Below are positions 1 through 64,000 of a stretch of 64,000 bases of DNA, in pieces. Source of the DNA: Allofranklinella schreckenbergeri. GTDB taxonomy: Bacteria > Pseudomonadota > Gammaproteobacteria > Burkholderiales > Burkholderiaceae_C. The notes below the pieces were generated by a model. That model did not search any database and had not been told where the DNA came from. It was given only the letters and a program-made list of their open reading frames with translations. Each line of letters opens with the position of its first letter. Positions within the stretch are counted from its first letter, which is position 1. Position numbers and translations under genes: made by a program. The stretch lies in assembly GCF_003703475.1 (NCBI RefSeq), contig NZ_RDQM01000002.1, positions 1-64,000 of the forward strand, in the 5' to 3' direction.

Positions 1-305
1 GCGCTTGGCTGCCCCTGCCGACCTTGAGCGAGCCGGATGATGGAGCGCAGGTCCGAGACGATGGCTTCGAAACAACCTGCATCCAGCCAGCGCCTGCTTT
101 GCTGATACACAGCCTCCCACGGTGGCAGGTCATTGGGCAGCATGCGCCAGGGGGCGCCTGCACGTACCAACCAGCGCAGCGCATTGAACACTTCACGCAG
201 ATCGTGCTGACGCTGCGGTGCATCTTGATCCATCAAGATAAGGTAGGGTGCAACAAAGCTCCATTCTTCATCGCTGACATCACTGGGGTAAGGCTTGCGA
301 GACAT
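1..305 (-). CDS. IS5-family transposase, N-terminal part (runs off left edge)
   Basis: Reading leftward from an ATG at 305, the minus strand encodes a protein starting MSRKPYPSDVSDEEW, followed by VAPYL, LREVFNALRW, VRAGAPWRMLPNDLPPW, AVYQQ and RW. This is the typical N-terminal (DUF4096-like) domain of IS5-family DDE transposases. About 101 codons are visible without a stop before the window ends, so the catalytic DDE part lies outside. The enzyme would cut and paste the insertion sequence whose right end is near 360. The ATG lies 55 nt inside the inferred element end. Family assignment is from recognisable motifs; the IS name cannot be given without a database. Confidence 0.9.
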   Translation of the reverse strand, partial: MSRKPYPSDVSDEEWSFVAPYLILMDQDAPQRQHDLREVFNALRWLVRAGAPWRMLPNDLPPWEAVYQQSRRWLDAGCFEAIVSDLRSIIRLAQGRQGQPS

Positions 306-360
306 GCTGGCACTGTATCCAAGCTCAGCACCACCTCTCGGAAAAGTGCATAACACGCTC
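1..360 (-). mobile_element. End of an IS5-family insertion sequence
   Basis: The transposase start at 305 is preceded by a short leader, and the sequence read on the minus strand from 360 begins GAGCGTGTTATGCAC, which I take as the terminal inverted repeat. The bases at the junction (360-363) are CTAG, which fits the YTAR-type target preference known for IS5 elements. The boundary is inferred: the other end lies outside the window, so the inverted repeat and target duplication cannot be matched. Confidence 0.65.
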
Positions 361-549
361 TAGGGCGATGCGGCCTTGGGCCGCGCGCTGCGAGCGGTTC
401 AGGCAGGTGAAGCGCGCTGCGGCGTCATCCAGAAAGGCCTCGTCACCGGAATAGGCGCAAAGCCAGCCAAAGTGTCCGATGTGATCGATAGGCGAATCGA
501 AATGCTGTGCCAACGAAGGTGGAGGGAACGGGCGCTGGTGGGGGCTCAT
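325..549 (-). pseudogene. Small unknown protein truncated by the IS5 element
   Basis: The ATG at 549 overlaps the TGA of the upstream 431-aa gene (ATGA), so the two are translationally coupled. The readable product is 74 aa, with the motif HFGWLCAYSGDEAFLDDAAARF. Its last 11 residues (ERVMHFSERWC) and the stop are encoded exactly by the inferred IS end, bases 360 down to 325. The native protein therefore seems to have been longer and cut by the insertion, its remainder lying beyond the IS and outside the window. I do not recognise the family. Function is unknown; the overlap says only that it works with its upstream neighbour. Confidence 0.6.
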
Positions 550-1841
550 GACGGGCGGGCAGGGCTGGCGTTGTGCATGTCCTGGTTCAGAAGGTAGAGG
601 TTGTTCATGCGAAACGTCATCCCTTCGGGCCAAAGAAGCAGATCATGGGTTTTTGTTTCGTCTCCATCTGTGTCGTCTTCGTCTGCGATGGTGTTGCCTG
701 CTGCCGCACCGAGAAAAAGCGGTCCAGGCTTGATGTTGTCACCTTCCAACCGTAGCCCCAGTCCGTCGCGCAGCACGAGCTCACGCAATACGTTGGCGTC
801 AGGGCCGCAGATGCATTGGTCGCAAAACCGCTGCGCTTCTTCGTCCCGATACCCCAGTGGCATGGCTTGCAACGCCATAAAAGCCTGTGCGTGCGTGCGC
901 AGCTTTTCGATGGCTACATCGAAAGCATGGGGTAGGTTGCGCAAGGGCAGTACTGGCTTGCCGCTTAAATTATCCAAATGGGCCTCCATCTGATTGAGCA
1001 GCGCAATGGCGGCTTCGCGTGTCAGAAAGAGCTGGGCGCCCGCATGCAAATCGTGCCAATGCACTTCGGTAATGTGTGCTGGGCGTTGCTGCCATGACGT
1101 ATGGGATTTGTCGCTGACGCGCAGAGCTTCGACCCAGGCCAGGGTCGCTGTTCGCCTGGCAGTGTCTTCTGCCGGCTCCTGGCTCCCGCCTCGGTGCAAT
1201 TGTTCGCGCAGTAGTTGAACGGCTCGTGGCGGTAGCGCTTCCAGCGGCGAGAGCGCTTGCGTCAGTGTCGCCGTTTTGATCTGGCTTTCTTTACCCAGCA
1301 CCCATTGCACCAGATGGTCGGTGACAGTACGGTTGCGTGGTCGCCAGTCTCGTGTGGCTGCCTTGATGAAGTCTTCACCGACCTGTGTGCAGCGAAAGGC
1401 GTTGAAGCGCGTATGGCCAGACTCGACAAAACCCAGCGCAGGCAAAGGCTGCACACTGGCCGTACGCATAGGCTGGCTGACATAGAAATGGTGCTGGCGC
1501 ACATATTGGAACTGGAAATCGGTCGAGTCTTTCAGTTTGGTGATGCCGCGCAGGCGTGGGTCGCCTTGCCACTCGTTGCTATTGAAAGCCAGCCAGCAAG
1601 CCAAGGCCTCAATAGCATTGGTGACCTCGATATTGCTGGCTTTGGCGCCTTGCTCTCGCGCTTGTTTCGCCACAGCCACGCCCAAGGTGGCCAGCAGCAA
1701 TTGCTTGCCGAACCACACGCTGCCCATGCCGGGAACGGCGCATTGATTGAAAGCGCGTAGTGAGGCACCAAGCCCCAAGCTGCGTATGCGCCGTGTTTTG
1801 GCTAAAAACTCCGGGCCAAGCAAGCCCCATGACATCCCCAT
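546..1841 (-). CDS. Unrecognised 431-aa protein, first gene of an IS-disrupted pair
   Basis: The open frame extends further upstream, but the ATG at 1841 has a good Shine-Dalgarno (AAGGAG, 9 nt spacing), so I start there (MGMSWGLLGPEF). The protein is soluble-looking, with no signal peptide or membrane segment. It has a conserved-looking N-terminal part (RSLGLGASLRAFNQCAVPG, then EVTNAIEALACWLAF), a middle region rich in basic residues, a CDQCICGPDAN cysteine cluster at about residue 350, an acidic stretch (ADEDDTDGDE) and a C-terminal WPEGMTFRMNNLYLLN. I do not recognise any family. The overlapping downstream gene is broken by an IS. The paired arrangement next to an IS suggests accessory, perhaps defence-type, content, but nothing in the sequence proves that. 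Confidence 0.7.
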   Translation of the reverse strand: MGMSWGLLGPEFLAKTRRIRSLGLGASLRAFNQCAVPGMGSVWFGKQLLLATLGVAVAKQAREQGAKASNIEVTNAIEALACWLAFNSNEWQGDPRLRGITKLKDSTDFQFQYVRQHHFYVSQPMRTASVQPLPALGFVESGHTRFNAFRCTQVGEDFIKAATRDWRPRNRTVTDHLVQWVLGKESQIKTATLTQALSPLEALPPRAVQLLREQLHRGGSQEPAEDTARRTATLAWVEALRVSDKSHTSWQQRPAHITEVHWHDLHAGAQLFLTREAAIALLNQMEAHLDNLSGKPVLPLRNLPHAFDVAIEKLRTHAQAFMALQAMPLGYRDEEAQRFCDQCICGPDANVLRELVLRDGLGLRLEGDNIKPGPLFLGAAAGNTIADEDDTDGDETKTHDLLLWPEGMTFRMNNLYLLNQDMHNASPARPS

Positions 1842-2036
1842 TGGCCCGATCTCCTTTTTTTCTCCCGGATGTACCTCATGCGTGCATGTCTCGCGGTGGA
1901 AATATTCGGCGTTGTTTCTTGTGCGCTTGATGCATACGTCGAAGCTTTGGGCGATGTAATTCAGGAGCAGTCGGCTGTTGGCTGGCGCCGTGCACGACAA
2001 AATAGGCTGAGGCACACAGTGAGGGAGAGATCGGCG

Positions 2037-4643
2037 TCATGACGCCACCCCCCGCAAACTCACCCCCACAGGCCGCTGCAACACGCCGCGCAGGCTCCAC
2101 CAGCCTGCCAGCCAGGCCAGGGCGGCGCCGGCGGTGGCGCTGGCGATGGGGGCCCACAGGGGGAATTGCCAGGCGAAATCGAACACATGGCGCGCCAGCG
2201 CCCAGGCGATGGCGATGGCGGCGGCGCTGGCGAGCAGGCCGGCCAGCAGGCCCACGCCGGCCAGTTCGGCGCGTTGCACTTGGGCCAACAGGCGGCCGCT
2301 GGCGCCCAGGGCGCGCATGATGGCGTATTCGCGTGCGCGTTCTTCGCGCGTGGCGGCGGTGGCCGCAAAGAGCACAACCACACCGGCGGCCAGGGCAAAG
2401 CCAAACAGCAGTTCCACGGCGCGGCTGACCTGGCCGAGCACGCGCTGGATTTGCAGCAAGGTGCTGCTCAAGTCGATCAGGGTGATGTTGGGGAATTGGC
2501 GCACCAGGGCGTTGTCGAAATTGGCGCTGCCTGCTTCGCCAGCGCTGCTCGCCGCATCGGGCCAGTGGTAGGCGCTGAGATAGGTCACGGGCCAGTCGGG
2601 CATGTCGGCCACGGGATAGAGCACGAAGAAGTTGGCGTTCATCGAGCCCCAATCGACTTTGCGGATGGAGGTGACTTGGGCCTCGTGCGGCAGGCCGCCG
2701 ATGTCAAAGCGCAGCACATCGCCCAGTTGGATGCCCAGGCGCTTGGCAATGCCTTGTTCGATGCTGAGCGCGCCCGCTTCGCCCGCGCGCCATTGGCCGG
2801 CGGCGATGTGGTTGTCTTTGGGCAGCTCGGTGGTGTAGCTGAGGTTGAATTCGCGCTCGGCCTGGCGGCGCGTGTCTTCATCGGCGTAGCGGCTGGCGTT
2901 GACGGGCTGGCCTGCGATGTGGGTCAGGCGGCCGCGCGCCATGGGATACCACTGGTAGCCGTGCAGCCCGGCGCCTTCCAGCGCCTGGCGAAAGGGCTGG
3001 GCTTGCTCGGGCAGGATGTTGATGATGAAGCGGTTGTTGGCCTGCGGCGGCGCGGCCTGGCGCCAACTGTCGATCAAGTCGGTGCGTAGCAGCGCCAGCA
3101 ACACCAGCGCCAGCAGGCCCAGGGCCAGGCTGCTGGTTTGCACGATGGCCAACGCGGGCCGGGCGGCGAGCTGGCGCGTGGCCAGCAGCAGCCAGCGCGG
3201 CGCGCGCGCTTCGTGCACCAGGCGGCGCAGCAGGGCGATGGCGGCGGCGGCCAGCAGGGCAAAGGCCAGCACGGCGGCGGCAAAGCCTCCTACAGCGATA
3301 CCACCCAGGCGCAGGTTGCCGCTGATGAGCAGCAGCAGCGCGGCAAAGCCCGCCAGGCCCGCCAGCACCACGCCGCGTGAGGCGGGTTTGAGCCGCCCCA
3401 CCTCGCGGCGCATCACGCGCAGCGGCGGCACCTGCGCCAGTTGCAGCACGGGGGCCAGGCCAAAAGCGCCCAGCAGGGCCACGCCCATGCCCAGCCCCAG
3501 CGCCAGTGGCCACCACCGGGCGGCGGGCAATTGCACTTGCAGCACATCGGCCAGCAGGTGGGCGAACAGCGCATGCGCGCCGTAGCCCAGGGCCGCGCCC
3601 GCCAGGCTGGCGGCCAGGCCCGCGAGGGCGAACTCCACCACGTAAGCGCCGATGATGGCCCGCTGGCTCAAGCCCAGCACGCGCCACAGCGCGGCGCCGT
3701 CCAGATGGCGCTGGGCAAAGCTGCGCGCGGCCAGCGCCACGCCCACGGCGCAAAGCAAGGCGGTGAGCAGCGCTACCAGGCGCAAAAAGGATTCGGCGCG
3801 CTCGATGGTGCGCTGCATTTGGGGGCTGCTGCCCTCCAGCGTGAGCAGGCGCAGGCCGCGCTCGCCGCTGGTGTGCACATGTTGTTGCACGTGTTGGGTG
3901 AAGCGCTGCACGGCGGCATCTTCGCCCGCGGCCAGCAGCCGCCAGTTCAGGCGGCTGGCCGGTTGCACAAGCCTGGTGGCGGGCAGGGCGTCCATCGCCA
4001 CCATCACGCGCGGGGCGAAGGTGAGAAAGCCCGCGCCCCGGTCGCCCTCCTGCGTGATGACGCGCGTGATGGTGAAAGCGCTCTCGCCCAGCAGCAGCGT
4101 GTGGCCGGGCTGCAAGCCCAGGCTGACCAGCAAGGCGGCATCGACCCAGACCTCGCCCCGCCCCGGCCCGCCCCGGCTGGGTTGACCTGCCGCTGCCAGT
4201 TGCGCGGCGCTGAGCTGTTCGCCCCAATGGGGCGTGGTTTCAATCTGGCCACGCAAGGGATAGGCAGGCTCGACCGCCTTGAGGCTGACCAGCCGACTGG
4301 CGCCGCCCTGGGCCTCGGTGGCGCGCGCCATGGTGGGAAAGACCACCGTCACCGCCGTTTGCAGGCCCGCCTCGTGCGCCTGCTGGCGCAAATCGGTGGC
4401 GATGCCGTGGTCGCTGGCCACCACCACATCGCCCGCCAGCAATTGGCGCGCATCGCGTTGCAGGCCGCCTTGCAGGCGATCGGCAAAAAAGGCCACGGCC
4501 GTCAGCGCTGCCACGGCCAGCAGCACGGCCAGCAGCAGCACGGTCAATTCGCCCGCGCGCAAATCGCGACGCAGCGTGCGCAGGCCCAGTAACAAGGCTT
4601 GGGGAAGGGTGGAGGGGGCAGGGCAGGAAGGGGCAGCGCGCAT
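2037..4643 (-). CDS. FtsX-like ABC transporter permease (YbbP type)
   Basis: An 868-aa inner-membrane protein. It has an N-terminal membrane segment (AGELTVLLLAVLLAVAALTAVAFF), a large periplasmic domain, a block of membrane segments at roughly residues 270-460, a second periplasmic domain, and three C-terminal membrane segments with the FtsX-type signature EERAREYAIMRALGAS. This double-FtsX architecture is that of YbbP-like permeases, which work with a YbbA-like ATPase in moving lipids or lipoproteins, or in stress-linked export. The usual ATPase gene is not adjacent here. I chose the ATG at 4643 (MRAAPSCPAP) because upstream in-frame codons encode no membrane-like or conserved sequence; no clear Shine-Dalgarno is visible. 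Transcribed divergently from the copper chaperone gene. Confidence 0.85.
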   Translation of the reverse strand: MRAAPSCPAPSTLPQALLLGLRTLRRDLRAGELTVLLLAVLLAVAALTAVAFFADRLQGGLQRDARQLLAGDVVVASDHGIATDLRQQAHEAGLQTAVTVVFPTMARATEAQGGASRLVSLKAVEPAYPLRGQIETTPHWGEQLSAAQLAAAGQPSRGGPGRGEVWVDAALLVSLGLQPGHTLLLGESAFTITRVITQEGDRGAGFLTFAPRVMVAMDALPATRLVQPASRLNWRLLAAGEDAAVQRFTQHVQQHVHTSGERGLRLLTLEGSSPQMQRTIERAESFLRLVALLTALLCAVGVALAARSFAQRHLDGAALWRVLGLSQRAIIGAYVVEFALAGLAASLAGAALGYGAHALFAHLLADVLQVQLPAARWWPLALGLGMGVALLGAFGLAPVLQLAQVPPLRVMRREVGRLKPASRGVVLAGLAGFAALLLLISGNLRLGGIAVGGFAAAVLAFALLAAAAIALLRRLVHEARAPRWLLLATRQLAARPALAIVQTSSLALGLLALVLLALLRTDLIDSWRQAAPPQANNRFIINILPEQAQPFRQALEGAGLHGYQWYPMARGRLTHIAGQPVNASRYADEDTRRQAEREFNLSYTTELPKDNHIAAGQWRAGEAGALSIEQGIAKRLGIQLGDVLRFDIGGLPHEAQVTSIRKVDWGSMNANFFVLYPVADMPDWPVTYLSAYHWPDAASSAGEAGSANFDNALVRQFPNITLIDLSSTLLQIQRVLGQVSRAVELLFGFALAAGVVVLFAATAATREERAREYAIMRALGASGRLLAQVQRAELAGVGLLAGLLASAAAIAIAWALARHVFDFAWQFPLWAPIASATAGAALAWLAGWWSLRGVLQRPVGVSLRGVAS

Positions 4644-4834
4644 GGTCTGAAATGAAAGGGCTAGGCGTGGCGTGGGGCGCGAGGTTATCGCAAGCGGCGT
4701 TGATGGCGCCTGGAACCTGTTGAAGTTCTCTGCACGGCAGTCAAGAGAGCGGCCGCGATTGTGCAATCTGGAACGACTTACACTGCGCGCCTTTGTGCAA
4801 CTGCAATCGTGCAATGGTTTTGAAAGGATTTGCC

Positions 4835-5326
4835 ATGAAAAAATTGCTCAACATCCTCGCGCTGTGCGCTGGCGCGGCTTTGCTGCCTGCGCATGCGCAA
4901 GATTTCAAGCAAGGGGATGTCGAGGTTTCCAGCCCCTACGCGCGCGCCACGGTGGCGGGGGTGAAAAACGGCGCGGTTTGGTTCAGCGTGAAAAACAGCG
5001 GCAAGGCGGCAGACCGCGTTGTGGGCGCGAAAACCGATGTGGCAGGCCACACGGAAATCCACGACATGAAGATGGAAGGCGATGTGATGCACATGTTCCA
5101 GATCGAGGGCATCGAAGTGGCTGCGGGCCAAAGCATCACGCTGGGCGAGGGCAACAAGCTGCATGTGATGCTGATGAACTTGAAAGAGCCGCTGAAAGAG
5201 GGCGATAAGTTCAAGATGACGGTGCAGTTCCAGCAAGCGGGTGAGGTGCCTATTGAGGTGGTGGTCAAGGACATGAAAGCGGGTATGCATGGCCACCGTA
5301 TGGAGCACAAAGAGCACAAGCATTGA
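4835..5326 (+). CDS. Periplasmic copper chaperone, PCu(A)C family
   Basis: A 163-aa secreted protein with a cleavable signal peptide (MKKLLNILALCAGAALLPAHAQ) and the PCu(A)C domain. The copper-binding pattern is visible: His in HTEIHDM, then Met residues in KMEGDVMHM and a distal HVMLM motif. The C-terminus adds a His-rich tail (GMHGHRMEHKEHKH) that may help bind metal. Family members carry Cu(I) to the Cu(A) or Cu(B) site of cytochrome oxidase in the periplasm. The start at 4835 is supported by AAAGGA upstream and by the signal peptide beginning there. It stands alone, without a SenC/Sco gene beside it, and is followed by repeat copy A and a terminator. Confidence 0.9.
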   Translation: MKKLLNILALCAGAALLPAHAQDFKQGDVEVSSPYARATVAGVKNGAVWFSVKNSGKAADRVVGAKTDVAGHTEIHDMKMEGDVMHMFQIEGIEVAAGQSITLGEGNKLHVMLMNLKEPLKEGDKFKMTVQFQQAGEVPIEVVVKDMKAGMHGHRMEHKEHKH

Positions 5327-5343
5327 GTGCTGTGTTGATCGAT

Positions 5344-5421
5344 ATTTTATCAATCAATAGGAAATAAAATCACCTTATTTTGGCATGTTGGCAATCAAGT
5401 TGATTTTCTTTTGATTGAAAT
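5344..5421 (+). repeat. Intergenic AT-rich repeat, copy A
   Basis: Begins TTATCAATCAATAGGAA, has the core CTTATTTTGGCATG and ends in TTTTCTTTTGATTG. It lies 18 nt after the copper-chaperone stop. The left arm is of the ATCAATAGG subtype. Confidence 0.85.
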
Positions 5422-5470
5422 ACCAGGTTTGGGCGCGGTGGGCCCGTCCGCCGTACGCGATCACAAGCAT

Positions 5471-5504
5471 GAAGAAAGGGGCTACAAGGCCCCTTTTTTT
5501 CTTC
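5471..5504. terminator. Bidirectional intrinsic terminator
   Basis: GAAGAAAGGGGC, a short loop, then GCCCC, seven T and CTTC. It is flanked by A-runs and T-runs and sits between the converging copper-chaperone gene and hslO. Confidence 0.85.
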
Positions 5505-5553
5505 ATAGGTCGTGGCCGTGGCGCGGCCACGGTTTGATGGGTTGCCGCGTGAA

Positions 5554-6546
5554 TCAGTGCAGCCCTTGCTGCGCCTCGGCGGCCAGGGGCGCGAACAAAT
5601 GGCCGATGTCCACAGCGTCAAACGCGTATTGCGCGCCGCAGAACTCGCAGCCGATCTCCAGCGGCTTGCCGTTTTCTTCCAGCATGGGCTGCACCTGCTC
5701 TTGTCCCAGGCCGCGCAGCATGTTGGCCACGCGCTCGCGGCTGCACTGGCAGGCGAAATGGGGCGTGGCGCCCTCGGTGTCGATGGCTTGCAAAGTCTCC
5801 TGCCAGAACAGGCGGCGCAAGATGGTGGCCGCATCCAGCTCCAGAAGCTCCTCGGTTTTCAGGCTGGCCGCCAGCGTGGCGATGCGGTTGAAATCCTCGT
5901 TCGCGCCCAGAGCATCCTGCGTTTGCGTGTCGTGCTGCTGGCCAGCCAGGTTGCCCTGGCCCTTGATGGGGATACGCTGCACCAGCAGGCCCGCAGCGAC
6001 CTGCTCGTTGGCGGCCAGCACGATCACGGTGTCGAGCTGCTCGGACTGCTGCATGTATTGCTGCAACACGGCGCTCAGCGAGGGCAGGCTTTGCCCTTGC
6101 GCATCGCGCAGCGCGACGATGCCCTGGTAGGCCTGCTGGCCGGGGCGCTTCTCGCCCGCATCCAGCGTGATGGCGCAGCGGCCCTGGCCGTGGGCATCGA
6201 GCATCGCGGGCAGGCTGGCATCGGCCGCAAGGCTTTGCGCAGCATCGGCGGCGAGCTGGGCGGTGGCGCGCAGGCGCAGGCTGGAATCGACCTCGGCCAC
6301 GGCCAGGCGCACCGGCCCATCGCCCTGGATTTGCAGGATGAGCGAGCCTTCAAAGTGGATGTTGGCCTGCATCAGCAGGCCCGCGGCAACCATTTCGCCC
6401 AGCAGGCGGCTGACGGCGGGCGGGTAAGCGCCGGTTTCGGTATTGGCGGCGCGGCGCTCCAGCACTTGTTGCCAGGGCGCTTGCACGCGGACGATGGCGC
6501 CGCGCACGGGCAGCCCTTCAAAGAGGAATTTTTGCAGTTCGGTCAT
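5554..6546 (-). CDS. hslO: Redox-regulated chaperone Hsp33
   Basis: A 330-aa cytoplasmic holdase that is switched on by oxidation and prevents aggregation of unfolding proteins. The C-terminal zinc-binding redox switch is plain: CQC (in FACQCSRERV), then about 30 residues later CEFC, giving the family CXC-X(27-32)-CXXC pattern. The N-terminus (TELQKFLFEGLPVRGAIVRV) matches the family start, so the ATG at 6546 is used. Length is close to the usual 290-330 aa. It faces a bidirectional terminator at its 3' end. Confidence 0.95.
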   Translation of the reverse strand: MTELQKFLFEGLPVRGAIVRVQAPWQQVLERRAANTETGAYPPAVSRLLGEMVAAGLLMQANIHFEGSLILQIQGDGPVRLAVAEVDSSLRLRATAQLAADAAQSLAADASLPAMLDAHGQGRCAITLDAGEKRPGQQAYQGIVALRDAQGQSLPSLSAVLQQYMQQSEQLDTVIVLAANEQVAAGLLVQRIPIKGQGNLAGQQHDTQTQDALGANEDFNRIATLAASLKTEELLELDAATILRRLFWQETLQAIDTEGATPHFACQCSRERVANMLRGLGQEQVQPMLEENGKPLEIGCEFCGAQYAFDAVDIGHLFAPLAAEAQQGLH

Positions 6547-6725
6547 GGTTTGGGGCAGGGAGAGCAGCCCTTGGAAAGTTGGAAAGCCTTGCCCATATCG
6601 CGCCGCTGGGGGTGGTTTTCAAGCCGGGCGGGCATGGGGGGCAGATGTGCCAAAGGCTTGAAGCGGCCCAAAGTGGTCAGAGGCACTGCAAGTGGTCTGG
6701 AGTGAAGCAGAGCGGCCCCAAAACG

Positions 6726-6753
6726 CCTTCGCCTCGCAATGGCGAGGCGAAGG
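6726..6753. terminator. Strong hairpin, possible weak terminator
   Basis: CCTTCGCCTCGC and GCGAGGCGAAGG form a perfect 12-bp stem with a 4-nt loop. Only a short T-run (CGTTTT) follows, on the minus strand, so it would terminate the gamma-carbonic-anhydrase transcript weakly at best. Confidence 0.5.
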
Positions 6754-6763
6754 GAATGGGGAT

Positions 6764-6841
6764 TTATATATCAATAGAAATAATGATCTCCTGCCATCAT
6801 GCCAAAATAGGGTGGTTTTATTTCTTTTTGATTGGTAATTC
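6764..6841 (-). repeat. Intergenic AT-rich repeat, copy B (inverted)
   Basis: Read on the minus strand: arm ATCAAAAAGAAATAAAA, core CCCTATTTTGGCATGATGG, and a far arm that contains TATTTCTATTGATA. It lies about 38 nt beyond the stop of the gamma-carbonic-anhydrase gene. Confidence 0.85.
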
Positions 6842-6879
6842 AAGCGCTTTCGGAAACGACGCATCAGAAAAACACCGCA

Positions 6880-7404
6880 TCAGCCGATGCGCCGAAACCC
6901 CTTGGCGTAGCGGCGGGCGTTGTCGATGTAGTGCTGGGCGCTGTGGCGCAGGCCCTGGATTTCCTGCTCGGTCAGGGGGCGCACGGCTTTGGCGGGGCTG
7001 CCCAGGATCAGCCAGCCATCGGGGAACTCCTTGTTCTCCGTCACCAGTGCGCGCGCGCCCACCAGGCAATGTTTGCCGATTTTGGCGCCGTTGAGCACGA
7101 CGGCGCCGATGCCGATGAGCGATTCGTCGCCAATGGTGCAGCCGTGCAGCATCACCTGGTGCCCGACGGTGACGTGGCGGCCAATGGTCAGCGGCACGCC
7201 TTCGTCGGCATGCAGCACGCTGCCATCCTGGATGTTGCTGCCTTCGCCGATGGCGATGTGATCCGTGTCGCCGCGCACCACGGCGCCAAACCAGATGCTG
7301 GCATGCGCACCGACGCTGACGGTGCCCAGCACGGTGGCGTTGTCGGCCACCCAGGCGCTGGGGGCGAGGTCGGGGGCGGCGTCATCAAGGGCGTAAATGG
7401 GCAT
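6880..7404 (-). CDS. Gamma-class carbonic anhydrase family protein
   Basis: A 174-aa left-handed beta-helix protein built of hexapeptide repeats. The family metal-binding histidines are visible in VLHAD and GHQVMLHG (HVTVGHQVMLHGC), preceded by VVRGDTDHI. Proteins of the YrdA/PaaY type are trimeric and bind Zn or Fe; some have carbonic-anhydrase or acyl-CoA thioesterase activity, and which applies here cannot be told. The ATG at 7404 (MPIYALDD) has AGGAG 6 nt upstream. Codons further upstream belong to the shadow of zapA. It follows zapA by 40 nt on the same strand and is probably cotranscribed. Confidence 0.88.
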   Translation of the reverse strand: MPIYALDDAAPDLAPSAWVADNATVLGTVSVGAHASIWFGAVVRGDTDHIAIGEGSNIQDGSVLHADEGVPLTIGRHVTVGHQVMLHGCTIGDESLIGIGAVVLNGAKIGKHCLVGARALVTENKEFPDGWLILGSPAKAVRPLTEQEIQGLRHSAQHYIDNARRYAKGFRRIG

Positions 7405-7444
7405 GGGAGCTCCTGGGGCTGGGCGGTGGGCGGCAAAGGGGAGG

Positions 7445-7999
7445 TTAAAAGTCGATGGGGCCGAGGCTGTCCCCATCGCCATGGCGGGCGGTTTCGCCGT
7501 TGTCGCTGTCATCGCCATGCGCGGGGGTGTTGCTGCCGTCGAACGCATTGCCGTTGAATGCGTGGCGGTCGGATGTGTGGCCGTCGTCGTGTGCGTAGCC
7601 GTCCTGCGCGCTTTCGCCATGGCCCAAGGCATCGTCCAGGCGTTGCACCAGGGCGCGCAAGGCGTGCTCGGTGTGCTCCAGCTGCGCGGCGTTGTGGGCG
7701 GCCTGTTGTGCCGCTTGTTGTGCAGCGTCGGCATCGTATGCGTCGGCGCTGGCTGCGGCGGCCTGGGCGGCCAGCTCGGTTTGCTCCTCTAGCGCCTGGC
7801 GCAAATCGCCCAGCTCATAGGCCAGGTTCAAGGCGGCGAGCACGGCGATGCGCTCACGGGCGCGCACTTTGCCGGCGTCGTGGATGCGCGTCATGGCGTC
7901 ATCGACCAGGCGCACGGCTTGCGAGAGGCGTTGCTCCTGCCCGTCCTGGCAGGTCAGCAAATAGCTTTGCTGGAGGATTTTGACTTCCACCTGTTTCAT
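7445..7999 (-). CDS. zapA: Cell division protein ZapA with an extended tail
   Basis: ZapA binds FtsZ and bundles its filaments at the division site. The N-terminal ZapA domain (QVEVKILQQSYLLTC, then LSQAVRLVDDAMTRI, RERIAVLAALNLAYEL) is followed by a coiled coil. The protein is 184 aa, long for ZapA (about 100 aa). The excess is a C-terminal low-complexity tail rich in His, Asp, Gly and Asn (DGYAHDDGHTSDRHAF and on) that ends DSLGPIDF. The start overlaps the preceding gene's stop by 4 nt, as usual for this pair. The tail is translated from GC-rich near-repetitive DNA and may be species-specific. Confidence 0.92.
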   Translation of the reverse strand: MKQVEVKILQQSYLLTCQDGQEQRLSQAVRLVDDAMTRIHDAGKVRARERIAVLAALNLAYELGDLRQALEEQTELAAQAAAASADAYDADAAQQAAQQAAHNAAQLEHTEHALRALVQRLDDALGHGESAQDGYAHDDGHTSDRHAFNGNAFDGSNTPAHGDDSDNGETARHGDGDSLGPIDF

Positions 8000-8223
8000 C
8001 GCCCGCCCTCCAGCGCGTTTTGGATGGCTGGCAGCCGCTCAATGAGGGCATCGACGCGCTCGCGCGCCGTGTCCAGGCGGGCTTGCAGGGCGTCGCGTTC
8101 CTCGGTGAGGGTTTGCAACTGCCGGGCCAATTGGGCCTGGCTGTGCTCGGCGCTGGCCAAGCGTGCGAGCAATTGCTCGACTTGCCAGTGCAGACGGTCG
8201 GTCAGGGAGGTGGGTGTTTCCAT
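7996..8223 (-). CDS. Small coiled-coil protein upstream of zapA (ZapB-like/TIGR02449)
   Basis: A 75-aa protein (METPTSLTDRLHWQVEQLL) that is almost wholly predicted coiled coil, with heptad leucines through LARQLQTLTEERDALQARL. In Burkholderiales a small coiled-coil protein commonly precedes zapA, and it is thought to take part in division. The ATG at 8223 is chosen because upstream codons lie in the promoter region. It overlaps zapA (ATGA). Confidence 0.75.
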   Translation of the reverse strand: METPTSLTDRLHWQVEQLLARLASAEHSQAQLARQLQTLTEERDALQARLDTARERVDALIERLPAIQNALEGGR

Positions 8224-8362
8224 AGGGGCGAAATTGTAGGGTTTGGCTGCAAAAGATGGGCCCAACTGGCTGATATTTTTCGGTTTTTCATGCTGGCCGA
8301 GGCTGGGGATGTTGCGTTTTGCGTGCGCTTTTTGGCTCTGCCGCAGGCTTTTTTCGGCCTTC

Positions 8363-8368
8363 TACAAT
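8363..8368 (+). promoter_or_regulatory. Possible -10 element for sbcB
   Basis: TACAAT followed by a GC-rich start region, 47 nt before the sbcB ATG. A matching TACAAT on the other strand (8233-8238) could serve the zapA operon. No good -35 at 16-18 nt is seen for either, so this is tentative. Confidence 0.35.
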
Positions 8369-8414
8369 CGCGCCTTTCTTGGCTCAATTTGGCTGGCAAT
8401 CGAAGGCATCAGGC

Positions 8415-9860
8415 ATGCACACTTTTTTGTGGCACGACTACGAAACTTTTGGCGCGGATCCCCGGCGCGATCGCCCGGCGCAGTTTGCGGCTGTGCGCAC
8501 CGATGCGCAGTTGCAGGAGATCGAGTCGATGGAGTGGTTTTGCCAGCCGCCGCTGGACTATCTGCCCGATCCGCAGTCGTGCCTGATTACCGGCATCACG
8601 CCACAGCAGGCGCGCGAGAAAGGGCTGCCCGAGCACGCCTTTGCCTGGCAGATTTACCAGGCGTTTTCGCGCCCGGGCACGATTGGCGTGGGCTACAACA
8701 CGATCCGCTTTGACGATGAGTTCACCCGCTTTCTGTTCTGGCGCAATTTGCTCGATCCCTACGGGCGCGAATGGCGCAATGGCAATGCCCGCTGGGATTT
8801 GCTGGATGTGGCGCGCCTGGTTTGGGCCTTGCGGCCCGAGGGCATCGAGTGGCCCAGGGACGAGCGCGGGCAGGTGAGCTTCAAGCTCGAGCGCCTCAGC
8901 GCCGCCAATGCCCTGGCGCACGAGGCCGCGCACGATGCCTTGAGCGATGTGCGCGCCACGCTGGCGCTGGCGCGGCTGATCCGTGCGCGCCAGCCGCGCT
9001 TGTTCGAGTTCGCCCTCAGGCTGCGCGACAAGCGCGAGGTGGCCAAGGAGCTGGGCTTTCCCGCCCTCAAGGGGCAGGAGCGGGCCTTCGTCCACATCTC
9101 GGGCATGTTCGCGCCCGAGCGCGGCTGCCTGGCGGTGATGTGGCCGCTGGCCAGCCACCCGCACAATCGCAACGAAGTGCTGGCCTGGGATTTGGCGCAC
9201 GACCCGGGCGAGCTGGCAGCGCTGGATGCCGCCGCCATCCGCCAGCGCCTGTTCACGCGCCAGGCCGATTTGCCCCAAGGCGTGCAGCGCCTGCCGCTCA
9301 AAAGCGTGCATCTGAACAAATCCCCCATGGTGGTGGGCGATTTGCGCGTGCTCACCCCCGCCGTGCAAGAGCGCTGGGACCTGGATATGCAGCGCATGGC
9401 GCAGCACGCCGCCATTGCGCGCGATTTGCCCGACATGAGCGCCATCTGGGCCGAGGTGTACGCCGCCCGGCCCGCGCCGGACGAGGGTGATGAACGCATC
9501 CCCGCCGAGCAGGATTTGTACGGCGGCTTCATCAGCGATGCCGACCGCCAGCGGCTGGACGCGCTGCGCCAGCGCCCCGTGGGCAGTTGGCCGCAGCAAT
9601 TGGGCTTTGAGGATGCGCGCCTGGACGAGCTGGTGTTCTTCTTTCGCGCGCGCAACTTTCCGCGCCGCTTGAGTGAGCAGGAGCGGGCGCGCTGGCAAGC
9701 GCACCGCCGTGCCACGCTGCTGCAAGGCCAGGGCGGTGCGCGCAGCGCCGGGCAGTTGATGGACGAAATCGACGCCCTGTATGAACAGGCCAGCGAGGCG
9801 CAGCAGGATATCCTTGGCGCGCTCTACGAATGGGCGGGCGAAATCGCCCCGGAGACTTGA
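8415..9860 (+). CDS. sbcB: Exodeoxyribonuclease I
   Basis: A 481-aa 3'-to-5' single-strand DNA exonuclease used in recombination and mismatch repair. The DEDDh catalytic residues are visible: D and E in HDYETFG at the N-terminus, the second Asp region in GYNTIRFDDEFTRFLFWRN, and HxxxxD in AHDALSDVRATL. Length matches the E. coli enzyme (475 aa). The C-terminal ExoI region (DELVFFFRARNFPRRL) is complete. The ATG at 8415 precedes HTFLWHDYETFG directly, as in the family. Divergent from the zapA operon; repeat copy C follows. Confidence 0.95.
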   Translation: MHTFLWHDYETFGADPRRDRPAQFAAVRTDAQLQEIESMEWFCQPPLDYLPDPQSCLITGITPQQAREKGLPEHAFAWQIYQAFSRPGTIGVGYNTIRFDDEFTRFLFWRNLLDPYGREWRNGNARWDLLDVARLVWALRPEGIEWPRDERGQVSFKLERLSAANALAHEAAHDALSDVRATLALARLIRARQPRLFEFALRLRDKREVAKELGFPALKGQERAFVHISGMFAPERGCLAVMWPLASHPHNRNEVLAWDLAHDPGELAALDAAAIRQRLFTRQADLPQGVQRLPLKSVHLNKSPMVVGDLRVLTPAVQERWDLDMQRMAQHAAIARDLPDMSAIWAEVYAARPAPDEGDERIPAEQDLYGGFISDADRQRLDALRQRPVGSWPQQLGFEDARLDELVFFFRARNFPRRLSEQERARWQAHRRATLLQGQGGARSAGQLMDEIDALYEQASEAQQDILGALYEWAGEIAPET

Positions 9861-9869
9861 ATATTGCTT

Positions 9870-9951
9870 ATTTTTTCTAATCAAAAGGAAAATTTTTATG
9901 CCTATTTCGGCATGATGGTATTAAAGTGATTTTTACCAATGATTGGAAATC
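9870..9951 (+). repeat. Intergenic AT-rich repeat, copy C
   Basis: Left arm TAATCAAAAGGAAAA, core CTATTTCGGCATGATGGTA, right arm TTACCAATGATTGG. It starts 10 nt after the sbcB stop. Confidence 0.88.
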
Positions 9952-9992
9952 ATAGGCGGCCCGCAAACCAACCTGCACAGAAAGGAAAACAC

Positions 9993-10331
9993 ATGTTTTT
10001 GGATTGGAAGCAACACGCCAGCCACGTCAAAAAATCCTTTGGCGAGCTGGGGCAAAAGCACCCCAAGATGCTGCAAGGCTATATGGCGCTGGACTCGGCC
10101 GCTGCCGCCGAAGCGCTGGACGCCAAAACCCGCGAACTCATCGCCCTGGCCGTGGCCGTCACCACGCGCTGCGAGAGCTGCATCGCCGTGCATGCCCAGG
10201 CGGCGGTGAAAGCGGGTGCAACGGATAGCGAAGTCGCTGGCGCGCTGGCCACCGCCATCTCGCTCAACGCTGGCGCGGCCTACACCTACTCGCTGCGCGC
10301 CATCGAGGCCATCGAAGCCAACCGCACATGA
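9993..10331 (+). CDS. AhpD-like carboxymuconolactone decarboxylase-family protein
   Basis: A 112-aa all-helical protein of the AhpD-like superfamily. The redox pair CESCIAVH (CxxC plus His) is intact, as in peroxidase-type members that use the cysteines as thiol reductants; it is therefore more likely an alkylhydroperoxidase-like protein than a decarboxylase. The ATG at 9993 has AAAGGA upstream. Its TGA overlaps the start of the next gene (ATGA), a rhodanese-like protein, which suggests a shared thiol or sulfur role. Confidence 0.88.
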   Translation: MFLDWKQHASHVKKSFGELGQKHPKMLQGYMALDSAAAAEALDAKTRELIALAVAVTTRCESCIAVHAQAAVKAGATDSEVAGALATAISLNAGAAYTYSLRAIEAIEANRT

Positions 10332-10738
10332 GTGGGCGCATGAACGGCCACATGAACGGCCGCACGACCGACGACCGCAGCAACGCAGGCCCCAGCGCCC
10401 CCCCAAACGGGCGTGCAAAAAGGCCCCACATGCGCTGGGCTGCCGCCGTCACCGCGGCGCTGCTCGGCGTAGCCCTGGCCGCGCCTGCACAGGCCAAGTC
10501 GCCCATCTGGATCGATGTGCGCACGCCGCATGAGCATGCCCAAGGCCATGTGCCGCAATCGTTGAACATCCCTTACGACGAAATCGAGCAGCACATCGCA
10601 GCGGCTGCGCCCGATAAAAACACCCCGATTGCCCTGTACTGCCGCAGCGGGCGGCGCTCCGAAATCGCCCGCCAAACCCTGCTGCAACTGGGTTACACGC
10701 AGGTGCAAAACCTGGGCAGTTACGACAGCTTGCGGTAA
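10328..10738 (+). CDS. Secreted rhodanese-like protein
   Basis: A single rhodanese domain (WIDVRTPHEHAQGHVPQSLNIP) with the active-site loop YCRSGRRS, whose Cys would carry the persulfide. In front is a signal peptide (MRWAAAVTAALLG to PAQA), so it acts in the periplasm. Two starts are possible. The ATG at 10328 overlaps the AhpD-like gene's stop and adds 34 odd residues; the ATG at 10430 begins right at the signal peptide with AAGG upstream and is biologically attractive. I list the longer form. The family moves sulfane sulfur; the substrate is unknown. Confidence 0.82.
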   Translation: MSGRMNGHMNGRTTDDRSNAGPSAPPNGRAKRPHMRWAAAVTAALLGVALAAPAQAKSPIWIDVRTPHEHAQGHVPQSLNIPYDEIEQHIAAAAPDKNTPIALYCRSGRRSEIARQTLLQLGYTQVQNLGSYDSLR

Positions 10739-10917
10739 GAGCAAAAGCCAGAACGCCTGAAAAAGCCACAGAGCCTGTTCAAACCCCTGGCGCGCAAGCG
10801 CAGCGCTTGCGCGCCAGGGCTTTGCATTCCAGCCACCCTCCAGGCCCAGCCCTTCCCTTCACTCGCCCACCGCCTCGCCAGCGGCCCACTTTCCCCCTTT
10901 CCAAGGAGTTTCCAGCC

Positions 10918-12213
10918 ATGAGCCAGCCCCAGCAACCGAAATGGAAGTTGCCCACCATCGCCGTGCACGGCGGTTACACCCCTGAGCCGACCACCAAATC
11001 CGTGGCCGTGCCCATCTACCAAACCGTCGCCTACGCCTTCGACAGCGCCCAGCACGGCGCCGATTTGTTCGACCTGAAAGTGCCCGGCAACATCTACACG
11101 CGCATCATGAACCCCACCAACGATGTGCTGGAAAAGCGCCTGGCCGCGCTGGAAGGCGGCGTGGGCGCGCTGGCCCTGGCCTCGGGGCAGGCGGCGGTCA
11201 CCTACGCCATCCAAACCATTGCCGAGGCGGGGGACAACATCGTCTCCGCCAGCGCTTTGTATGGTGGCACCTACAACCTCTTTGCCCACACGCTGCCGCA
11301 ATACGGCATCGCCACGCGCTTTGCCGATACGCGCGACTTGCGCAGCTTCGAGGGCCTGTTTGACGAGCGCACCAAAGCCGTCTATGTCGAATCCATCGGC
11401 AACCCGCTGGGCAACGTCACCGACATCGCCGCCGTGGCCGACATCGCCCACCGCCACGGCGTGCCGCTGATCGTGGACAACACCGTCGCCACCCCCTACC
11501 TGCTGCGCCCCTTCGAGCACGGCGCCGACATCGTCGTGCACTCGCTGACCAAATACCTTGGCGGCCACGGCAACAGCCTGGGCGGCGCCATCGTCGATTC
11601 CGGGCGCTTCCCCTGGGCCGAGCACAAGGCGCGCTTCAAACGCCTGAACGAGCCGGACGTGAGCTATCACGGCGTCGTCTATACCGAGGCGCTGGGCGCT
11701 GCGGCCTACATCGCCCGCGCACGCGTCGTGCCCCTGCGCAACATGGGCGCGGCCATCTCGCCCTTCAACGCCTGGCAAATCCTGCAAGGCATCGAAACCC
11801 TGGCCCTGCGCATGGATTGCATCAACCGCAACAGCCTGGCCATTGCGCAATTTCTGCAAAACCATCCCAAAGTGCAATGGGTCAGCTACGCCGCCTTGCC
11901 CGAGCACCCCGACCACGCCCTGGCCCAGCGCTACCTGGGCGGCCACGGCTCGGGCGTGCTGACTTTCGGCGTGCAAGGCGGCCGCGCGGCGGGCGAGCGC
12001 CTGCTCGATGCGCTGCAACTGTTCACCCGCCTGGTCAACATCGGCGACACCCGTTCGCTGGCCACGCACCCGGCCTCCACCACCCACCGCCAGCTCTCGC
12101 CCGAGGAGCTGGCCAAGGCCGGCGTGAAGGAAGAAACCGTGCGCCTGTCCATCGGCATCGAGCATGTGGACGACTTGATCGCCGATCTGGATCAGGCGCT
12201 GCAAGCGGCTTGA
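10918..12213 (+). CDS. metY: O-acetylhomoserine sulfhydrylase (aminocarboxypropyltransferase)
   Basis: A 431-aa PLP enzyme of the Cys/Met metabolism family that makes homocysteine from O-acetylhomoserine and sulfide in methionine synthesis. Visible features are the N-terminal [23 protein letters not shown], the substrate loop [22 protein letters not shown], and the PLP lysine at about 212 in [11 protein letters not shown]. Length is right for the long MetY-type rather than the 380-aa MetB/MetC type. The ATG at 10918 follows AAGGAG. I see no SAM- or SAH-riboswitch features in the 179-nt upstream gap. A strong terminator follows. Confidence 0.93.
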
Positions 12214-12270
12214 GATGCAGATAGATGGCGGATGGGACGGCAAATGAGCTAGCAGATCAAACGCCATAGG

Positions 12271-12311
12271 AAAAAAGCGCTTTGGGCAGTTGGCTCCCAA
12301 AGCGCTTTTTT
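12271..12311. terminator. Strong bidirectional terminator
   Basis: AAAAAAGCGCTTTGGG and its exact inverse complement are separated by 9 nt, giving a 16-bp stem with A- and T-runs. It lies between the converging metY and maeB genes. Confidence 0.95.
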
Positions 12312-12320
12312 GCTGGCCTG

Positions 12321-12408
12321 AATTTAAAATTTCCATTCAAAGGAAAATTATATTTCCTTTTATCATGCCGAAAAAGGGTTGTTTTGTTTCCTTTGAATAG
12401 TAATTTTG
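12321..12408 (-). repeat. Intergenic AT-rich repeat, copy D (inverted)
   Basis: Minus-strand reading: TATTCAAAGGAAACAAAA, core CCTTTTTCGGCATGATAA, far arm TTTTCCTTTGAATGG. It sits beside the metY/maeB terminator. The arms here carry matching TTCAAAGGAAA variations on both sides, so base pairing is kept. Confidence 0.85.
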
Positions 12409-12483
12409 GTAGGCCCGAGAAAGGCTGGGGTGTGCTGCCAGCCTCGGTGCGCACCCACCAGGGCCGATCAGCCGATTGGCCGA

Positions 12484-14784
<2,301 letters not shown>

Positions 14785-14947
14785 GGAGTGCAGATCGGCG
14801 TTTTGAAAGAAACAGTCATGCAGACGGCGCTGGCGCATGCCACACAGGCGCGCAAGGCTCAGCGCCGTGGCGGCCAACAGGCCTGCGCGCAAGCCTACGG
14901 GCAAGCTGCAACGGCGGCCATACGTGAAAACGGCAGGTTGAGTGAGT

Positions 14948-15024
14948 ATTGCAAATCAAAAGAATGAAAATCGGCGTGTTTCGGCAGATTGGGTTTAATT
15001 CATATTTTCTTTTGATTGGTTTTT
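14948..15024 (+). repeat. Intergenic AT-rich repeat, copy E
   Basis: Left arm GCAAATCAAAAGAATGAAAA, core GTGTTTCGGCAGATTGG, right arm TTTTCTTTTGATTGG. It ends 13 nt from the gatB stop. Confidence 0.85.
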
Positions 15025-15037
15025 GATGTTGGGGCTA

Positions 15038-16486
15038 TCAGCCCGCCAGCTTGGCCTTGAGCAATTCGTTGACCTGTTGCGGGTTGGCCTTGCCCTTGCT
15101 GGCTTTCATCACCTGGCCGACCAGGGCGTTGAAGGCTTTGTCTTTGCCGGCCTTGTATTGCTCGACGTTGGCGGGGTTGGCGGCGATCACCTCGTCGATG
15201 ATTTTTTCCAGCGCGCCGCTGTCATTCATTTGCTTGAGGCCTTTGGCTTCGATGACGGCATCGACCTCGCTGGCCTGGCCGCTCCACAGGGCTTCAAAGA
15301 CTTGCTTGGCGGCGTTGTTGGAGATGGTGCCGTCGTGGATGCGGCCAATCAGCGCCGCCAGTTGCGCCGGGCGCACGGGGGCGGCTTCGATGCCGATTTC
15401 CTCGGTGTTGAGGCGGCGCGAGATTTCGCCCATCACCCAGTTGCTCACCAGCTTGGCCTGGCCGCAGGCTTGGGCCGCCTCTTCAAAGTAGGCGCCCATG
15501 GCCTGGCTTTGCGTCAGCGTGGTGGCGTCGTATTCGGGCAGGCCCCAGTCGCGCACGAAGCGCTCGGCCATCTGGCGCGGCAGCTCGGGCATGTCGGCCT
15601 TGACCTGCGCGATCCACTCGGGGGCGATGACCAGCGGCGGCAAATCCGGGTCGGGGAAGTAGCGGTAGTCGGCGCTGTCTTCCTTGCTGCGCATGGCCCG
15701 GGTCTCGCCCGTGGCCGGGTCGAACAGCACGGTGGCCTGCTCGATGGCGTGGCCGTCCTCGAGCTGCTCGATCTGCCAGCGGATCTCGTAGTCGATGGCC
15801 TGCTGCATGTAGCGAAAGCTGTTGAGGTTCTTGATCTCGCGGCGCGTGCCAAAGGGCTGGCCGGGCTTGCGCACGGAGACGTTGGCATCGCAGCGGAAGT
15901 TGCCCTCCTGCATGTTGCCGTCGCAGATGCCGATCCAGGTGACGATCTTGTGCAGCTCCTTGGCGTAGGCCACGGCTTCTGCGGTGGAGCGCATGTCCGG
16001 CTCGGTGACGATTTCCAGCAGCGGTGTGCCGGCGCGGTTGAGGTCGATGCCCGAGGCGTCGGGGAACTGGTCGTGCACGGATTTGCCCGCGTCTTCCTCC
16101 AGGTGGGCGCGCACCAGACGCACGGTTTTTTTCTCGCCATCGACGAAGAAGCTGACCTCGCCGCCTTGCACCACGGGGATTTCGAACTGGCTGATCTGGT
16201 AGCCCTTGGGCAGATCGGGGTAGAAGTAGTTTTTGCGCGCAAAGATCGAGCGCGGCGCCACATGGCTGCCCAGCGCCAGGCCCAGGCGGATGGCGCAGGC
16301 CACGGCCTGGCGGTTCATCACCGGCAGCGTGCCGGGCAGGGCGCAGTCCACCGGCGCGGTCTGCGTGTTGGGCGCGGCGCCAAAGCCCAGCGGCGCGCGG
16401 CTGAAGATTTTGCTGGCGCAGGCCAGTTGGGCGTGGGTTTCAAAGCCGATGACGACTTCGTAGCCTTGGATGAGTTGTGCGGTCAT
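15038..16486 (-). CDS. gatB: Aspartyl/glutamyl-tRNA amidotransferase subunit B
   Basis: A 482-aa subunit that activates the mischarged Glu-tRNA(Gln) or Asp-tRNA(Asn) for amidation. Signature blocks include [13 protein letters not shown], the [14 protein letters not shown] block and [17 protein letters not shown]-like residues ([18 protein letters not shown]), then the C-terminal tRNA-binding region with [15 protein letters not shown]. The ATG at 16486 overlaps the TGA of the ParA-type gene (ATGA), so in this genome gatB is coupled to that gene rather than directly to gatA. The open frame runs further upstream, but that part is a shadow of the ParA gene. Confidence 0.95.
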
Positions 16487-17487
16487 ATCGAGAGTTGGGC
16501 TTGTTCCAGAATGCGTTTGCTCAGCGCCTGGAAGTCGGCATGGGCTGCGCGCACGGTGCTGATTTGCGAGCCGCTGACGCCGTCGGCGCTCTTGAGGTCG
16601 AACATGGGTTTGCGAACTTCCTGACTGATGGGGACGATGCTCTTGTAATGGCGAAGCAAGGCCAGGCAGTAGGGGTCTTCCTTGATGTCGGGAACTTCTG
16701 TCGGCTGGGCTTGGTTGAGCACATATTGGCGGTAATCCTGCGGGATGCGGTCCATCCATTGTGAATACGCGCGCACGGGGCGCGACAGGCGCTCCTGGTG
16801 CTGCATGGCGACATAACCCAGCACATGCATATGGCCCTGCGGCAAGGCGTAGTCGTCAAAGACTTTGTCGCGGTAGCGCGTTTGCCAGGATTTTTGCCAT
16901 GTGCGCAGTGTGGGGCCAATGTTTTGCAGACCGCGTAGCGAGAACAAATCGGCTCCGAGTACGGCAATGATGTGGTCCGTGCCCAGCAGCACGGAGCGGT
17001 TGATGGCACCCAGGTTGGGGCCGATGTCGAAGATCACGATGTCGGCCTGGCAGGCTTGCGCACTTTGCTGGGCACAGCGCCAGAAGGCGGTGAGAATGTC
17101 GAAGGCGCGACCGTAGACATCCTCTGAATCCGAGTTGGCATTGTTCCATTGCTCGGAAAGCTGGTCTTCAAAGGAGGACAGCAGCAAATCGCCTGCCAGC
17201 AAATGCAGCCGATCATGAATGGTTTGCAGCTCTGGTGCAGCGAAATCGCCTTTGCGCACCATGGGTTGCACGCTGCGGTAAATCGTGGTGATGCGCTCGG
17301 GGGCGTCCCACAGCTTTTCCAGTTGCGCGTCAGAGAGAAAAGCAGCGCTGAGGTTGGCCTGCGGATCGCAATCGACGACCAGCACGCGCCGACCCAACTG
17401 CGCCAGCATGTGCGCCACGTGATAGACCAGCGTGGTCTTGCCCACGCCCCCTTTGTTGTTGAAGAAGGTGAAAGTTGGCGTGGACAT
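16483..17487 (-). CDS. ParA-type ATPase inside the gatCAB operon
   Basis: A 334-aa MinD/ParA-superfamily protein. The deviant Walker [11 protein letters not shown] (residues 10-19), the switch motif [15 protein letters not shown] and the Walker B-like [16 protein letters not shown] are all intact, so ATP-dependent dimerisation is expected. The C-terminal half ([17 protein letters not shown], then [14 protein letters not shown]) resembles ParA-like proteins that act without a neighbouring ParB. It starts within the stop codon of the AlbA-type gene (TAATG) and its TGA overlaps the gatB start (ATGA). The coupling says it is made with its upstream partner. Role unknown; positioning of a complex or a defence role are both possible. 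Confidence 0.85.
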
Positions 17488-18698
17488 TACGTGACCTTGC
17501 GAACGGTGACCACGACCATGGTCTGGCCGATTTCAAACTCGGGCGCGGGGTTGCCGTTTTCCGCCAGTAGCTTGCGGGCATTCTGGATGCCAAAGCCAAA
17601 CTTCTGCACATACTTAAGATTGAACAGCACGCCGGCAACGATAGGGTTGCGGTAATCGGTGGCGTAGGGCTGGCCGAAGTTTTGTGCCGTGACCGTGCCA
17701 TACGGACCGCCAGGGCTGGCGATTTCGATGCGATCGTCGAACCAGTACACCCGCACGGGGGTATTCGTGCCCTCATAGTTGCGGTGCAAGATGGCGTTGC
17801 GAAACAGTTGTTGCAAGGCGGGCAAGGGGTAGTCGGGTTGCCTGCGTTCGCGGTCTTGTCCGGTGATATCGATAGTGGTCTGGATATGGGCCTTGAAAAT
17901 GGCTTCGGTGCCGTTGATGACATCTTCCAGATTGCCGGTGATGCGCTTTTCATCCATGACAGCGCCGCCGTGCTCTGTGCCGGCATAGCGGATGAATTGC
18001 ACGTAGGCGCCAGCCAACCAGTCTTGCGGAGAGAGCCCGGTGGTCAACAGCCCGGCGACCGTGGGTACGGGCTGCTGGGCGTCAGCGGTGGCCATGTGGG
18101 TGGTCATCAGACGCTCTTGCAGGCTTCGGCCATTGGCTTCCAGCACATCGGGTGCGACGGCCTGGGGCAGGTAGGTCGACAGGAAGTAGATCTGGTTCAA
18201 ATCCTGGAGCGAGGCGGCAGGCACGCCTTCGCTGTCGAATGAACGGCCCGCGCGCGTGCGCCGACGCTCGGCCAACAGGCGTTCATCTTCCTGGCTAGCC
18301 TGTTGGGTGCTGGCCGATAGGCGCACCCAGATGCGCCCGTCAAAAGCCACGGGCGGCAGCGAGGAGGGCTGCACCATGATGGCCACCAGGGTTTTGCCCT
18401 GCCAGGGTAGCTTGCGCATCATCAGGCTGGGCAGTGGTTGGATCTTGCCTTCGGCGCGGATTTGGTCGATTTTTTGCAGCAGGGCATCGTTGGCATCGAC
18501 GCCGGTGACGCTGCCGTCATCGGCCACGCCCAGCAGCACGACGCCGGGTTGGCCCAGGCCCGCCAAATCGTTGGCAAATGCGCAAAGTGTCCTGCAAATC
18601 TTGTCTTTATTTTTATCGGTGAAGGATTGCTTACGCTCCAGCGTTGGCGACTCGGGCGCCGTCACCAGCTCCAACAGTTGCTCGTCGGTGTAGAACAT
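17487..18698 (-). CDS. AlbA/Schlafen-type ATP-binding protein inside the gatCAB operon
   Basis: A 403-aa protein with two recognisable parts. Residues about 12-130 form an AlbA_2 (Schlafen-like) nucleic-acid-binding domain: ESPTLERKQSF, then ICRTLCAFANDLAG and GVVLLGVADDGSVTGVD. Residues about 280-395 form a RecG-like HATPase_c_4 domain: LQQLFRNAILHRNYEG, DDRIEIASPGGPYG, then RNPIVAGVLFNLKYVQKFGFGIQNAR. Such proteins are usually annotated as ATP-binding or transcriptional regulator proteins; some Schlafen-domain proteins act in defence. The ATG at 18698 lies 20 nt after the gatA stop, with no clear Shine-Dalgarno, so translation probably depends on coupling to gatA. Confidence 0.83.
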   Translation of the reverse strand: MFYTDEQLLELVTAPESPTLERKQSFTDKNKDKICRTLCAFANDLAGLGQPGVVLLGVADDGSVTGVDANDALLQKIDQIRAEGKIQPLPSLMMRKLPWQGKTLVAIMVQPSSLPPVAFDGRIWVRLSASTQQASQEDERLLAERRRTRAGRSFDSEGVPAASLQDLNQIYFLSTYLPQAVAPDVLEANGRSLQERLMTTHMATADAQQPVPTVAGLLTTGLSPQDWLAGAYVQFIRYAGTEHGGAVMDEKRITGNLEDVINGTEAIFKAHIQTTIDITGQDRERRQPDYPLPALQQLFRNAILHRNYEGTNTPVRVYWFDDRIEIASPGGPYGTVTAQNFGQPYATDYRNPIVAGVLFNLKYVQKFGFGIQNARKLLAENGNPAPEFEIGQTMVVVTVRKVT

Positions 18699-18718
18699 GG
18701 CGCGTGTGCTGGCGTGGC

Positions 18719-20206
18719 TCAATATCCGGCCGGCGTTTGCAAATGCCAATCCGTGGTCTGTTGCAGGCGGTGGGCGACGTTCAGCAGGCGCGCTTCCTGC
18801 AGGTAGTTGCCAATCAGTTGCAGGCCCACGGGCATGCCGCCTGCGCCAAAACCGGCGGGCACGCTCATGCCGGGCAGGCCAGCGAGCGAGGCGGGCAGGG
18901 TGAAGATGTCGGCCAGGTAGTCGGCCAGCGGGTCCTTGTGCGCGCCAATTTCCCAGGCGGTGCTGGGGGCTACGGGGCCGGCGATGACGTCGCACTGCTG
19001 GAAGGCGCGCTGGAAGTCATCGGCGATCATGCGGCGCAGCTTCAGGGCCTTGAGGTAGTAGGCGTCGTAGTAGCCGTGCGAGAGCACGTAGGTGCCGACC
19101 ATGATGCGGCGCTTGACTTCTTCACCAAAGCCTTCGCTGCGGGTGCGCACGTACATGTCGTTCAGGTCGTCGTACTGCGCGGCGCGGTGGCCGAACTTGA
19201 CGCCATCGAAACGGCTGAGGTTGGAGCTGGCCTCGGCCGGGGCGATGATGTAGTAGACGGGAATGGACAGCTCGGTGCGCGGCAGCGAGACGGGCACCAG
19301 CTTGGCGCCGAGCTTTTCGTATTCCTTGAGGGCGGCCTCGACGGCGGCGCGCACGTCGTCGGCAATGCCTTCGCCGAAGAACTCCTGCGGCACGCCGATG
19401 CGCAGGCCTTCGATGCTGTCGTTCAGTTGGCGAGTGAAGTCTTCGGCAGGGGCGTCCAGGCTGGTGGAGTCGTGCTCGGGGTCGGGGCCGGCCATGGCCG
19501 AGAGCAGCAGCGCGCAATCTTCGGCCGAGCGGGCCATGGGGCCGGCCTGATCGAGGCTGGAGGCAAAGGCGATCATGCCGTAGCGGCTGATGCGCCCGTA
19601 GGTGGGCTTGATGCCGGTGATGCCGCAGAAGGCGGCGGGTTGGCGGATGGAGCCGCCGGTGTCGGTGCCGGTGGCCGCCGGGGTCAGGCCTGCGGCCACG
19701 GCGGCGGCGCTGCCGCCCGAGGAGCCGCCGGGCACGCGGCTGGCATCCCAGGGGTTGCGGCAGGGCGCGGCTTGTGCCTGGCCGATGGGGGCGATGGCGG
19801 TGTTTTCATTGCCCGAGCCCATGGCGAATTCATCGCAGGTGGTTTTGCCCAGCGCCACCATGCCAGCCTGGGCCAGGCGGGTGACGACGGTGGCGTCAAA
19901 CGGCGAGCGGTAGCCTTCGAGCATCTTCGAGGCGGCGGTGCTGGGGAAGTCGCGCGTGACGAAGATGTCCTTGTGCGCCAGGGGCAGGCCGACCAGCGGC
20001 CCGGCATCGCCTTGGGCGAGGCGGGCATCGGCGGCGCGCGCCTGGGCCAGGGTGGCTTCGGGGTCGGTGGCGAGAAAAGCGCCCAGCGCGGGTTGGGCCT
20101 GGATGCGTTGCAGAAAGTGTTGCGCCAATTCGGTGGCGCTGGTTTGGCGCGTGCGCAGCGCTTGGCTGAGTGCGTACAGGCTTTGGTGGTGAAGGGCTTG
20201 GCTCAT
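18719..20206 (-). CDS. gatA: Aspartyl/glutamyl-tRNA amidotransferase subunit A
   Basis: A 495-aa amidase-signature enzyme that releases ammonia from glutamine for the GatB reaction. The Ser-cisSer-Lys triad is visible: Lys79 in LAHKD, a serine in GGSSGGS (about 162) and the nucleophile Ser186 in [10 protein letters not shown]. Length and start ([17 protein letters not shown]) are normal. The gene is 130 nt downstream of gatC, with repeat copy F between them, and is followed closely by the two inserted genes instead of gatB. Confidence 0.96.
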
Positions 20207-20255
20207 GGGAGCAGGTCAGGGGCAGGGGGGAAAAGGGCGAGAGGCGTCGCCCTGC

Positions 20256-20338
20256 ATTTTTTACAGATCAAAAATAAAACAAATCGTGCTGTTTCGGCAT
20301 GACTGTATTGAGGTGTGTTTTATCTTGATTTGAAAATC
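20256..20338 (+). repeat. Intergenic AT-rich repeat, copy F (inside the gat operon)
   Basis: Arm ACAGATCAAAAATAAAAC, core CTGTTTCGGCATGACTGTA, far arm TTTTATCTTGATTTGAAAAT. Its right edge runs into the gatC stop codon (complement of TCA at 20337-20339), so the repeat is transcribed within the gatC-gatA message. Confidence 0.85.
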
Positions 20339-20636
20339 ACTCGATCACCTTGGGGACGAGGAAAAAACCATCCTCTGCCGCAGGCGCGTTTTGCATGTTG
20401 CCGCTGCGGCGGTCGCTGGTGTCGGCGACGTCGTCTTGCAGGCGCAAGGTGATGTCCTGGATGGTGGAGACGGGGTGAAACAGCGGCTCGACGCCTTCGG
20501 TATCCACCGCCTGCATTTTTTCGACGAGGTGAAAAAAGCGGTTGATGCTCTCGCGCATGGCCTCGGTTTCCTGGGGCTGGAAGGAGAGCTTGGCAAGGCG
20601 CGCAATGCGCTGAATGTCTTCAGAAGAAAGGGACAT
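20337..20636 (-). CDS. gatC: Aspartyl/glutamyl-tRNA amidotransferase subunit C
   Basis: A 99-aa stabilising subunit of GatCAB. It has the family start SLSSEDIQRIARLAKLSF, the middle FHLVEKMQAVDTEGVEPLFHP and the end EDGFFLVPKVIE. The last codon and stop abut repeat copy F. First gene of the operon, divergent from mreB. Confidence 0.93.
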   Translation of the reverse strand: MSLSSEDIQRIARLAKLSFQPQETEAMRESINRFFHLVEKMQAVDTEGVEPLFHPVSTIQDITLRLQDDVADTSDRRSGNMQNAPAAEDGFFLVPKVIE

Positions 20637-22015
<1,379 letters not shown>

Positions 22016-22091
22016 GCGACGGTGCCGCCCGATGGCCCAAGGCCTTGCGTGGTGCAGCGTGATGGGCCAGAGCGTGATGTGATGGGCGTCG

Positions 22092-23042
22092 ATGTTTGAA
22101 AGACGCACGCCGCACATTTTTGCCCACGGCACCTCGCTTGGCACCAAGCTGGTGCTGCTGGGAATGCTGTCGCTGCTGCTCATGGTGGCCGATGGGCGGC
22201 TGCAAATTGCCTCGCCTGTGCGGCAGGCGGTGGGCACGGCCGTGTACCCCTTGCAGTGGCTGATGGCACAGCCCGTGCGGGCGTGGGGCGATGCGCGCCA
22301 GTACATGCAGGACTTGCACGCCGCCCAGCAGCACATCGATGAGGCGCAGAAAGAAACCTTGCGATTGGCCGAGCGCATCAACCATGTGGAGCACCTGGAG
22401 CAGGAAAACGAACGCCTGCGCGGCTTGTTGGGCTTGCGTGCCCGCATCCCGACCCGCAGTGTGACGGCGCAAATCAGCTACGAGGCGCCCGATCCTTTCA
22501 CGAATCGCTTGGTCATCGACAAAGGCATGAACGCGGGCGTGCGCCCGGGCGCGCCCGTGCTGGATTCGGCGGGAGTGCTGGGGCAGGTGACGCAGGTGTT
22601 TCCTCTCACCAGCGAGGTGCGCGTGGTCACCGACCGGGAGCAAACCGTGCCGGTGATGAATTTGCGCACGGGCCTGCGCATGGTGGCGTCGGGCGAAGCG
22701 CGGCAGCGTCCGGGCAAAGGGCTGGAATTGCGTTTTGTGCCGGCAGGCTCGGATGTGCAGGAGGGCGATGTGCTGGTCACCAGCGGCATTGATGGGTATT
22801 ACCCGCCTGGTGTTCCGGTGGGCCAAGTCCATTTCGTGGAAGCGCACAACGATGCGCCGTTTATCCGCATCTTTGCCCAGCCATTGGCGCAAATCCAAAG
22901 CGCCCGTTACGTGATGGTGCTGGAGCCTGTTGGCCTGCCTGGCGAAAACGGCCCGGAACTGCACGAGCCGCATGGTCCGCCCGAGCCTGTGGCAGCCAGC
23001 AAAGCGCCCAAGCGCGCCCAGGCCTCCCGCAAAGTGCAGTAG
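22092..23042 (+). CDS. mreC: Rod-shape-determining protein MreC
   Basis: A 316-aa bitopic membrane protein. One N-terminal membrane segment (LVLLGMLSLLLMVAD) is followed by a coiled coil at about residues 75-115 (HIDEAQKETLRLAERINHVEHLEQENERLRGLL) and the beta-barrel MreC domain (VRPGAPVLDSAGVLGQV, ... SGIDGYYPPGVPVG). It links MreB to the periplasmic synthases. 76 nt after mreB, same strand. The tail is Pro/Lys-rich. Confidence 0.95.
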   Translation: MFERRTPHIFAHGTSLGTKLVLLGMLSLLLMVADGRLQIASPVRQAVGTAVYPLQWLMAQPVRAWGDARQYMQDLHAAQQHIDEAQKETLRLAERINHVEHLEQENERLRGLLGLRARIPTRSVTAQISYEAPDPFTNRLVIDKGMNAGVRPGAPVLDSAGVLGQVTQVFPLTSEVRVVTDREQTVPVMNLRTGLRMVASGEARQRPGKGLELRFVPAGSDVQEGDVLVTSGIDGYYPPGVPVGQVHFVEAHNDAPFIRIFAQPLAQIQSARYVMVLEPVGLPGENGPELHEPHGPPEPVAASKAPKRAQASRKVQ

Positions 23043-23066
23043 GTAGCGGCCCAGAGGATTACCCCC

Positions 23067-23588
23067 ATGCAACTGCCCCATTCCGCCCAAATTTTGCGCC
23101 CGGCCAAGCCGCGCTTCATTGTGCTGAGTCTGCTGCTGGCCCTGTGCTTTCAAGCCTTGCCGCTGGGGCAAGTGCCTTGGAAGCCCGACTTGGCTTTGCT
23201 GACTTTGACCTTCTGGGCGCTGCACCAGCCCCAGCGGGTCAGCATCGGCGTGGCCTTTGTGCTGGGGGTGGTGATGGATGTGCTCTCGGCCAGCCTGATG
23301 GGCCAGCATGCACTGGCCTACGTGGTGCTGATTTTCTGGGTGCAAACAGTGCAAAACCGGCTGCTGTGGTACCCCACGGGCAGCCAGCAGGCGCTGCTGC
23401 TGCTGCTGCCATTTGTCACCGCCAGCGCCCTGCAATGGCTGGCGGGTTGGCTCTCCAGCCACATCCTGCCTTCGCCGCTGAGCTTGCTGGCGCCGGTGCT
23501 GCAAACGGTGCTCTGGCCGTTGATGCGCGCCTTGTTGCTGGCCCCGCAGCTGAGCTCGCTGACTGAAAAAGAGCGCCGCCCGCTATGA
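23067..23588 (+). CDS. mreD: Rod-shape-determining protein MreD
   Basis: A 173-aa polytopic inner-membrane protein with five or so hydrophobic segments (FIVLSLLLALCFQALPLG, GVAFVLGVVMDVLSASLMG, and others). It lies directly after mreC with a 24-nt gap, and its TGA overlaps the mrdA start (ATGA). Assignment rests on position plus membrane pattern. Confidence 0.92.
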   Translation: MQLPHSAQILRPAKPRFIVLSLLLALCFQALPLGQVPWKPDLALLTLTFWALHQPQRVSIGVAFVLGVVMDVLSASLMGQHALAYVVLIFWVQTVQNRLLWYPTGSQQALLLLLPFVTASALQWLAGWLSSHILPSPLSLLAPVLQTVLWPLMRALLLAPQLSSLTEKERRPL

Positions 23589-25621
23589 CGGGGTTTGAAG
23601 ACGAGCGCAACGACAGCAGCCGATTTGCGCTGCGTGTGGCCGTGGTGGCGCTGTTGGTGTTGGCGGCGTTGGCGCTGCTGGGCTTGCGGGCGTATTACCT
23701 GCAAGTGGTACGCCACGAGGACTTTCTCGAACAGGCCGAGAGCAACCGCACCGCCGTCGTGCCCATCGTGCCCTACCGCGGCAATATCGTCGATCGCAAC
23801 GGGGTGCTGCTGGCCTCTAACTATTCAGCCTATACGCTGGAGATTTCGCCCGCGCGCGTGCGCGATCTGGAGCACACCATCAACGAGTTGGCCCAGATCG
23901 TCGATATCCAGCCCATTCACCGCCGCCGCTTCGATCGCTTGCGCCGCGAGGCGGGCCGCTACGACTCGCTGCCCATTCGCAGCCAATTGACCGATGAGGA
24001 AGTGGCCCGCTTTGCCGCGCAAAGCTGGCGCTTCCCCGGGGTGCAGGTGGCGGCGCGCCTGTTTCGCACCTACCCGATGGGGCACACGGCCAGCCATGTG
24101 ATTGGCTACATCGGTCGCATCGACGCCAACGACATGGAGCGCATTGAAGATCGCGGCGATGAGGCCAATTACCGTGGCTCCACCCACATTGGCAAAACCG
24201 GCGTGGAGGACAGCTACGAAGGCGAGCTGCACGGCATTACGGGAGTGGAGGAGCTGGAAAAATCCTCCGCAGGCCGCCCCATCCGCGTCATGGACAGCTC
24301 CCCGGCGCGCTCGGGCAACACCGTTGTGCTCTCGCTGGACATCAAGCTCCAGCGCCTGGTCGAGCAGCTCTTTGGCCAGCGGCGCGGCGCTTTGGTGGCC
24401 ATCGATCCCGGCAACGGGGAAATCCTGGCCATGGTCAGCATGCCCACCTTCGATCCCAACCTTTTCGTCGATGGCATCGACCATGAGAACTGGCAAGCCC
24501 TCAACGAATCCATCGACCGCCCGCTGTTCAACCGCGCCTTGCGCGGCACCTATCCGCCTGGCTCCACCTACAAACCCTTCATGGCCCTGGCCGCGCTGGA
24601 GACGGGCGCGCGCAGCGCCAGCACCGTGATCCAGGACGGCGGCACCTGGACTTTGGCCGGTCACCGCTACCGCAGCGGCCATGCCCTGGGGCCGGTGGAC
24701 ATGCGCCGCAGCATCGAGCGCTCCAGCAACGTCTATTACTACTCGCTGGCCTATGAAATGGGGGTGGACAAAATCCACGACTTCATGAAGCCGCTGGGTT
24801 TTGGCCAGCTCACCGGCATCGACCTCAACGGCGAAGCGCGCGGCGTATTGCCCAGCCGGGAGTGGAAGCGCCAGGCGTTCAAGGACCCGCGCCAGAAAGT
24901 CTGGGTGCCCGGCTACACCGTCTCGCTGGGCATCGGCCAGGGCTACAACAGCTTCACCATGCTGCAACTGGCGCATGCCACCGCCACGCTGGCCAATGGC
25001 GGCATCAGCCACCGCCCGCATTTGGCCAAGGGGCGGCTGGACTCCATGCGCAACGAACTGCTGGGCATTCCCCAACCGCCGGGCCAGCCGCTGGGCTACC
25101 GCCGCGAGCACCTCAAAGTCATCTTCGACGGCATGGAGGGCGTCACCCTGCGCGGCACATCACGCAAAGTCTTTGCGGGCGCGCCTTACCGCTCCGCAGG
25201 CAAAACCGGCACCGCCCAGGCCGCTACCGTCGGCCAGCGCGAGCGCTACAACGCCGCCAAACTGGCCGAGCACCAGCGCGACCACTCGCTCTACATCGCC
25301 TTTGCCCCCATTGAAAACCCGCGCATCGCCGTGGCTGTGGTGGTGGAAAACGCCGGCTTTGGCGCTGCCCATGCCGCCCCCATTGCCCGCCGCGTGATGG
25401 ACTACTGGCTGGCGGGCCGCTACCCCAGCGAGGAGGACATCCGCGCCGTGCAGGCGGGCAAGGCCGCCGCCCCCATTGGCGCGCCGCGCCGCATCGATGA
25501 AGTGCCCATGCCCTCATCCATCCTGCCGCTGCGCAGCGCGCAGGCATCGGCCCAGCCCAGCCTGGCCCCGTGGCAAGCCGGGCCGCCTGTGCCGCCCGTG
25601 CTGGATGCAGCCACGGATTGA
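23585..25621 (+). CDS. mrdA: Penicillin-binding protein 2 (elongation transpeptidase)
   Basis: A 678-aa class B PBP that cross-links lateral peptidoglycan. It has an N-terminal membrane anchor (RVAVVALLVLAALALLGLRAYYL), a dimerisation domain (YRGNIVDRNGVLLASN) and the transpeptidase motifs S327TYK, S380SN and K540TGT. Overlaps mreD. In most Burkholderiales rodA follows mrdA; here the next gene is metQ, so RodA must be encoded elsewhere. Confidence 0.96.
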   Translation: MTGFEDERNDSSRFALRVAVVALLVLAALALLGLRAYYLQVVRHEDFLEQAESNRTAVVPIVPYRGNIVDRNGVLLASNYSAYTLEISPARVRDLEHTINELAQIVDIQPIHRRRFDRLRREAGRYDSLPIRSQLTDEEVARFAAQSWRFPGVQVAARLFRTYPMGHTASHVIGYIGRIDANDMERIEDRGDEANYRGSTHIGKTGVEDSYEGELHGITGVEELEKSSAGRPIRVMDSSPARSGNTVVLSLDIKLQRLVEQLFGQRRGALVAIDPGNGEILAMVSMPTFDPNLFVDGIDHENWQALNESIDRPLFNRALRGTYPPGSTYKPFMALAALETGARSASTVIQDGGTWTLAGHRYRSGHALGPVDMRRSIERSSNVYYYSLAYEMGVDKIHDFMKPLGFGQLTGIDLNGEARGVLPSREWKRQAFKDPRQKVWVPGYTVSLGIGQGYNSFTMLQLAHATATLANGGISHRPHLAKGRLDSMRNELLGIPQPPGQPLGYRREHLKVIFDGMEGVTLRGTSRKVFAGAPYRSAGKTGTAQAATVGQRERYNAAKLAEHQRDHSLYIAFAPIENPRIAVAVVVENAGFGAAHAAPIARRVMDYWLAGRYPSEEDIRAVQAGKAAAPIGAPRRIDEVPMPSSILPLRSAQASAQPSLAPWQAGPPVPPVLDAATD

Positions 25622-25749
25622 TGATGCGCGCTGAACCCTCACCGATGGCGATGAGCGAGCTATAGCTTTTTGGGCATACGCTTAAAACCCATTCATCTAT
25701 AGCCGCGCCTAGAATCGTCGCCATCTGCGGTGCAGCGTCTAATCTTTCG

Positions 25750-25831
25750 GGATTTCAAATCAAAGAAAAATTCATTTGTTACTGGTTTTGCCATAGCATA
25801 TGTATTTATTTTCCTTTTGATTTATAATTTT
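25750..25831 (+). repeat. Intergenic AT-rich repeat, copy G (diverged)
   Basis: TTTCAAATCAAAGAAAAA, core TGGTTTTGCCATAGCATA, right arm TTTTCCTTTTGATTTATAA. The core is more diverged than in other copies but the arms are good. It lies between mrdA and metQ, in the likely leader of metQ. Confidence 0.75.
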
Positions 25832-25882
25832 GTCTCTTCAAGCTGCCCGTATCCCTCAACTGCATTGCTAAGGACTTTTTCC

Positions 25883-26671
25883 ATGATTCGCAAACTGCTT
25901 CCCCTGGCCGCTGCGGTGGCCCTCTCGTTTGGCGCGGCCCATGCGCAAACCAAGCTCGTCGTCGGCGCCACGCCCGTGCCCCACGCCGAGCTGCTGCAAC
26001 ACGTGGCCCCGGCCCTGAAAGCCCAGGGCGTGGAGCTGCAAGTCAAGGAGTTCAACGACTACGTGCTGCCCAACACGGCGGTGCAAGAAAAGCAGCTCGA
26101 TGCCAACTTCTTCCAGCACACGCCGTATCTGGAGAGCTTCAACAAAGACCGCAAGACCGAACTTGTGGCCGTGCCCAATGGCGGCATTCACGTTGAGCCT
26201 TTCGGCGCTTACTCCAAAAAAATCAAGGCCATCGCCGATTTGAAAGAAGGCGCGCTGGTGGCCATCCCCAATGATCCCTCCAACTCCGGCCGCGCCTTGC
26301 TGCTGCTAGACAAGCACGGTGTGATCAAGCTCAAAGATCGCAGCAACATCACCTCCACCGCTGCGGATATTGCGGAAAACCCCAAGAAGCTCAAATTCCG
26401 CGAACTGGAAGCGGCCATGCTGCCGCGCGCGCTCGATGATGTGGATTTGGCGCTGATCAACACCAACTACGCGCTGGAAGCCAAGCTGGTGCCCACCCAG
26501 GATGCGCTGCTGATCGAAGGCGAGGATTCGCCCTACGTGAACATCGTCGTCGCCCACAAAGACCGCGCCAACGACGAAGCGATCAAAAAACTGACCGATG
26601 CACTGCGCACGGAAGATGTACGCGCCTTCATCCAAACCAAGTACAAGGGCGCGATCGTGCCTGCGTTCTGA
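25883..26671 (+). CDS. metQ: MetQ/NlpA-family substrate-binding protein
   Basis: A 262-aa periplasmic binding protein of the methionine ABC transporter family (KLVVGATPVPHAELL, QVKEFNDYVLPNTAV, LDANFFQHTPYL). The signal peptide (MIRKLLPLAAAVALSFGAAHAQ) ends in AHAQ with no lipobox cysteine, so it is soluble. The ATG at 25883 has AAGGA upstream. No metN or metI is adjacent, so its membrane partners are elsewhere; D- or L-methionine is the likely ligand but other small ligands are possible in this family. Confidence 0.9.
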   Translation: MIRKLLPLAAAVALSFGAAHAQTKLVVGATPVPHAELLQHVAPALKAQGVELQVKEFNDYVLPNTAVQEKQLDANFFQHTPYLESFNKDRKTELVAVPNGGIHVEPFGAYSKKIKAIADLKEGALVAIPNDPSNSGRALLLLDKHGVIKLKDRSNITSTAADIAENPKKLKFRELEAAMLPRALDDVDLALINTNYALEAKLVPTQDALLIEGEDSPYVNIVVAHKDRANDEAIKKLTDALRTEDVRAFIQTKYKGAIVPAF

Positions 26672-26815
26672 TGGCGTTTTGACTTTGAACTGGCTCTGAA
26701 AGCCAGCCTTCAAAATAGCCAGGCGCAGCCCATACATCAACGGGCAGTAGATGGGTGCGCCAGCATTTTGGAAGGTGATTGGGCAAGTGATTAGAGATCG
26801 CTGCCCAAAAAATAA

Positions 26816-26856
26816 ACCGGCGCTTTGCAGTTATTGACTGCAAAACGCCGGTTTTG
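26816..26856. terminator. Intrinsic terminator between metQ and adhP
   Basis: ACCGGCG, one mismatch, TTTGCAGT, a 5-nt loop, then ACTGCAAA and CGCCGGT followed by a T-run. Convergent genes on both sides. Confidence 0.85.
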
Positions 26857-26901
26857 TAATGCGGGCGGCATGCATTCAAGCGCCGCCAAACGTTGGCTGC
26901 A

Positions 26902-27945
26902 TTAACTGTGCGAGCAGCAGCAGCCTTTTTTCATATCAATGACCATGCGGCCCTGGATTTTCCCATCGCGCATCTCCTGGAAAATCGCATTGGTTTCGTC
27001 CAGCGAGCGGGTTTGCACCACGGGCACGACCAAACCTTCTGCGCCAAATTGGAAGGCTTCTTCCAAATCCTTGCGCGTGCCCACCAGGGAGCCGATGACC
27101 TCAATGCCGTCGAGCACCAGGCGGGGGATGGACAAATCCATTTTCTCCGAGGGTAAGCCCACGGCGACAACGCGGCCGCCAGCGCGCACGCAATCGACGG
27201 AGGAGTTGAAGGCCGCGCGCGAAACGGCGGTCACCACGGCTGCATGGGCGCCGCCGGTTTTCTCCTGAATGAAGCGGGCGGCATCCTCTTTGCTGGGGTT
27301 GACGACCAGATCGGCCCCCACTTCCTGCGCCAGGGCCAGCTTGTCGTCATTGATGTCAACGGCGACGACGTGGGCGCCAAAGACCTTTTTGGCGTATTGC
27401 ACCGCCAGGTTGCCCAGGCCGCCTGCGCCATAGATGGCGATCCACTGGCCGGGCTGCACGCCTGAAACCTTGATGGCCTTGTAGCAGGTCACGCCCGCGC
27501 AGGTGATGCTGCTGGCCTGGGCCGGATCCAGCCCTTCGGGTACTTTCACGGCGTAGTCCGCATACACGATGCAATGCGTGGCCATCGCGCCATCGGCCGT
27601 GTAGCCGGAATTGACCACGCGGCGGCACAGTGTTTCGCGGCCGGTGACGCAGTACTCACAGCCGCCACAGCTCTTGTAAAGCCACGCGATGCTGACGCGG
27701 TCGCCCGGCTTGAGCGAGGTCACGCCGGGGAAGACTTCTTTCACAATCCCAATGCCTTCGTGGCCGAGCACGCGACCGGGCTTTTGCCCGAAATCCCCGG
27801 CGGCGACGTGCAAGTCGGTGTGGCAAACGCCGCAATATTCCACTTCCACCAACGCTTCGCCATTTTCGAGAGGGCGAATATCGCGCTCTACCAAATCCAC
27901 ATTGCCATTGCTGTCCTGGGTGACGACGGCGGCTTTCATTTTCAT
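26902..27945 (-). CDS. adhP: Zinc-dependent alcohol dehydrogenase (AdhP type)
   Basis: A 347-aa medium-chain dehydrogenase that interconverts ethanol-like alcohols and aldehydes with NAD. Catalytic-zinc residues are Cys in [10 protein letters not shown] and His in GHEGIGIV. The four-Cys structural zinc site is [15 protein letters not shown]. The Rossmann motif is [13 protein letters not shown]. It ends in an unusual CCCSHS tail that could bind metal. The ATG at 27945 has GAGAGAGA 6 nt upstream, which can be sequestered by an upstream CT-run. Confidence 0.94.
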
Positions 27946-27992
27946 GATATTTCTCTCTCAAATAATAATCCGGGAGGATTCCCGAGAGAGAG
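27946..27992 (-). promoter_or_regulatory. adhP leader with sequestered ribosome-binding site
   Basis: On the adhP message, CTCTCTCTC (27992-27984) can pair with the GAGAGAGA that serves as Shine-Dalgarno (27959-27952). Between them is a small hairpin, CGGGA/TCCCG, with a 4-nt loop. The arrangement resembles leaders that hide the ribosome-binding site, such as RNA thermometers; the function is inferred. Confidence 0.5.
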
Positions 27993-28100
27993 TATGCGTC
28001 TGCCGGTTATGGCTGTCAAATGAACAGGCCGGATTTTGTCGGATATGGAAATGGATTTTGAATTGGATATTCTTTTATCAATTATTTCTTGCGGGATTTT

Positions 28101-28685
28101 TCAAATAAATCGCCCCAACAGTTTGCGTGAGGCTTTGGGCAGGGCATCGACGTCGGGGACGTGGTATTGCAGGCTGTTGCGATCGGTGATGCGCAGGGAT
28201 TTGCCTTCGGGGCCGAGGCGGCGGATGTCGTCCTCGCTGTTCAGATGCAGCTCGGTGGGGCCGCGATCGGTGAGCACTTGCCAGGTGCTGGGGGTGGAGA
28301 AGCTGCTGACGTGGGTGATGGCTTCGATGGTGGGGATGAATTCGCGTAGCGCCAGGGCGGTTTCGATGGCCTGGCGGCAAGGGGCGGGCAGGGCATCCAG
28401 ACGGGGGATGTAGGCGCGTTCCTTGCCGTGGGCGTCCACCAAAGAGAGGCATTCGCGCGGCGCGCTCAGGCCAAAGGCGGGCACGGGCTGCACGGCGATG
28501 GCGGCTGGCTCGGCGGGGTGAGCCGGGTCGCCGCTGGCCTGCGCATGCAGCAGCAGTTGGCCGTGGGCATCGTAAGCGAGGGCATCGGCCGGGGTGTCTT
28601 CACTCAGCAGGCGCACGTGGCGGGGCAGATAGCGCAGGTGCAGCGGCAGCGATGGCGATGGGGGCTGGGCGACGAGGGCGTTCAT
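28101..28685 (-). CDS. Cyanophycin-associated DUF1854 family protein
   Basis: A 194-aa soluble protein. C-terminal family features are LSLVDAHGKERAYI, ALREFIPTIEAITHVSSFSTPSTW, VLTDRGPTELHLNSEDDIRRL and LRITDRNSLQYHVPD. DUF1854 proteins are found next to a cyanophycin-associated ABC transporter and cphA in Burkholderiales, as here. Biochemical role unknown. The ATG at 28685 has GGGAG upstream; an upstream in-frame start falls inside repeat copy H and is not used. 95 nt downstream of the transporter gene on the same strand. Confidence 0.88.
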   Translation of the reverse strand: MNALVAQPPSPSLPLHLRYLPRHVRLLSEDTPADALAYDAHGQLLLHAQASGDPAHPAEPAAIAVQPVPAFGLSAPRECLSLVDAHGKERAYIPRLDALPAPCRQAIETALALREFIPTIEAITHVSSFSTPSTWQVLTDRGPTELHLNSEDDIRRLGPEGKSLRITDRNSLQYHVPDVDALPKASRKLLGRFI

Positions 28686-28694
28686 GGGTTCTCC

Positions 28695-28776
28695 CTTTTT
28701 ATCAATCAATAGGAATAAAAATCGCCTTGTTTCGGCATGGTGTGTATCAAGTGGTTTTTATATTGATTTGTAAATA
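28695..28776 (+). repeat. Intergenic AT-rich repeat, copy H
   Basis: TTATCAATCAATAGGAA, core CCTTGTTTCGGCATGG, right arm TTTTATATTGATTTGTAAAT. It ends 4 nt before the stop of the ABC transporter gene. Confidence 0.88.
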
Positions 28777-28780
28777 TGGG

Positions 28781-31138
28781 CTATGCCACTGCCTCGCCCA
28801 GCAGGCCTTCTTGCTGCTCGCGGCGCTGTTGGGCCTGGTAGAGCCGCCAGTACGCGCCCTGGCGCGCCAGCAGCTCGTCGTGACCGCCCACTTCGACGAT
28901 GTGGCCACGGTCCATGACGACGAGGCGGTTGGCCTTGCGCAGGGTGGAGAGGCGGTGCGCCACGGCAATGGTGGTGCGGCCTTGCACCAGGTTGTCCAGC
29001 GCTTTCTGGATTTCCTTTTCGGTCTCGGTGTCCACGGCGGAGGTGGCCTCGTCCATGATGAGGATGGCCGGGTCGATCAGCAGCGCGCGGGCGATGCTGA
29101 TGCGCTGCCTCTCGCCGCCCGAGAGGCTTTGGCCGCGCTCGCCCACCAGCGAGTCGTAGCCGTGGGGCAGGCGCAGGATGAAGTCGTGCGCGTGCGCGGC
29201 GCGCGCGGCGGCGATGATTTCCTCGCGCGTGGCATCGGGCTTGCCGTAGGCAATGTTCTCGGCCACGGTGCCGAAGAACAGAAACGGCTCTTGCAACACC
29301 AGGCCGATGTGGCGGCGGTAGTCGGCCACGGCGATGTGGCGCAAGTCGATGCCGTCGCACAGGATGGCGCCTTCGCTGGCGTCGTAGAAGCGGCAGATGA
29401 GGTTGACCAGCGTGGATTTGCCCGAGCCGCTGTGGCCTACCAGGCCAATCATCTCGCCCGGCGCGATCTCCAGGTTGAGGTTGCGCAGCACGGTGCGGCT
29501 GCCGTAGCGAAAGCCCAGGTTTTTCAGGCGCAGATGGCCTTGCACGGCGGGCAGGGGCGTGGGCTGGGCCGGCTCGGGCACGGTGGAGACGTGGTCGAGG
29601 ATGTCGAAGATGCGCTTGGCCCCGGCGGCGGCGCGCTGGGTGATGCTGACGATGCGGCTCATGGAATCGAGCCGCGTGTAAAAGCGCCCGATGTAGGCGA
29701 TGAAGGCCGCCAGCACGCCTACGGTGATGGTGTTGCCCGCCACCAGCCAGATGCCAAAGGCCCAGACGACGAGGGTGCCCACCTCGGTCATCAGCGTGAC
29801 GGTGGGCGAGAACAGCGACCAGACGCGGTTGACGCGGTCGTTGGCGATGAGGTTGACGCGGTTGGCCTCGGCAAAGCGCTCCTGCTCGCGCTCTTCCTGC
29901 GCAAAGGCCTTGACCACGCGCACACCGGGGATGGCATCGGCCAGCACGTTGGTGATTTGCGACCAGACGCGGCTGGAGCGCTCAAAGCCCACTTTGAGCT
30001 TGGCGCGCACGCGCTGGATGAGGATGAAGATGAAGGGCAGCGGCACGAGGGCGGCCAGCGCCAGCGTGGGGTCGATGGACAGCAAGATGGCCGCCGTCAT
30101 GACGATCATGATGACGTCGGTGGCGAAATCCAGCGCGTGCAGCGAGAGAAAGGTGTTGATGCGGTCGGTCTCGGAGCCGATGCGGGTGATGAGATCGCCC
30201 GTGCGGCGGCTGCTGAAGTAGTCCAGCGACAGGCGCATGAGGTGGTTGAAGGTGGTGGTGCGCAAATCGGCGCCGATGCGCTCGGACACCAGCGAGAGCA
30301 CGTAGGTGCGGCTCCAGCCCAGCGCCCAGGCGACGATGGCCGACAGCAGCAGCGCCCCCAGGTACCAGGCCACCAGCGAGGCATCGATGGGCTGGCCCGA
30401 TTGGTAGGGGATGAGGATGTCGTCCATCAGCGGGATGGTCAGGTACGGCGGCACCAGCGTGGCGGCCGTCGATGCCAGCGTCAGCACAAAGCCCAGCGCG
30501 ATGAGCTTGCGGTAGGGCTTGGCAAAGCGCAGCAGGCGCAGCAGCACCCAACTGGAGACGGGCGCTTCTTCTTCCTTCTCGGCGCAGGCTTGGCAGGCGC
30601 TGCTGTCTTGCGGCAGGGCCGCGCCGCAGGCCGTGCAGGTGGACATGTCCTGCGCGCGCTGGGCGCTTTGCGCGTCGCCCTGCACCTGGGCCTTGAAGTG
30701 CTCGACCAGGCGCTGCGCCTGCACGCTGCCTTGCTGGGTGAGCCGCCAAACGGCCAGTCGCGCCTGGGGCGAGTGCAGGCTGAGGGTGACGAGCGCGGCC
30801 TGCTCGGCAAAGCGCAGCTCGTGCTGGCCGTCCAGCGGGTAGCGCGCCCAGCCTTTGGGGGCTTGGGCTTGCTCCATGCCGGCGGGGGCGGGCCAGGCCA
30901 GCAAGGCTTGGTCGGTCAGCACCAGCCGCCCCAGGCCAAAGTGCAAATCTTCCCGCACATCCAGGGTCAGGGCGCTGAGCACTCGCTCGCCAGCGGCCAG
31001 TGGTAGCGCAGGCCAAGGGTGCGTGAGGGCGGGGGGGGAGGATGCGGCAGAAGTTGCGGAAGAAGGCTGGGCGGTCATATCTTCAGAAGGGGGCAAGCGC
31101 GCCTCAGCAACGTGCTGCGCCGGGTTTTGTTGACGCAT
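28781..31138 (-). CDS. Cyanophycin-associated ABC transporter (fused membrane and ATPase domains)
   Basis: A 785-aa half-transporter. An N-terminal region of about 170 aa is followed by a small zinc ribbon (CTACGAALPQDSSACQAC), a six-segment ABC membrane domain, and the ATPase with Walker A GHSGSGKST, signature LSGGERQR and Walker B LIMDEATSAVD. In Burkholderiales this architecture accompanies DUF1854 and cyanophycin synthetase, and both are here. The substrate is unknown. Start choice: the ATG at 31138 shares a base with the SURF1 stop (TGATG) and suggests coupling; an ATG at 31078 (MTAQPSS) is an alternative. Confidence 0.88.
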   Translation of the reverse strand: MRQQNPAQHVAEARLPPSEDMTAQPSSATSAASSPPALTHPWPALPLAAGERVLSALTLDVREDLHFGLGRLVLTDQALLAWPAPAGMEQAQAPKGWARYPLDGQHELRFAEQAALVTLSLHSPQARLAVWRLTQQGSVQAQRLVEHFKAQVQGDAQSAQRAQDMSTCTACGAALPQDSSACQACAEKEEEAPVSSWVLLRLLRFAKPYRKLIALGFVLTLASTAATLVPPYLTIPLMDDILIPYQSGQPIDASLVAWYLGALLLSAIVAWALGWSRTYVLSLVSERIGADLRTTTFNHLMRLSLDYFSSRRTGDLITRIGSETDRINTFLSLHALDFATDVIMIVMTAAILLSIDPTLALAALVPLPFIFILIQRVRAKLKVGFERSSRVWSQITNVLADAIPGVRVVKAFAQEEREQERFAEANRVNLIANDRVNRVWSLFSPTVTLMTEVGTLVVWAFGIWLVAGNTITVGVLAAFIAYIGRFYTRLDSMSRIVSITQRAAAGAKRIFDILDHVSTVPEPAQPTPLPAVQGHLRLKNLGFRYGSRTVLRNLNLEIAPGEMIGLVGHSGSGKSTLVNLICRFYDASEGAILCDGIDLRHIAVADYRRHIGLVLQEPFLFFGTVAENIAYGKPDATREEIIAAARAAHAHDFILRLPHGYDSLVGERGQSLSGGERQRISIARALLIDPAILIMDEATSAVDTETEKEIQKALDNLVQGRTTIAVAHRLSTLRKANRLVVMDRGHIVEVGGHDELLARQGAYWRLYQAQQRREQQEGLLGEAVA

Positions 31139-31965
31139 CACGCCTGCTGCTGCCGCGCCTGGGCCGACTGTGCCTGGCGACGGCCCGCGAGCAGCAAGAA
31201 CACCAGCGCGGCCACGTTCATCAGCGCCAGGGTGAACCAGGTCAGCGCATAGCTCAAATGGTTGTTGCGCAAGGTGGCCAGGGGCAGGCCAGCGCGCGGC
31301 CATTCGGCGTTGGCGGCTTCGGTGGTGGCCGTGTGGGCGTGCACGAAGTAGGGCGCAGTGGGCAGGCTGCTGGCCCCGGCGGCGGGCAGGGGGCGGGCGG
31401 CGGAAAACTCGGCGGGCACGCGGCGGTACCAGCGCTCCTCCTGCGGCACGTTTTCGCGCAAAAAGAGGTGGGGCTTGTCAGGCAGGCGCAGCAAGCCGGT
31501 GATGCGCACCTGGGCGCTGGGGGCCTCGGGGCGCTGGGCGTATTGGCGCAGCGCGCTGGGCACAAAGCCGCGGTTGATCCAGACGATGGCTTGGGCAGGC
31601 TGCTGCTGGCCGTCAGACGGCTGGGCAGCGCCCACCAGCAGCGGGGCCATGGCCCAGTAGCCCGCGCCCAGGGCGGTGTTGGTATAGACGGCCACTTCCT
31701 GGTCGCGCAGCAGTTGGCCTTCCAGGGTGATGTGGCGGTATTCGGCGTTGTCGGCTGTCAGCGCGGCCCATTCGGTGGGCGTCAGCGGCGCGGGCACGGG
31801 GGCGGCCTGCGTGCGCGAGGCGATGCGCGCTACCAGTTCTTTCTTCCAGGCCAGGCGTTGCACTTGCCAGATGCCCAGGCTGGAAAACAACACGATGTTG
31901 AACAGGAAGAACGCCAGCATGGCCCAGCGGGCCAGAGGGCTTTTGCGGCGGGGGGTGTCACTCAT
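31138..31965 (-). CDS. SURF1 family cytochrome oxidase assembly protein
   Basis: A 275-aa inner-membrane protein with two membrane segments, one at each end (LAFFLFNIVLFSSLGIWQVQRL and YALTWFTLALMNVAALVFLLLA), and family motifs GIWQVQRLAWK, GYWAMAPLLV and VWINRGFVP. SURF1 helps insert heme a into cytochrome c oxidase. Here it is separated from any cox genes and is coupled to the ABC transporter gene downstream. Confidence 0.92.
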   Translation of the reverse strand: MSDTPRRKSPLARWAMLAFFLFNIVLFSSLGIWQVQRLAWKKELVARIASRTQAAPVPAPLTPTEWAALTADNAEYRHITLEGQLLRDQEVAVYTNTALGAGYWAMAPLLVGAAQPSDGQQQPAQAIVWINRGFVPSALRQYAQRPEAPSAQVRITGLLRLPDKPHLFLRENVPQEERWYRRVPAEFSAARPLPAAGASSLPTAPYFVHAHTATTEAANAEWPRAGLPLATLRNNHLSYALTWFTLALMNVAALVFLLLAGRRQAQSAQARQQQA

Positions 31966-31997
31966 GGCAAAGGGGTGAGAAAAGGCAGTTTCGTGAT

Positions 31998-32079
31998 TAT
32001 TTTACAATTCAATAGGAATAAAAATAACCTTGTTTTGGCATGTTTGCCAATTGGTGGCTTTTCCTTTGATTGGATAATT
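31998..32079 (+). repeat. Intergenic AT-rich repeat, copy I
   Basis: TTACAATTCAATAGGAA, core CCTTGTTTTGGCATG, right arm TTTTCCTTTGATTGGATAAT. It ends 11 nt before the glycosyltransferase stop. Confidence 0.88.
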
Positions 32080-32090
32080 GGGTGAGGCTT

Positions 32091-32912
32091 TCAAATCTGG
32101 TTGGCGACATCGATCCAGTCGCGCTGAATCCAGCTTGCAGGGCGGATGTAGCGAAAGCGCCGGTTGCGCAGGCCTGCCAGGGCGTCGGGCGGGTTGCATT
32201 CGCCGTGAAAGACGATGACCTTGGCCCCTTTGGGGATGAAGGGCTCGCGCCAGAAATTGGTGGGCCAGGTGGGGATGCAGTGGTATTTGAAGCTGGGGCA
32301 CCAGCCTTCGGGCCAATAGGCCAGTTGGCCTTGGCGGTGCAGGTAGTCAGAGAGGTAGGCCTGTTCGTTGCGAAAGCGCTGCTGCACCTGGGCGACGTGT
32401 TGCTGGAAGTATTCCAGCACGTCCGGATGCGCGCCGATTTCAAAGCGGTAAACCGAGGAATTGCCGGTGATGCGGCGCTTTTTCCAGGGCCGGGCGTAGT
32501 CGTGAATGATGCGAAACGGCCCGGGCTGCTCGAAGAAGGGATCGAGCGCGCCGACGACGACGACATCCAGATCCAGAAATAGGGCGGTGCCGCGCAGGCC
32601 GTAGCGCTCGCACAAATCGGGCGAGAAGGTGGCGAGTTTTTTCCAGGCGCGGTCGGGCTGCTTGGGGTAGCGCTGCCAATCCAGCTCGGGGATGGGGAAG
32701 CACTCGACCTCGCTGCGGATGCCTTGCTCGTCGTCAGTCAGGCAAATGAAACGCAGCGCGCCGCTCAAGTGGCGGCGCGCCATGGCGTAGAGGCGGTTGA
32801 CGTATTCCGGCCCGTATTTCGTGCCCCATTTCATGCACAGCACATGCCGGGCAGTGGGGGAGGCGGGCGCAGCAGTGGGGGAGGCGGGTGCAGCGGCGAG
32901 GGCGTTGGGCAT
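32091..32912 (-). CDS. Putative glycosyltransferase with a DxD motif
   Basis: A 273-aa cytoplasmic protein. HVLCMKWGTKYGPEYVNRLYAMARRHL and FICLTDDEQGI resemble nucleotide-sugar glycosyltransferases of the GT8-like fold. The metal-binding motif is LFLDLDVVVVG, and a C-terminal IVFHGECNPPDAL is typical of the same group. Substrate unknown. The N-terminus begins with a short repeat (ASPTAAPASPTA) coded by two tandem 21-nt units, perhaps not essential; an internal Met at residue 27 could also be the start. Confidence 0.78.
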   Translation of the reverse strand: MPNALAAAPASPTAAPASPTARHVLCMKWGTKYGPEYVNRLYAMARRHLSGALRFICLTDDEQGIRSEVECFPIPELDWQRYPKQPDRAWKKLATFSPDLCERYGLRGTALFLDLDVVVVGALDPFFEQPGPFRIIHDYARPWKKRRITGNSSVYRFEIGAHPDVLEYFQQHVAQVQQRFRNEQAYLSDYLHRQGQLAYWPEGWCPSFKYHCIPTWPTNFWREPFIPKGAKVIVFHGECNPPDALAGLRNRRFRYIRPASWIQRDWIDVANQI

Positions 32913-32996
32913 GGTTTCAGGCGTGTGGCGCGGGCGGCAGGGCAGCGTGTGCGTGGCGCGCGCGTTGAGGGAGCGTCAGGGCGCGCGCCCTGGCGG

Positions 32997-33464
32997 TTAA
33001 TCCAGCGATTGTTTTTTGGCCGAGGCTTGGCGCGGCTTGGCTTTTTTGATGTTGCCGCCTGCGGTCAGGCGCTGGTTGCCCAGCACGCGCAGGTGTTTGA
33101 TTTCGGGCTTTTGGCCGGGGCGCTTGGCGGGTTTGACGACTTTGACTTGCACCGGCGCTTTGCCCTGGCTGGCGGCTTTGGCCTTGGGCGCTGGCGGGCG
33201 CCAGAGCACCAGCAGCTTGCCGATGTGTTGCACAGCGGCGGCGCCCAGGTCCTGGCAGATTTCCTGCGCAAAGGCGTCGCGGGTGGTGCGTTCGTCGCTG
33301 AATACGCGCACTTTGATCAGGCCGTGCGCATCCAGCGCAGCGGCGACTTCTTTCATGACGGAGGCGGTCAAACCCTCGGCGCCGATGAGGACGACGGGGT
33401 TGAGGTGGTGGGCCTGGGCGCGCAGTTCGCGGCGCTGGGCGGCGGTGAGGGTCAATGCAGTCAT
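32997..33464 (-). CDS. yhbY: YhbY-family RNA-binding protein (CRS1/YhbY domain)
   Basis: A 155-aa protein with the CRS1_YhbY fold: LTAAQRRELRAQAHHLNPVVLIGAEGLT, then LIKVRVFSDERTTRDAFAQEICQDLGAAAVQHIGKLLVLWRP. YhbY binds pre-50S ribosome subunits. The C-terminal 60 aa are basic and Lys/Ala-rich, longer than in E. coli (97 aa), and may bind RNA non-specifically. The ATG at 33464 begins right at the domain. Confidence 0.88.
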   Translation of the reverse strand: MTALTLTAAQRRELRAQAHHLNPVVLIGAEGLTASVMKEVAAALDAHGLIKVRVFSDERTTRDAFAQEICQDLGAAAVQHIGKLLVLWRPPAPKAKAASQGKAPVQVKVVKPAKRPGQKPEIKHLRVLGNQRLTAGGNIKKAKPRQASAKKQSLD

Positions 33465-33553
33465 GGGAGCGATTATCGGCTGGTAGGGGGAGCGAGTCGG
33501 TGGGTTAGTTGGTGTCGCGGGCGGCGCGTCAGCGGTGCGGTACAAGCTCACGC

Positions 33554-36142
33554 TCACGCTGTGGCGGGTTGCTGCGCCAGGCGGCGCAGGTGGGCCAGGG
33601 CTTGTTCCACCTGGTCAACGAGCACGAGGCAGAAATCGCCCGGCTGCAAGCGGGCGATGGCGGTGTCGATGGCCAGCATTTCGCCGCGCACTTCCTGGAT
33701 GTGGCGGGTGCGCAAGTCATGGCTGCCGCTGGCGCGCTCGAAGCCTTCGCGCAGCAGGCGCAGCACTTCGCCGTCGGCGCGGCCGCGCTGGGCGGCGTCC
33801 TGGTAGAGGATGGCCTCATCAAAAGCGCTGGAGAGAATGGCCGTTTGCGCGCGGATGTCTTCATCGCGCCGGTCGCCCGCAGCGCTGATGACCAGCACGC
33901 GCTTGCCTGCGGGCGTGGCCTGCACGACTTGCACCAGCGCGCGCATGGCATCGGGGTTGTGACCGTAATCGGCCACAACGGTGGCGCCCTGGATGCGCAG
34001 GGTGTTGAAGCGCCCGGGGGCGTTGTCGCTGTCGTTCATGAAGCTGGCCAGGCCGCGGCGGATGGTTTCTGCGGGCAGGCCCAGCGCCCAGGCGGCGGCG
34101 ACGGCGGCCATGACGTTTTGCACCTGAAAGCCGATGCGCCCGTTGTGGGTGATGGGGATGTCGGCCAGCGGGATGCTGTCGCGCCAGGTGCCTTCGGTGG
34201 CGACGATGGCATCGCCCTCGACGAACACGCTGCGCCGCCCTTGCGAGCGGTGCGTGGCCAGCACGGGGTGGTGTTTGTCCATGGCGAAGTAGATGACCTG
34301 CCCGGGCGTGGTGCTGGCCATGGCGGCTACGAGCGGGTCTTCCGCGTTGAGCACGGCGTAGCCTTTGGGCGAGACGTTGCGCACCGTCACGCCCTTGACC
34401 TGGGCCAGCTCCTCTACCGTATCGATGTAGTTCAGGCCCAGGTGGTCGCCCTCGCCAATGTTGGTGACCACGGCCACCTGGCTTTGGTCAAAGCCCAGCC
34501 CTTCGCGCAGGATGCCCCCGCGCGCAACTTCGAGCACAGCGGCATCCACCTCAGGGTGAAACAGCACATTGCGCGCACTGCGCGGGCCGCTGCAATCGCC
34601 GCTTTCAATCTGGTGCCCGTCGATGTAGATGCCATCGGTGTTGGTCATGCCGGTGGTCAGGCCATGCGCCATGAGCAAATGCGCCAGCAGGCGGGTGGTG
34701 GTGGTTTTGCCATTGGTGCCGGTGACGGTGACGACGGGGATGCGGCCGTCGTTGCCTTTTTCAAACAGCATGTCCACCACGTATTTGCCAATGGGGCGCG
34801 GCTGGCCGTAGGAAGGAGCCAGGTGCATGCGCAGGCCGGGCGCGGCGTTGACTTCGACCACGCCGCCCGATTGGTCTTCCAGCGGGCGCTCCACGCTCTC
34901 GCAAACGACATCGACGCCGCAAATATCCAGCCCGACCATTTGCGCAGCGGCCACGGCGCTGGCGGCCACGGCGGGGTGTACCGAGTCGGTAACGTCGGTG
35001 GCCGATCCGCCGGTGCTGAGATTGGCGTTGTGGCGCAGCACGACTTTGCGGCCTGGCTCGGGGATGGAATCGGGCGTGAGTTGTTGCAATTCAAGCTGGC
35101 CCAGGGCGATGTCGTCGAGGCGGATGCGTGTGAGCGAGGTCGCATGCCCGTCGCTGCGGCGCGGGTCGAGGTTGACGATCTCCACCAGCTCGCGCACGGT
35201 GTGCTCGCCATCGCCGATGACTTGCGGCGGCTCGCGCCGCGCCGCTGCGGCCAGGCGGTTGCCCACCACCAGCAGGCGGTAATCCTGGCCAGGCAGGTAT
35301 TTCTCCACCATCACCACGCCGTAATGGGCCGCGGCGTGGTAGGCCGCCTCCAGCTCGGCGGCGGTTTGGATGTTCACCGTCACGCCTTTGCCCTGATTGC
35401 CATCCTGCGGTTTGGCCACCACGGGCCAGCCCAGCTCTTGTGCGACTTGCAGGGCCTGCTCCAGGCTATGCACGGGGCGGCCAAAGGGCACGGGCACGCC
35501 AGCGGCCATCAGCAGCTTTTTGGTCAATTCCTTGTCTTGGGCGATGGATTCGGCCACGGTGCTGGTGGCATCGACTTCAGCAGCCTGAATGCGGCGCTGG
35601 CGCGAGCCCCAGCCAAATTGCACCATGGAGCCGCGCGTGAGCCGCCGCATGGGGATGCCGCGCGCCAGTGCGGCCTGGGCGATGGAGCCGGTGCTGGGCC
35701 CCAGGCGCTCGTGCTCGTCTTTCTCGCGTAGCGCGGCGATGGCGGCGGCGGCGTCAAACGGGCGCTCATGCAAGGCGGCGTCGATCAACGCCAGCGCATC
35801 GCTGACGGCCTGGTGGCCAACGTCTTCTTCCTTGTATTCCACGATCACTTGAAACACCCCGGCCTCGGAGGTGGGCACGGTGCGCGAAAAGCCGATGGCC
35901 ACGCCCGCTTCCTGTTGCAGCACCGCTGCGGCAAATTGCAGCACATGGGCCAGGGAGACGGGGCTGCCGTCCTCGCTCGTCGGGGTGCCCACGGCGGGAA
36001 ACAAGGCGCGCAGCCGGGCCGCAAAACCCGGCAGTTGGGCGATATCGCACTCCTGGGGTGAACATTGCACGTTGACCAAGATGGCCGTCTTACGGCTCCA
36101 CAAATTAGGGCCGCGCAGAGCGCGGATGCGCAGGGTTTGCAT
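33554..36142 (-). CDS. cphA: Cyanophycin synthetase
   Basis: An 862-aa enzyme that builds the storage polymer multi-L-arginyl-poly-L-aspartate from ATP, Asp and Arg. It has an N-terminal domain (RIRALRGPNLWSRKTAI), an ATP-grasp domain (LPGQDYRLLVVGNRLAAAARR) and a Mur-ligase-like domain with Walker A GTNGKTTTTR at about residue 477, followed by VVADYGHNPDAMRAL. Length matches CphA1. No Shine-Dalgarno is evident, but the start matches the family. Only one synthetase is present; neither cyanophycinase nor a second copy is in the window. A hairpin lies 25 nt upstream of the ATG. Confidence 0.95.
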   Translation of the reverse strand: MQTLRIRALRGPNLWSRKTAILVNVQCSPQECDIAQLPGFAARLRALFPAVGTPTSEDGSPVSLAHVLQFAAAVLQQEAGVAIGFSRTVPTSEAGVFQVIVEYKEEDVGHQAVSDALALIDAALHERPFDAAAAIAALREKDEHERLGPSTGSIAQAALARGIPMRRLTRGSMVQFGWGSRQRRIQAAEVDATSTVAESIAQDKELTKKLLMAAGVPVPFGRPVHSLEQALQVAQELGWPVVAKPQDGNQGKGVTVNIQTAAELEAAYHAAAHYGVVMVEKYLPGQDYRLLVVGNRLAAAARREPPQVIGDGEHTVRELVEIVNLDPRRSDGHATSLTRIRLDDIALGQLELQQLTPDSIPEPGRKVVLRHNANLSTGGSATDVTDSVHPAVAASAVAAAQMVGLDICGVDVVCESVERPLEDQSGGVVEVNAAPGLRMHLAPSYGQPRPIGKYVVDMLFEKGNDGRIPVVTVTGTNGKTTTTRLLAHLLMAHGLTTGMTNTDGIYIDGHQIESGDCSGPRSARNVLFHPEVDAAVLEVARGGILREGLGFDQSQVAVVTNIGEGDHLGLNYIDTVEELAQVKGVTVRNVSPKGYAVLNAEDPLVAAMASTTPGQVIYFAMDKHHPVLATHRSQGRRSVFVEGDAIVATEGTWRDSIPLADIPITHNGRIGFQVQNVMAAVAAAWALGLPAETIRRGLASFMNDSDNAPGRFNTLRIQGATVVADYGHNPDAMRALVQVVQATPAGKRVLVISAAGDRRDEDIRAQTAILSSAFDEAILYQDAAQRGRADGEVLRLLREGFERASGSHDLRTRHIQEVRGEMLAIDTAIARLQPGDFCLVLVDQVEQALAHLRRLAQQPATA

Positions 36143-36166
36143 GGTGTGAAGAAGGTTCAGAAGAAG

Positions 36167-36192
36167 GCCCCCTGGGCAATGGCCGAGGGGGC
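36167..36192 (-). promoter_or_regulatory. Hairpin in the cphA leader
   Basis: GCCCCCT and AGGGGGC pair, with an inner GGC/GCC pairing, within 25-50 nt of the cphA start. No T-run follows, so it is not a terminator; a role in translation is only a guess. Confidence 0.35.
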
Positions 36193-36298
36193 GAGAAGCA
36201 AGGCAGATTGCCGCCAGCCTGGGTGGCGTTTTGTACCATCAAACCCGGAGGCTGTGCCTGGCCGCGACGCCGTGTTGTGCATCGCTTGTGCGTAGTGT

Positions 36299-36381
36299 TG
36301 TTTTTATATCAAAATAAAACTCGATTGAATGCAGAATTGCCGAAACAAGGGTATTTTATTTCTTTTTGATTTGTATTCTTT
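36299..36381 (-). repeat. Intergenic AT-rich repeat, copy J (inverted)
   Basis: Minus-strand reading: ACAAATCAAAAAGAAATAAA, core CCCTTGTTTCGGCAATTCTG, far arm TTTTATTTTGATATAAAAA. It lies about 98 nt beyond the ponA stop. Confidence 0.87.
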
Positions 36382-36478
36382 GCAGTGCTGCGGGGCATGC
36401 CGTGCGCTCGCAACGCCGCAGGGCGCGCCCCATCCGCTTCATGGCCCGTCACGCAAAGATCGTGAGCTGGGGTTCGGC

Positions 36479-38875
36479 TCAGTTTTGGAACAAATCCAGA
36501 ATCTGGGCGCGCTCTGCACTGGTGGGCGGGGTGTAGCCGCCCGCAGAGCTGGCGTTCGATTCTGCGTAATAGCTCTCCATGCCAAGGCTGGCTACGCCAC
36601 GGCCGCGGGTGAACTCGTTGTACGCCCAATCGCTCCCTTCGCGCGAAACGCCTTTTGGGGCTTTGAGTTCACTGACGGGCGTGTCTTTGAGGGCGTGTTG
36701 CATGAACTGCACCCAAATGGGCAATGCCAGGCCGCCGCCTGTTTCTTTGCTGCCCAGGTCGCGCGGGTTGTCATAGCCCACCCACGCGACGGCGGCCATG
36801 GAGGGCTGAAAGCCCGCAAACCAGGCATCGTGGGCATCGTTGGTAGTGCCCGTCTTGCCGTAAATATCGGGGCGTTTGAGCGCGGCGCGCGCTTTCGCGC
36901 CCGTGCCAGAGCGGGTGACTTCCTGCAACAGGCTGCTGGTGATGAAGGCATTGCGCGGGTCGATGGCCTGGGGCGTCTCGTCAAGAGGGCTGGGCTGGGT
37001 GTGCGAGAGCACACGCCCGCGGTGGTCGGTCACCCGTTCAATCAGCCACGGCTCCACCCTGTGTCCGCCATTGGCAAAAATGCTGTAAGCCGCCACCATT
37101 TGCAGCGGGGTGACCTCGACCGCGCCCAGGGCCATGGGCAGCACGGGCTGAACGCGCTGGGCGTCGAAGCCAAAACGGGTCACCCACTGCTGGGCGTTTT
37201 TGGCGCCAACGGTTTGAATCAGCCGCACCGTCGGAATATTGCGTGAGCGAGCCAAGGCCGTGCGCATGGTGATGGGGCCTTCAAAGCGGCGGTCGTAGTT
37301 GCGCGGCTCCCAAGGCTTGCCGCCCGTGACGGAGCTGCCAAAGTACATGGGGGTGTCGGCAATGAGGGTGGCGGGCATATAGCCTTTTTCCAGCGCTGCC
37401 GAATAGATAAAGGGCTTGAAAGCCGAGCCAGGCTGGCGCCAGGCTTGGGTGACGTGGTTGAACTTGCGGTTGTTGAAATCGAAGCCGCCCACCAGCGCAC
37501 GAATGGCGCCAGTGGCAGGCTCCATCGCGACGAAAGCGCCTTCCACTTCGGGCAGTTGGGTGATCTCCCACTCGCCCTTGGCGGTTTGCATGATGCGCAC
37601 GATGGCGCCAGGGCGAATTTTGATGTTGGCGGGGGCTTTTTCGGCCAGGCCGGATTGGACGGGGCGCAGCCCCAGGCCCGTGATTTCCAAACGGGAGCCA
37701 TCCGCGCGCGCGACTTCCACTTTTTGGCGGTTGGCTTTCAGCACCACGGCAGAAAAAATTTCCCCGTTGTCGGGGTGGGCGGAGAGGGCGTTGTCAATCA
37801 CCGCTTCGCGTTTTTCCGGGTCATCAGGCAGGTTGACGAAATTTTCCGGGCCGCGGTAATGCTGCCGTTTCTCGTAATTCATGATGCCCGTGCGCAAGGC
37901 TTTATAGGCGGCCTCTTGATCCGAGAGCTGGATGGTGGTGTAAACGTTCAGGCCGCGGGTGTAGGCCTCCTCGCCATAGCGCTCGAACATGGATTTGCGC
38001 ACCATTTCAGCGACGTACTCCGCACGAACGGGGAAGTTGTCCAGCGTGCGGCGCACGTTCATCGCTTTGGCTTCTTTGCGCGCCTGCACGGCTTCATCTG
38101 CGGTGATAAAGCCGTTTTCCACCATGCGGTTGATGATGTGCAGTTGGCGAATGCGGGCGCGCTCAGGGCGGCGGATGGGATTGAACTCGGATGGCGCAAC
38201 AGGCAGGCCAGCCAGCATGGCCGCTTCTGCGATGCTGACCTCCTTCAGCGGCTTGCCAAAGTACGTTTCTGCCGCTGCAGAAAAGCCATACGCGCGGTTG
38301 CCCAAGAAGATCTGGTTCATGTAAATCTCCAGGATCTCGTTCTTGGAGAGCATGTGCTCCAGCTTCATCGTCAGCAGCACCTCGTAGAGCTTGCGCGTAA
38401 ACGTCCGCTCAGGCGAAAGGTACATATTGCGGGCGACTTGCATGGAGATGGTCGAGGCCCCTTGGCTGCGCAAATCTCGCAAATTGGCCAAAGCGGCCCG
38501 GATGATGCCGCGGTAGTCAATGCCGTTATGCTGGAAAAAACGCGCGTCCTCTGCTGCCAGAATGGCATTTTTCATGACATCGGGGATGTCTTCGATGGGA
38601 GTGAGTTTGCGGCGTTCTTCGCCAAATTCACCAATCAAAGCACCTTCTGCCGAATAAACTCGCAATGGCAGCTTGGGGCGATAGTCAGCCAGATCAGAAA
38701 CGTCTGGCAGCTTGGGATAGATCGTGGCGACTACCACAACCGCAACGGCCACGGCCGCCACAGCACCAGCAATCATTAAGCCTAAACACCAGCCAAAAAC
38801 GCGGACAATCAACGGACTTCGCTTGCGCGGCTGGGAGTGGTCTCCCCTACTGTCAGCAGATGTGTTGTTCGCCAT
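36479..38875 (-). CDS. mrcA: Penicillin-binding protein 1A (bifunctional)
   Basis: A 798-aa class A PBP. It has an N-terminal membrane anchor (LMIAGAVAAVAVAVVVVATI), then the glycosyltransferase domain (AILAAEDARFFQHNGIDYRG, GASTISMQVARNMYL) and the transpeptidase domain with QPGSAFKPF (active Ser), SRNIPT and KTGTTND. It polymerises and cross-links peptidoglycan. Several starts are possible without a clear Shine-Dalgarno (38920 gives 15 more residues); I use the ATG at 38875. Divergent from pilM, the usual ponA-pilM arrangement in betaproteobacteria. Confidence 0.93.
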   Translation of the reverse strand: MANNTSADSRGDHSQPRKRSPLIVRVFGWCLGLMIAGAVAAVAVAVVVVATIYPKLPDVSDLADYRPKLPLRVYSAEGALIGEFGEERRKLTPIEDIPDVMKNAILAAEDARFFQHNGIDYRGIIRAALANLRDLRSQGASTISMQVARNMYLSPERTFTRKLYEVLLTMKLEHMLSKNEILEIYMNQIFLGNRAYGFSAAAETYFGKPLKEVSIAEAAMLAGLPVAPSEFNPIRRPERARIRQLHIINRMVENGFITADEAVQARKEAKAMNVRRTLDNFPVRAEYVAEMVRKSMFERYGEEAYTRGLNVYTTIQLSDQEAAYKALRTGIMNYEKRQHYRGPENFVNLPDDPEKREAVIDNALSAHPDNGEIFSAVVLKANRQKVEVARADGSRLEITGLGLRPVQSGLAEKAPANIKIRPGAIVRIMQTAKGEWEITQLPEVEGAFVAMEPATGAIRALVGGFDFNNRKFNHVTQAWRQPGSAFKPFIYSAALEKGYMPATLIADTPMYFGSSVTGGKPWEPRNYDRRFEGPITMRTALARSRNIPTVRLIQTVGAKNAQQWVTRFGFDAQRVQPVLPMALGAVEVTPLQMVAAYSIFANGGHRVEPWLIERVTDHRGRVLSHTQPSPLDETPQAIDPRNAFITSSLLQEVTRSGTGAKARAALKRPDIYGKTGTTNDAHDAWFAGFQPSMAAVAWVGYDNPRDLGSKETGGGLALPIWVQFMQHALKDTPVSELKAPKGVSREGSDWAYNEFTRGRGVASLGMESYYAESNASSAGGYTPPTSAERAQILDLFQN

Positions 38876-39170
38876 GTTGGGTGGGCGTTTACGCCCACTG
38901 CTGTTGCGATGAGAAACCATGGATTTGCAATGCACCGCCGCCCGCAGCCGGGCAACTGTCAAAGTTTGTTATGAAAATACAAAAACTTAAGAGAGCTGAG
39001 GATACAGCACATTGTGCATCAGACAGAATAATGACAATCACGTGTGCTTTTGACAACAGGTGCGAAATAAGCGCACATGCTTCCTCTTTTCAGCAAAAAA
39101 ACATGCTGCTAGGATGCGTGTCAAGTTGTACATTTTGTTGCGCTATTTAACAGCGCAAGAAAGGTTGGAT

Positions 39171-40250
39171 GTGGTCTCAGCGAGATCTTTGTTTGCCCCA
39201 AGGCAAACGCCATTGGTGGGTATTGACATCAGCACTTCCAGTATCAAGCTTGTCGAGCTTAGTAGTGCGCGTGATGGCAAATTGACCCTTGAAAGGGCGG
39301 CTATTGAGCGCTTGGAAAAAGGGTGGGTCAATGAGGGAAACATCGAAAATTTCGATGAAGTGGCAGATGCTTTGCGAAGAGTCGTGAAAAAAAGCGGCTC
39401 GCGTACAAAACAAGTGGCTTTGGCCTTGCCCCCTTCGGCCGTGATTACACGAAAAATCGTACTGCCTGCCGGGCTTTCTGAAGAAGAATTGGAAATTCAG
39501 GTTGAATCGGAAGCGAGTCACTATATTCCGTTTTCTTTGGATGAGGTAAGTCTGGATTTTTGTGAAATTGGCCCATCCAAAAATTCAAGCGATGATGTTG
39601 AAATACTAATTGCCGCCTCACGAAAGGATAAAGTTGAGGATCGGCAGGGCTTGGCAGAAGCTGCTGGCCTGAAGGCGGTTATTCTCGATGTCGAGTCTTT
39701 TGCTTCGAGGTTGGCAGTAATGCGCCTTGCCAAGGCATGGCCCAAAACATCAGAGCAGCCTATTGTGGCTTTGTTTGAAATTGGTGCGTCGAATAGCACT
39801 TTGATGATTCTCCAAGGTGAGGAAATTCTTTTTGAACGCGATCAGTCTTTTGGTGGAGCGCAATTAACGCAATCCATTGCAAGGCATTATGGAATTTCCT
39901 TTGAAGAGGCAGAAAACAAAAAGCGTGCAGGTGAAATGCCGGAAGACTATGCTACTGCCGTGCTACGGCCTTACGTCAATAGTCTGACGCAGGAGATTAG
40001 CCGGGCGTTGCAATTTTTCTTTACCAGTTCTCCCTACAACTCAGTCGATCGCATATTGTTGGCAGGTGGTACGGCTATAGTGAATGGCTTGGCCGCTGCT
40101 GTCACGCAAACTACTGAAACGGCATGCCAAATAGCAAGCCCATTTGAAGGTATGGAGATGGGTGGAGGGGTTCGCATGAAATCTGTCATGCGAGAGGCGC
40201 CAAGCTACTTGACAGCATGCGGCCTTGCATTGCGGAGGTTTGACGAATGA
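39171..40250 (+). CDS. pilM: Type IV pilus assembly protein PilM
   Basis: A 359-aa cytoplasmic actin-like protein that binds the PilN tail. Visible are LVGIDISTSSIKLVEL, KQVALALPPSAVITRKI and ILLAGGTAIVNGLAAAV. I use a GTG start at 39171 because AAAGG lies 9 nt upstream and the family begins just before the LVGIDIS block. First gene of a tight pilMNOPQ operon, in clearly AT-richer DNA than the neighbouring ponA. Confidence 0.93.
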   Translation: MVSARSLFAPRQTPLVGIDISTSSIKLVELSSARDGKLTLERAAIERLEKGWVNEGNIENFDEVADALRRVVKKSGSRTKQVALALPPSAVITRKIVLPAGLSEEELEIQVESEASHYIPFSLDEVSLDFCEIGPSKNSSDDVEILIAASRKDKVEDRQGLAEAAGLKAVILDVESFASRLAVMRLAKAWPKTSEQPIVALFEIGASNSTLMILQGEEILFERDQSFGGAQLTQSIARHYGISFEEAENKKRAGEMPEDYATAVLRPYVNSLTQEISRALQFFFTSSPYNSVDRILLAGGTAIVNGLAAAVTQTTETACQIASPFEGMEMGGGVRMKSVMREAPSYLTACGLALRRFDE

Positions 40251-40843
40251 TCAGGATCAATTTGTTGCCGCATCGTGAAGCGGCGAAGAAAGCGCGAAAA
40301 GAAAAGTTCATGCTGTCTGCGGCCCTTTCTGCGCTTGCCGGGCTGGGGATTGCAGGTATTATTTATTCCTATTTTCAGGTTTTGATTTCCGATCAGGAAA
40401 GTGCCAATCGAATGATTGAGCAGGAGAATGCGCGGCTAAAAGTGCAAATTAAAGAGGTTAATAATATTGAAGCAGAAATTGCCGCTTTGAAAGCGCGCCA
40501 GCAGGCAGTTGAGAATTTGCAATCGGAGCGGAACTTGCCCGTCGATTTGATGAATCATGTCATCAGGGAGGTTCCCAATGGATCCTATGTCACGTCTTTG
40601 AACAAGACTGATAAACAGGTCGCCTTGCAGGGTATGGCGCAATCCAATCAAACAGTTTCGGATTTGCTGAGAAATATTGATAAGAATATGCCGTGGGATT
40701 CCAGGGCGCAACTTATTGAGACAAAAGCGACCGATATTGATTTGGGTGGAGGCAAGAAAAGGCAAGTTTATGGATATGCGATGAACTTCCGTTTGGATAA
40801 GCCGGGGGCGGAGGAAGATGATAACAATGTGCCTATCAAATAA
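40247..40843 (+). CDS. pilN: Type IV pilus assembly protein PilN
   Basis: A 198-aa bitopic inner-membrane protein: MIRINLLPHREAAKK (the short cytoplasmic INLLPHR motif that binds PilM), one membrane segment (AGLGIAGIIYSYFQVLI) and a periplasmic coiled coil and fold. Overlaps pilM (ATGA). Confidence 0.94.
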   Translation: MIRINLLPHREAAKKARKEKFMLSAALSALAGLGIAGIIYSYFQVLISDQESANRMIEQENARLKVQIKEVNNIEAEIAALKARQQAVENLQSERNLPVDLMNHVIREVPNGSYVTSLNKTDKQVALQGMAQSNQTVSDLLRNIDKNMPWDSRAQLIETKATDIDLGGGKKRQVYGYAMNFRLDKPGAEEDDNNVPIK

Positions 40844-40858
40844 TTGGCAGGAGGGCGT

Positions 40859-41503
40859 ATGAAAGATTGGGCATCTCAATTTCGACAAGCCAGCGGCCGA
40901 GATCCATGGTTGTGGCCTATTTTGCCAAGAATTGCTTTGTTCATTGCGATTGCTATCGCTGTTGCTGTGCTTGCTTGGTTTTTCTACCTCACTTCTTTTA
41001 AGGAGGAACTGGAAGCTGCGCAAGCAAAAGAGGCTTCATTAAGGTCGGACTTCTCTCGTGACTATAAAAAAGCGATTAATCTGGAGGCCTTGAAGAAGCA
41101 GAAAGAGCAAGCTATCCAATACGTCAGTTTATTAGAAAAGCAGCTTCCCAATAAAGCTGAAATGGATGCGCTGCTGTCCGATATCAACCAAGCTGGTATC
41201 GGGCGAGGTTTGCATTTTGAGTTGTTTAAACCTGGAGCATTTCAGATTAAAGATTATTATGGTGAGCAGCCGATTGATATTGTGGTTACAGGGAACTATG
41301 ATGCAATTGGTGAATTTGCTTCGGATATTGCGCACTTGTCCCGTATTGTTACTATAGGCAATATGCATGTAACCAAAGACTCCAAGGATATTTCTAATGA
41401 TCGTCTTACAATGAAGGCGGTAGCGAAGACATATCGTTACTTGAGTCCTGATGAGCAAATTGAGCAGGCCAAGGAGAAAAATAATAAAGGAGGGAAAAAA
41501 TGA
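40859..41503 (+). CDS. pilO: Type IV pilus assembly protein PilO
   Basis: A 214-aa bitopic protein with one membrane segment (ALFIAIAIAVAVLAWFFYL), a coiled coil and the C-terminal fold that pairs with PilN. The ATG at 40859 has GGAGGG upstream; an earlier TTG start in frame is weaker. Stop overlaps pilP (ATGA). Confidence 0.93.
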   Translation: MKDWASQFRQASGRDPWLWPILPRIALFIAIAIAVAVLAWFFYLTSFKEELEAAQAKEASLRSDFSRDYKKAINLEALKKQKEQAIQYVSLLEKQLPNKAEMDALLSDINQAGIGRGLHFELFKPGAFQIKDYYGEQPIDIVVTGNYDAIGEFASDIAHLSRIVTIGNMHVTKDSKDISNDRLTMKAVAKTYRYLSPDEQIEQAKEKNNKGGKK

Positions 41504-42027
41504 GAAATAGAATAAGATTTTTTGTGCTCTTGGGAGTGTGTGCTAATTTGCTCGGCTGTGTGAGTTCCAGGCAGGAGGAGGTGGCAGCTTGGATGGCTCA
41601 GGAGAAAAGCAAGGCGGTTCCCAAAATTGCGCCATTGCAAGAGCCTGGTGTTTTTTATCCCCTTTCATATGAGAGAGGGAATGCAGAGGATCCTTTCGCC
41701 TTCGAAAAGCTTGCTAGGGTGTTTGCAGATGCCAAAAAAGGAGGCGCTAATTTAATGGATATTCACGATAAGCGGCGCAGGGAACCCCTGGAAGCCTATC
41801 CGATTGATTCTATAAAGATGGTAGGATTTTTGGAAAAATCAGGCCGCCCAACAGCCGTACTTGAAGTGGATAAGCACCTTTATCAAGTAGTGGCTGGGAA
41901 TTACATTGGTCAAAATTTTGGAAAGATTGAACAAATTTCAGAGACTCGCATTGATTTAAAGGAAGTGGTGCAAGATGCCACTGGTGAATGGGTGGAACGT
42001 TCGACGGTGCTTGAGTTGCAAGAGTGA
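41500..42027 (+). CDS. pilP: Type IV pilus lipoprotein PilP
   Basis: A 175-aa lipoprotein with signal and lipobox (FFVLLGVCANLLGC, cleavage before Cys) and the PilP domain (REPLEAYPIDSIKMVGFL, ... YQVVAGNYIGQNFGKIEQI). It links PilNO to the secretin PilQ. Upstream GGAGGG supports the ATG at 41500. Confidence 0.94.
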   Translation: MRNRIRFFVLLGVCANLLGCVSSRQEEVAAWMAQEKSKAVPKIAPLQEPGVFYPLSYERGNAEDPFAFEKLARVFADAKKGGANLMDIHDKRRREPLEAYPIDSIKMVGFLEKSGRPTAVLEVDKHLYQVVAGNYIGQNFGKIEQISETRIDLKEVVQDATGEWVERSTVLELQE

Positions 42028-42040
42028 AGGAGATTACAAA

Positions 42041-44149
42041 ATGAAACAGCGTTCTTTGCTTGCGAATTCCATATTGTTGGGATTTATTTCGTGTTTTAGT
42101 GTTGCTTCATGGGCTGCGGATATTGTTTCTATCAATGGAATGCACCAAAACGGGCGCGAGGTCGTGCAAATTGAGCTGAATGAGCCAATTGATTTTGACC
42201 CTGTAGCATTTCTGGTGCAGTCCCCTGCGAGAATTTCTTTGGATTTTCCCGGAGTTGGGGTTGTCGCTGGTCGAAAGCATATTGATGTTAACCAAGGAAA
42301 TTTGCGATCAATTAATGCAGTTGAGGCAGGTGATCGCTCCAGAGTTGTTTTGAGTTTACGGGAAATCGGCTCTTATCAAATCCACAAGTCTGGAAACATG
42401 GTGACGGTGCAACTTGGTGATGCGCCGTCGGTCCGTCATTCGACCGAAGCGGTGAAGTCAAGCTCTCTATCGCGAGCGGAGGCAATAGAAAAAATCGACT
42501 TTCGGCGTGGAATGAATGGCGTTGGGCGAGTACTGTTGGACTTGCCCAGCGATAGCGTGGGTGTCGATGTCCGCCAAGAGGGTAAGAGAATTATTCTTGA
42601 AATACCCAATGTATCGCTCTCAGATGGCTTTAAAAATTATTTGGATGTGGCTGATTTTGGTACGCCTGTAAAATATATTCGGCCAAAGCAAACAAATAAA
42701 TCGACTGTTGTTGAAATTGAAGTTGAGGGTGAGTGGAGTCAAAGTTCTTACCAAGTCGGTAATCAGTATGTCCTGGAAGTGCACAAGGTCATTCCTGATC
42801 CCGGGAAGCTAACGCCTGGTGTTGGGTTTTCTGGTGAGAAGCTTTCTTTGAACTTTCAAAATGTTGATATTAGATCGCTTCTTTCGGTAATAGCGGATTT
42901 TACTAACTTCAATATTGTTGTTGCGGACTCCGTAAACGGGTCGTTGACACTTCGTTTGCAAGATGTTCCTTGGGATCAAGCCTTGGATGTTATTTTGAAC
43001 TCCAAGGAATTGGGTTACGAAAAAAATGGTAACGTTTTGTGGGTTGCTCCTAAAGATGAGTTAAACGAAAGGAGACAAAAAGATCACGAGGCGCGTTTGG
43101 CTTTGGAGAAATTGGAGCCGCTGCGAACCCAAAGCTTCCAGCTTAACTATGCGAGAGCAGAGAAAATCGCAGAGCAGTTGACACAAACGCAAGATCAAGG
43201 AAGCCAAGGTTCTCAAAGTGGCCGGTTTTTGACGGAGCGTGGATCTGCGATTGCGGAGCCGCGCACTAATCAGCTTTTTGTGACGGATACGCCCTCCAAA
43301 TTGGAGGAAGTGGTGAAACTCATTGCCGATTGGGATATTCCTGTAAGGCAAGTGCTGATTGAGGCGCGTATTGTCCAGGCCAATGACAGCTTTGGGAGGA
43401 ACCTCGGGGTTCGCTTGGGCATGTCCGATCAACGAGCTGAGCGCGGTGGCGATGGTGGTTACCACTTGGGAGGCGGCAACCGGGCTGTTTTTGGTGGCAC
43501 CTATGGGAATGTGCTCGTAGGCTCTGGCGCTGCAAATGGCACGACGGCAGCGGGACAGTTCTTTGATCTCGGTGCGAATGCTATCGGTTCTACCAGTGCG
43601 GCGAGCTTTGCGCTTTCCGTTTTCAACTCTGCAGCTAACAGGTTCTTGAATTTAGAGATTTCGGCTTTGGAATCTACTGGTGAAGGGCGGGTGATTTCCA
43701 GCCCACGAGTAGTAACCAGCGATCAGGTAAAGGCTTACATAGAGCAGGGGACGGAGCTTCCCTATGCTACTTCATCTCCCAGTGGCGGTACAACCGTCGA
43801 GTTCAGAAAAGCTGTCCTCAGTTTGGAAGTGACGCCTCAGATTACGCCTGAGGGTAACGTCATACTGAAATTATTGGTGAAGAAAGATAACCTTTCCGCG
43901 CACGGTCAAGGCGCTATTGATACCAGGAGGGTGAATACGGAAGTCCTGGTTGAAAACGGCGGGACAGTCGTTATTGGCGGTATTTTTGAACTGGATGAGA
44001 CGGTTTTGGAAAATAAAGTGCCTTTCTTGGGGGACTTGCCAATTGCAGGGAACTTGTTTAAGCGTAAGGAACGCAGTGCAAGCAAGAGTGAATTGCTTGT
44101 GTTTATTACGCCTAAAATTGTGACGGAACAAAATTCGATGCGCCGATAA
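42041..44149 (+). CDS. pilQ: Type IV pilus secretin PilQ
   Basis: A 702-aa outer-membrane secretin through which the pilus passes. It has a signal peptide (MKQRSLLANSILLGFISCFSVASWA), two AMIN domains, an STN/N0 domain (LSLNFQNVDIRSLLSVIADFTNFNIVV), N1, and the secretin core (ALESTGEGRVISSPRVVTSDQVKAYIEQG, VIGGIFELDE, VPFLGDLPIAGNLFKRK). The ATG at 42041 follows AAGGAG. aroK-aroB, which often follow pilQ in betaproteobacteria, are absent. Confidence 0.95.
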   Translation: MKQRSLLANSILLGFISCFSVASWAADIVSINGMHQNGREVVQIELNEPIDFDPVAFLVQSPARISLDFPGVGVVAGRKHIDVNQGNLRSINAVEAGDRSRVVLSLREIGSYQIHKSGNMVTVQLGDAPSVRHSTEAVKSSSLSRAEAIEKIDFRRGMNGVGRVLLDLPSDSVGVDVRQEGKRIILEIPNVSLSDGFKNYLDVADFGTPVKYIRPKQTNKSTVVEIEVEGEWSQSSYQVGNQYVLEVHKVIPDPGKLTPGVGFSGEKLSLNFQNVDIRSLLSVIADFTNFNIVVADSVNGSLTLRLQDVPWDQALDVILNSKELGYEKNGNVLWVAPKDELNERRQKDHEARLALEKLEPLRTQSFQLNYARAEKIAEQLTQTQDQGSQGSQSGRFLTERGSAIAEPRTNQLFVTDTPSKLEEVVKLIADWDIPVRQVLIEARIVQANDSFGRNLGVRLGMSDQRAERGGDGGYHLGGGNRAVFGGTYGNVLVGSGAANGTTAAGQFFDLGANAIGSTSAASFALSVFNSAANRFLNLEISALESTGEGRVISSPRVVTSDQVKAYIEQGTELPYATSSPSGGTTVEFRKAVLSLEVTPQITPEGNVILKLLVKKDNLSAHGQGAIDTRRVNTEVLVENGGTVVIGGIFELDETVLENKVPFLGDLPIAGNLFKRKERSASKSELLVFITPKIVTEQNSMRR

Positions 44150-44180
44150 GCCAGCATGGAATAAATTAAGGAGTATGAAG

Positions 44181-46046
44181 GTGAAAAAAAAGGTACTTTC
44201 TCGTTGGATGTTTGCTGCATTACCAGCAGCTGCGCTTATGGCAGCTTGCGGTGGCGGCGGAGGAAGCGGGGGAACTGGCCCAGGTGGGGGAAATACCTCC
44301 AAAACGGAGATCTTTCTGCGTGCAGAAAAGTCCGAGCTGCCGTTGAATTTGGCCAAACTCCAACCGGGTGTGATTTGGAACTACAGCGGTAGAGGGAAGA
44401 ACTCTCCCTATACGACGTCTTTGACGGTTGAGGCAAAGGTCGACGGTCGCTTTATTCCATCCTCCGGGGATAAGGATGTCTTTTCCTGTTCCTTGGATGG
44501 GGCAGGGATAGAGGTGGGAACGCTTTATTACTTGGATGGTAAAGAAGAGCACCAGGTTGAGGTGGATGCTGGAAATGGTGAGAAAGTGAAGGTGCCGGGC
44601 GCTTTCCGATCGATTGCGCTGCCTTCGTTTGGCGGGATGGCGACTTTCCATTTCCATGGCAGAGATGCGACGGCAGGCGAAGCGACGATTTCGTGCTCGT
44701 ACACCGATCCTCGTGATAATCAAGAGCGCACGGCGGCGACAAAGATTCGTGTGGGGCCTAGAGAAGCAAATAACACCAACCCCTCGGTGGACTATATCGA
44801 AAGCACGAGTACAGGGAATGTGGGGTATTTGCATACCCAAGGTTCGCAAAACAATACGCAATTGCTGCTGAATGTCAAAGTCTGGAATGACTTGGATCAG
44901 CCTGTTGCCAATCCGCCTGCGGGGGTGAGTAACCTTTATGCGCGTATTGTGGGCAGCTACAACGATGCCAGCCGAGTGGCGAAATTGAGGGGCGTTGGTC
45001 CAACCGTTTCGGGTGGTACAGGTTCGACGATTGCCGTTTCTACAATCAGCGGTTTGGCGACTTTCTCTGTGACGAGTGGTCAATATGAAGGGCCGATTCT
45101 GATTGAGTTTATTGCAGACCGTGCAGATAACAATGTGTCCAACGGCATTGTGGAGCCTGTCAGCAATCTCACCGTGGTGTATGCGTTGCATGAGCCGCCG
45201 CCTTCTTTTATTCCGCCGCTTTCGATTCTGCCAGGTCAGCAGTTGAAAGGGTATTACATGCAGCCATTCATGGGTGCGCTGACTCTGAACGGATCTGGTT
45301 TGCCACCTCATAACTGGCGTCTGATTGATGGCAGCACGTTGCCGGATGGTTTGACTTTGAAACCCAATGGCGTGATCAGTGGCGTGCCCACTCGCTTGGT
45401 GAAAGATCACACCTTTAGGGTGGCTGTGGTGGATAGCACCAATAAATATGCGCCATGGCGTAGCAACCAGGTTGCAACGGGATCGGCAGTTATTTCCATT
45501 GAGGAATCGCCTTTCACGCCGCACATTGCGGAATGTGGGAATGGAACCGATGTGTGTGAGTTGAAGTCGCCTGCTGTAGTGGGGTCGGATTTTGTGTATC
45601 TGTTCACGGGAGCAGGAGGCGATGGTCATTACACATGGGATTCCGTTCCAGAATCTTCAGAAGATCAGAAAATTCATAAGTTCTTGAGGTTCAACAAAGA
45701 AACGGCCACTTTATATGCGGACCATGGTGACGTCACAGAAGATTTGCTGACTTGCAAGAAGAAGGAAAGTTCTGGAGGGAATTCTGGTCAGCAGCCGGGA
45801 GCACAGCAACCGGGGACGCAGCAGCCGGGAGCACAGCAACCGGGGACGCAACAGCCGGGAACACAGCAACCAGGAACGCAACAACCAGGAGCGCAACAAC
45901 CGCAGTCGCCTACATGGACTTATGAGGAGCGTTCTTATGACTTGATCATCCAAGTGAGCTCTGCGGGTATCACAAAGAACCAAGTGGTTCGTGTCACAGT
46001 GACTCCCAAGAACCCAGGGGAGGAATGTTCGGGGCCTCTGAATTAA
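44181..46046 (+). CDS. Surface lipoprotein with QQPG(A/T) repeats, downstream of pilQ
   Basis: About 621 aa. A lipoprotein signal (LPAAALMAACGGGGG) gives a lipid-anchored protein with a Gly-rich linker. There is an Ig-like He_PIG-type segment (LPDGLTLKPNGVISGVPTR) and seven tandem QQPG(A/T) units at 45789-45893. Start: a GTG at 44181 has AAGGAG at 7 nt, whereas the ATG at 44175 lies only 1 nt after that motif, so I prefer the GTG. It follows pilQ by 31 nt and could be cotranscribed; a terminator follows. Function unknown; cell-surface or pilus-linked adhesion is a guess. Confidence 0.8.
   Translation: MKKKVLSRWMFAALPAAALMAACGGGGGSGGTGPGGGNTSKTEIFLRAEKSELPLNLAKLQPGVIWNYSGRGKNSPYTTSLTVEAKVDGRFIPSSGDKDVFSCSLDGAGIEVGTLYYLDGKEEHQVEVDAGNGEKVKVPGAFRSIALPSFGGMATFHFHGRDATAGEATISCSYTDPRDNQERTAATKIRVGPREANNTNPSVDYIESTSTGNVGYLHTQGSQNNTQLLLNVKVWNDLDQPVANPPAGVSNLYARIVGSYNDASRVAKLRGVGPTVSGGTGSTIAVSTISGLATFSVTSGQYEGPILIEFIADRADNNVSNGIVEPVSNLTVVYALHEPPPSFIPPLSILPGQQLKGYYMQPFMGALTLNGSGLPPHNWRLIDGSTLPDGLTLKPNGVISGVPTRLVKDHTFRVAVVDSTNKYAPWRSNQVATGSAVISIEESPFTPHIAECGNGTDVCELKSPAVVGSDFVYLFTGAGGDGHYTWDSVPESSEDQKIHKFLRFNKETATLYADHGDVTEDLLTCKKKESSGGNSGQQPGAQQPGTQQPGAQQPGTQQPGTQQPGTQQPGAQQPQSPTWTYEERSYDLIIQVSSAGITKNQVVRVTVTPKNPGEECSGPLN
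45789..45893 (+). repeat. Seven 15-bp tandem repeats coding QQPG(A/T)
   Basis: Units of the form CAGCAGCCGGGAGCA alternate with near-identical variants, in frame, coding QQPGA or QQPGT. A partial eighth unit follows. Such arrays change copy number by slippage without breaking the frame. Confidence 0.92.
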
Positions 46047-46102
46047 GTCTGCCGGGTTGAGGCTTTCCATTTTGAAAAAATTGGGAGTCTCTTTGATAAA
46101 AG

Positions 46103-46138
46103 CAAGCTGCTTGTTGAAAACGAGCAGCTTGTTTTTTT
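46103..46138 (+). terminator. Intrinsic terminator after the lipoprotein gene
   Basis: CAAGCTGC and GCAGCTTG form the stem, with seven T after it. Its T-run ends directly before the first possible ATG of the MFS gene. Confidence 0.88.
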
Positions 46139-47389
46139 ATGGGAAACAATAATTTTTTGAATACTATGAATCGACGTTTATCGATGACACAGGTCTTGCT
46201 CTGTGGCGCAATGGTTGTCACTCTGTCTATGGGGGTGCGGCACGGGTTTGGTCTGTGGCTGTTGCCGATCACCATGGAAATGGATTGGTCGCGGCAGGAT
46301 TTTTCCATTGCACTGGCCATCCAGAATTTGGCCTGGGGATTTTTTGGCGTTTTGGCCGGTATGGCCGCAGATCGTTATGGCGCTTTTCGTGTTTTGTGCG
46401 TGGGCGCGTTGAGCTATGGGGTGGGGTTGTGGGGGATGGCCTATGCGCCCACTCCTTTGCTTTTCTCTTTATTCGCGGGTGTGCTGTTGGGGTTGGCGCA
46501 ATCGTGCACGACGTATGCCGTGATTTATGGCGTGATCGGCCGTCAAATCGCTGTGGAGAAACGATCCTGGGCGATGGGCGTGACGGCTGCAGCAGGTTCT
46601 TTTGGCCAGTTTCTCATGTTGCCTGTGGAAGGAAAGCTGATTGATGTGCTGGGCTGGCAAGATGCGCTGGTGGTTTTGGCCGTGGTGGTTTTGGCGATTA
46701 TTCCCCTGGCGCTGGGATTGCGTGAGCCGGGTGTGCATTCCAGAAAATCATCGGCACTTTTCGGTGGGCAAGAACAAACGGTGAGAGAGGCTTTGCGTGA
46801 GGCGTTTACGTATCGCAGTTTTTTGATGCTGACGGCCGGGTATTTTGTATGCGGCTTTCAAGTGGTGTTTATTGGGGTGCATATGCCCAGCTATTTGAAA
46901 GATATGCAAATGCCTGCGCATGTGGCCACTTATTCGCTGGCCTTGATTGGCCTTTTTAATGTGGTGGGGTCTTATATTGCAGGCTGGTTGGGACAAACGA
47001 TTGCCCGCCGTAAAATTTTGGCGTTTATTTACAGCGCGCGCGCGGTTGTGATTGCCATATTTTTGATGGTGCCGATCAGCTCGGCCAGTGTGTATATTTT
47101 TTCGGCAGTGATGGGAATGCTTTGGTTGTCCACAGTGCCCCCCACCAATGCGATTGTGGCGCAGATGTTTGGAGTGCGGCATTTGTCGATGCTGGCGGGG
47201 ATTGTTTTTCTAAGTCACCAGATTGGTAGCTTTTTGGGGGTTTGGCTGGGCGGTTATCTCTATGACTCTACGGGGAGTTACGATGTGGTCTGGTATATTG
47301 CGATTGCGTTGGGAGTGTTTGCTACTTTGATGAACTTGCCGATTGATGAAAAACCAGTGCACAGAGTTTCTCCGATTCAGGCTGCTTAA
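46139..47389 (+). CDS. MFS transporter
   Basis: A 416-aa major facilitator protein with about 12 membrane segments. The loop between segments 2 and 3 has the family-A-type motif GMAADRYGAFR. Halves are visible, with a central cytoplasmic loop around SRKSSALFGGQEQ. The substrate cannot be told from sequence; organic-acid carriers of the oxalate/formate type look similar. Start uncertain: the first ATG touches the terminator T-run at 46138, and ATGs at 46166 or 46184 may be the true start. Followed by a 44-aa membrane protein. Confidence 0.85.
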   Translation: MGNNNFLNTMNRRLSMTQVLLCGAMVVTLSMGVRHGFGLWLLPITMEMDWSRQDFSIALAIQNLAWGFFGVLAGMAADRYGAFRVLCVGALSYGVGLWGMAYAPTPLLFSLFAGVLLGLAQSCTTYAVIYGVIGRQIAVEKRSWAMGVTAAAGSFGQFLMLPVEGKLIDVLGWQDALVVLAVVVLAIIPLALGLREPGVHSRKSSALFGGQEQTVREALREAFTYRSFLMLTAGYFVCGFQVVFIGVHMPSYLKDMQMPAHVATYSLALIGLFNVVGSYIAGWLGQTIARRKILAFIYSARAVVIAIFLMVPISSASVYIFSAVMGMLWLSTVPPTNAIVAQMFGVRHLSMLAGIVFLSHQIGSFLGVWLGGYLYDSTGSYDVVWYIAIALGVFATLMNLPIDEKPVHRVSPIQAA

Positions 47390-47404
47390 GTGGTGGAGGG
47401 AAGC

Positions 47405-47539
47405 ATGATGGATAAAAAATCGCTGAAGAAATGGGGTGTGGGGGCTGCGGTCTTTGTTTTGCTGTTATTGGTTTTTGGGCTTTATGTCGATCGGGATTTG
47501 ATGGTCCGATTTGCAGAGCAATTGTGGGCGTGTTTTTAA
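47405..47539 (+). CDS. Small single-span membrane protein (44 aa)
   Basis: ATGATG with a good GGAGGG upstream opens a frame of 44 codons: a basic N-terminus (MMDKKSLKKWG), a hydrophobic segment (VGAAVFVLLLLVFGLYV) and a charged tail ending LWACF. It is 15 nt after the MFS stop and 19 nt before the glutaredoxin-like gene, so it is probably cotranscribed. It may be a small partner of the transporter; no family is recognised. Confidence 0.6.
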   Translation: MMDKKSLKKWGVGAAVFVLLLLVFGLYVDRDLMVRFAEQLWACF

Positions 47540-47558
47540 TCTCTTTGGAGGATTGGGT

Positions 47559-48173
47559 ATGAGAAATTTAACCGTCTTTTCAGCATGCTTGGGCATGGTT
47601 TGCACTGCATTTTTTTCACCGGCAATGGCGCAGGAGGTTTATCGTAGCAAGACGGCATCGGGCACCGTGATGTATTCGGATCGGGCTTTAACGCCTGGCG
47701 CGGCTTTAGTGAAAAAGGAAAAAGAGGCGTTATTGACGGATGGCGGTTTCCCTGAGGCATTGCAAAAATCGGTGCGGCGCTACCCTGTGGTTTTGTTTTC
47801 TTCGCCCGATTGCGCGCCTTGCGCACAAGGGCGGAAGGTGCTGAATCAAAGAGGAATTCCCTTCAAGGAGTACACGATTGCTACGGCCGAAGACCAAAGT
47901 GTCTTGGAGGAAAAAGGGATTGCCTCTTTGCCGCATTTGACGATTGGGCGGCAAGCCTTGCGTGGATTCAATGAGGCGCAATGGGAGCAATATTTGAACG
48001 CAGCGGGTTATCCGGCGACTTCGTTGTTGCCAGAGGGGTATCAAGCGCCGAAGGTGGAGCCATTGACTGTTTTGCAAAAGCAAGCTCAGAAGGAGGCTGC
48101 GCCTGCATCGGTGGATGGGCTGCCTGATGTGCCGAATTTGGATCCTTCCAATCCGACGGGTATTCGTTTTTAA
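47559..48173 (+). CDS. Secreted glutaredoxin-like protein with DUF4124-type N-terminus
   Basis: A 204-aa exported protein. Signal peptide (MRNLTVFSACLGMVCTAFFSPAMA), then VYRSKTASGTVMYSD (DUF4124-like), then a glutaredoxin domain with FSSPDCAPCAQGRKVL (CxxC), cis-Pro LPHLTIG and GFNEAQW. It probably exchanges thiols in the periplasm. The ATG at 47559 has GGAGGA upstream. Last gene of the AT-richer segment; a terminator follows. Confidence 0.87.
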   Translation: MRNLTVFSACLGMVCTAFFSPAMAQEVYRSKTASGTVMYSDRALTPGAALVKKEKEALLTDGGFPEALQKSVRRYPVVLFSSPDCAPCAQGRKVLNQRGIPFKEYTIATAEDQSVLEEKGIASLPHLTIGRQALRGFNEAQWEQYLNAAGYPATSLLPEGYQAPKVEPLTVLQKQAQKEAAPASVDGLPDVPNLDPSNPTGIRF

Positions 48174-48211
48174 AAATTGTTTTCAAAAATGAGCCCGATG
48201 GCTTGAAAAAC

Positions 48212-48247
48212 AAAAAGGGACTGGAGTGCCAACTCCAGTCCCTTTTT
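48212..48247. terminator. Bidirectional intrinsic terminator
   Basis: AAAAAGGGACTGGAGT, a 4-nt loop, then the exact inverse complement ending in five T. It lies between the glutaredoxin-like gene and prlC, which converge. Confidence 0.95.
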
Positions 48248-48338
48248 CAATGCCCTTTTTCAAAGCCTGCCGATGCTGAAGGCAGGCAATTTTCAATGGG
48301 AAATAGCCAATGAGTAATGAGCAGGCCGTTCATGTGGC

Positions 48339-50381
48339 TCAAGCAGGCTCGGCCATGCCTTGATGGCGCAGCAAGGCATCGAGTTCGGGCTCTCGGCCGC
48401 GGAAGGCTTTGAACGATTCCATGGCCGGGCGGCTGCCGCCGGCTTCCAGAATGCAGTGCAGGTAGCGTTGGCCGGTCTGGGGGCTGGCGCGGCCGGGTTC
48501 GGGGGCTTCTTCTTCAAAGGCGGCGTAGGCGTCGGCGCTGAGGACTTCGGCCCATTTGTAGCTGTAATAGCCTGCGGCATAGCCGCCTGCGAAGATGTGG
48601 GAGAAGGCGTGGGGCGTGCGGCTGTAGGGGGCAGCGGGCAGCACGCTGACTTCGGCGCGCACTTGCGCCAACAGGGGCAGCACCTGAGGTTCTGGCGCCT
48701 GGTGCAGCAGCATGTCGAACAGCGCGAATTCGACCTGGCGCAGGGTTTGCATGCCGCTTTGGTAATTTTTGGCGGCCAGCATCTTGTCGTAGAGCGCGCG
48801 TGGCAGCGGCTCGCCGGTTTCGATGTGGGCGGTCATGTCTTGCAGCACGGGCCATTCCCAGCAGAAGTTCTCCATGAATTGGCTGGGTAGTTCGACGGCG
48901 TCCCACTCCACGCCGCTGATGCCGGAGACATCGCGCTCGTTGACCTGGGTGAGCATGTGGTGCAGGCCGTGGCCGAATTCGTGAAAGAGGGTGATGACGT
49001 CGTCGTGCGTGAGCAGGGCGGGTTGGCCTTGAGCGCCTGCGGCAAAGTTGCAGACGAGGTAGGCCACCGGGGTTTGCAATTGGCCGGTGTCGGGGCGTAG
49101 CCAGCGCCCGCGCATGTCGTCCATCCAGGCGCCGCCGCGCTTGCCGGCACGGGCGGGCTGGTCGAGGTAGAACTGGCCGATGAGTTGGCCGTCGCGCTCG
49201 ATGCGGAAGAATTGCACGGCGGGGTGCCAGACGGGGGCCTGATCGGGCAGGATGGTGACGTTGAAGAGCTTTTGCACGATGGCAAACAGCCCTTCGATGA
49301 CTTTGGGGGCCTGGAAGTAGGGCTTGATTTCCTGATCGCTGAAGCTGTAGCGGGCTTCTTTGAGCTTTTCGGAGATGAAGGTCCAGTCCCAGGGCTGGGG
49401 ATCGTCCAGTTGCAAATGCTCGCGGGCGTAGGCGCGCAGGTCGGCGGCGTCTTTTTCGGCGTAGGGGCGCGCACGGCGGGCGAGGTCGCGCAGAAACTCC
49501 ACGACTTGGGCGCCGGAGTTGGCCATTTTGGGGGCGAGGGAAAGCTCGGCGTAATCGGGGTAGCCCAAAAGCTGGGCTTCTTCTGCGCGCAGGCGCAGGA
49601 TTTCGTCGATGACGGCGCTGTTGTCCAGGTGTTGTTGCTCGGCCGGGGCGAGGTCGGAGGCGCGGATGGCGTTGGCGTGAAAGAGCCGCTCGCGCAGGGC
49701 GCGATCCTGCGCGTATTGCAGTACGGGCAGGTACACGGGCATTTTGAGGGTGAGGCGGTGACGCTCGGGCACGCCTGCGGCCTGTGCGGCGGCGGCGGTG
49801 GCTTGCAGCACGTCGCCGGGCAGGCCGCGCACTTCTTCGGCGGTGGCGTCGTAGTGGTAGGCGTCGGTGGCGTCCAGCACGTTTTCGCTGAATTTTTGTT
49901 GCAGGGCGGCCAGGCGCTCCTGGATTTGGGCGAAGCGCTCGCGCTGGGCGCCTTGCAATTGCGCGCCGGAGAGCACGAAGCCGCGCAGGGCCAGTTCGAG
50001 GGCGCGGCGCTGCTCGGCGTTCAGGTTGGCGGGGTCGATTTGCTGGTATTTGGCGAACAGGGCTTCGCTGGCGCCCAGGCGCGTCCAGAACGCGGTGACC
50101 AGGGGCAGGGCTTCGTTATAGGCCTGGCGCAGCTCGGGGCTGTCGGCAACGCCGCTGAGGTGGTTGATGACGCCCCAGGATTTGGAGAGCCGCTCGGTGG
50201 CGACATCCAGCACTTTGGAGAGGGCCAGCCAGTCGGCGGGGAAGTCGGGCGCGGTGACGGTGGTCAAGGCGGCGTCGGCATCGGCCAGCAGGGCGGCGAT
50301 GGCGGGGCCAACGTGTTCGGGGCGGATTTGATCGAAAGCGGGGAGATCGGTGATGGAGAGCAGCGGGTTGGCGGAGGTCAC
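48339..50381 (-). CDS. prlC: Oligopeptidase A (M3 family)
   Basis: A 680-aa cytoplasmic zinc metallopeptidase that cleaves peptides up to about 20 residues, including signal peptides. The active site is HEFGHGLHH (HEXXH) at about residue 467, with the further Glu in the following SGVEWDAVELPSQ block. Length equals the E. coli enzyme (680). The N-terminus (TSANPLLSITDLPAFDQIRPEHV) is family-like. Confidence 0.95.
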   Translation of the reverse strand: MTSANPLLSITDLPAFDQIRPEHVGPAIAALLADADAALTTVTAPDFPADWLALSKVLDVATERLSKSWGVINHLSGVADSPELRQAYNEALPLVTAFWTRLGASEALFAKYQQIDPANLNAEQRRALELALRGFVLSGAQLQGAQRERFAQIQERLAALQQKFSENVLDATDAYHYDATAEEVRGLPGDVLQATAAAAQAAGVPERHRLTLKMPVYLPVLQYAQDRALRERLFHANAIRASDLAPAEQQHLDNSAVIDEILRLRAEEAQLLGYPDYAELSLAPKMANSGAQVVEFLRDLARRARPYAEKDAADLRAYAREHLQLDDPQPWDWTFISEKLKEARYSFSDQEIKPYFQAPKVIEGLFAIVQKLFNVTILPDQAPVWHPAVQFFRIERDGQLIGQFYLDQPARAGKRGGAWMDDMRGRWLRPDTGQLQTPVAYLVCNFAAGAQGQPALLTHDDVITLFHEFGHGLHHMLTQVNERDVSGISGVEWDAVELPSQFMENFCWEWPVLQDMTAHIETGEPLPRALYDKMLAAKNYQSGMQTLRQVEFALFDMLLHQAPEPQVLPLLAQVRAEVSVLPAAPYSRTPHAFSHIFAGGYAAGYYSYKWAEVLSADAYAAFEEEAPEPGRASPQTGQRYLHCILEAGGSRPAMESFKAFRGREPELDALLRHQGMAEPA

Positions 50382-50532
50382 GAATGGGCCTTTATGAGGG
50401 GGTTGAAGTGGGTGTGCGTTGGCGCGCCCATCATGTCCTGGAGGGCCAACACACCAGCGGCCCAGATACGGGCGCCGGGAAAGGTTTTCAATGGAAAGGG
50501 GCTGGAAAGCGCGGGAAAGGGCTTGTGAGTGC

Positions 50533-50613
50533 TATTTTTTATAAATCAAAAGGAAACAAAATTAACTTGTTTTGGCATGATGGTATTGAAGTGATTTTTA
50601 CTTTGATTGAATG
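50533..50613 (+). repeat. Intergenic AT-rich repeat, copy K
   Basis: TTATAAATCAAAAGGAAA, core ACTTGTTTTGGCATGATGG, right arm TTTTTACTTTGATTG. It is one of the closest copies to the consensus and ends 9 nt from the relA stop. Confidence 0.9.
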
Positions 50614-50622
50614 TGTCTGAAC

Positions 50623-52896
50623 TCACTTGCGCCGTGCGGTGCGCACGCCTGGCACTTGGGCGACGGCGGCGAGCACGGCTTGCAAGTGGGTGGCGTTGGG
50701 CACTTCGATGGTGAAGGTCATGGTGGCGCTGTGGTTGCGGTGGCTGCGCGTTTGCACGCCGATGACGTTGGTGCGCTCACGCGCGAGCACGTCGGAGATA
50801 TCGCGCAACAGGCCCTGGCGGTCGTGCGCTTCCAGCAGGATGTCCACGGGATAGACGTTACGGGTGCTTTCGGCGCCTGCGCTTTGGCTCCACTGCACGT
50901 CGATGATGCGCTCGGGCGTGGTGGCCAGCATTTTCTGGAAGTTGGGGCAGTCCTGGCGGTGGATGCCTACACCTTTGCCGCGCGTGATGAAGCCGCCGAT
51001 GGCGTCTGGCGGGGCGGGCATGCAGCACTTGGCCAGGTGGGTCATGAGCGAGTCCATGCCCACGACGAGGACTTTGCCGCCAGCGCCGCTGCTGCGCGGC
51101 TTGCGCACGACGACGTCGTCGGCCGCGGCTGGCTCGGGCGCGGGTTCGGGGTGCAGCAGCACTTCGAGGGTGCGCAGGGAGAATTCGTCCTTGCCGACGA
51201 CTTCAAAGAAGGCATCGGTGGATTTGAAGCCCAGTTGTGCGGCGATGTCCTCGAGCTTGAGGGCGGTTTTGCCCTCGCGTTGCAGGACTTTTTCGACGAT
51301 TTCGCGGCCTTTGGCGATGGTTTGCGCCAGGGCCTGGGCGTTGAACCAGGCGCGCACTTTGCTGCGCGCGCGCGAGCTTTGCAAATAGCCCAGCTCTTTG
51401 TTGAGCCAGTCGCGCGAGGGGCCGCCTTCCTTGACGGCGGTGATTTCAACGGTTTGGCCGTTTTCCAGCGGGGTGTTGAGCGCGACCATGGCGCCATCGA
51501 CCTTGGCGCCGCGGCAGCGGTGGCCCAGGCTGGTGTGGACGGTGTAGGCAAAGTCCACCGGCGTGGCGCCACGGGGCAGCTCGACAATGCTGGCGTCGGG
51601 GGTGAGGACGTAGATGCGGTCGTCAAACAGGCCCAGGGCGCGCACTTCTTCGCTATCGGCAAATTCGCGCTCCCAGGCCAGTAGCTGGCGCAGCACGGCG
51701 ATTTTGGCGTCGTAATCGCCGCTGGCGGAAACGCCCGCGTAGCCTTTGGTGCCCGCTTCCTTGTAGGCCCAGTGGGCGGCCACGCCGGTTTCGGCGTGGT
51801 CGTGCATGGCCTGGGTGCGGATTTGCACTTCCACGGCGCGGCCTTGCGCATCGCGCACCACGGTGTGCAGCGATTGGTAGCCGTTGGGCTTGGGGCGGGC
51901 GATGTAGTCGTCAAATTCTGCGGAGACTTGGGTGAAGCGCGAGTGCACCCAGTCCAGGGTTTCGTAGCAGGCCTGTACGGTGGGCACGATGATGCGCACG
52001 GCGCGCAAATCGTAGAGCTGGTCAAAGCTCAGCGATTTGCCGCGCATTTTTTTGACGATGCTGTAGATGTGCTTGGGCCGTCCCTGCACGGTCGCGTCGA
52101 TGCCCCGCTCGGTGAGTTGGCCGCGGATGAGTGCGCACAGGCTTTGCATGTACTGCTCGCGCTCGCGGCGTTTTTCGTCGAGCTGTTTGGCGACGCTGCG
52201 GTAAGTCTCTGGCTCGAGAAAGCGAAAGGCCAGATCTTCCAGCTCCCACTTGAGCTGCCAGACGCCCAGGCGATGGGCCAGCGGGGCGAAGACGTACAGG
52301 CTCTCTTGCGCGAGGATGGGGTCAATTGGCGTTTTGCTGCTGGCGTGGTGGCGCAGGGTTTGCAGGCGCGAAGCCAGGCGGATAAGCACCACGCGCAAAT
52401 CGCGCGAGAAGGCCAGCAGCATCTTGCGCACGGTTTCGGCTTGCTCGACTTTGGCATCGCCTTTTTTGTAAACGCCCGGGCCGCTGCGCGCTTGGTGTTG
52501 CACGTGCATCAGGCGTGAGGTTTCCAGCGCGAGGGTGGCATAGGTTTCGCCAAAGCGCCGCGCAATGGCTTCCTGCGGATGGCTGAGGTGGAAAGAGGCG
52601 TAAATCAGATAGGTGACGGTCTGCATGGCCTCGGAGCCGCCAATGTCGCGCAAGATGGCGGCAACGGCATCGGCATGGGCCAGCGCGTTTTCGCCGCTGC
52701 GCAAAGTCTCATCGGTTAGCAGCGGCTCGGCAAAGGCGCGGGCGCGCTCCAGCATGCCTGTTTGTTGCGGCAGCAAATGGGCGGCAGCGCTGAACACGGG
52801 TGGCTGAGGGGCTTGCGCATCGTCGGTGCGGCCAGCCGCAAGGGCTGTCTGGGCGGATCGGGCAAGCTCAGAAGATTCGGCAACAAGACGGTTCAT
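50623..52896 (-). CDS. relA: (p)ppGpp synthetase RelA
   Basis: A 757-aa ribosome-associated enzyme making the stringent-response alarmone. It shows an HD-like region (about 60-200), the synthetase domain (RPKHIYSIVKKM; EFDDYIARPKPNGYQSLHT at about 326), TGS (IYVLTPDASIVELPRGATPVDFAY) and a C-terminal ACT domain. The EFDD motif is the acidic type of RelA, and the hydrolase domain lacks the HD pair (IYASFHLSHP in its place), so it should be synthesis-only; a SpoT elsewhere would be needed. Ordered after DUF1631 on the same strand. Confidence 0.93.
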   Translation of the reverse strand: MNRLVAESSELARSAQTALAAGRTDDAQAPQPPVFSAAAHLLPQQTGMLERARAFAEPLLTDETLRSGENALAHADAVAAILRDIGGSEAMQTVTYLIYASFHLSHPQEAIARRFGETYATLALETSRLMHVQHQARSGPGVYKKGDAKVEQAETVRKMLLAFSRDLRVVLIRLASRLQTLRHHASSKTPIDPILAQESLYVFAPLAHRLGVWQLKWELEDLAFRFLEPETYRSVAKQLDEKRREREQYMQSLCALIRGQLTERGIDATVQGRPKHIYSIVKKMRGKSLSFDQLYDLRAVRIIVPTVQACYETLDWVHSRFTQVSAEFDDYIARPKPNGYQSLHTVVRDAQGRAVEVQIRTQAMHDHAETGVAAHWAYKEAGTKGYAGVSASGDYDAKIAVLRQLLAWEREFADSEEVRALGLFDDRIYVLTPDASIVELPRGATPVDFAYTVHTSLGHRCRGAKVDGAMVALNTPLENGQTVEITAVKEGGPSRDWLNKELGYLQSSRARSKVRAWFNAQALAQTIAKGREIVEKVLQREGKTALKLEDIAAQLGFKSTDAFFEVVGKDEFSLRTLEVLLHPEPAPEPAAADDVVVRKPRSSGAGGKVLVVGMDSLMTHLAKCCMPAPPDAIGGFITRGKGVGIHRQDCPNFQKMLATTPERIIDVQWSQSAGAESTRNVYPVDILLEAHDRQGLLRDISDVLARERTNVIGVQTRSHRNHSATMTFTIEVPNATHLQAVLAAVAQVPGVRTARRK

Positions 52897-52986
52897 GGGC
52901 TTGGACTATACGCTGGCGCTCATGCCTGGCGGGCATATGCCGATTCACGAAAGTGCCCCAAGGGCTGGCCTGCTTGTTGAATGGGT

Positions 52987-53073
52987 ATTTTATTTTCTAT
53001 ATCAAATGGAAAAATAATATGCTTGTTTCGGCAATATGGTATTTTTTATGATTTTCCTTTGATGTGTAATTTG
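52987..53073 (+). repeat. Intergenic AT-rich repeat, copy L
   Basis: TATATCAAATGGAAAAATAA, core GCTTGTTTCGGCAATATGG, right arm TTTTCCTTTGATG. It ends 11 nt from the stop of the DUF1631 gene. Confidence 0.86.
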
Positions 53074-53084
53074 TACGGCGATGG

Positions 53085-55148
53085 CTATTCGGGGCGAAGC
53101 TGGCCGTTTTCCTGCAATTGGAGCAGCCGCCGGCGGGTCATGGTCTGGCTGAAGCCATCCGGCGATGTGAACATGAAGATGCCTTCATCGGGGCTGGCCC
53201 AGGTCAGTTGGGTGCGCAAGCCGTTTTCACCGAGAAAGAACCAGGCGCCAACTTGCATGGGGGGAAGATCAGGTCCGCTGGCATCTTTGCTCTTGGGGCT
53301 GCTGGGTGATTCCTCTGGCGCCTCTGTCAGCATGGGCACGGCCATGCGGGCGGATGGCGCGGCAGCAGGCCTTGCGCCTTTGGGCTGGCCGATGTCGATG
53401 GCCTGGCCTTCGGGCGAGGCGTAGAGAAGTTGTACGCCGCCGTCTTGCGGCACTTCGGCCGTCGCCTCCTGGATCGCTTGGCGGTGCAGGTCTTTGAGCT
53501 TGCTCACCGCTGGCTCGACCTGCTCTGCCGAGAGGCCCACGCTGAGCAGGCCCACACGCAGTTGTTCGTGCATGTCTTTGACCGAGCGCAGCAGCTCCGG
53601 AGCGGGGTGGCGGAAGCTGTCGGCCTGCACGCTCAGCAGCAACAGGCTGACCAGGCGCAGATAGCCTTTGGGATCGCGTGCGATCAGCGCATCTTCATCG
53701 GTGAAGGATTCGCCGGAGTCTCTGGCGTGGCGCAGCAAAGATTTGGCAACGACCTTGGCCCAGGGGCCACTCAAGAATGCGCGCACACGCGGATGCGCTG
53801 CGGCATATCGCGGTGTGGCCTTGATTTGCGCAACGATTTTTTTCAACAGTGCGTCGGTGTTGATCTCTGGCCCAACCGCTGGCGCAGAGGCGGTGGCAGG
53901 GGCGGCCGGACGCGGCGTATTCAAAAGTTGTTCGCTGGCCCACTGAAAGGCCTCGGTGGAGCGCGCCTGAGCCAGGCGGGCGGTGTGCGAGATGCTTTGC
54001 ACACGTTGTAAAAAGTCCTGGCAGCCTGGGGCTTGTTCAGTGGGAAACTGCTTGGCCTTGGCGCGCACTTCGGCCAAGAAGGCGCGCGCGGGGTGCGCGG
54101 TGCTGCGCAAAAAGGCAGGGTCGTTTTGCACCAGGGCGCGCAACGCGGGCATCCATTGGGCGACGATTTTTTTCAGGGTGGGCAGATGGGCCGTGTCTTT
54201 GACCAGATGGATCACCAAGGTTTGCAGGTCCAAAGCTTCGGCCTCTGGTTTTGGGGTAGGCGCGGCAGATTTGCTGGCCGGACGGCCCACCTGGGTCAGC
54301 GCAAAATCCGCTTCAGGCAGGTGGAGCGCATCCGTTTGCTCGGGCTGGGGCGCTTGTGCAGGCTTGTTGAGCACGTAGAGATGGGCCTGATCGCCCAAAG
54401 TGCGCAACAGCTCTTGTTTGGTGAGCAAATCCTCGGAGTTGGTGCTGATGCCTGTATTCAGGTAAGACATGTTGCCAAACCCTGTCGTCAAAGCGCCAAA
54501 ACTGGTATTGCGTTTTTGCACCGCCTCTACCCCGGCTTCGGACATTTGGTTGGCGACCAGCATGTACGTGCGCGCCAGATAGGTGGGCAGCACCGCAACA
54601 AAGCTCTTGAGCGCCAGCGATTTGACGGCATCCTCGCCCTGGCTGGCATAAATCATTTTTTGCGCCGCCAGCAGGTAATTCTCGGGGCGCATGGGGTTGC
54701 GGTTGGGGTGGATGTAGCTGTAGCCGCGTGCGGCGCTGACCAACCCATCCAGTTGATTGAGGCTGTGGCTCACAGCCGCCTCCAGTGCATTGCGCAGGTG
54801 CAATAAATCGCTTTTGGCCTGGATGGACAAATCGTTGCCAGCGCCTAAACCGCCCAGGCTGGAGGTGATGTCGTCATCGTCCTGAAAGGGGTCGAAGTCA
54901 ACGACTTCGGAGAAAGCGTTGAGCAGATAAGCGGGGTAGGCACGCTCCCACTCATCTTGGTTTTTCTGCAAAAAGTGCAGGCTTTGCTGCATCAATACGG
55001 GGCCAATTTGCCCCAGGGTTGGATCCTGGTTTTGGGCAATGCGTGCATGCGCTTCCTTGAGAATGCGCCGCACGCTGGAGCCGCTCTCTCTCAAGGCGGC
55101 GATGACCCCTTTTTTGAAAGTAGTCCAGTTGGCCTCAAGCTGTTCCAT
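53085..55148 (-). CDS. DUF1631 family protein
   Basis: A 687-aa cytoplasmic protein. The C-terminal signature of DUF1631 is clear: VGAWFFLGENGLRTQLTWASPDEGIFMFTSPDGFSQTMTRRRLLQLQ. The N-terminal half is helical (DEWERAYPAYLLNAFSEV), with long Ala/Pro-rich linkers at about 260-300 and 410-440. The family is common in betaproteobacteria and gammaproteobacteria; its function is not known to me. It stands alone between ettA and relA. Confidence 0.85.
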   Translation of the reverse strand: MEQLEANWTTFKKGVIAALRESGSSVRRILKEAHARIAQNQDPTLGQIGPVLMQQSLHFLQKNQDEWERAYPAYLLNAFSEVVDFDPFQDDDDITSSLGGLGAGNDLSIQAKSDLLHLRNALEAAVSHSLNQLDGLVSAARGYSYIHPNRNPMRPENYLLAAQKMIYASQGEDAVKSLALKSFVAVLPTYLARTYMLVANQMSEAGVEAVQKRNTSFGALTTGFGNMSYLNTGISTNSEDLLTKQELLRTLGDQAHLYVLNKPAQAPQPEQTDALHLPEADFALTQVGRPASKSAAPTPKPEAEALDLQTLVIHLVKDTAHLPTLKKIVAQWMPALRALVQNDPAFLRSTAHPARAFLAEVRAKAKQFPTEQAPGCQDFLQRVQSISHTARLAQARSTEAFQWASEQLLNTPRPAAPATASAPAVGPEINTDALLKKIVAQIKATPRYAAAHPRVRAFLSGPWAKVVAKSLLRHARDSGESFTDEDALIARDPKGYLRLVSLLLLSVQADSFRHPAPELLRSVKDMHEQLRVGLLSVGLSAEQVEPAVSKLKDLHRQAIQEATAEVPQDGGVQLLYASPEGQAIDIGQPKGARPAAAPSARMAVPMLTEAPEESPSSPKSKDASGPDLPPMQVGAWFFLGENGLRTQLTWASPDEGIFMFTSPDGFSQTMTRRRLLQLQENGQLRPE

Positions 55149-55163
55149 CTTTCACCTCCCCGT

Positions 55164-55185
55164 AAAAAGGGGCCTGAAGCCCCTT
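55164..55185 (-). terminator. Intrinsic terminator between ettA and the DUF1631 gene
   Basis: AAGGGGC and GCCCCTT with a 5-nt loop; on the minus strand the stem runs into five T, ending the ettA message. Confidence 0.7.
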
Positions 55186-55187
55186 GT

Positions 55188-56849
55188 TTATTTCAGTGCC
55201 TTGAAGCGCATGCGTTTCGGTTGTGCAGCTTCTTCACCCAGGCGTTTGCGTTTGTCGGCCTCATACTCCTGGTAGTTCCCGTCGAAGAAGACCCACTGGC
55301 TATCGCCTTCGGCAGCCAGGATGTGGGTGGCAATGCGGTCCAGGAACCAGCGGTCATGGCTGATGACCAGCACCGTGCCCGCATACTCCAGCAGGGCATC
55401 TTCCAAGGCGCGCAGGGTTTCAACGTCCAGGTCGTTTGAAGGCTCGTCAAGCAACAAAACGTTACCGCCTGTCAGCAGTGTTTTCGCCAAGTGTAGCCTG
55501 CCTCGTTCCCCGCCAGAGAGATTGCCCACTTTTTTCTGCTGGTCGCCGCCGTTGAAGTTGAATCGGCCTGCATAAGCGCGGCTGGGCATTTGGAATTTAC
55601 CAACGGTGACAATATCCAGACCGCCGGAAATATCTTCCCAAACGGTTTTGTCGTTGGAGAGATCATCACGGGATTGATCGACGTAAGCGATTTGCACGGT
55701 AGGGCCGATATCAACCGTGCCGCTATCGGGCGTTTCGCGCCCGGCGATGAGCTTGAACAGCGTGGATTTACCGGCGCCGTTGGGGCCGATGATGCCCACA
55801 ATGGCCCCGGCGGGGATGTTCATGCTCAGGTTATCGATCAGCAGACGGTCGCCAAAAGACTTGCTGACGTTCTTGAATTCAATGACTTTGCTGCCCAGCC
55901 GCTCTGCCACAGGGATGAAGATTTCCTGGGTTTCGTTGCGTTTTTGGTATTCGTAGTCGGACAGCTCCTCGAAGCGGGCGATACGGGCTTTGCTCTTGGC
56001 TTGGCGGCCCTTGGCGTTCTGACGCACCCATTCCAGCTCTTTTTTCAGGGCTTTGGCGCGGGCTTCCTCGCCTTTTTGCTCGGCTTCCAGGCGGGCTTGT
56101 TTCTGGGTCAGCCACTCGCTGTAGTTGCCTTTGTAGGGGATGCCATGGCCGCGGTCGAGCTCCAAAATCCACTCGGCGGCGTTATCGAGGAAGTAGCGGT
56201 CGTGGGTGATGGCGACGACAGTGCCGGGGAAGCGCTGGAGGAACTGCTCCAGCCAATCCACGCTTTCGGCGTCCAGGTGGTTGGTGGGCTCGTCCAGCAG
56301 CAGCATGTCGGGCTTGGACAGCAGCAGGCGGCACAGCGCCACGCGCCGCTTTTCCCCGCCGGAGAGGTGGCCAACCACCGCATCCCAGGGGGGCAGGCGC
56401 AGGGCGTCGGCGGCGATTTCCAACTGGTGCTCGGAATCCGTGCCTGCGGTAGCGATGATGGCTTCCAGCCGGGCTTGCTCTGCGGCAAGGGCGTCGAAGT
56501 CGGCGTCGGGTTCGGCGTAGGCGGCGTACACCTTCTCCAGCTCAGCGCGGGCGGAAATCACCTCGCCCATGGCTTCTTCCACGCATTCGCGCACGGTTTG
56601 CTCGGGCGCCAATTGCGGCTCTTGCGGCAAATAGCCGATTTTCAGGCCTGGCATTGGCAAGGCTTCGCCTTCAATTTCTTTATCCAGACCAGCCATGATT
56701 TTCAAGAGGCTGGACTTGCCCGAACCATTCAGGCCCAGCACGCCAATTTTGGCGCCGGGGAAAAAGCTCAGGGAAATGTCCTTGAGGATTTGGCGTTTTG
56801 GGGGAACCGTTTTACTGACACGGTTCATCGAATAGACGTATTGAGCCAT
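55188..56849 (-). CDS. ettA: Energy-dependent translational throttle protein EttA
   Basis: A 553-aa ABC-F protein with two ATPase cassettes and no membrane domain. Cassette 1: Walker A GLNGSGKSS, signature LSGGEKRR, Walker B LLLDEPTNHLD. Then the P-site tRNA interaction motif region (YKGNYSEWLTQKQARLEAEQK) and cassette 2: GPNGAGKST, LSGGERGR, LLLDEPSNDLD. EttA binds the ribosome E site and tunes translation by ATP level. The ATG at 56849 (MAQYVYSMNRVSK) matches the family; the length equals E. coli EttA (555). Confidence 0.96.
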   Translation of the reverse strand: MAQYVYSMNRVSKTVPPKRQILKDISLSFFPGAKIGVLGLNGSGKSSLLKIMAGLDKEIEGEALPMPGLKIGYLPQEPQLAPEQTVRECVEEAMGEVISARAELEKVYAAYAEPDADFDALAAEQARLEAIIATAGTDSEHQLEIAADALRLPPWDAVVGHLSGGEKRRVALCRLLLSKPDMLLLDEPTNHLDAESVDWLEQFLQRFPGTVVAITHDRYFLDNAAEWILELDRGHGIPYKGNYSEWLTQKQARLEAEQKGEEARAKALKKELEWVRQNAKGRQAKSKARIARFEELSDYEYQKRNETQEIFIPVAERLGSKVIEFKNVSKSFGDRLLIDNLSMNIPAGAIVGIIGPNGAGKSTLFKLIAGRETPDSGTVDIGPTVQIAYVDQSRDDLSNDKTVWEDISGGLDIVTVGKFQMPSRAYAGRFNFNGGDQQKKVGNLSGGERGRLHLAKTLLTGGNVLLLDEPSNDLDVETLRALEDALLEYAGTVLVISHDRWFLDRIATHILAAEGDSQWVFFDGNYQEYEADKRKRLGEEAAQPKRMRFKALK

Positions 56850-57192
56850 CTGGTCTTTCAGAGGGGTATTGAATAAGGGGGAGCGGATTGCTTTCGGAAA
56901 GGGCGCGGTGCGGCATCTTTGCGACAGTGCCTGCATTCTCTGGCCTCGTGGGGGCAGCCCATTGGAGAGTAAATGGCAGTATGCGCGGCATCTTGTGCCA
57001 AAATGCGCACGTTTTGGGTTTCAGTCACCCAAAACCTTTGATTCGCAGCGTTGAGGGCCAAGCGCCACCGCACAATTCTAATCAACAACGCACGATGCCC
57101 AGACTGAGCGCCTTGCTTCATACCGAAAACAGCGGGCGTGGGCGAAACCAAGTGGACGGCGTTTTGTTTGCCAGGACGCCCATCAAAATACA
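56850..57192. other. Divergent region between ettA and rhlE, 343 bp
   Basis: Should hold promoters for both genes. The one clear structure is a 9-bp perfect inverted repeat at 57011-57035. No gene is seen; the small open frames here show no family features. Confidence 0.5.
57011..57035. promoter_or_regulatory. Perfect inverted repeat upstream of rhlE
   Basis: GTTTTGGGT and ACCCAAAAC are separated by 7 nt. It could be an operator or an RNA hairpin in the rhlE leader. There is no T-run, so it is not a terminator. Confidence 0.45.
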
Positions 57193-59094
57193 GTGACTTT
57201 TGAATCCTTGAATCTGTCGGCCGACATCGTTTCTGCCGTGACAGCGCTGGGCTACGTTCAGCCCACCCCCATCCAAGCCCAATCCATCCCGTTGATTTTG
57301 GCCGGTCACGATTTGCTCGCTGGCGCGCAGACCGGCACGGGAAAAACCGCTGCGTTTACGCTGCCTTTGTTGCAATCGCTCAGCCAGGCTGACCAAGGCA
57401 GGCAAGAGGGGCGGGCGCCGAGGGCGCTCATCCTCACTCCCACGCGTGAGCTGGCGGCGCAAATCAACGACAACATCATCGCTTACGGCAAGCATTTGGC
57501 GCTGAGCTCCGTCGTGGTCTTCGGCGGCGTGGGCATGACGCCGCAAATCAATGCCATTGCCAAAGGCGTCGATATCCTCGTGGCAACGCCGGGGCGCCTG
57601 CTGGATTTGCACAGCCAAGGGTATGTGGATCTCAGCGCCGTGCGCTACCTCGTGCTCGATGAGGCCGATCGCATGCTGGATATGGGCTTTATCCATGATG
57701 TGCGCAAAGTCTTGGCGGTGCTGCCCGATGACAAGCAATCGCTGCTGTTTTCGGCGACTTTCAGCGATGAAATCCGCAAGCTGGCCAACAGCTTTCTGAA
57801 AAATCCGCAGCACATCCAGGTCACGCCGCCCAATACGACGGTGCAGCGCATTAGCCAAGTCATTTGCCCGGTAGGTAGGCAGCAGAAAAAAGCGGCCTTG
57901 CTGCACATCATCACCTCGCGCAACTGGAATCAGGTGCTGGTATTCACGCGCACCAAATTTGGCGCCAACCATGTGGCTGAATTCCTGAATAAAAACGGTG
58001 TCAGCGCCATGGCCCTGCATGGCAATAAAAGCCAATCGGCCCGCACCCAGGCGCTTTCCAGTTTTAAAGCGGGGGATTTGCGCGTTCTGGTGGCAACAGA
58101 CATTGCCGCGCGCGGCATCGATATCGATGAGCTGCCGCATGTGGTGAATTACGAAATCCCCAATGTGCCTGAAGATTACGTGCACCGCATCGGGCGCACC
58201 GGCCGCGCGGGCAACGAAGGGCATGCCATCAGCCTGGTGTGCCTGGATGAAGAAGGCTTCATGATGGAGATTGAGCGCTTTACCAAGCAGGAAATCCCCG
58301 TGGAACTGATGCCTGAGTTCGCGCCGCCGGAAGACGAAGTGGCCGAGCCGATTGCCATGGGCCGCCAGACGCTGTGGGGCGGGGCGGGCAAGCCGCCGAG
58401 CCGGGAAGTCATGCAAGCGGCGGCCAAAGCCGCGCGCAAAGAGATGATGGAACGCATCCAAAGCAAGCGTGTGGCCCAGGGTAGCCGCAAGAAAGGGCCG
58501 GAGTACAAAGCGCAAGAGCAGGACAAGCCAGCGCGTGCCAAAGGGGCTGCAGCAATGGGAGGCGCTACGGAAAGTGACATGGCATCGGCTTCGGCCCCGC
58601 AGGGCGAAGGCGCATCCAACTCCAGCCCGCGCCCGCTGGATGCGGATGGCAAGCCCTTGAAGCGCCGCAACCGCTTCCGCGCCGGGGGGCGCAGCCGCGC
58701 GCAACGCAGCGATAGCGCGCCAGGGGCGGAAGGCGGCCAAAAAGCTGCCGTATCGCGCGGCCCCGGCCCATCGACCGGATATGCCAAGCCGCAGGGTGCG
58801 CGCCCGGCCAAGCCCAATAAAACAGGGCGGGGCAGCCAGCGGGAGCAACGCTCGCGCGATCCCATGCTGCGCGCCGATGCTCACCTGGGCACCCAAACGG
58901 GCATTTCGCTGGCACCTGCATACCGGGGCGACAGCGGCCGCCAGCCAGACCCTATGCGCACCAGTGTGGACAGCATGGCCGAGCGCGGCCGCCGCAACAA
59001 AGGCGGCAACCGCAATAAAAACCGCGGGCCTGGGGGCATTTCCCCCTTGCAGCACAGCGGGCTGGCCATTGGTGGCCGTCGGCATGGGGGGTGA
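57193..59094 (+). CDS. rhlE: DEAD-box RNA helicase RhlE
   Basis: A 633-aa ATP-dependent RNA helicase. Motifs in order are Q ([10 protein letters not shown]), I (AQTGTGKT), Ia PTREL, GG, TPGR, II DEAD at about 156, III SAT, V ARGIDI and [10 protein letters not shown]. The C-terminal third is a long basic Gly/Arg/Lys-rich tail (ending [16 protein letters not shown]) as in other betaproteobacterial RhlE. It starts with a GTG at 57193; the Shine-Dalgarno is distant and weak, so the start is provisional. Confidence 0.94.
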
Positions 59095-59112
59095 TGGTGT
59101 ATTTGCAAACCT

Positions 59113-59181
59113 AGGGAAAAATCGATTCCACGTGGATATGCCGAAAAGGCATTGATTTTTTTCTTTTGGATTGTAAATTTT
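59113..59181 (-). repeat. Intergenic AT-rich repeat, copy M (inverted)
   Basis: Minus-strand reading: TTTACAATCCAAAAGAAAAA, core GCCTTTTCGGCATATCC, far arm ATCGATTTTTCCC. The far arm is diverged. It lies 18 nt after the rhlE stop. Confidence 0.75.
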
Positions 59182-59200
59182 GGGGTGTTGAGGGGTGTAT

Positions 59201-59223
59201 GACCGGCGGCAAAACTGCCGGTC
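59201..59223. other. Hairpin downstream of rhlE
   Basis: GACCGGC and GCCGGTC form a 7-bp stem with a 9-nt loop and no T-run. Possible 3' stabiliser or weak terminator in the 295-nt gap between rhlE and the CorB-type gene. Confidence 0.4.
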
Positions 59224-59389
59224 GGGCGCTTGTTTCCGCAGCTTTGTCAGCCTGCACCGCGAGCCTGCGCTGTCAGCCCCTTGGTTCGCCCCTTATTTAG
59301 CCCCTTATCATCGTGGGCCTATTCCACCGAAACCGACTTGATGATGCATGCCAGCGCGCCGCAAGCGCGTGTGGCGGCCCCACAGTGCC

Positions 59390-60682
59390 ATGACGGTTCA
59401 GCACAGCCTGCTTTTAATTGCCGCCCTGATTGTTGCGGGCGGATTTTTTTCCATGGCGGAAATCGCCCTGGCCGCATCGCGCCGTATCCGCCTGCGCCAG
59501 CTCATTGCAGACGGCAACGTGCAGGCGCAGCGCGTGCTGCTGATGCAAGAGCAGCCGGGCGACTATTTCACGGTGGTGCAGATCGGGCAAAACGCCATCG
59601 CCGTGCTGGGCGGCATCGTGGGGGAGGGCGCGTTCAGCCCTTACATCACCATGGCGCTGGATCGGTGGCTGCCCCCGGCCACGGCGGCGACGGTGGGGTT
59701 CGTGATCTCGTTTCTGCTGATCACCTCGCTGTTTATTCTGTTTGCCGACATCGCGCCCAAGCGGCTGAGCATGGCGGAGCCGGAGAAAGTCGCCATGCGC
59801 GTGTGCCGCCCCATGCAGTTTTTCATGACGGTGTTGCGCCCTCTGGTGTGGTTTTACAGCAGCACCAGCACGCTGCTGTTCAAGCTGCTGCGCCTGCCGA
59901 CGCAGCGCGATGAGCGCGTCACCTCTGACGACATCCTGGCGATGGCTGAGGCCGGCACGCAAGCGGGGGAGCTGGCGCAGAGCGAGCAGCGTGTGATTGC
60001 CAACCTGTTCGATCTGGATAACCGCCTGGTCACCAGCGCCATGACCACGCGCGACCGGGTGGCGTTTTTCCTGCAAAACGACACGGACGCGCTCATCCGC
60101 GCCCGCATTGCCGAGGAGCCTTATTCCACCTACCCCGTGTGCGATCGCGATATCGACCACGTCATTGGCTATGTGGATGCGAAAGACTTGTTCCAGCGCG
60201 CGCTCAACAACCAGCCCATCAACTTGCAGGACGACAAGCTCGTGCACAAGGTGCTGGTCATCCCCGACCGCCTCACCTTGACGGAAACGTTGGAGCAGTT
60301 TCGCCAGGCTGGCGAGGATTTCGCCGTCGTCGTGAACGAATACAGCCTGGTGGTAGGCGTGGTTACGCTCAACGACGTGATGAGCACCGTGATGGGCGAT
60401 TTGATCGGCCCCGACCATGAGGAGCTCATCGTGCAGCGCGATGAAAACTCCTGGCTGATTGACGGCATTACCCCCATCGAGGATGTGGTGCATGCATTGC
60501 AGATCGATGAGTTTCCGCACTTTGAGGATTACGACACGCTGGCGGGCTTTCTCATGGTCATGCTGCGGCGCATCCCCCGGCGCACCGACTCGGTGAATTG
60601 GGCGGGCTACAAGTTTGAAGTGATGGACGTGGACAGCTACCGCATCGACCAGGTGCTGGTTACACGCTTGCCAGAGATTTAA
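59390..60682 (+). CDS. CNNM/CorB-type membrane protein with CBS domains (hemolysin family)
   Basis: A 430-aa inner-membrane protein. It has a DUF21/CNNM membrane domain (LLIAALIVAGGFFSMAEIALAASRR, GFVISFLLITSLFILFADIAPKRL), a CBS pair (about 205-330; DIDHVIGYVDAKDLFQRAL, VVNEYSLVVGVVTLNDVMSTVMGDL) and a C-terminal CorC_HlyC domain (FPHFEDYDTLAGFLMVMLRRIP). Such proteins are linked to magnesium or cobalt efflux; the hemolysin name is historical. I start at the ATG at 59390 (MTVQHSLLLI); 59348 is an alternative. Repeat copy N begins at its stop codon. Confidence 0.9.
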   Translation: MTVQHSLLLIAALIVAGGFFSMAEIALAASRRIRLRQLIADGNVQAQRVLLMQEQPGDYFTVVQIGQNAIAVLGGIVGEGAFSPYITMALDRWLPPATAATVGFVISFLLITSLFILFADIAPKRLSMAEPEKVAMRVCRPMQFFMTVLRPLVWFYSSTSTLLFKLLRLPTQRDERVTSDDILAMAEAGTQAGELAQSEQRVIANLFDLDNRLVTSAMTTRDRVAFFLQNDTDALIRARIAEEPYSTYPVCDRDIDHVIGYVDAKDLFQRALNNQPINLQDDKLVHKVLVIPDRLTLTETLEQFRQAGEDFAVVVNEYSLVVGVVTLNDVMSTVMGDLIGPDHEELIVQRDENSWLIDGITPIEDVVHALQIDEFPHFEDYDTLAGFLMVMLRRIPRRTDSVNWAGYKFEVMDVDSYRIDQVLVTRLPEI

Positions 60683-60763
60683 TTTTGTAAATCAAAAAGA
60701 AAGAAAATGACCTTGTTTAGGCATGATGGTATTTAAATCAATTTTGCAATGATTGGTAATTTG
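60682..60763 (+). repeat. Intergenic AT-rich repeat, copy N
   Basis: GTAAATCAAAAAGAAAGAAA, core CCTTGTTTAGGCATGATGG, right arm TTTTGCAATGATTGGTAAT. It abuts the stop codon of the CorB-type gene. Confidence 0.88.
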
Positions 60764-60897
60764 GCAAACCCGTGAAGCTGCGTGACAGTTTCTTGGTAAG
60801 CTATTTTCATGTTGCACTCTGGCAACATTTGGCGGAATTAAACATGCTCGGGGAGCCAAAAACAGTCGCCAAGGCGCTTGAGAAACCGCTTCGTCAC

Positions 60898-60922
60898 AAT
60901 AATACGAATTGTTTTAATTATT
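60898..60922. promoter_or_regulatory. AT-rich palindromic patch upstream of the TonB receptor
   Basis: AATAAT, 12 nt, then AATTATT around a central AATT. It looks like a Fur- or other regulator-type site, or a promoter with TAATTAT as -10. Match to a Fur box is loose. Confidence 0.35.
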
Positions 60923-60978
60923 CAGAGCGCACAGCCCTCGTCATTCGCGCCATCCCCATGCGGGATGGGCCATTGCCG

Positions 60979-61007
60979 AAACCGCCTCCGCCACTGGGCG
61001 GTTTTTT
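60979..61007 (+). terminator. Intrinsic terminator 94 nt before the TonB receptor start
   Basis: AAACCGCC and GGCGGTTT with a 10-nt loop, then a T-run of six, on the plus strand. Lying in the receptor's leader, it would end a short transcript (sRNA) or act as an attenuator. Confidence 0.8.
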
Positions 61008-61100
61008 CATGCCTGCAATGGTGGCGGCTGAGGTAGGCCTTGGAGTTTGTGCACGCTCTCGTCGCGTCTTCCCATCCTTTTTGATTGCATAGGAGTTTTC

Positions 61101-63053
61101 ATGTCTTCGCTGAAACGCAACGTCTTTCGTTTGAGCGCCCTGCAAATCGCTTTGCTGGCAGCGGGCTTTGCCCATGCGCAGGCCAATGATGCGGTGCTGC
61201 CTACCGTCAACGTTCAGGGCCAGGCCGCGCCCACCGCACCCGTGGAAGATTGGCGCGCCTTGGAGCGCACGACCGATACCGATCTGAAGGAAGTGCTGGC
61301 CGATCAGACTGCCGTGCAGTTTGGCGGCGGTCGGGGCGCATCGCAGTGGGTGACCATCCGCGGCATGGGCCAAGACCAGATCGACTACGTGGTGGACGAT
61401 GCCTCCAGCGATGCGCAAATCTTCCACCACCAGGGCCGTTTCATGCTCGATCCCGCCTTGGTCAAGATCATCGGCATCGAGAAGGGCACAGGCTCGGCCA
61501 GCTCCGGCATCGGTGCCACCAGCGGCAAGATCGAAGCCACCACCGTGGATGCGCTCGATCTCCTGCGCGAGGGCCAAAACGTGGGCTTTCGCGCCAACGC
61601 GGGCCTGAGCAGCAACAAAGGGCGCAATGGCGGCCTGTCCGTTTATGGCAAAAGCGGCCTGGTCGATGGCCTGGTGGTGTTCAACCGGGTGGACGATCAG
61701 GACTACAAAGACGGCAGCGGCCGCAAGATCGGCAACAGCGCGCTGGATGGCCGCAGCTTCCTGGCCAAGGCGGGCGTGAGCTTCTCGCAAGACGCCCGCG
61801 CCACCCTCAGCCATCGCCGCGAGGAGGAGTTTGGCGTGCGCAACCTGCGCGAAGAATTCTTCTTCGATACCGCCAACGACAGCCCCTCGCACCGCCATCG
61901 CACGGTGGACACCACCACGGCGGTCTTCACGCACAAAAACCTGGGCTTTATCGACACGCTGGAAGCCAACGCCAGCCGTATGCGCACCAAGCAGGAAAGC
62001 GAAGGTGCAGGGGCGCTGCCAACGGCTTCCGTGGTGAATATCAACACCAATATGGGCAACCTGCGCATGAGCAGCCGCGTGGGCGAGCACCGCGTCAAAT
62101 ACGGCATCAACTTGCGCAAGCAGGAGGCCGACTCGACAACCGCCCAAGCTGCCAAGCTCGGTAGCCAGGAAAAATCCGACACTGGCTTCTACGTTGAAGG
62201 CATTTGGAACCTGGCGCCCGTGACGCTGACCACCGGCCTGCGTTACGACCGCTTCAGCCTCACCTCCAACGAAGGCCAAAAGCGCTCCGACGGCAACATC
62301 AACCCCAGCGTGGGGCTGATTTGGGATGTCTCCAGCAACCTCTCCTTCAACCTCAGCCACAACCGCGCCAGCCGCAGCCCGCGCTTTTACGAAGCTCTGC
62401 TGGCCAGGACGCCCATCCGCTACGCGGAAAACCTCAAGGCCGAGCGCTCGCAAAACACCGAGATTGGCTTTGACTGGACGAGCGGCGGCTTTGCTGTTTC
62501 CGGCAGCTACTTCCAGCAAAAAATCAAGGACTTGCAAAACTTCCAGGGGATGAACTGCCAGGGCCGCAATTGCGCCTATCGCCTGGTGCGCAACAACGGC
62601 GAGCTGCGCAACCGTGGCTATGAGCTGAGCAGCAGCTACCGCTGGCAAGGCTTGACCGCCCGCCTGGGCGTGGCGCACAGCAAGCCCAAGCTCAATGGCG
62701 CAACCTACGACTCCGTGGCCACCGCCGTGCCCATGGGCCGCCAGTGGACCACCGGCCTGGCCTACCAGTTCAAGCCCGCGCATCTGGAGCTGGGCTGGCG
62801 CGGTCGTTACGCGCAAAAGGGCAGCTACATCAACGCCACCCGTGGCAGCGGCACGCCTGTGAACCGCAGCGGCTACGGCGTGCACGACCTGTATGCAACC
62901 TGGATGCCGCTGGGCAACGACAGCTTGCACGTCAACTTTGCCATCAACAACGTGGGCAACAAGCTCTACCGCAGCCACAGCCAGCGCTCGGGCAACAGCG
63001 CTTTGCCAGAGCCAGGCCGCGAGTACCGTGTCAGCGTCAACTACCGTTTCTGA
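61101..63053 (+). CDS. TonB-dependent outer-membrane receptor
   Basis: A 650-aa TonB-dependent receptor. Signal peptide (LSALQIALLAAGFAHAQ), then plug domain (LKEVLADQTAVQFGGGRGASQWVTIRGMGQDQIDYVVDD, GRFMLDPALVKIIGIEKGTGSASSGIGATSG), then the 22-strand barrel ending in the terminal aromatic VNYRF. The plug resembles FetA/FrpB-type iron-siderophore receptors; the ligand is not certain. The ATG at 61101 has AGGAG upstream. No exbB, exbD or tonB is next to it. Confidence 0.92.
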   Translation: MSSLKRNVFRLSALQIALLAAGFAHAQANDAVLPTVNVQGQAAPTAPVEDWRALERTTDTDLKEVLADQTAVQFGGGRGASQWVTIRGMGQDQIDYVVDDASSDAQIFHHQGRFMLDPALVKIIGIEKGTGSASSGIGATSGKIEATTVDALDLLREGQNVGFRANAGLSSNKGRNGGLSVYGKSGLVDGLVVFNRVDDQDYKDGSGRKIGNSALDGRSFLAKAGVSFSQDARATLSHRREEEFGVRNLREEFFFDTANDSPSHRHRTVDTTTAVFTHKNLGFIDTLEANASRMRTKQESEGAGALPTASVVNINTNMGNLRMSSRVGEHRVKYGINLRKQEADSTTAQAAKLGSQEKSDTGFYVEGIWNLAPVTLTTGLRYDRFSLTSNEGQKRSDGNINPSVGLIWDVSSNLSFNLSHNRASRSPRFYEALLARTPIRYAENLKAERSQNTEIGFDWTSGGFAVSGSYFQQKIKDLQNFQGMNCQGRNCAYRLVRNNGELRNRGYELSSSYRWQGLTARLGVAHSKPKLNGATYDSVATAVPMGRQWTTGLAYQFKPAHLELGWRGRYAQKGSYINATRGSGTPVNRSGYGVHDLYATWMPLGNDSLHVNFAINNVGNKLYRSHSQRSGNSALPEPGREYRVSVNYRF

Positions 63054-63162
63054 TCGAGCTGTTGATCGCGCTTGCGAGCGGGGCCGCTGATGGGGTGGTT
63101 GATGGGGCTGGGCACAGCACAGCCCCCCGCCATCGCCCCAGCATTACGCAGTGAAACAACAC

Positions 63163-63190
63163 AAAAGGCGCTTTTCCAGGCGCCTTTTGT
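63163..63190 (+). terminator. Intrinsic terminator after the TonB receptor
   Basis: AAAAGGCGC and GCGCCTTTT form a perfect 9-bp stem with an 8-nt loop, then a T-rich tail (GTTTTTGG). Confidence 0.88.
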
Positions 63191-63208
63191 TTTTGGAGGA
63201 CGATTTGT

Positions 63209-63232
63209 TTGCTTTTTACTTCAAAAAAGCAA
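63209..63232. promoter_or_regulatory. Inverted repeat upstream of the orphan HTH gene
   Basis: TTGCTTTTT and AAAAAGCAA are separated by 6 nt, 37 nt before the ATG of the HTH gene. It could be a binding site for that protein. Confidence 0.45.
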
Positions 63233-63268
63233 TAATGTCGGCTTCATTCATGCACATTGGAGTTGGAA

Positions 63269-63724
63269 ATGCCAAGGACAGCAAAAGGATCGGGTGAATT
63301 GGAGCGCGCCCTGGAAGTGATTGCACAGGCCAAAACGGTGGAGCAGTTGCGCCAGGCGCAGGCGGTGGCCTTGCCGCTGATTTGCGGGTTGAACATGCAG
63401 GAGACGGCCAAGGTCATCGGTTGCTCGGTCGGCTGGGCCAGCCGTTTGCGCAATCGCTTTCTGGCCGGTGAGATGGTGGGCGATCAACCCACGCGCGGCG
63501 GTCGCCGCCGCCAGCACATGAGCGAGGCGGAAGAGCGCCAGATTTTGCAGCCCTACCTCGACCGCGCCCGCCAGGGCACGGCTGTGGATGTGGGCCAGGT
63601 CAAGGCCGATCTGGAGAAAAAACTGGGCCGCACGATTGCCCTGTCCACGGTGTACAACTTGTTGCGCCGCCACGGCTGGCGCAGGCCGGTGGCGGAAAAG
63701 CGCACGGCGTCCAGCGAGGAATAA
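63269..63724 (+). CDS. Orphan winged helix-turn-helix protein (transposase-N-terminus-like)
   Basis: A 151-aa basic protein. The first HTH is MQETAKVIGCSVGWASRLRNRFL; the second region is GRTIALSTVYNLLRRHGWRRP. This double HTH resembles the DNA-binding part of IS630-type transposases, but no DDE domain follows before the stop, so it is an orphan or a domesticated remnant. The ATG at 63269 has GGAG upstream. No symbol given. Confidence 0.72.
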   Translation: MPRTAKGSGELERALEVIAQAKTVEQLRQAQAVALPLICGLNMQETAKVIGCSVGWASRLRNRFLAGEMVGDQPTRGGRRRQHMSEAEERQILQPYLDRARQGTAVDVGQVKADLEKKLGRTIALSTVYNLLRRHGWRRPVAEKRTASSEE

Positions 63725-63777
63725 ACGCCTGTCCCCCAAAAGCGCTGGGCGGGCAGCGCATGGCTGGTGCCATTGGA

Positions 63778-63860
63778 TTTTTTTATCAATCAATAGGAAA
63801 AATAATTGCCTTGTTTAGGCATGATGGTATTGAATCCGTTTTTCTTGTAAGAAATTTTGC
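63778..63860 (+). repeat. Intergenic AT-rich repeat, copy O
   Basis: TTATCAATCAATAGGAAA, core CCTTGTTTAGGCATGATGG, right arm TTTTTCTTGTAAGAAATTTT. The right arm is diverged. It lies 53 nt after the HTH gene, facing the 3' end of tsaB. Confidence 0.85.
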
Positions 63861-63876
63861 ACAAGTGGGCGCCTCG

Positions 63877-63908
63877 AACCGTGCGGTCGGACACCGCACG
63901 GTTTTTTT
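63877..63908 (+). terminator. Intrinsic terminator next to the tsaB end
   Basis: AACCGTGCGGT, a 5-nt loop, then ACCGCACGGTT with T-run 63902-63908. The plus strand has the T-run, so it ends transcripts coming from the HTH gene. The tsaB stop codon overlaps its edge. Confidence 0.92.
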
Positions 63909-64000
63909 ATGGCCTGGTCTGGGCTTTTGCCTGTGCCTGGGTTTGCGCGCGCTCGCGCTCTTCCGTGGTTTGGGCCACTTTGTCGCGCACGTACAGTGGC
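63907..64000 (-). CDS. tsaB: tRNA threonylcarbamoyladenosine protein TsaB, C-terminal end (partial)
   Basis: About 30 codons on the minus strand run in from the right edge and stop with TAA at 63909-63907. The visible end PLYVRDKVAQTTEERERAQTQ resembles the C-terminus of TsaB (YeaZ) proteins, which help make the t6A base in tRNAs. Only the tail is seen, so the call rests on the YVRDKVA motif. Confidence 0.6.
   Translation of the reverse strand, partial: PLYVRDKVAQTTEERERAQTQAQAKAQTRP

Follow-up and report, generated by a model that had tools for sequence, protein, structure and literature searches.

The window studied here, a 64-kb stretch of DNA taken as a whole, contains 15 copies of a repeat that in our reading belongs to a new, lineage-specific family of gene-end DNA elements, presumably bound by a protein, with both that protein and its function being putative. 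The family is characterized by two inverted AT-rich half-sites like TTWYMAATCAAWRGGAAA (and its reverse), which lie 58 bp apart and flank a TTTYGGCA core. The best explanation of the data, to which we give a probability of about 45%, is a lineage-specific, high-copy duplex-DNA element located at gene ends, probably read by a protein and kept by selection.

A profile built from the 15 copies recovered all of them in the window with E < 1e-13, a result that holds partly by construction, and placed 10 on the plus strand and 5 on the minus strand. Independently of the profile, the core pattern matched the window 5 times, against 0.01 matches expected by shuffling, and an ungapped repeat search returned overlapping families that grouped 9, 7, and 5 of the 15 copies. 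The family of related copies described in the first-pass annotation of this DNA was confirmed. The annotation would have abandoned the family at fewer than about 20 copies genome-wide. That limit was far exceeded, as the iterated profile found 208 copies in 864 kb (31%) of the source genome (G000; 2.82 Mb in 30 contigs, 99% complete), with none in a reversed-sequence control. Extrapolation from this sample gives ~ 680 copies per genome. Searches of the whole genome with short patterns gave 96 core matches (TTTYGGCATGATGGTATT, at most two mismatches) and 263 left-arm matches (TTAYMAATCAAWARGAAA, at most one mismatch), with none in the backwards control in either case, while model R1 matched 150 of the 150 candidates scored from 1615 first-look candidates. 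The mean A+T content of the elements was 71%, compared with 40% for the near flanks and 37% for the 864 kb, and the description of the copies as AT-rich islands in GC-rich DNA was borne out.

The annotation had recognized no named family, and in limited searching of the open-access literature neither a name nor a Comamonadaceae intergenic or miniature inverted-repeat family matching this element was found. The window gave no Rfam match at gathering score, phages and plasmids gave matches only at E values of 0.2 or more, and viral contigs contained no exact core match. As far as the search extended, the family was abundant only in G000 and one relative, G005 (the metagenome-assembled genome JAUMYU01, 80% complete). 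Among 60 genomes (G000 and 59 relatives), where at most 77 of up to 3128 candidates were scored per genome at E ≤ 0.001, all 77 matched in both G000 and G005, two matched in G006 and one in G009; the scored candidates from six other congeners and all other genera gave none. Five congeners were also searched at E ≤ 0.1, with 150 of up to 405 candidates scored in each. Here, G006 gave four matches (two of them weak), G009 one, and G008 one partial match, and the scored candidates of G001 and G003 gave none. In a draw of 299 genomes of the taxonomic family that did not include G005, many core matches were present only in G000, and three other genomes had one each. An exact scan of 84,980 species genomes, a set that may leave out the source genome itself, returned eight stretches, all in the metagenome-assembled genome 'Comamonadaceae bacterium isolate S17M_Sa_44_sub'. 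No comparable repeat family stood out in 120 kb of G008 (where three 20-kb pieces were judged on their 20 largest families), 111 kb of G006, or 20 kb each of G002 and G003.

Iteration of the profile led to the consensus TTacaaATCAAaagGAAAaaaAAtaaccttgTTTcGGCatgatggtaatgaagttaatTTTcctTTGATttG, in which three blocks are conserved: the left arm (columns 0–22), the core TTTYGGCA (columns 31–38), and the right arm (columns 57–71). The right arm repeats the left in inverted form, and 58 bp separate ATCAA from TTGAT. Spacing varied little, as the distance between the model ends was 72 nt in 118 of the 208 copies, 71 nt in 62, and 73 nt in 14. When the 12 copies without a recognizable core were dropped, TCAA was located 23 or 24 nt 5′ of the core in 173 of the remaining 196, and TTGA was located 33 nt 3′ of it in 127 and 34 nt in 13, with none found in 26. 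The arms are inverted in a single register, since 72% of cells pair in that register against 42 to 58% when one arm is slid. Solo left arms were rare, with only 4 of 221 matches lying outside elements in 31% of the genome (reversed control 0). The right-arm motif alone is too weak for such a test, as 38 of its 484 matches lay outside elements compared with 67 in the reversed control. At the outermost positions on the left, 96 to 99% of letters are A or T, with either of the two tolerated. At these positions the choice of A or T follows the replication strand as judged by local GC skew (T : A 61 : 10 leading, 35 : 34 lagging; p 9e-6), which suggests that an AT-rich shape rather than exact letters is needed there. 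The strand of the element as a whole showed no tie to replication orientation as read from GC skew (p 0.66).

Gene context was assessed with our own simple hexamer-based calls (693 genes, with some starts and a few genes wrong). None of the 208 copies lay inside a called gene, and nine reached 3 to 25 bp across a gene boundary. With expectations scaled to the intergenic space available, 57 copies fell in convergent regions (27 expected), 136 in tandem regions (130 expected), and 15 in divergent regions (51 expected). Among intergenic regions of at least 90 bp, an element was present in 51 of 72 convergent, 123 of 289 tandem, and 14 of 85 divergent regions; in shorter regions the corresponding values were 3 of 24, 9 of 206, and 0 of 9. 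Copies in tandem regions lay a median of 17.5 bp from the stop codon upstream of them, and 102 of 136 were closer to that stop than to the next start. Neighboring copies less than 400 bp apart abutted at 79 to 102 bp, in mixed orientation, in 15 of 15 pairs (eight in G000 and seven in G005, some of the latter being orthologs of G000 pairs). A called intrinsic terminator accompanied 51 of 235 gene ends with an element and 62 of 264 without, and because these frequencies are about equal, no swap of terminator for element was seen. At the 51 ends bearing both, the terminator lay before the element in 28, after it in 15, and inside it in 8.

The relationship between copies in G000 and their counterparts in G005 was studied at orthologous sites. 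Over 72 genes, divergence between the two genomes was 3.9% for coding DNA and 8.1% for fourfold sites. An element was present at 43 of 45 sites for which both flanks lay in the G005 stretches read. Of the two exceptions, one carried a weak copy visible at E 0.002 and the other lay in a non-aligning region. In the reverse comparison, on an overlapping set of sites, 42 of the 43 G005 copies (from 120 in all) whose two flanks lay in the G000 DNA read were kept in G000. The annotation had called the family fixed or spreading and proposed comparing positions across strains. This near-identical presence upholds fixation in one lineage and gives no sign of spreading, the closest pair among 118 equal-length copies being 89% identical. 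Across the 45 pairs, divergence was 9.3% in arms and core (190 of 2053 columns) compared with 24.9% in the spacers (288 of 1158; Fisher p 1.6e-31), with the left and right spacers at 23.9% and 25.3%, and 17.3% in the flanks (378 of 2187). Indels were rarer in the element (51 columns, with 3211 aligned) than in the flanks (121 columns, with 2187 aligned), and the more informative a column was among paralogs, the less it diverged between orthologs (rho −0.85). Because the copies are stable in G005 and their arms and core diverge less than spacers and flanks, the comparison suggests that they are under selection in place. Since the divergence of the blocks (9.3%) is no lower than that of fourfold-degenerate coding sites, the claim of constraint is made only relative to neighboring intergenic DNA.

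Some conversion between copies is possible and would confound this measure of conservation in place. Among the 36 pairs with one clear partner and a recognizable core, the ortholog was the best G005 spacer match in 22 and another G005 spacer was better in 14; in one pair, the best paralog spacer matched at 19 of 20 positions and the ortholog at 10. However, right-spacer differences were not two-peaked (mean 4.5, variance 5.8) and block conservation persisted where the right spacer had changed little, which argues against conversion as the main cause. In the 12 pairs with at most two right-spacer changes, blocks diverged by 6.9%, left spacers by 19.8%, and flanks by 13.0%, and the pattern also held in the 21 pairs with at most four.

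The first-pass annotation had also proposed that matched arm changes keep a stem and that the elements may act on RNA ends, as an RNA element would if its transcribed arms formed a stem protecting or processing 3′ ends in the manner of NEMIS or ERIC. Copies do follow stop codons, and the 15 copies, when folded one at a time, were on average more stable than their shuffles (z from −5.2 to +0.2), which would be the case for any inverted repeat. However, matched changes proved no commoner than chance. In the covariation check, performed like the pairwise identity comparison on the 118 gap-free copies of exactly 72 nt among the 208 (the other 90 being left out), the arms did not covary (z 0.3), and pairing was no higher than the arm columns, which vary enough for the test, give by themselves. 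For the 15 window copies, 231 of 500 shuffles paired as well and RNAalifold predicted no pairs, and mutual information over 217 aligned matches gave no arm-to-arm signal among its top pairs. An inner hairpin in the core was also tried in 12 registers and was not convincing (highest z 2.4 with 39% paired). Action on RNA ends was not supported either, as 68 copies had the same orientation as the upstream gene and 68 the opposite although the core is asymmetric, and the window gave no Rfam match. An RNA element is therefore considered very unlikely. Because they lack covariation, the arms seem to be read independently. Both carry the same ambiguities (Y, M, W) independently, a pattern that two separate protein half-sites would show, and the element is better described as duplex DNA than as an RNA-folding repeat. 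Look-alike intrinsic terminators or promoters, to which the gene-end position would also point, deserve hardly any credence, as a G+C-rich hairpin and T-run are not a shared part of the element. Similarity limited to AT-rich terminator or promoter signals, which the annotation had named as grounds for dropping the family, is largely excluded by the shared core and fixed spacing.

The main rival is an extinct MITE, in which the inverted arms were the binding sites of a transposase that multiplied the element once the lineage had separated from its congeners and later disappeared, leaving idle copies whose gene-end position reflects purging elsewhere; purging of harmful insertions could by itself give that position bias. 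Terminal inverted repeats, a MITE feature, are present in the form of arms inverted in one register, and close copies abut in mixed orientations as described above. At the syntenic gaps of congeners, the element was missing for all 12 copies compared in G008 (two of which fall in a single gap), all four in G006, and the one in G002. In 15 of 17 comparisons the relative had the shorter gap, and at two sites the gaps of G006 and G008 agreed with each other at 43 to 98 bp, the G000 gap there measuring 167 to 219 bp. At one locus (L188, L187), before a gene that we take from its translation to be aconitase-like, G006 DNA is 97% identical to that of G000 and carries two elements. The G008 DNA is 98% identical to G006 on one side of this locus and 83% on the other, and lacks about 140 bp with the elements, so that a shorter element-free site adjoins DNA nearly identical to the element-bearing G006 locus. 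By inference, a congener may receive elements together with the DNA around them, and those that reached G006 would not have multiplied there. The same locus has a second, G+C-richer degenerate element beside the normal one, common to G000, G005, and G006. Against an extinct MITE, no target duplication was seen (the best of 676 offset 3-mer pairs occurred in 10 of 208 copies, 3.4 being expected), although it could have been lost in old copies. In addition, no pair among the 118 equal-length copies exceeded 89% identity, there were almost no solo left arms and almost no presence/absence differences from G005, and arms and core are conserved in place while the spacers are not. We regard an extinct MITE as possible, if on the unlikely side.

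A further alternative is an uptake or recombination signal kept by molecular drive, as in the case of neisserial DUS, with transformed DNA carrying copies being favored. In the part of PMC2397512 that deals with the matter, DUS are conserved in place inside more divergent flanks, and the element resembles DUS/USS in this respect, as well as in being lineage-specific and high-copy in permissive DNA. Tracts exchanged with congeners exist, and the copies were spaced slightly, though not significantly, more evenly than a gene-position null (p 0.07, 0.10, and 0.21 for three contigs). On the other hand, the element, with its eighty bases and three blocks, greatly exceeds DUS and USS in length, called genes contain no copy, and there is no shared motif, DUS10 and the USS core occurring in none of the 208 copies and the 5-base DUS core in 8. 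An uptake signal is accordingly thought very unlikely.

The assignment to a REP, ERIC, NEMIS, or MITE-like family stood insofar as the element is high-copy, intergenic, and of that general size class; the stem with compensatory changes and the RNA-end action did not. For REP/BIME elements, which occur in E. coli and Pseudomonas, passages of PMC1525189 and PMC8266576 put the number in E. coli at about 600 and describe the copies as intergenic, located at gene ends, and frequent between convergent genes. The element is like REP/BIME in its high copy number, its intergenic location at gene ends, and its convergent preference. Unlike REP/BIME, it has no GTAG-headed palindrome (GTAG was found anywhere in only 10 of 208 copies), no hairpin kept by pairing, as its arms do not covary, half-sites 58 bp apart, and no IHF consensus as a shared feature (it occurred in 1 of 208 copies, IHF being the one REP/BIME binder, beside gyrase and DNA polymerase I, whose consensus was looked for). 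The REP-associated Y1 transposase (PF01797), detected in 5 of 10 genomes searched, gave no match in either G000 or G005 (99 and 80% complete, respectively). By this analogy, the element would work like REP/BIME boundary sites without being a member of that family, three defining features of which are absent. It shares with MITEs, including Correia/NEMIS, its size, inverted terminal arms, and intergenic location, and differs in having no target duplication or near-identical copies, in having arms and core conserved in place, and in that no partner was found in the 31% of the genome read. The likeness to ERIC, compared by description only, is that of an intergenic inverted repeat of similar size, whereas the window lacks any Rfam match.

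Under the preferred reading, of a duplex-DNA element kept by selection, a DNA-binding protein or small complex would recognize core and half-sites together along a single stretch of duplex. Once bound, the element may serve as a barrier or topological boundary close behind stop codons, chiefly where genes converge, and be effective from both sides, and so may do with an unrelated sequence the job proposed for REP/BIME (gyrase and IHF binding). The copies would date from a single episode of spread, probably through transposition or copying, that followed the separation from congeners, with selection keeping them thereafter. A fuller version, which we consider doubtful, is that ~ 680 boundary or insulator sites arose in one bacterial lineage, that a putative protein reads two half-sites 5.5 helical turns apart together with the core, and that the sites mark transcription-unit ends free of orientation and are selected site by site. 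If true, these sites would amount to a gene-boundary code that a bacterium acquired once closely related species had diverged. Bacterial repeats of this size tend to be treated as MITEs or as RNA hairpins. In the present case, close relatives that have or lack the family, orthologous copies whose constraint can be measured, and conserved half-sites at near-fixed spacing allow one to ask directly whether a repeat family has come to serve as DNA boundary sites across a genome, and which protein recruited it.

With regard to possible readers, G000 has three HU/IHF-family genes, as do most congeners. Its single H-NS-like match (L114:17149-17478; G000 C1 near 77.4 kb) keeps the TWTGRGKPP motif, and the protein is a candidate reader of the elements, HU/IHF being another. 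In the only match of both G000 and G005, TWTGRGKPP is preceded by KVPPRF, and congener H-NS-like proteins mostly have KVAxKY-like forms at this position. Consensus sequences for USS, DUS10, Chi, parS, matS, high-affinity H-NS, and DnaA sites each occurred in at most 1 of the 208 copies.

Within the window, copy 1 (5346–5423, plus strand) has left arm, core, and right arm and is kept in G005 with conserved arms, and copy 2 (6761–6839, minus) lies 40 bp past a stop codon and is likewise kept. Several copies closely follow identifiable genes: copy 3 (9873–9950, plus) lies 12 bp past the stop of an exonuclease gene (PF08411), copy 5 (14948–15021, plus) 16 bp past that of gatB (PF02934), copy 8 (28698–28775, plus) 5 bp past that of an ABC transporter gene (PF00664/PF00005), copy 11 (50538–50611, plus) 11 bp past that of a RelA/SpoT gene (PF04607), and copy 12 (52995–53071, plus) 13 bp past that of a DUF1631 gene; copy 9 (32001–32078, plus) is 12 bp past a stop codon. 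Copy 4 (12328–12400, minus) lies between convergent genes for a PF01053 enzyme and a malic enzyme/PTA protein and adjoins an apparent intrinsic terminator, and copy 15 (63782–63850, plus), with a degenerate right arm, also lies between convergent genes. Copy 6 (20260–20338, plus) is 53 bp upstream of an amidase gene (PF01425), copy 7 (25750–25827, minus) is the weakest of the 15, and copy 10 is at 36302–36375 (minus). The neighboring gene calls are uncertain for copies 13 (59101–59178, minus) and 14 (60684–60761, plus). Ten neighboring proteins were scanned and belong mostly to ordinary metabolic or housekeeping families, with one of unknown function.

At copy 8, no element was present at the syntenic site of G006, G008, or G002. 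The ABC transporter gene at window 28781–31303 is 97.5 to 98.6% identical in DNA to G006 and G008, and the DNA on the other side of the copy is about 77 to 81% identical to them; the tract, which ends 20 to 40 bp from the element, appears to reflect recent exchange between species. The window is free of elements from 36376 to 50537. The pilMNOPQ operon at 39060–44149 has a GC content of 0.43 to 0.48 against about 0.6 around it, and its fresh acquisition was ruled out because the G008 homologues are also low in GC (0.49 to 0.55). An open reading frame at 44175–46046 has no Pfam match and contains a 15-bp tandem repeat at 45759–45908; a homologue, 48% identical, follows pilQ in G008.
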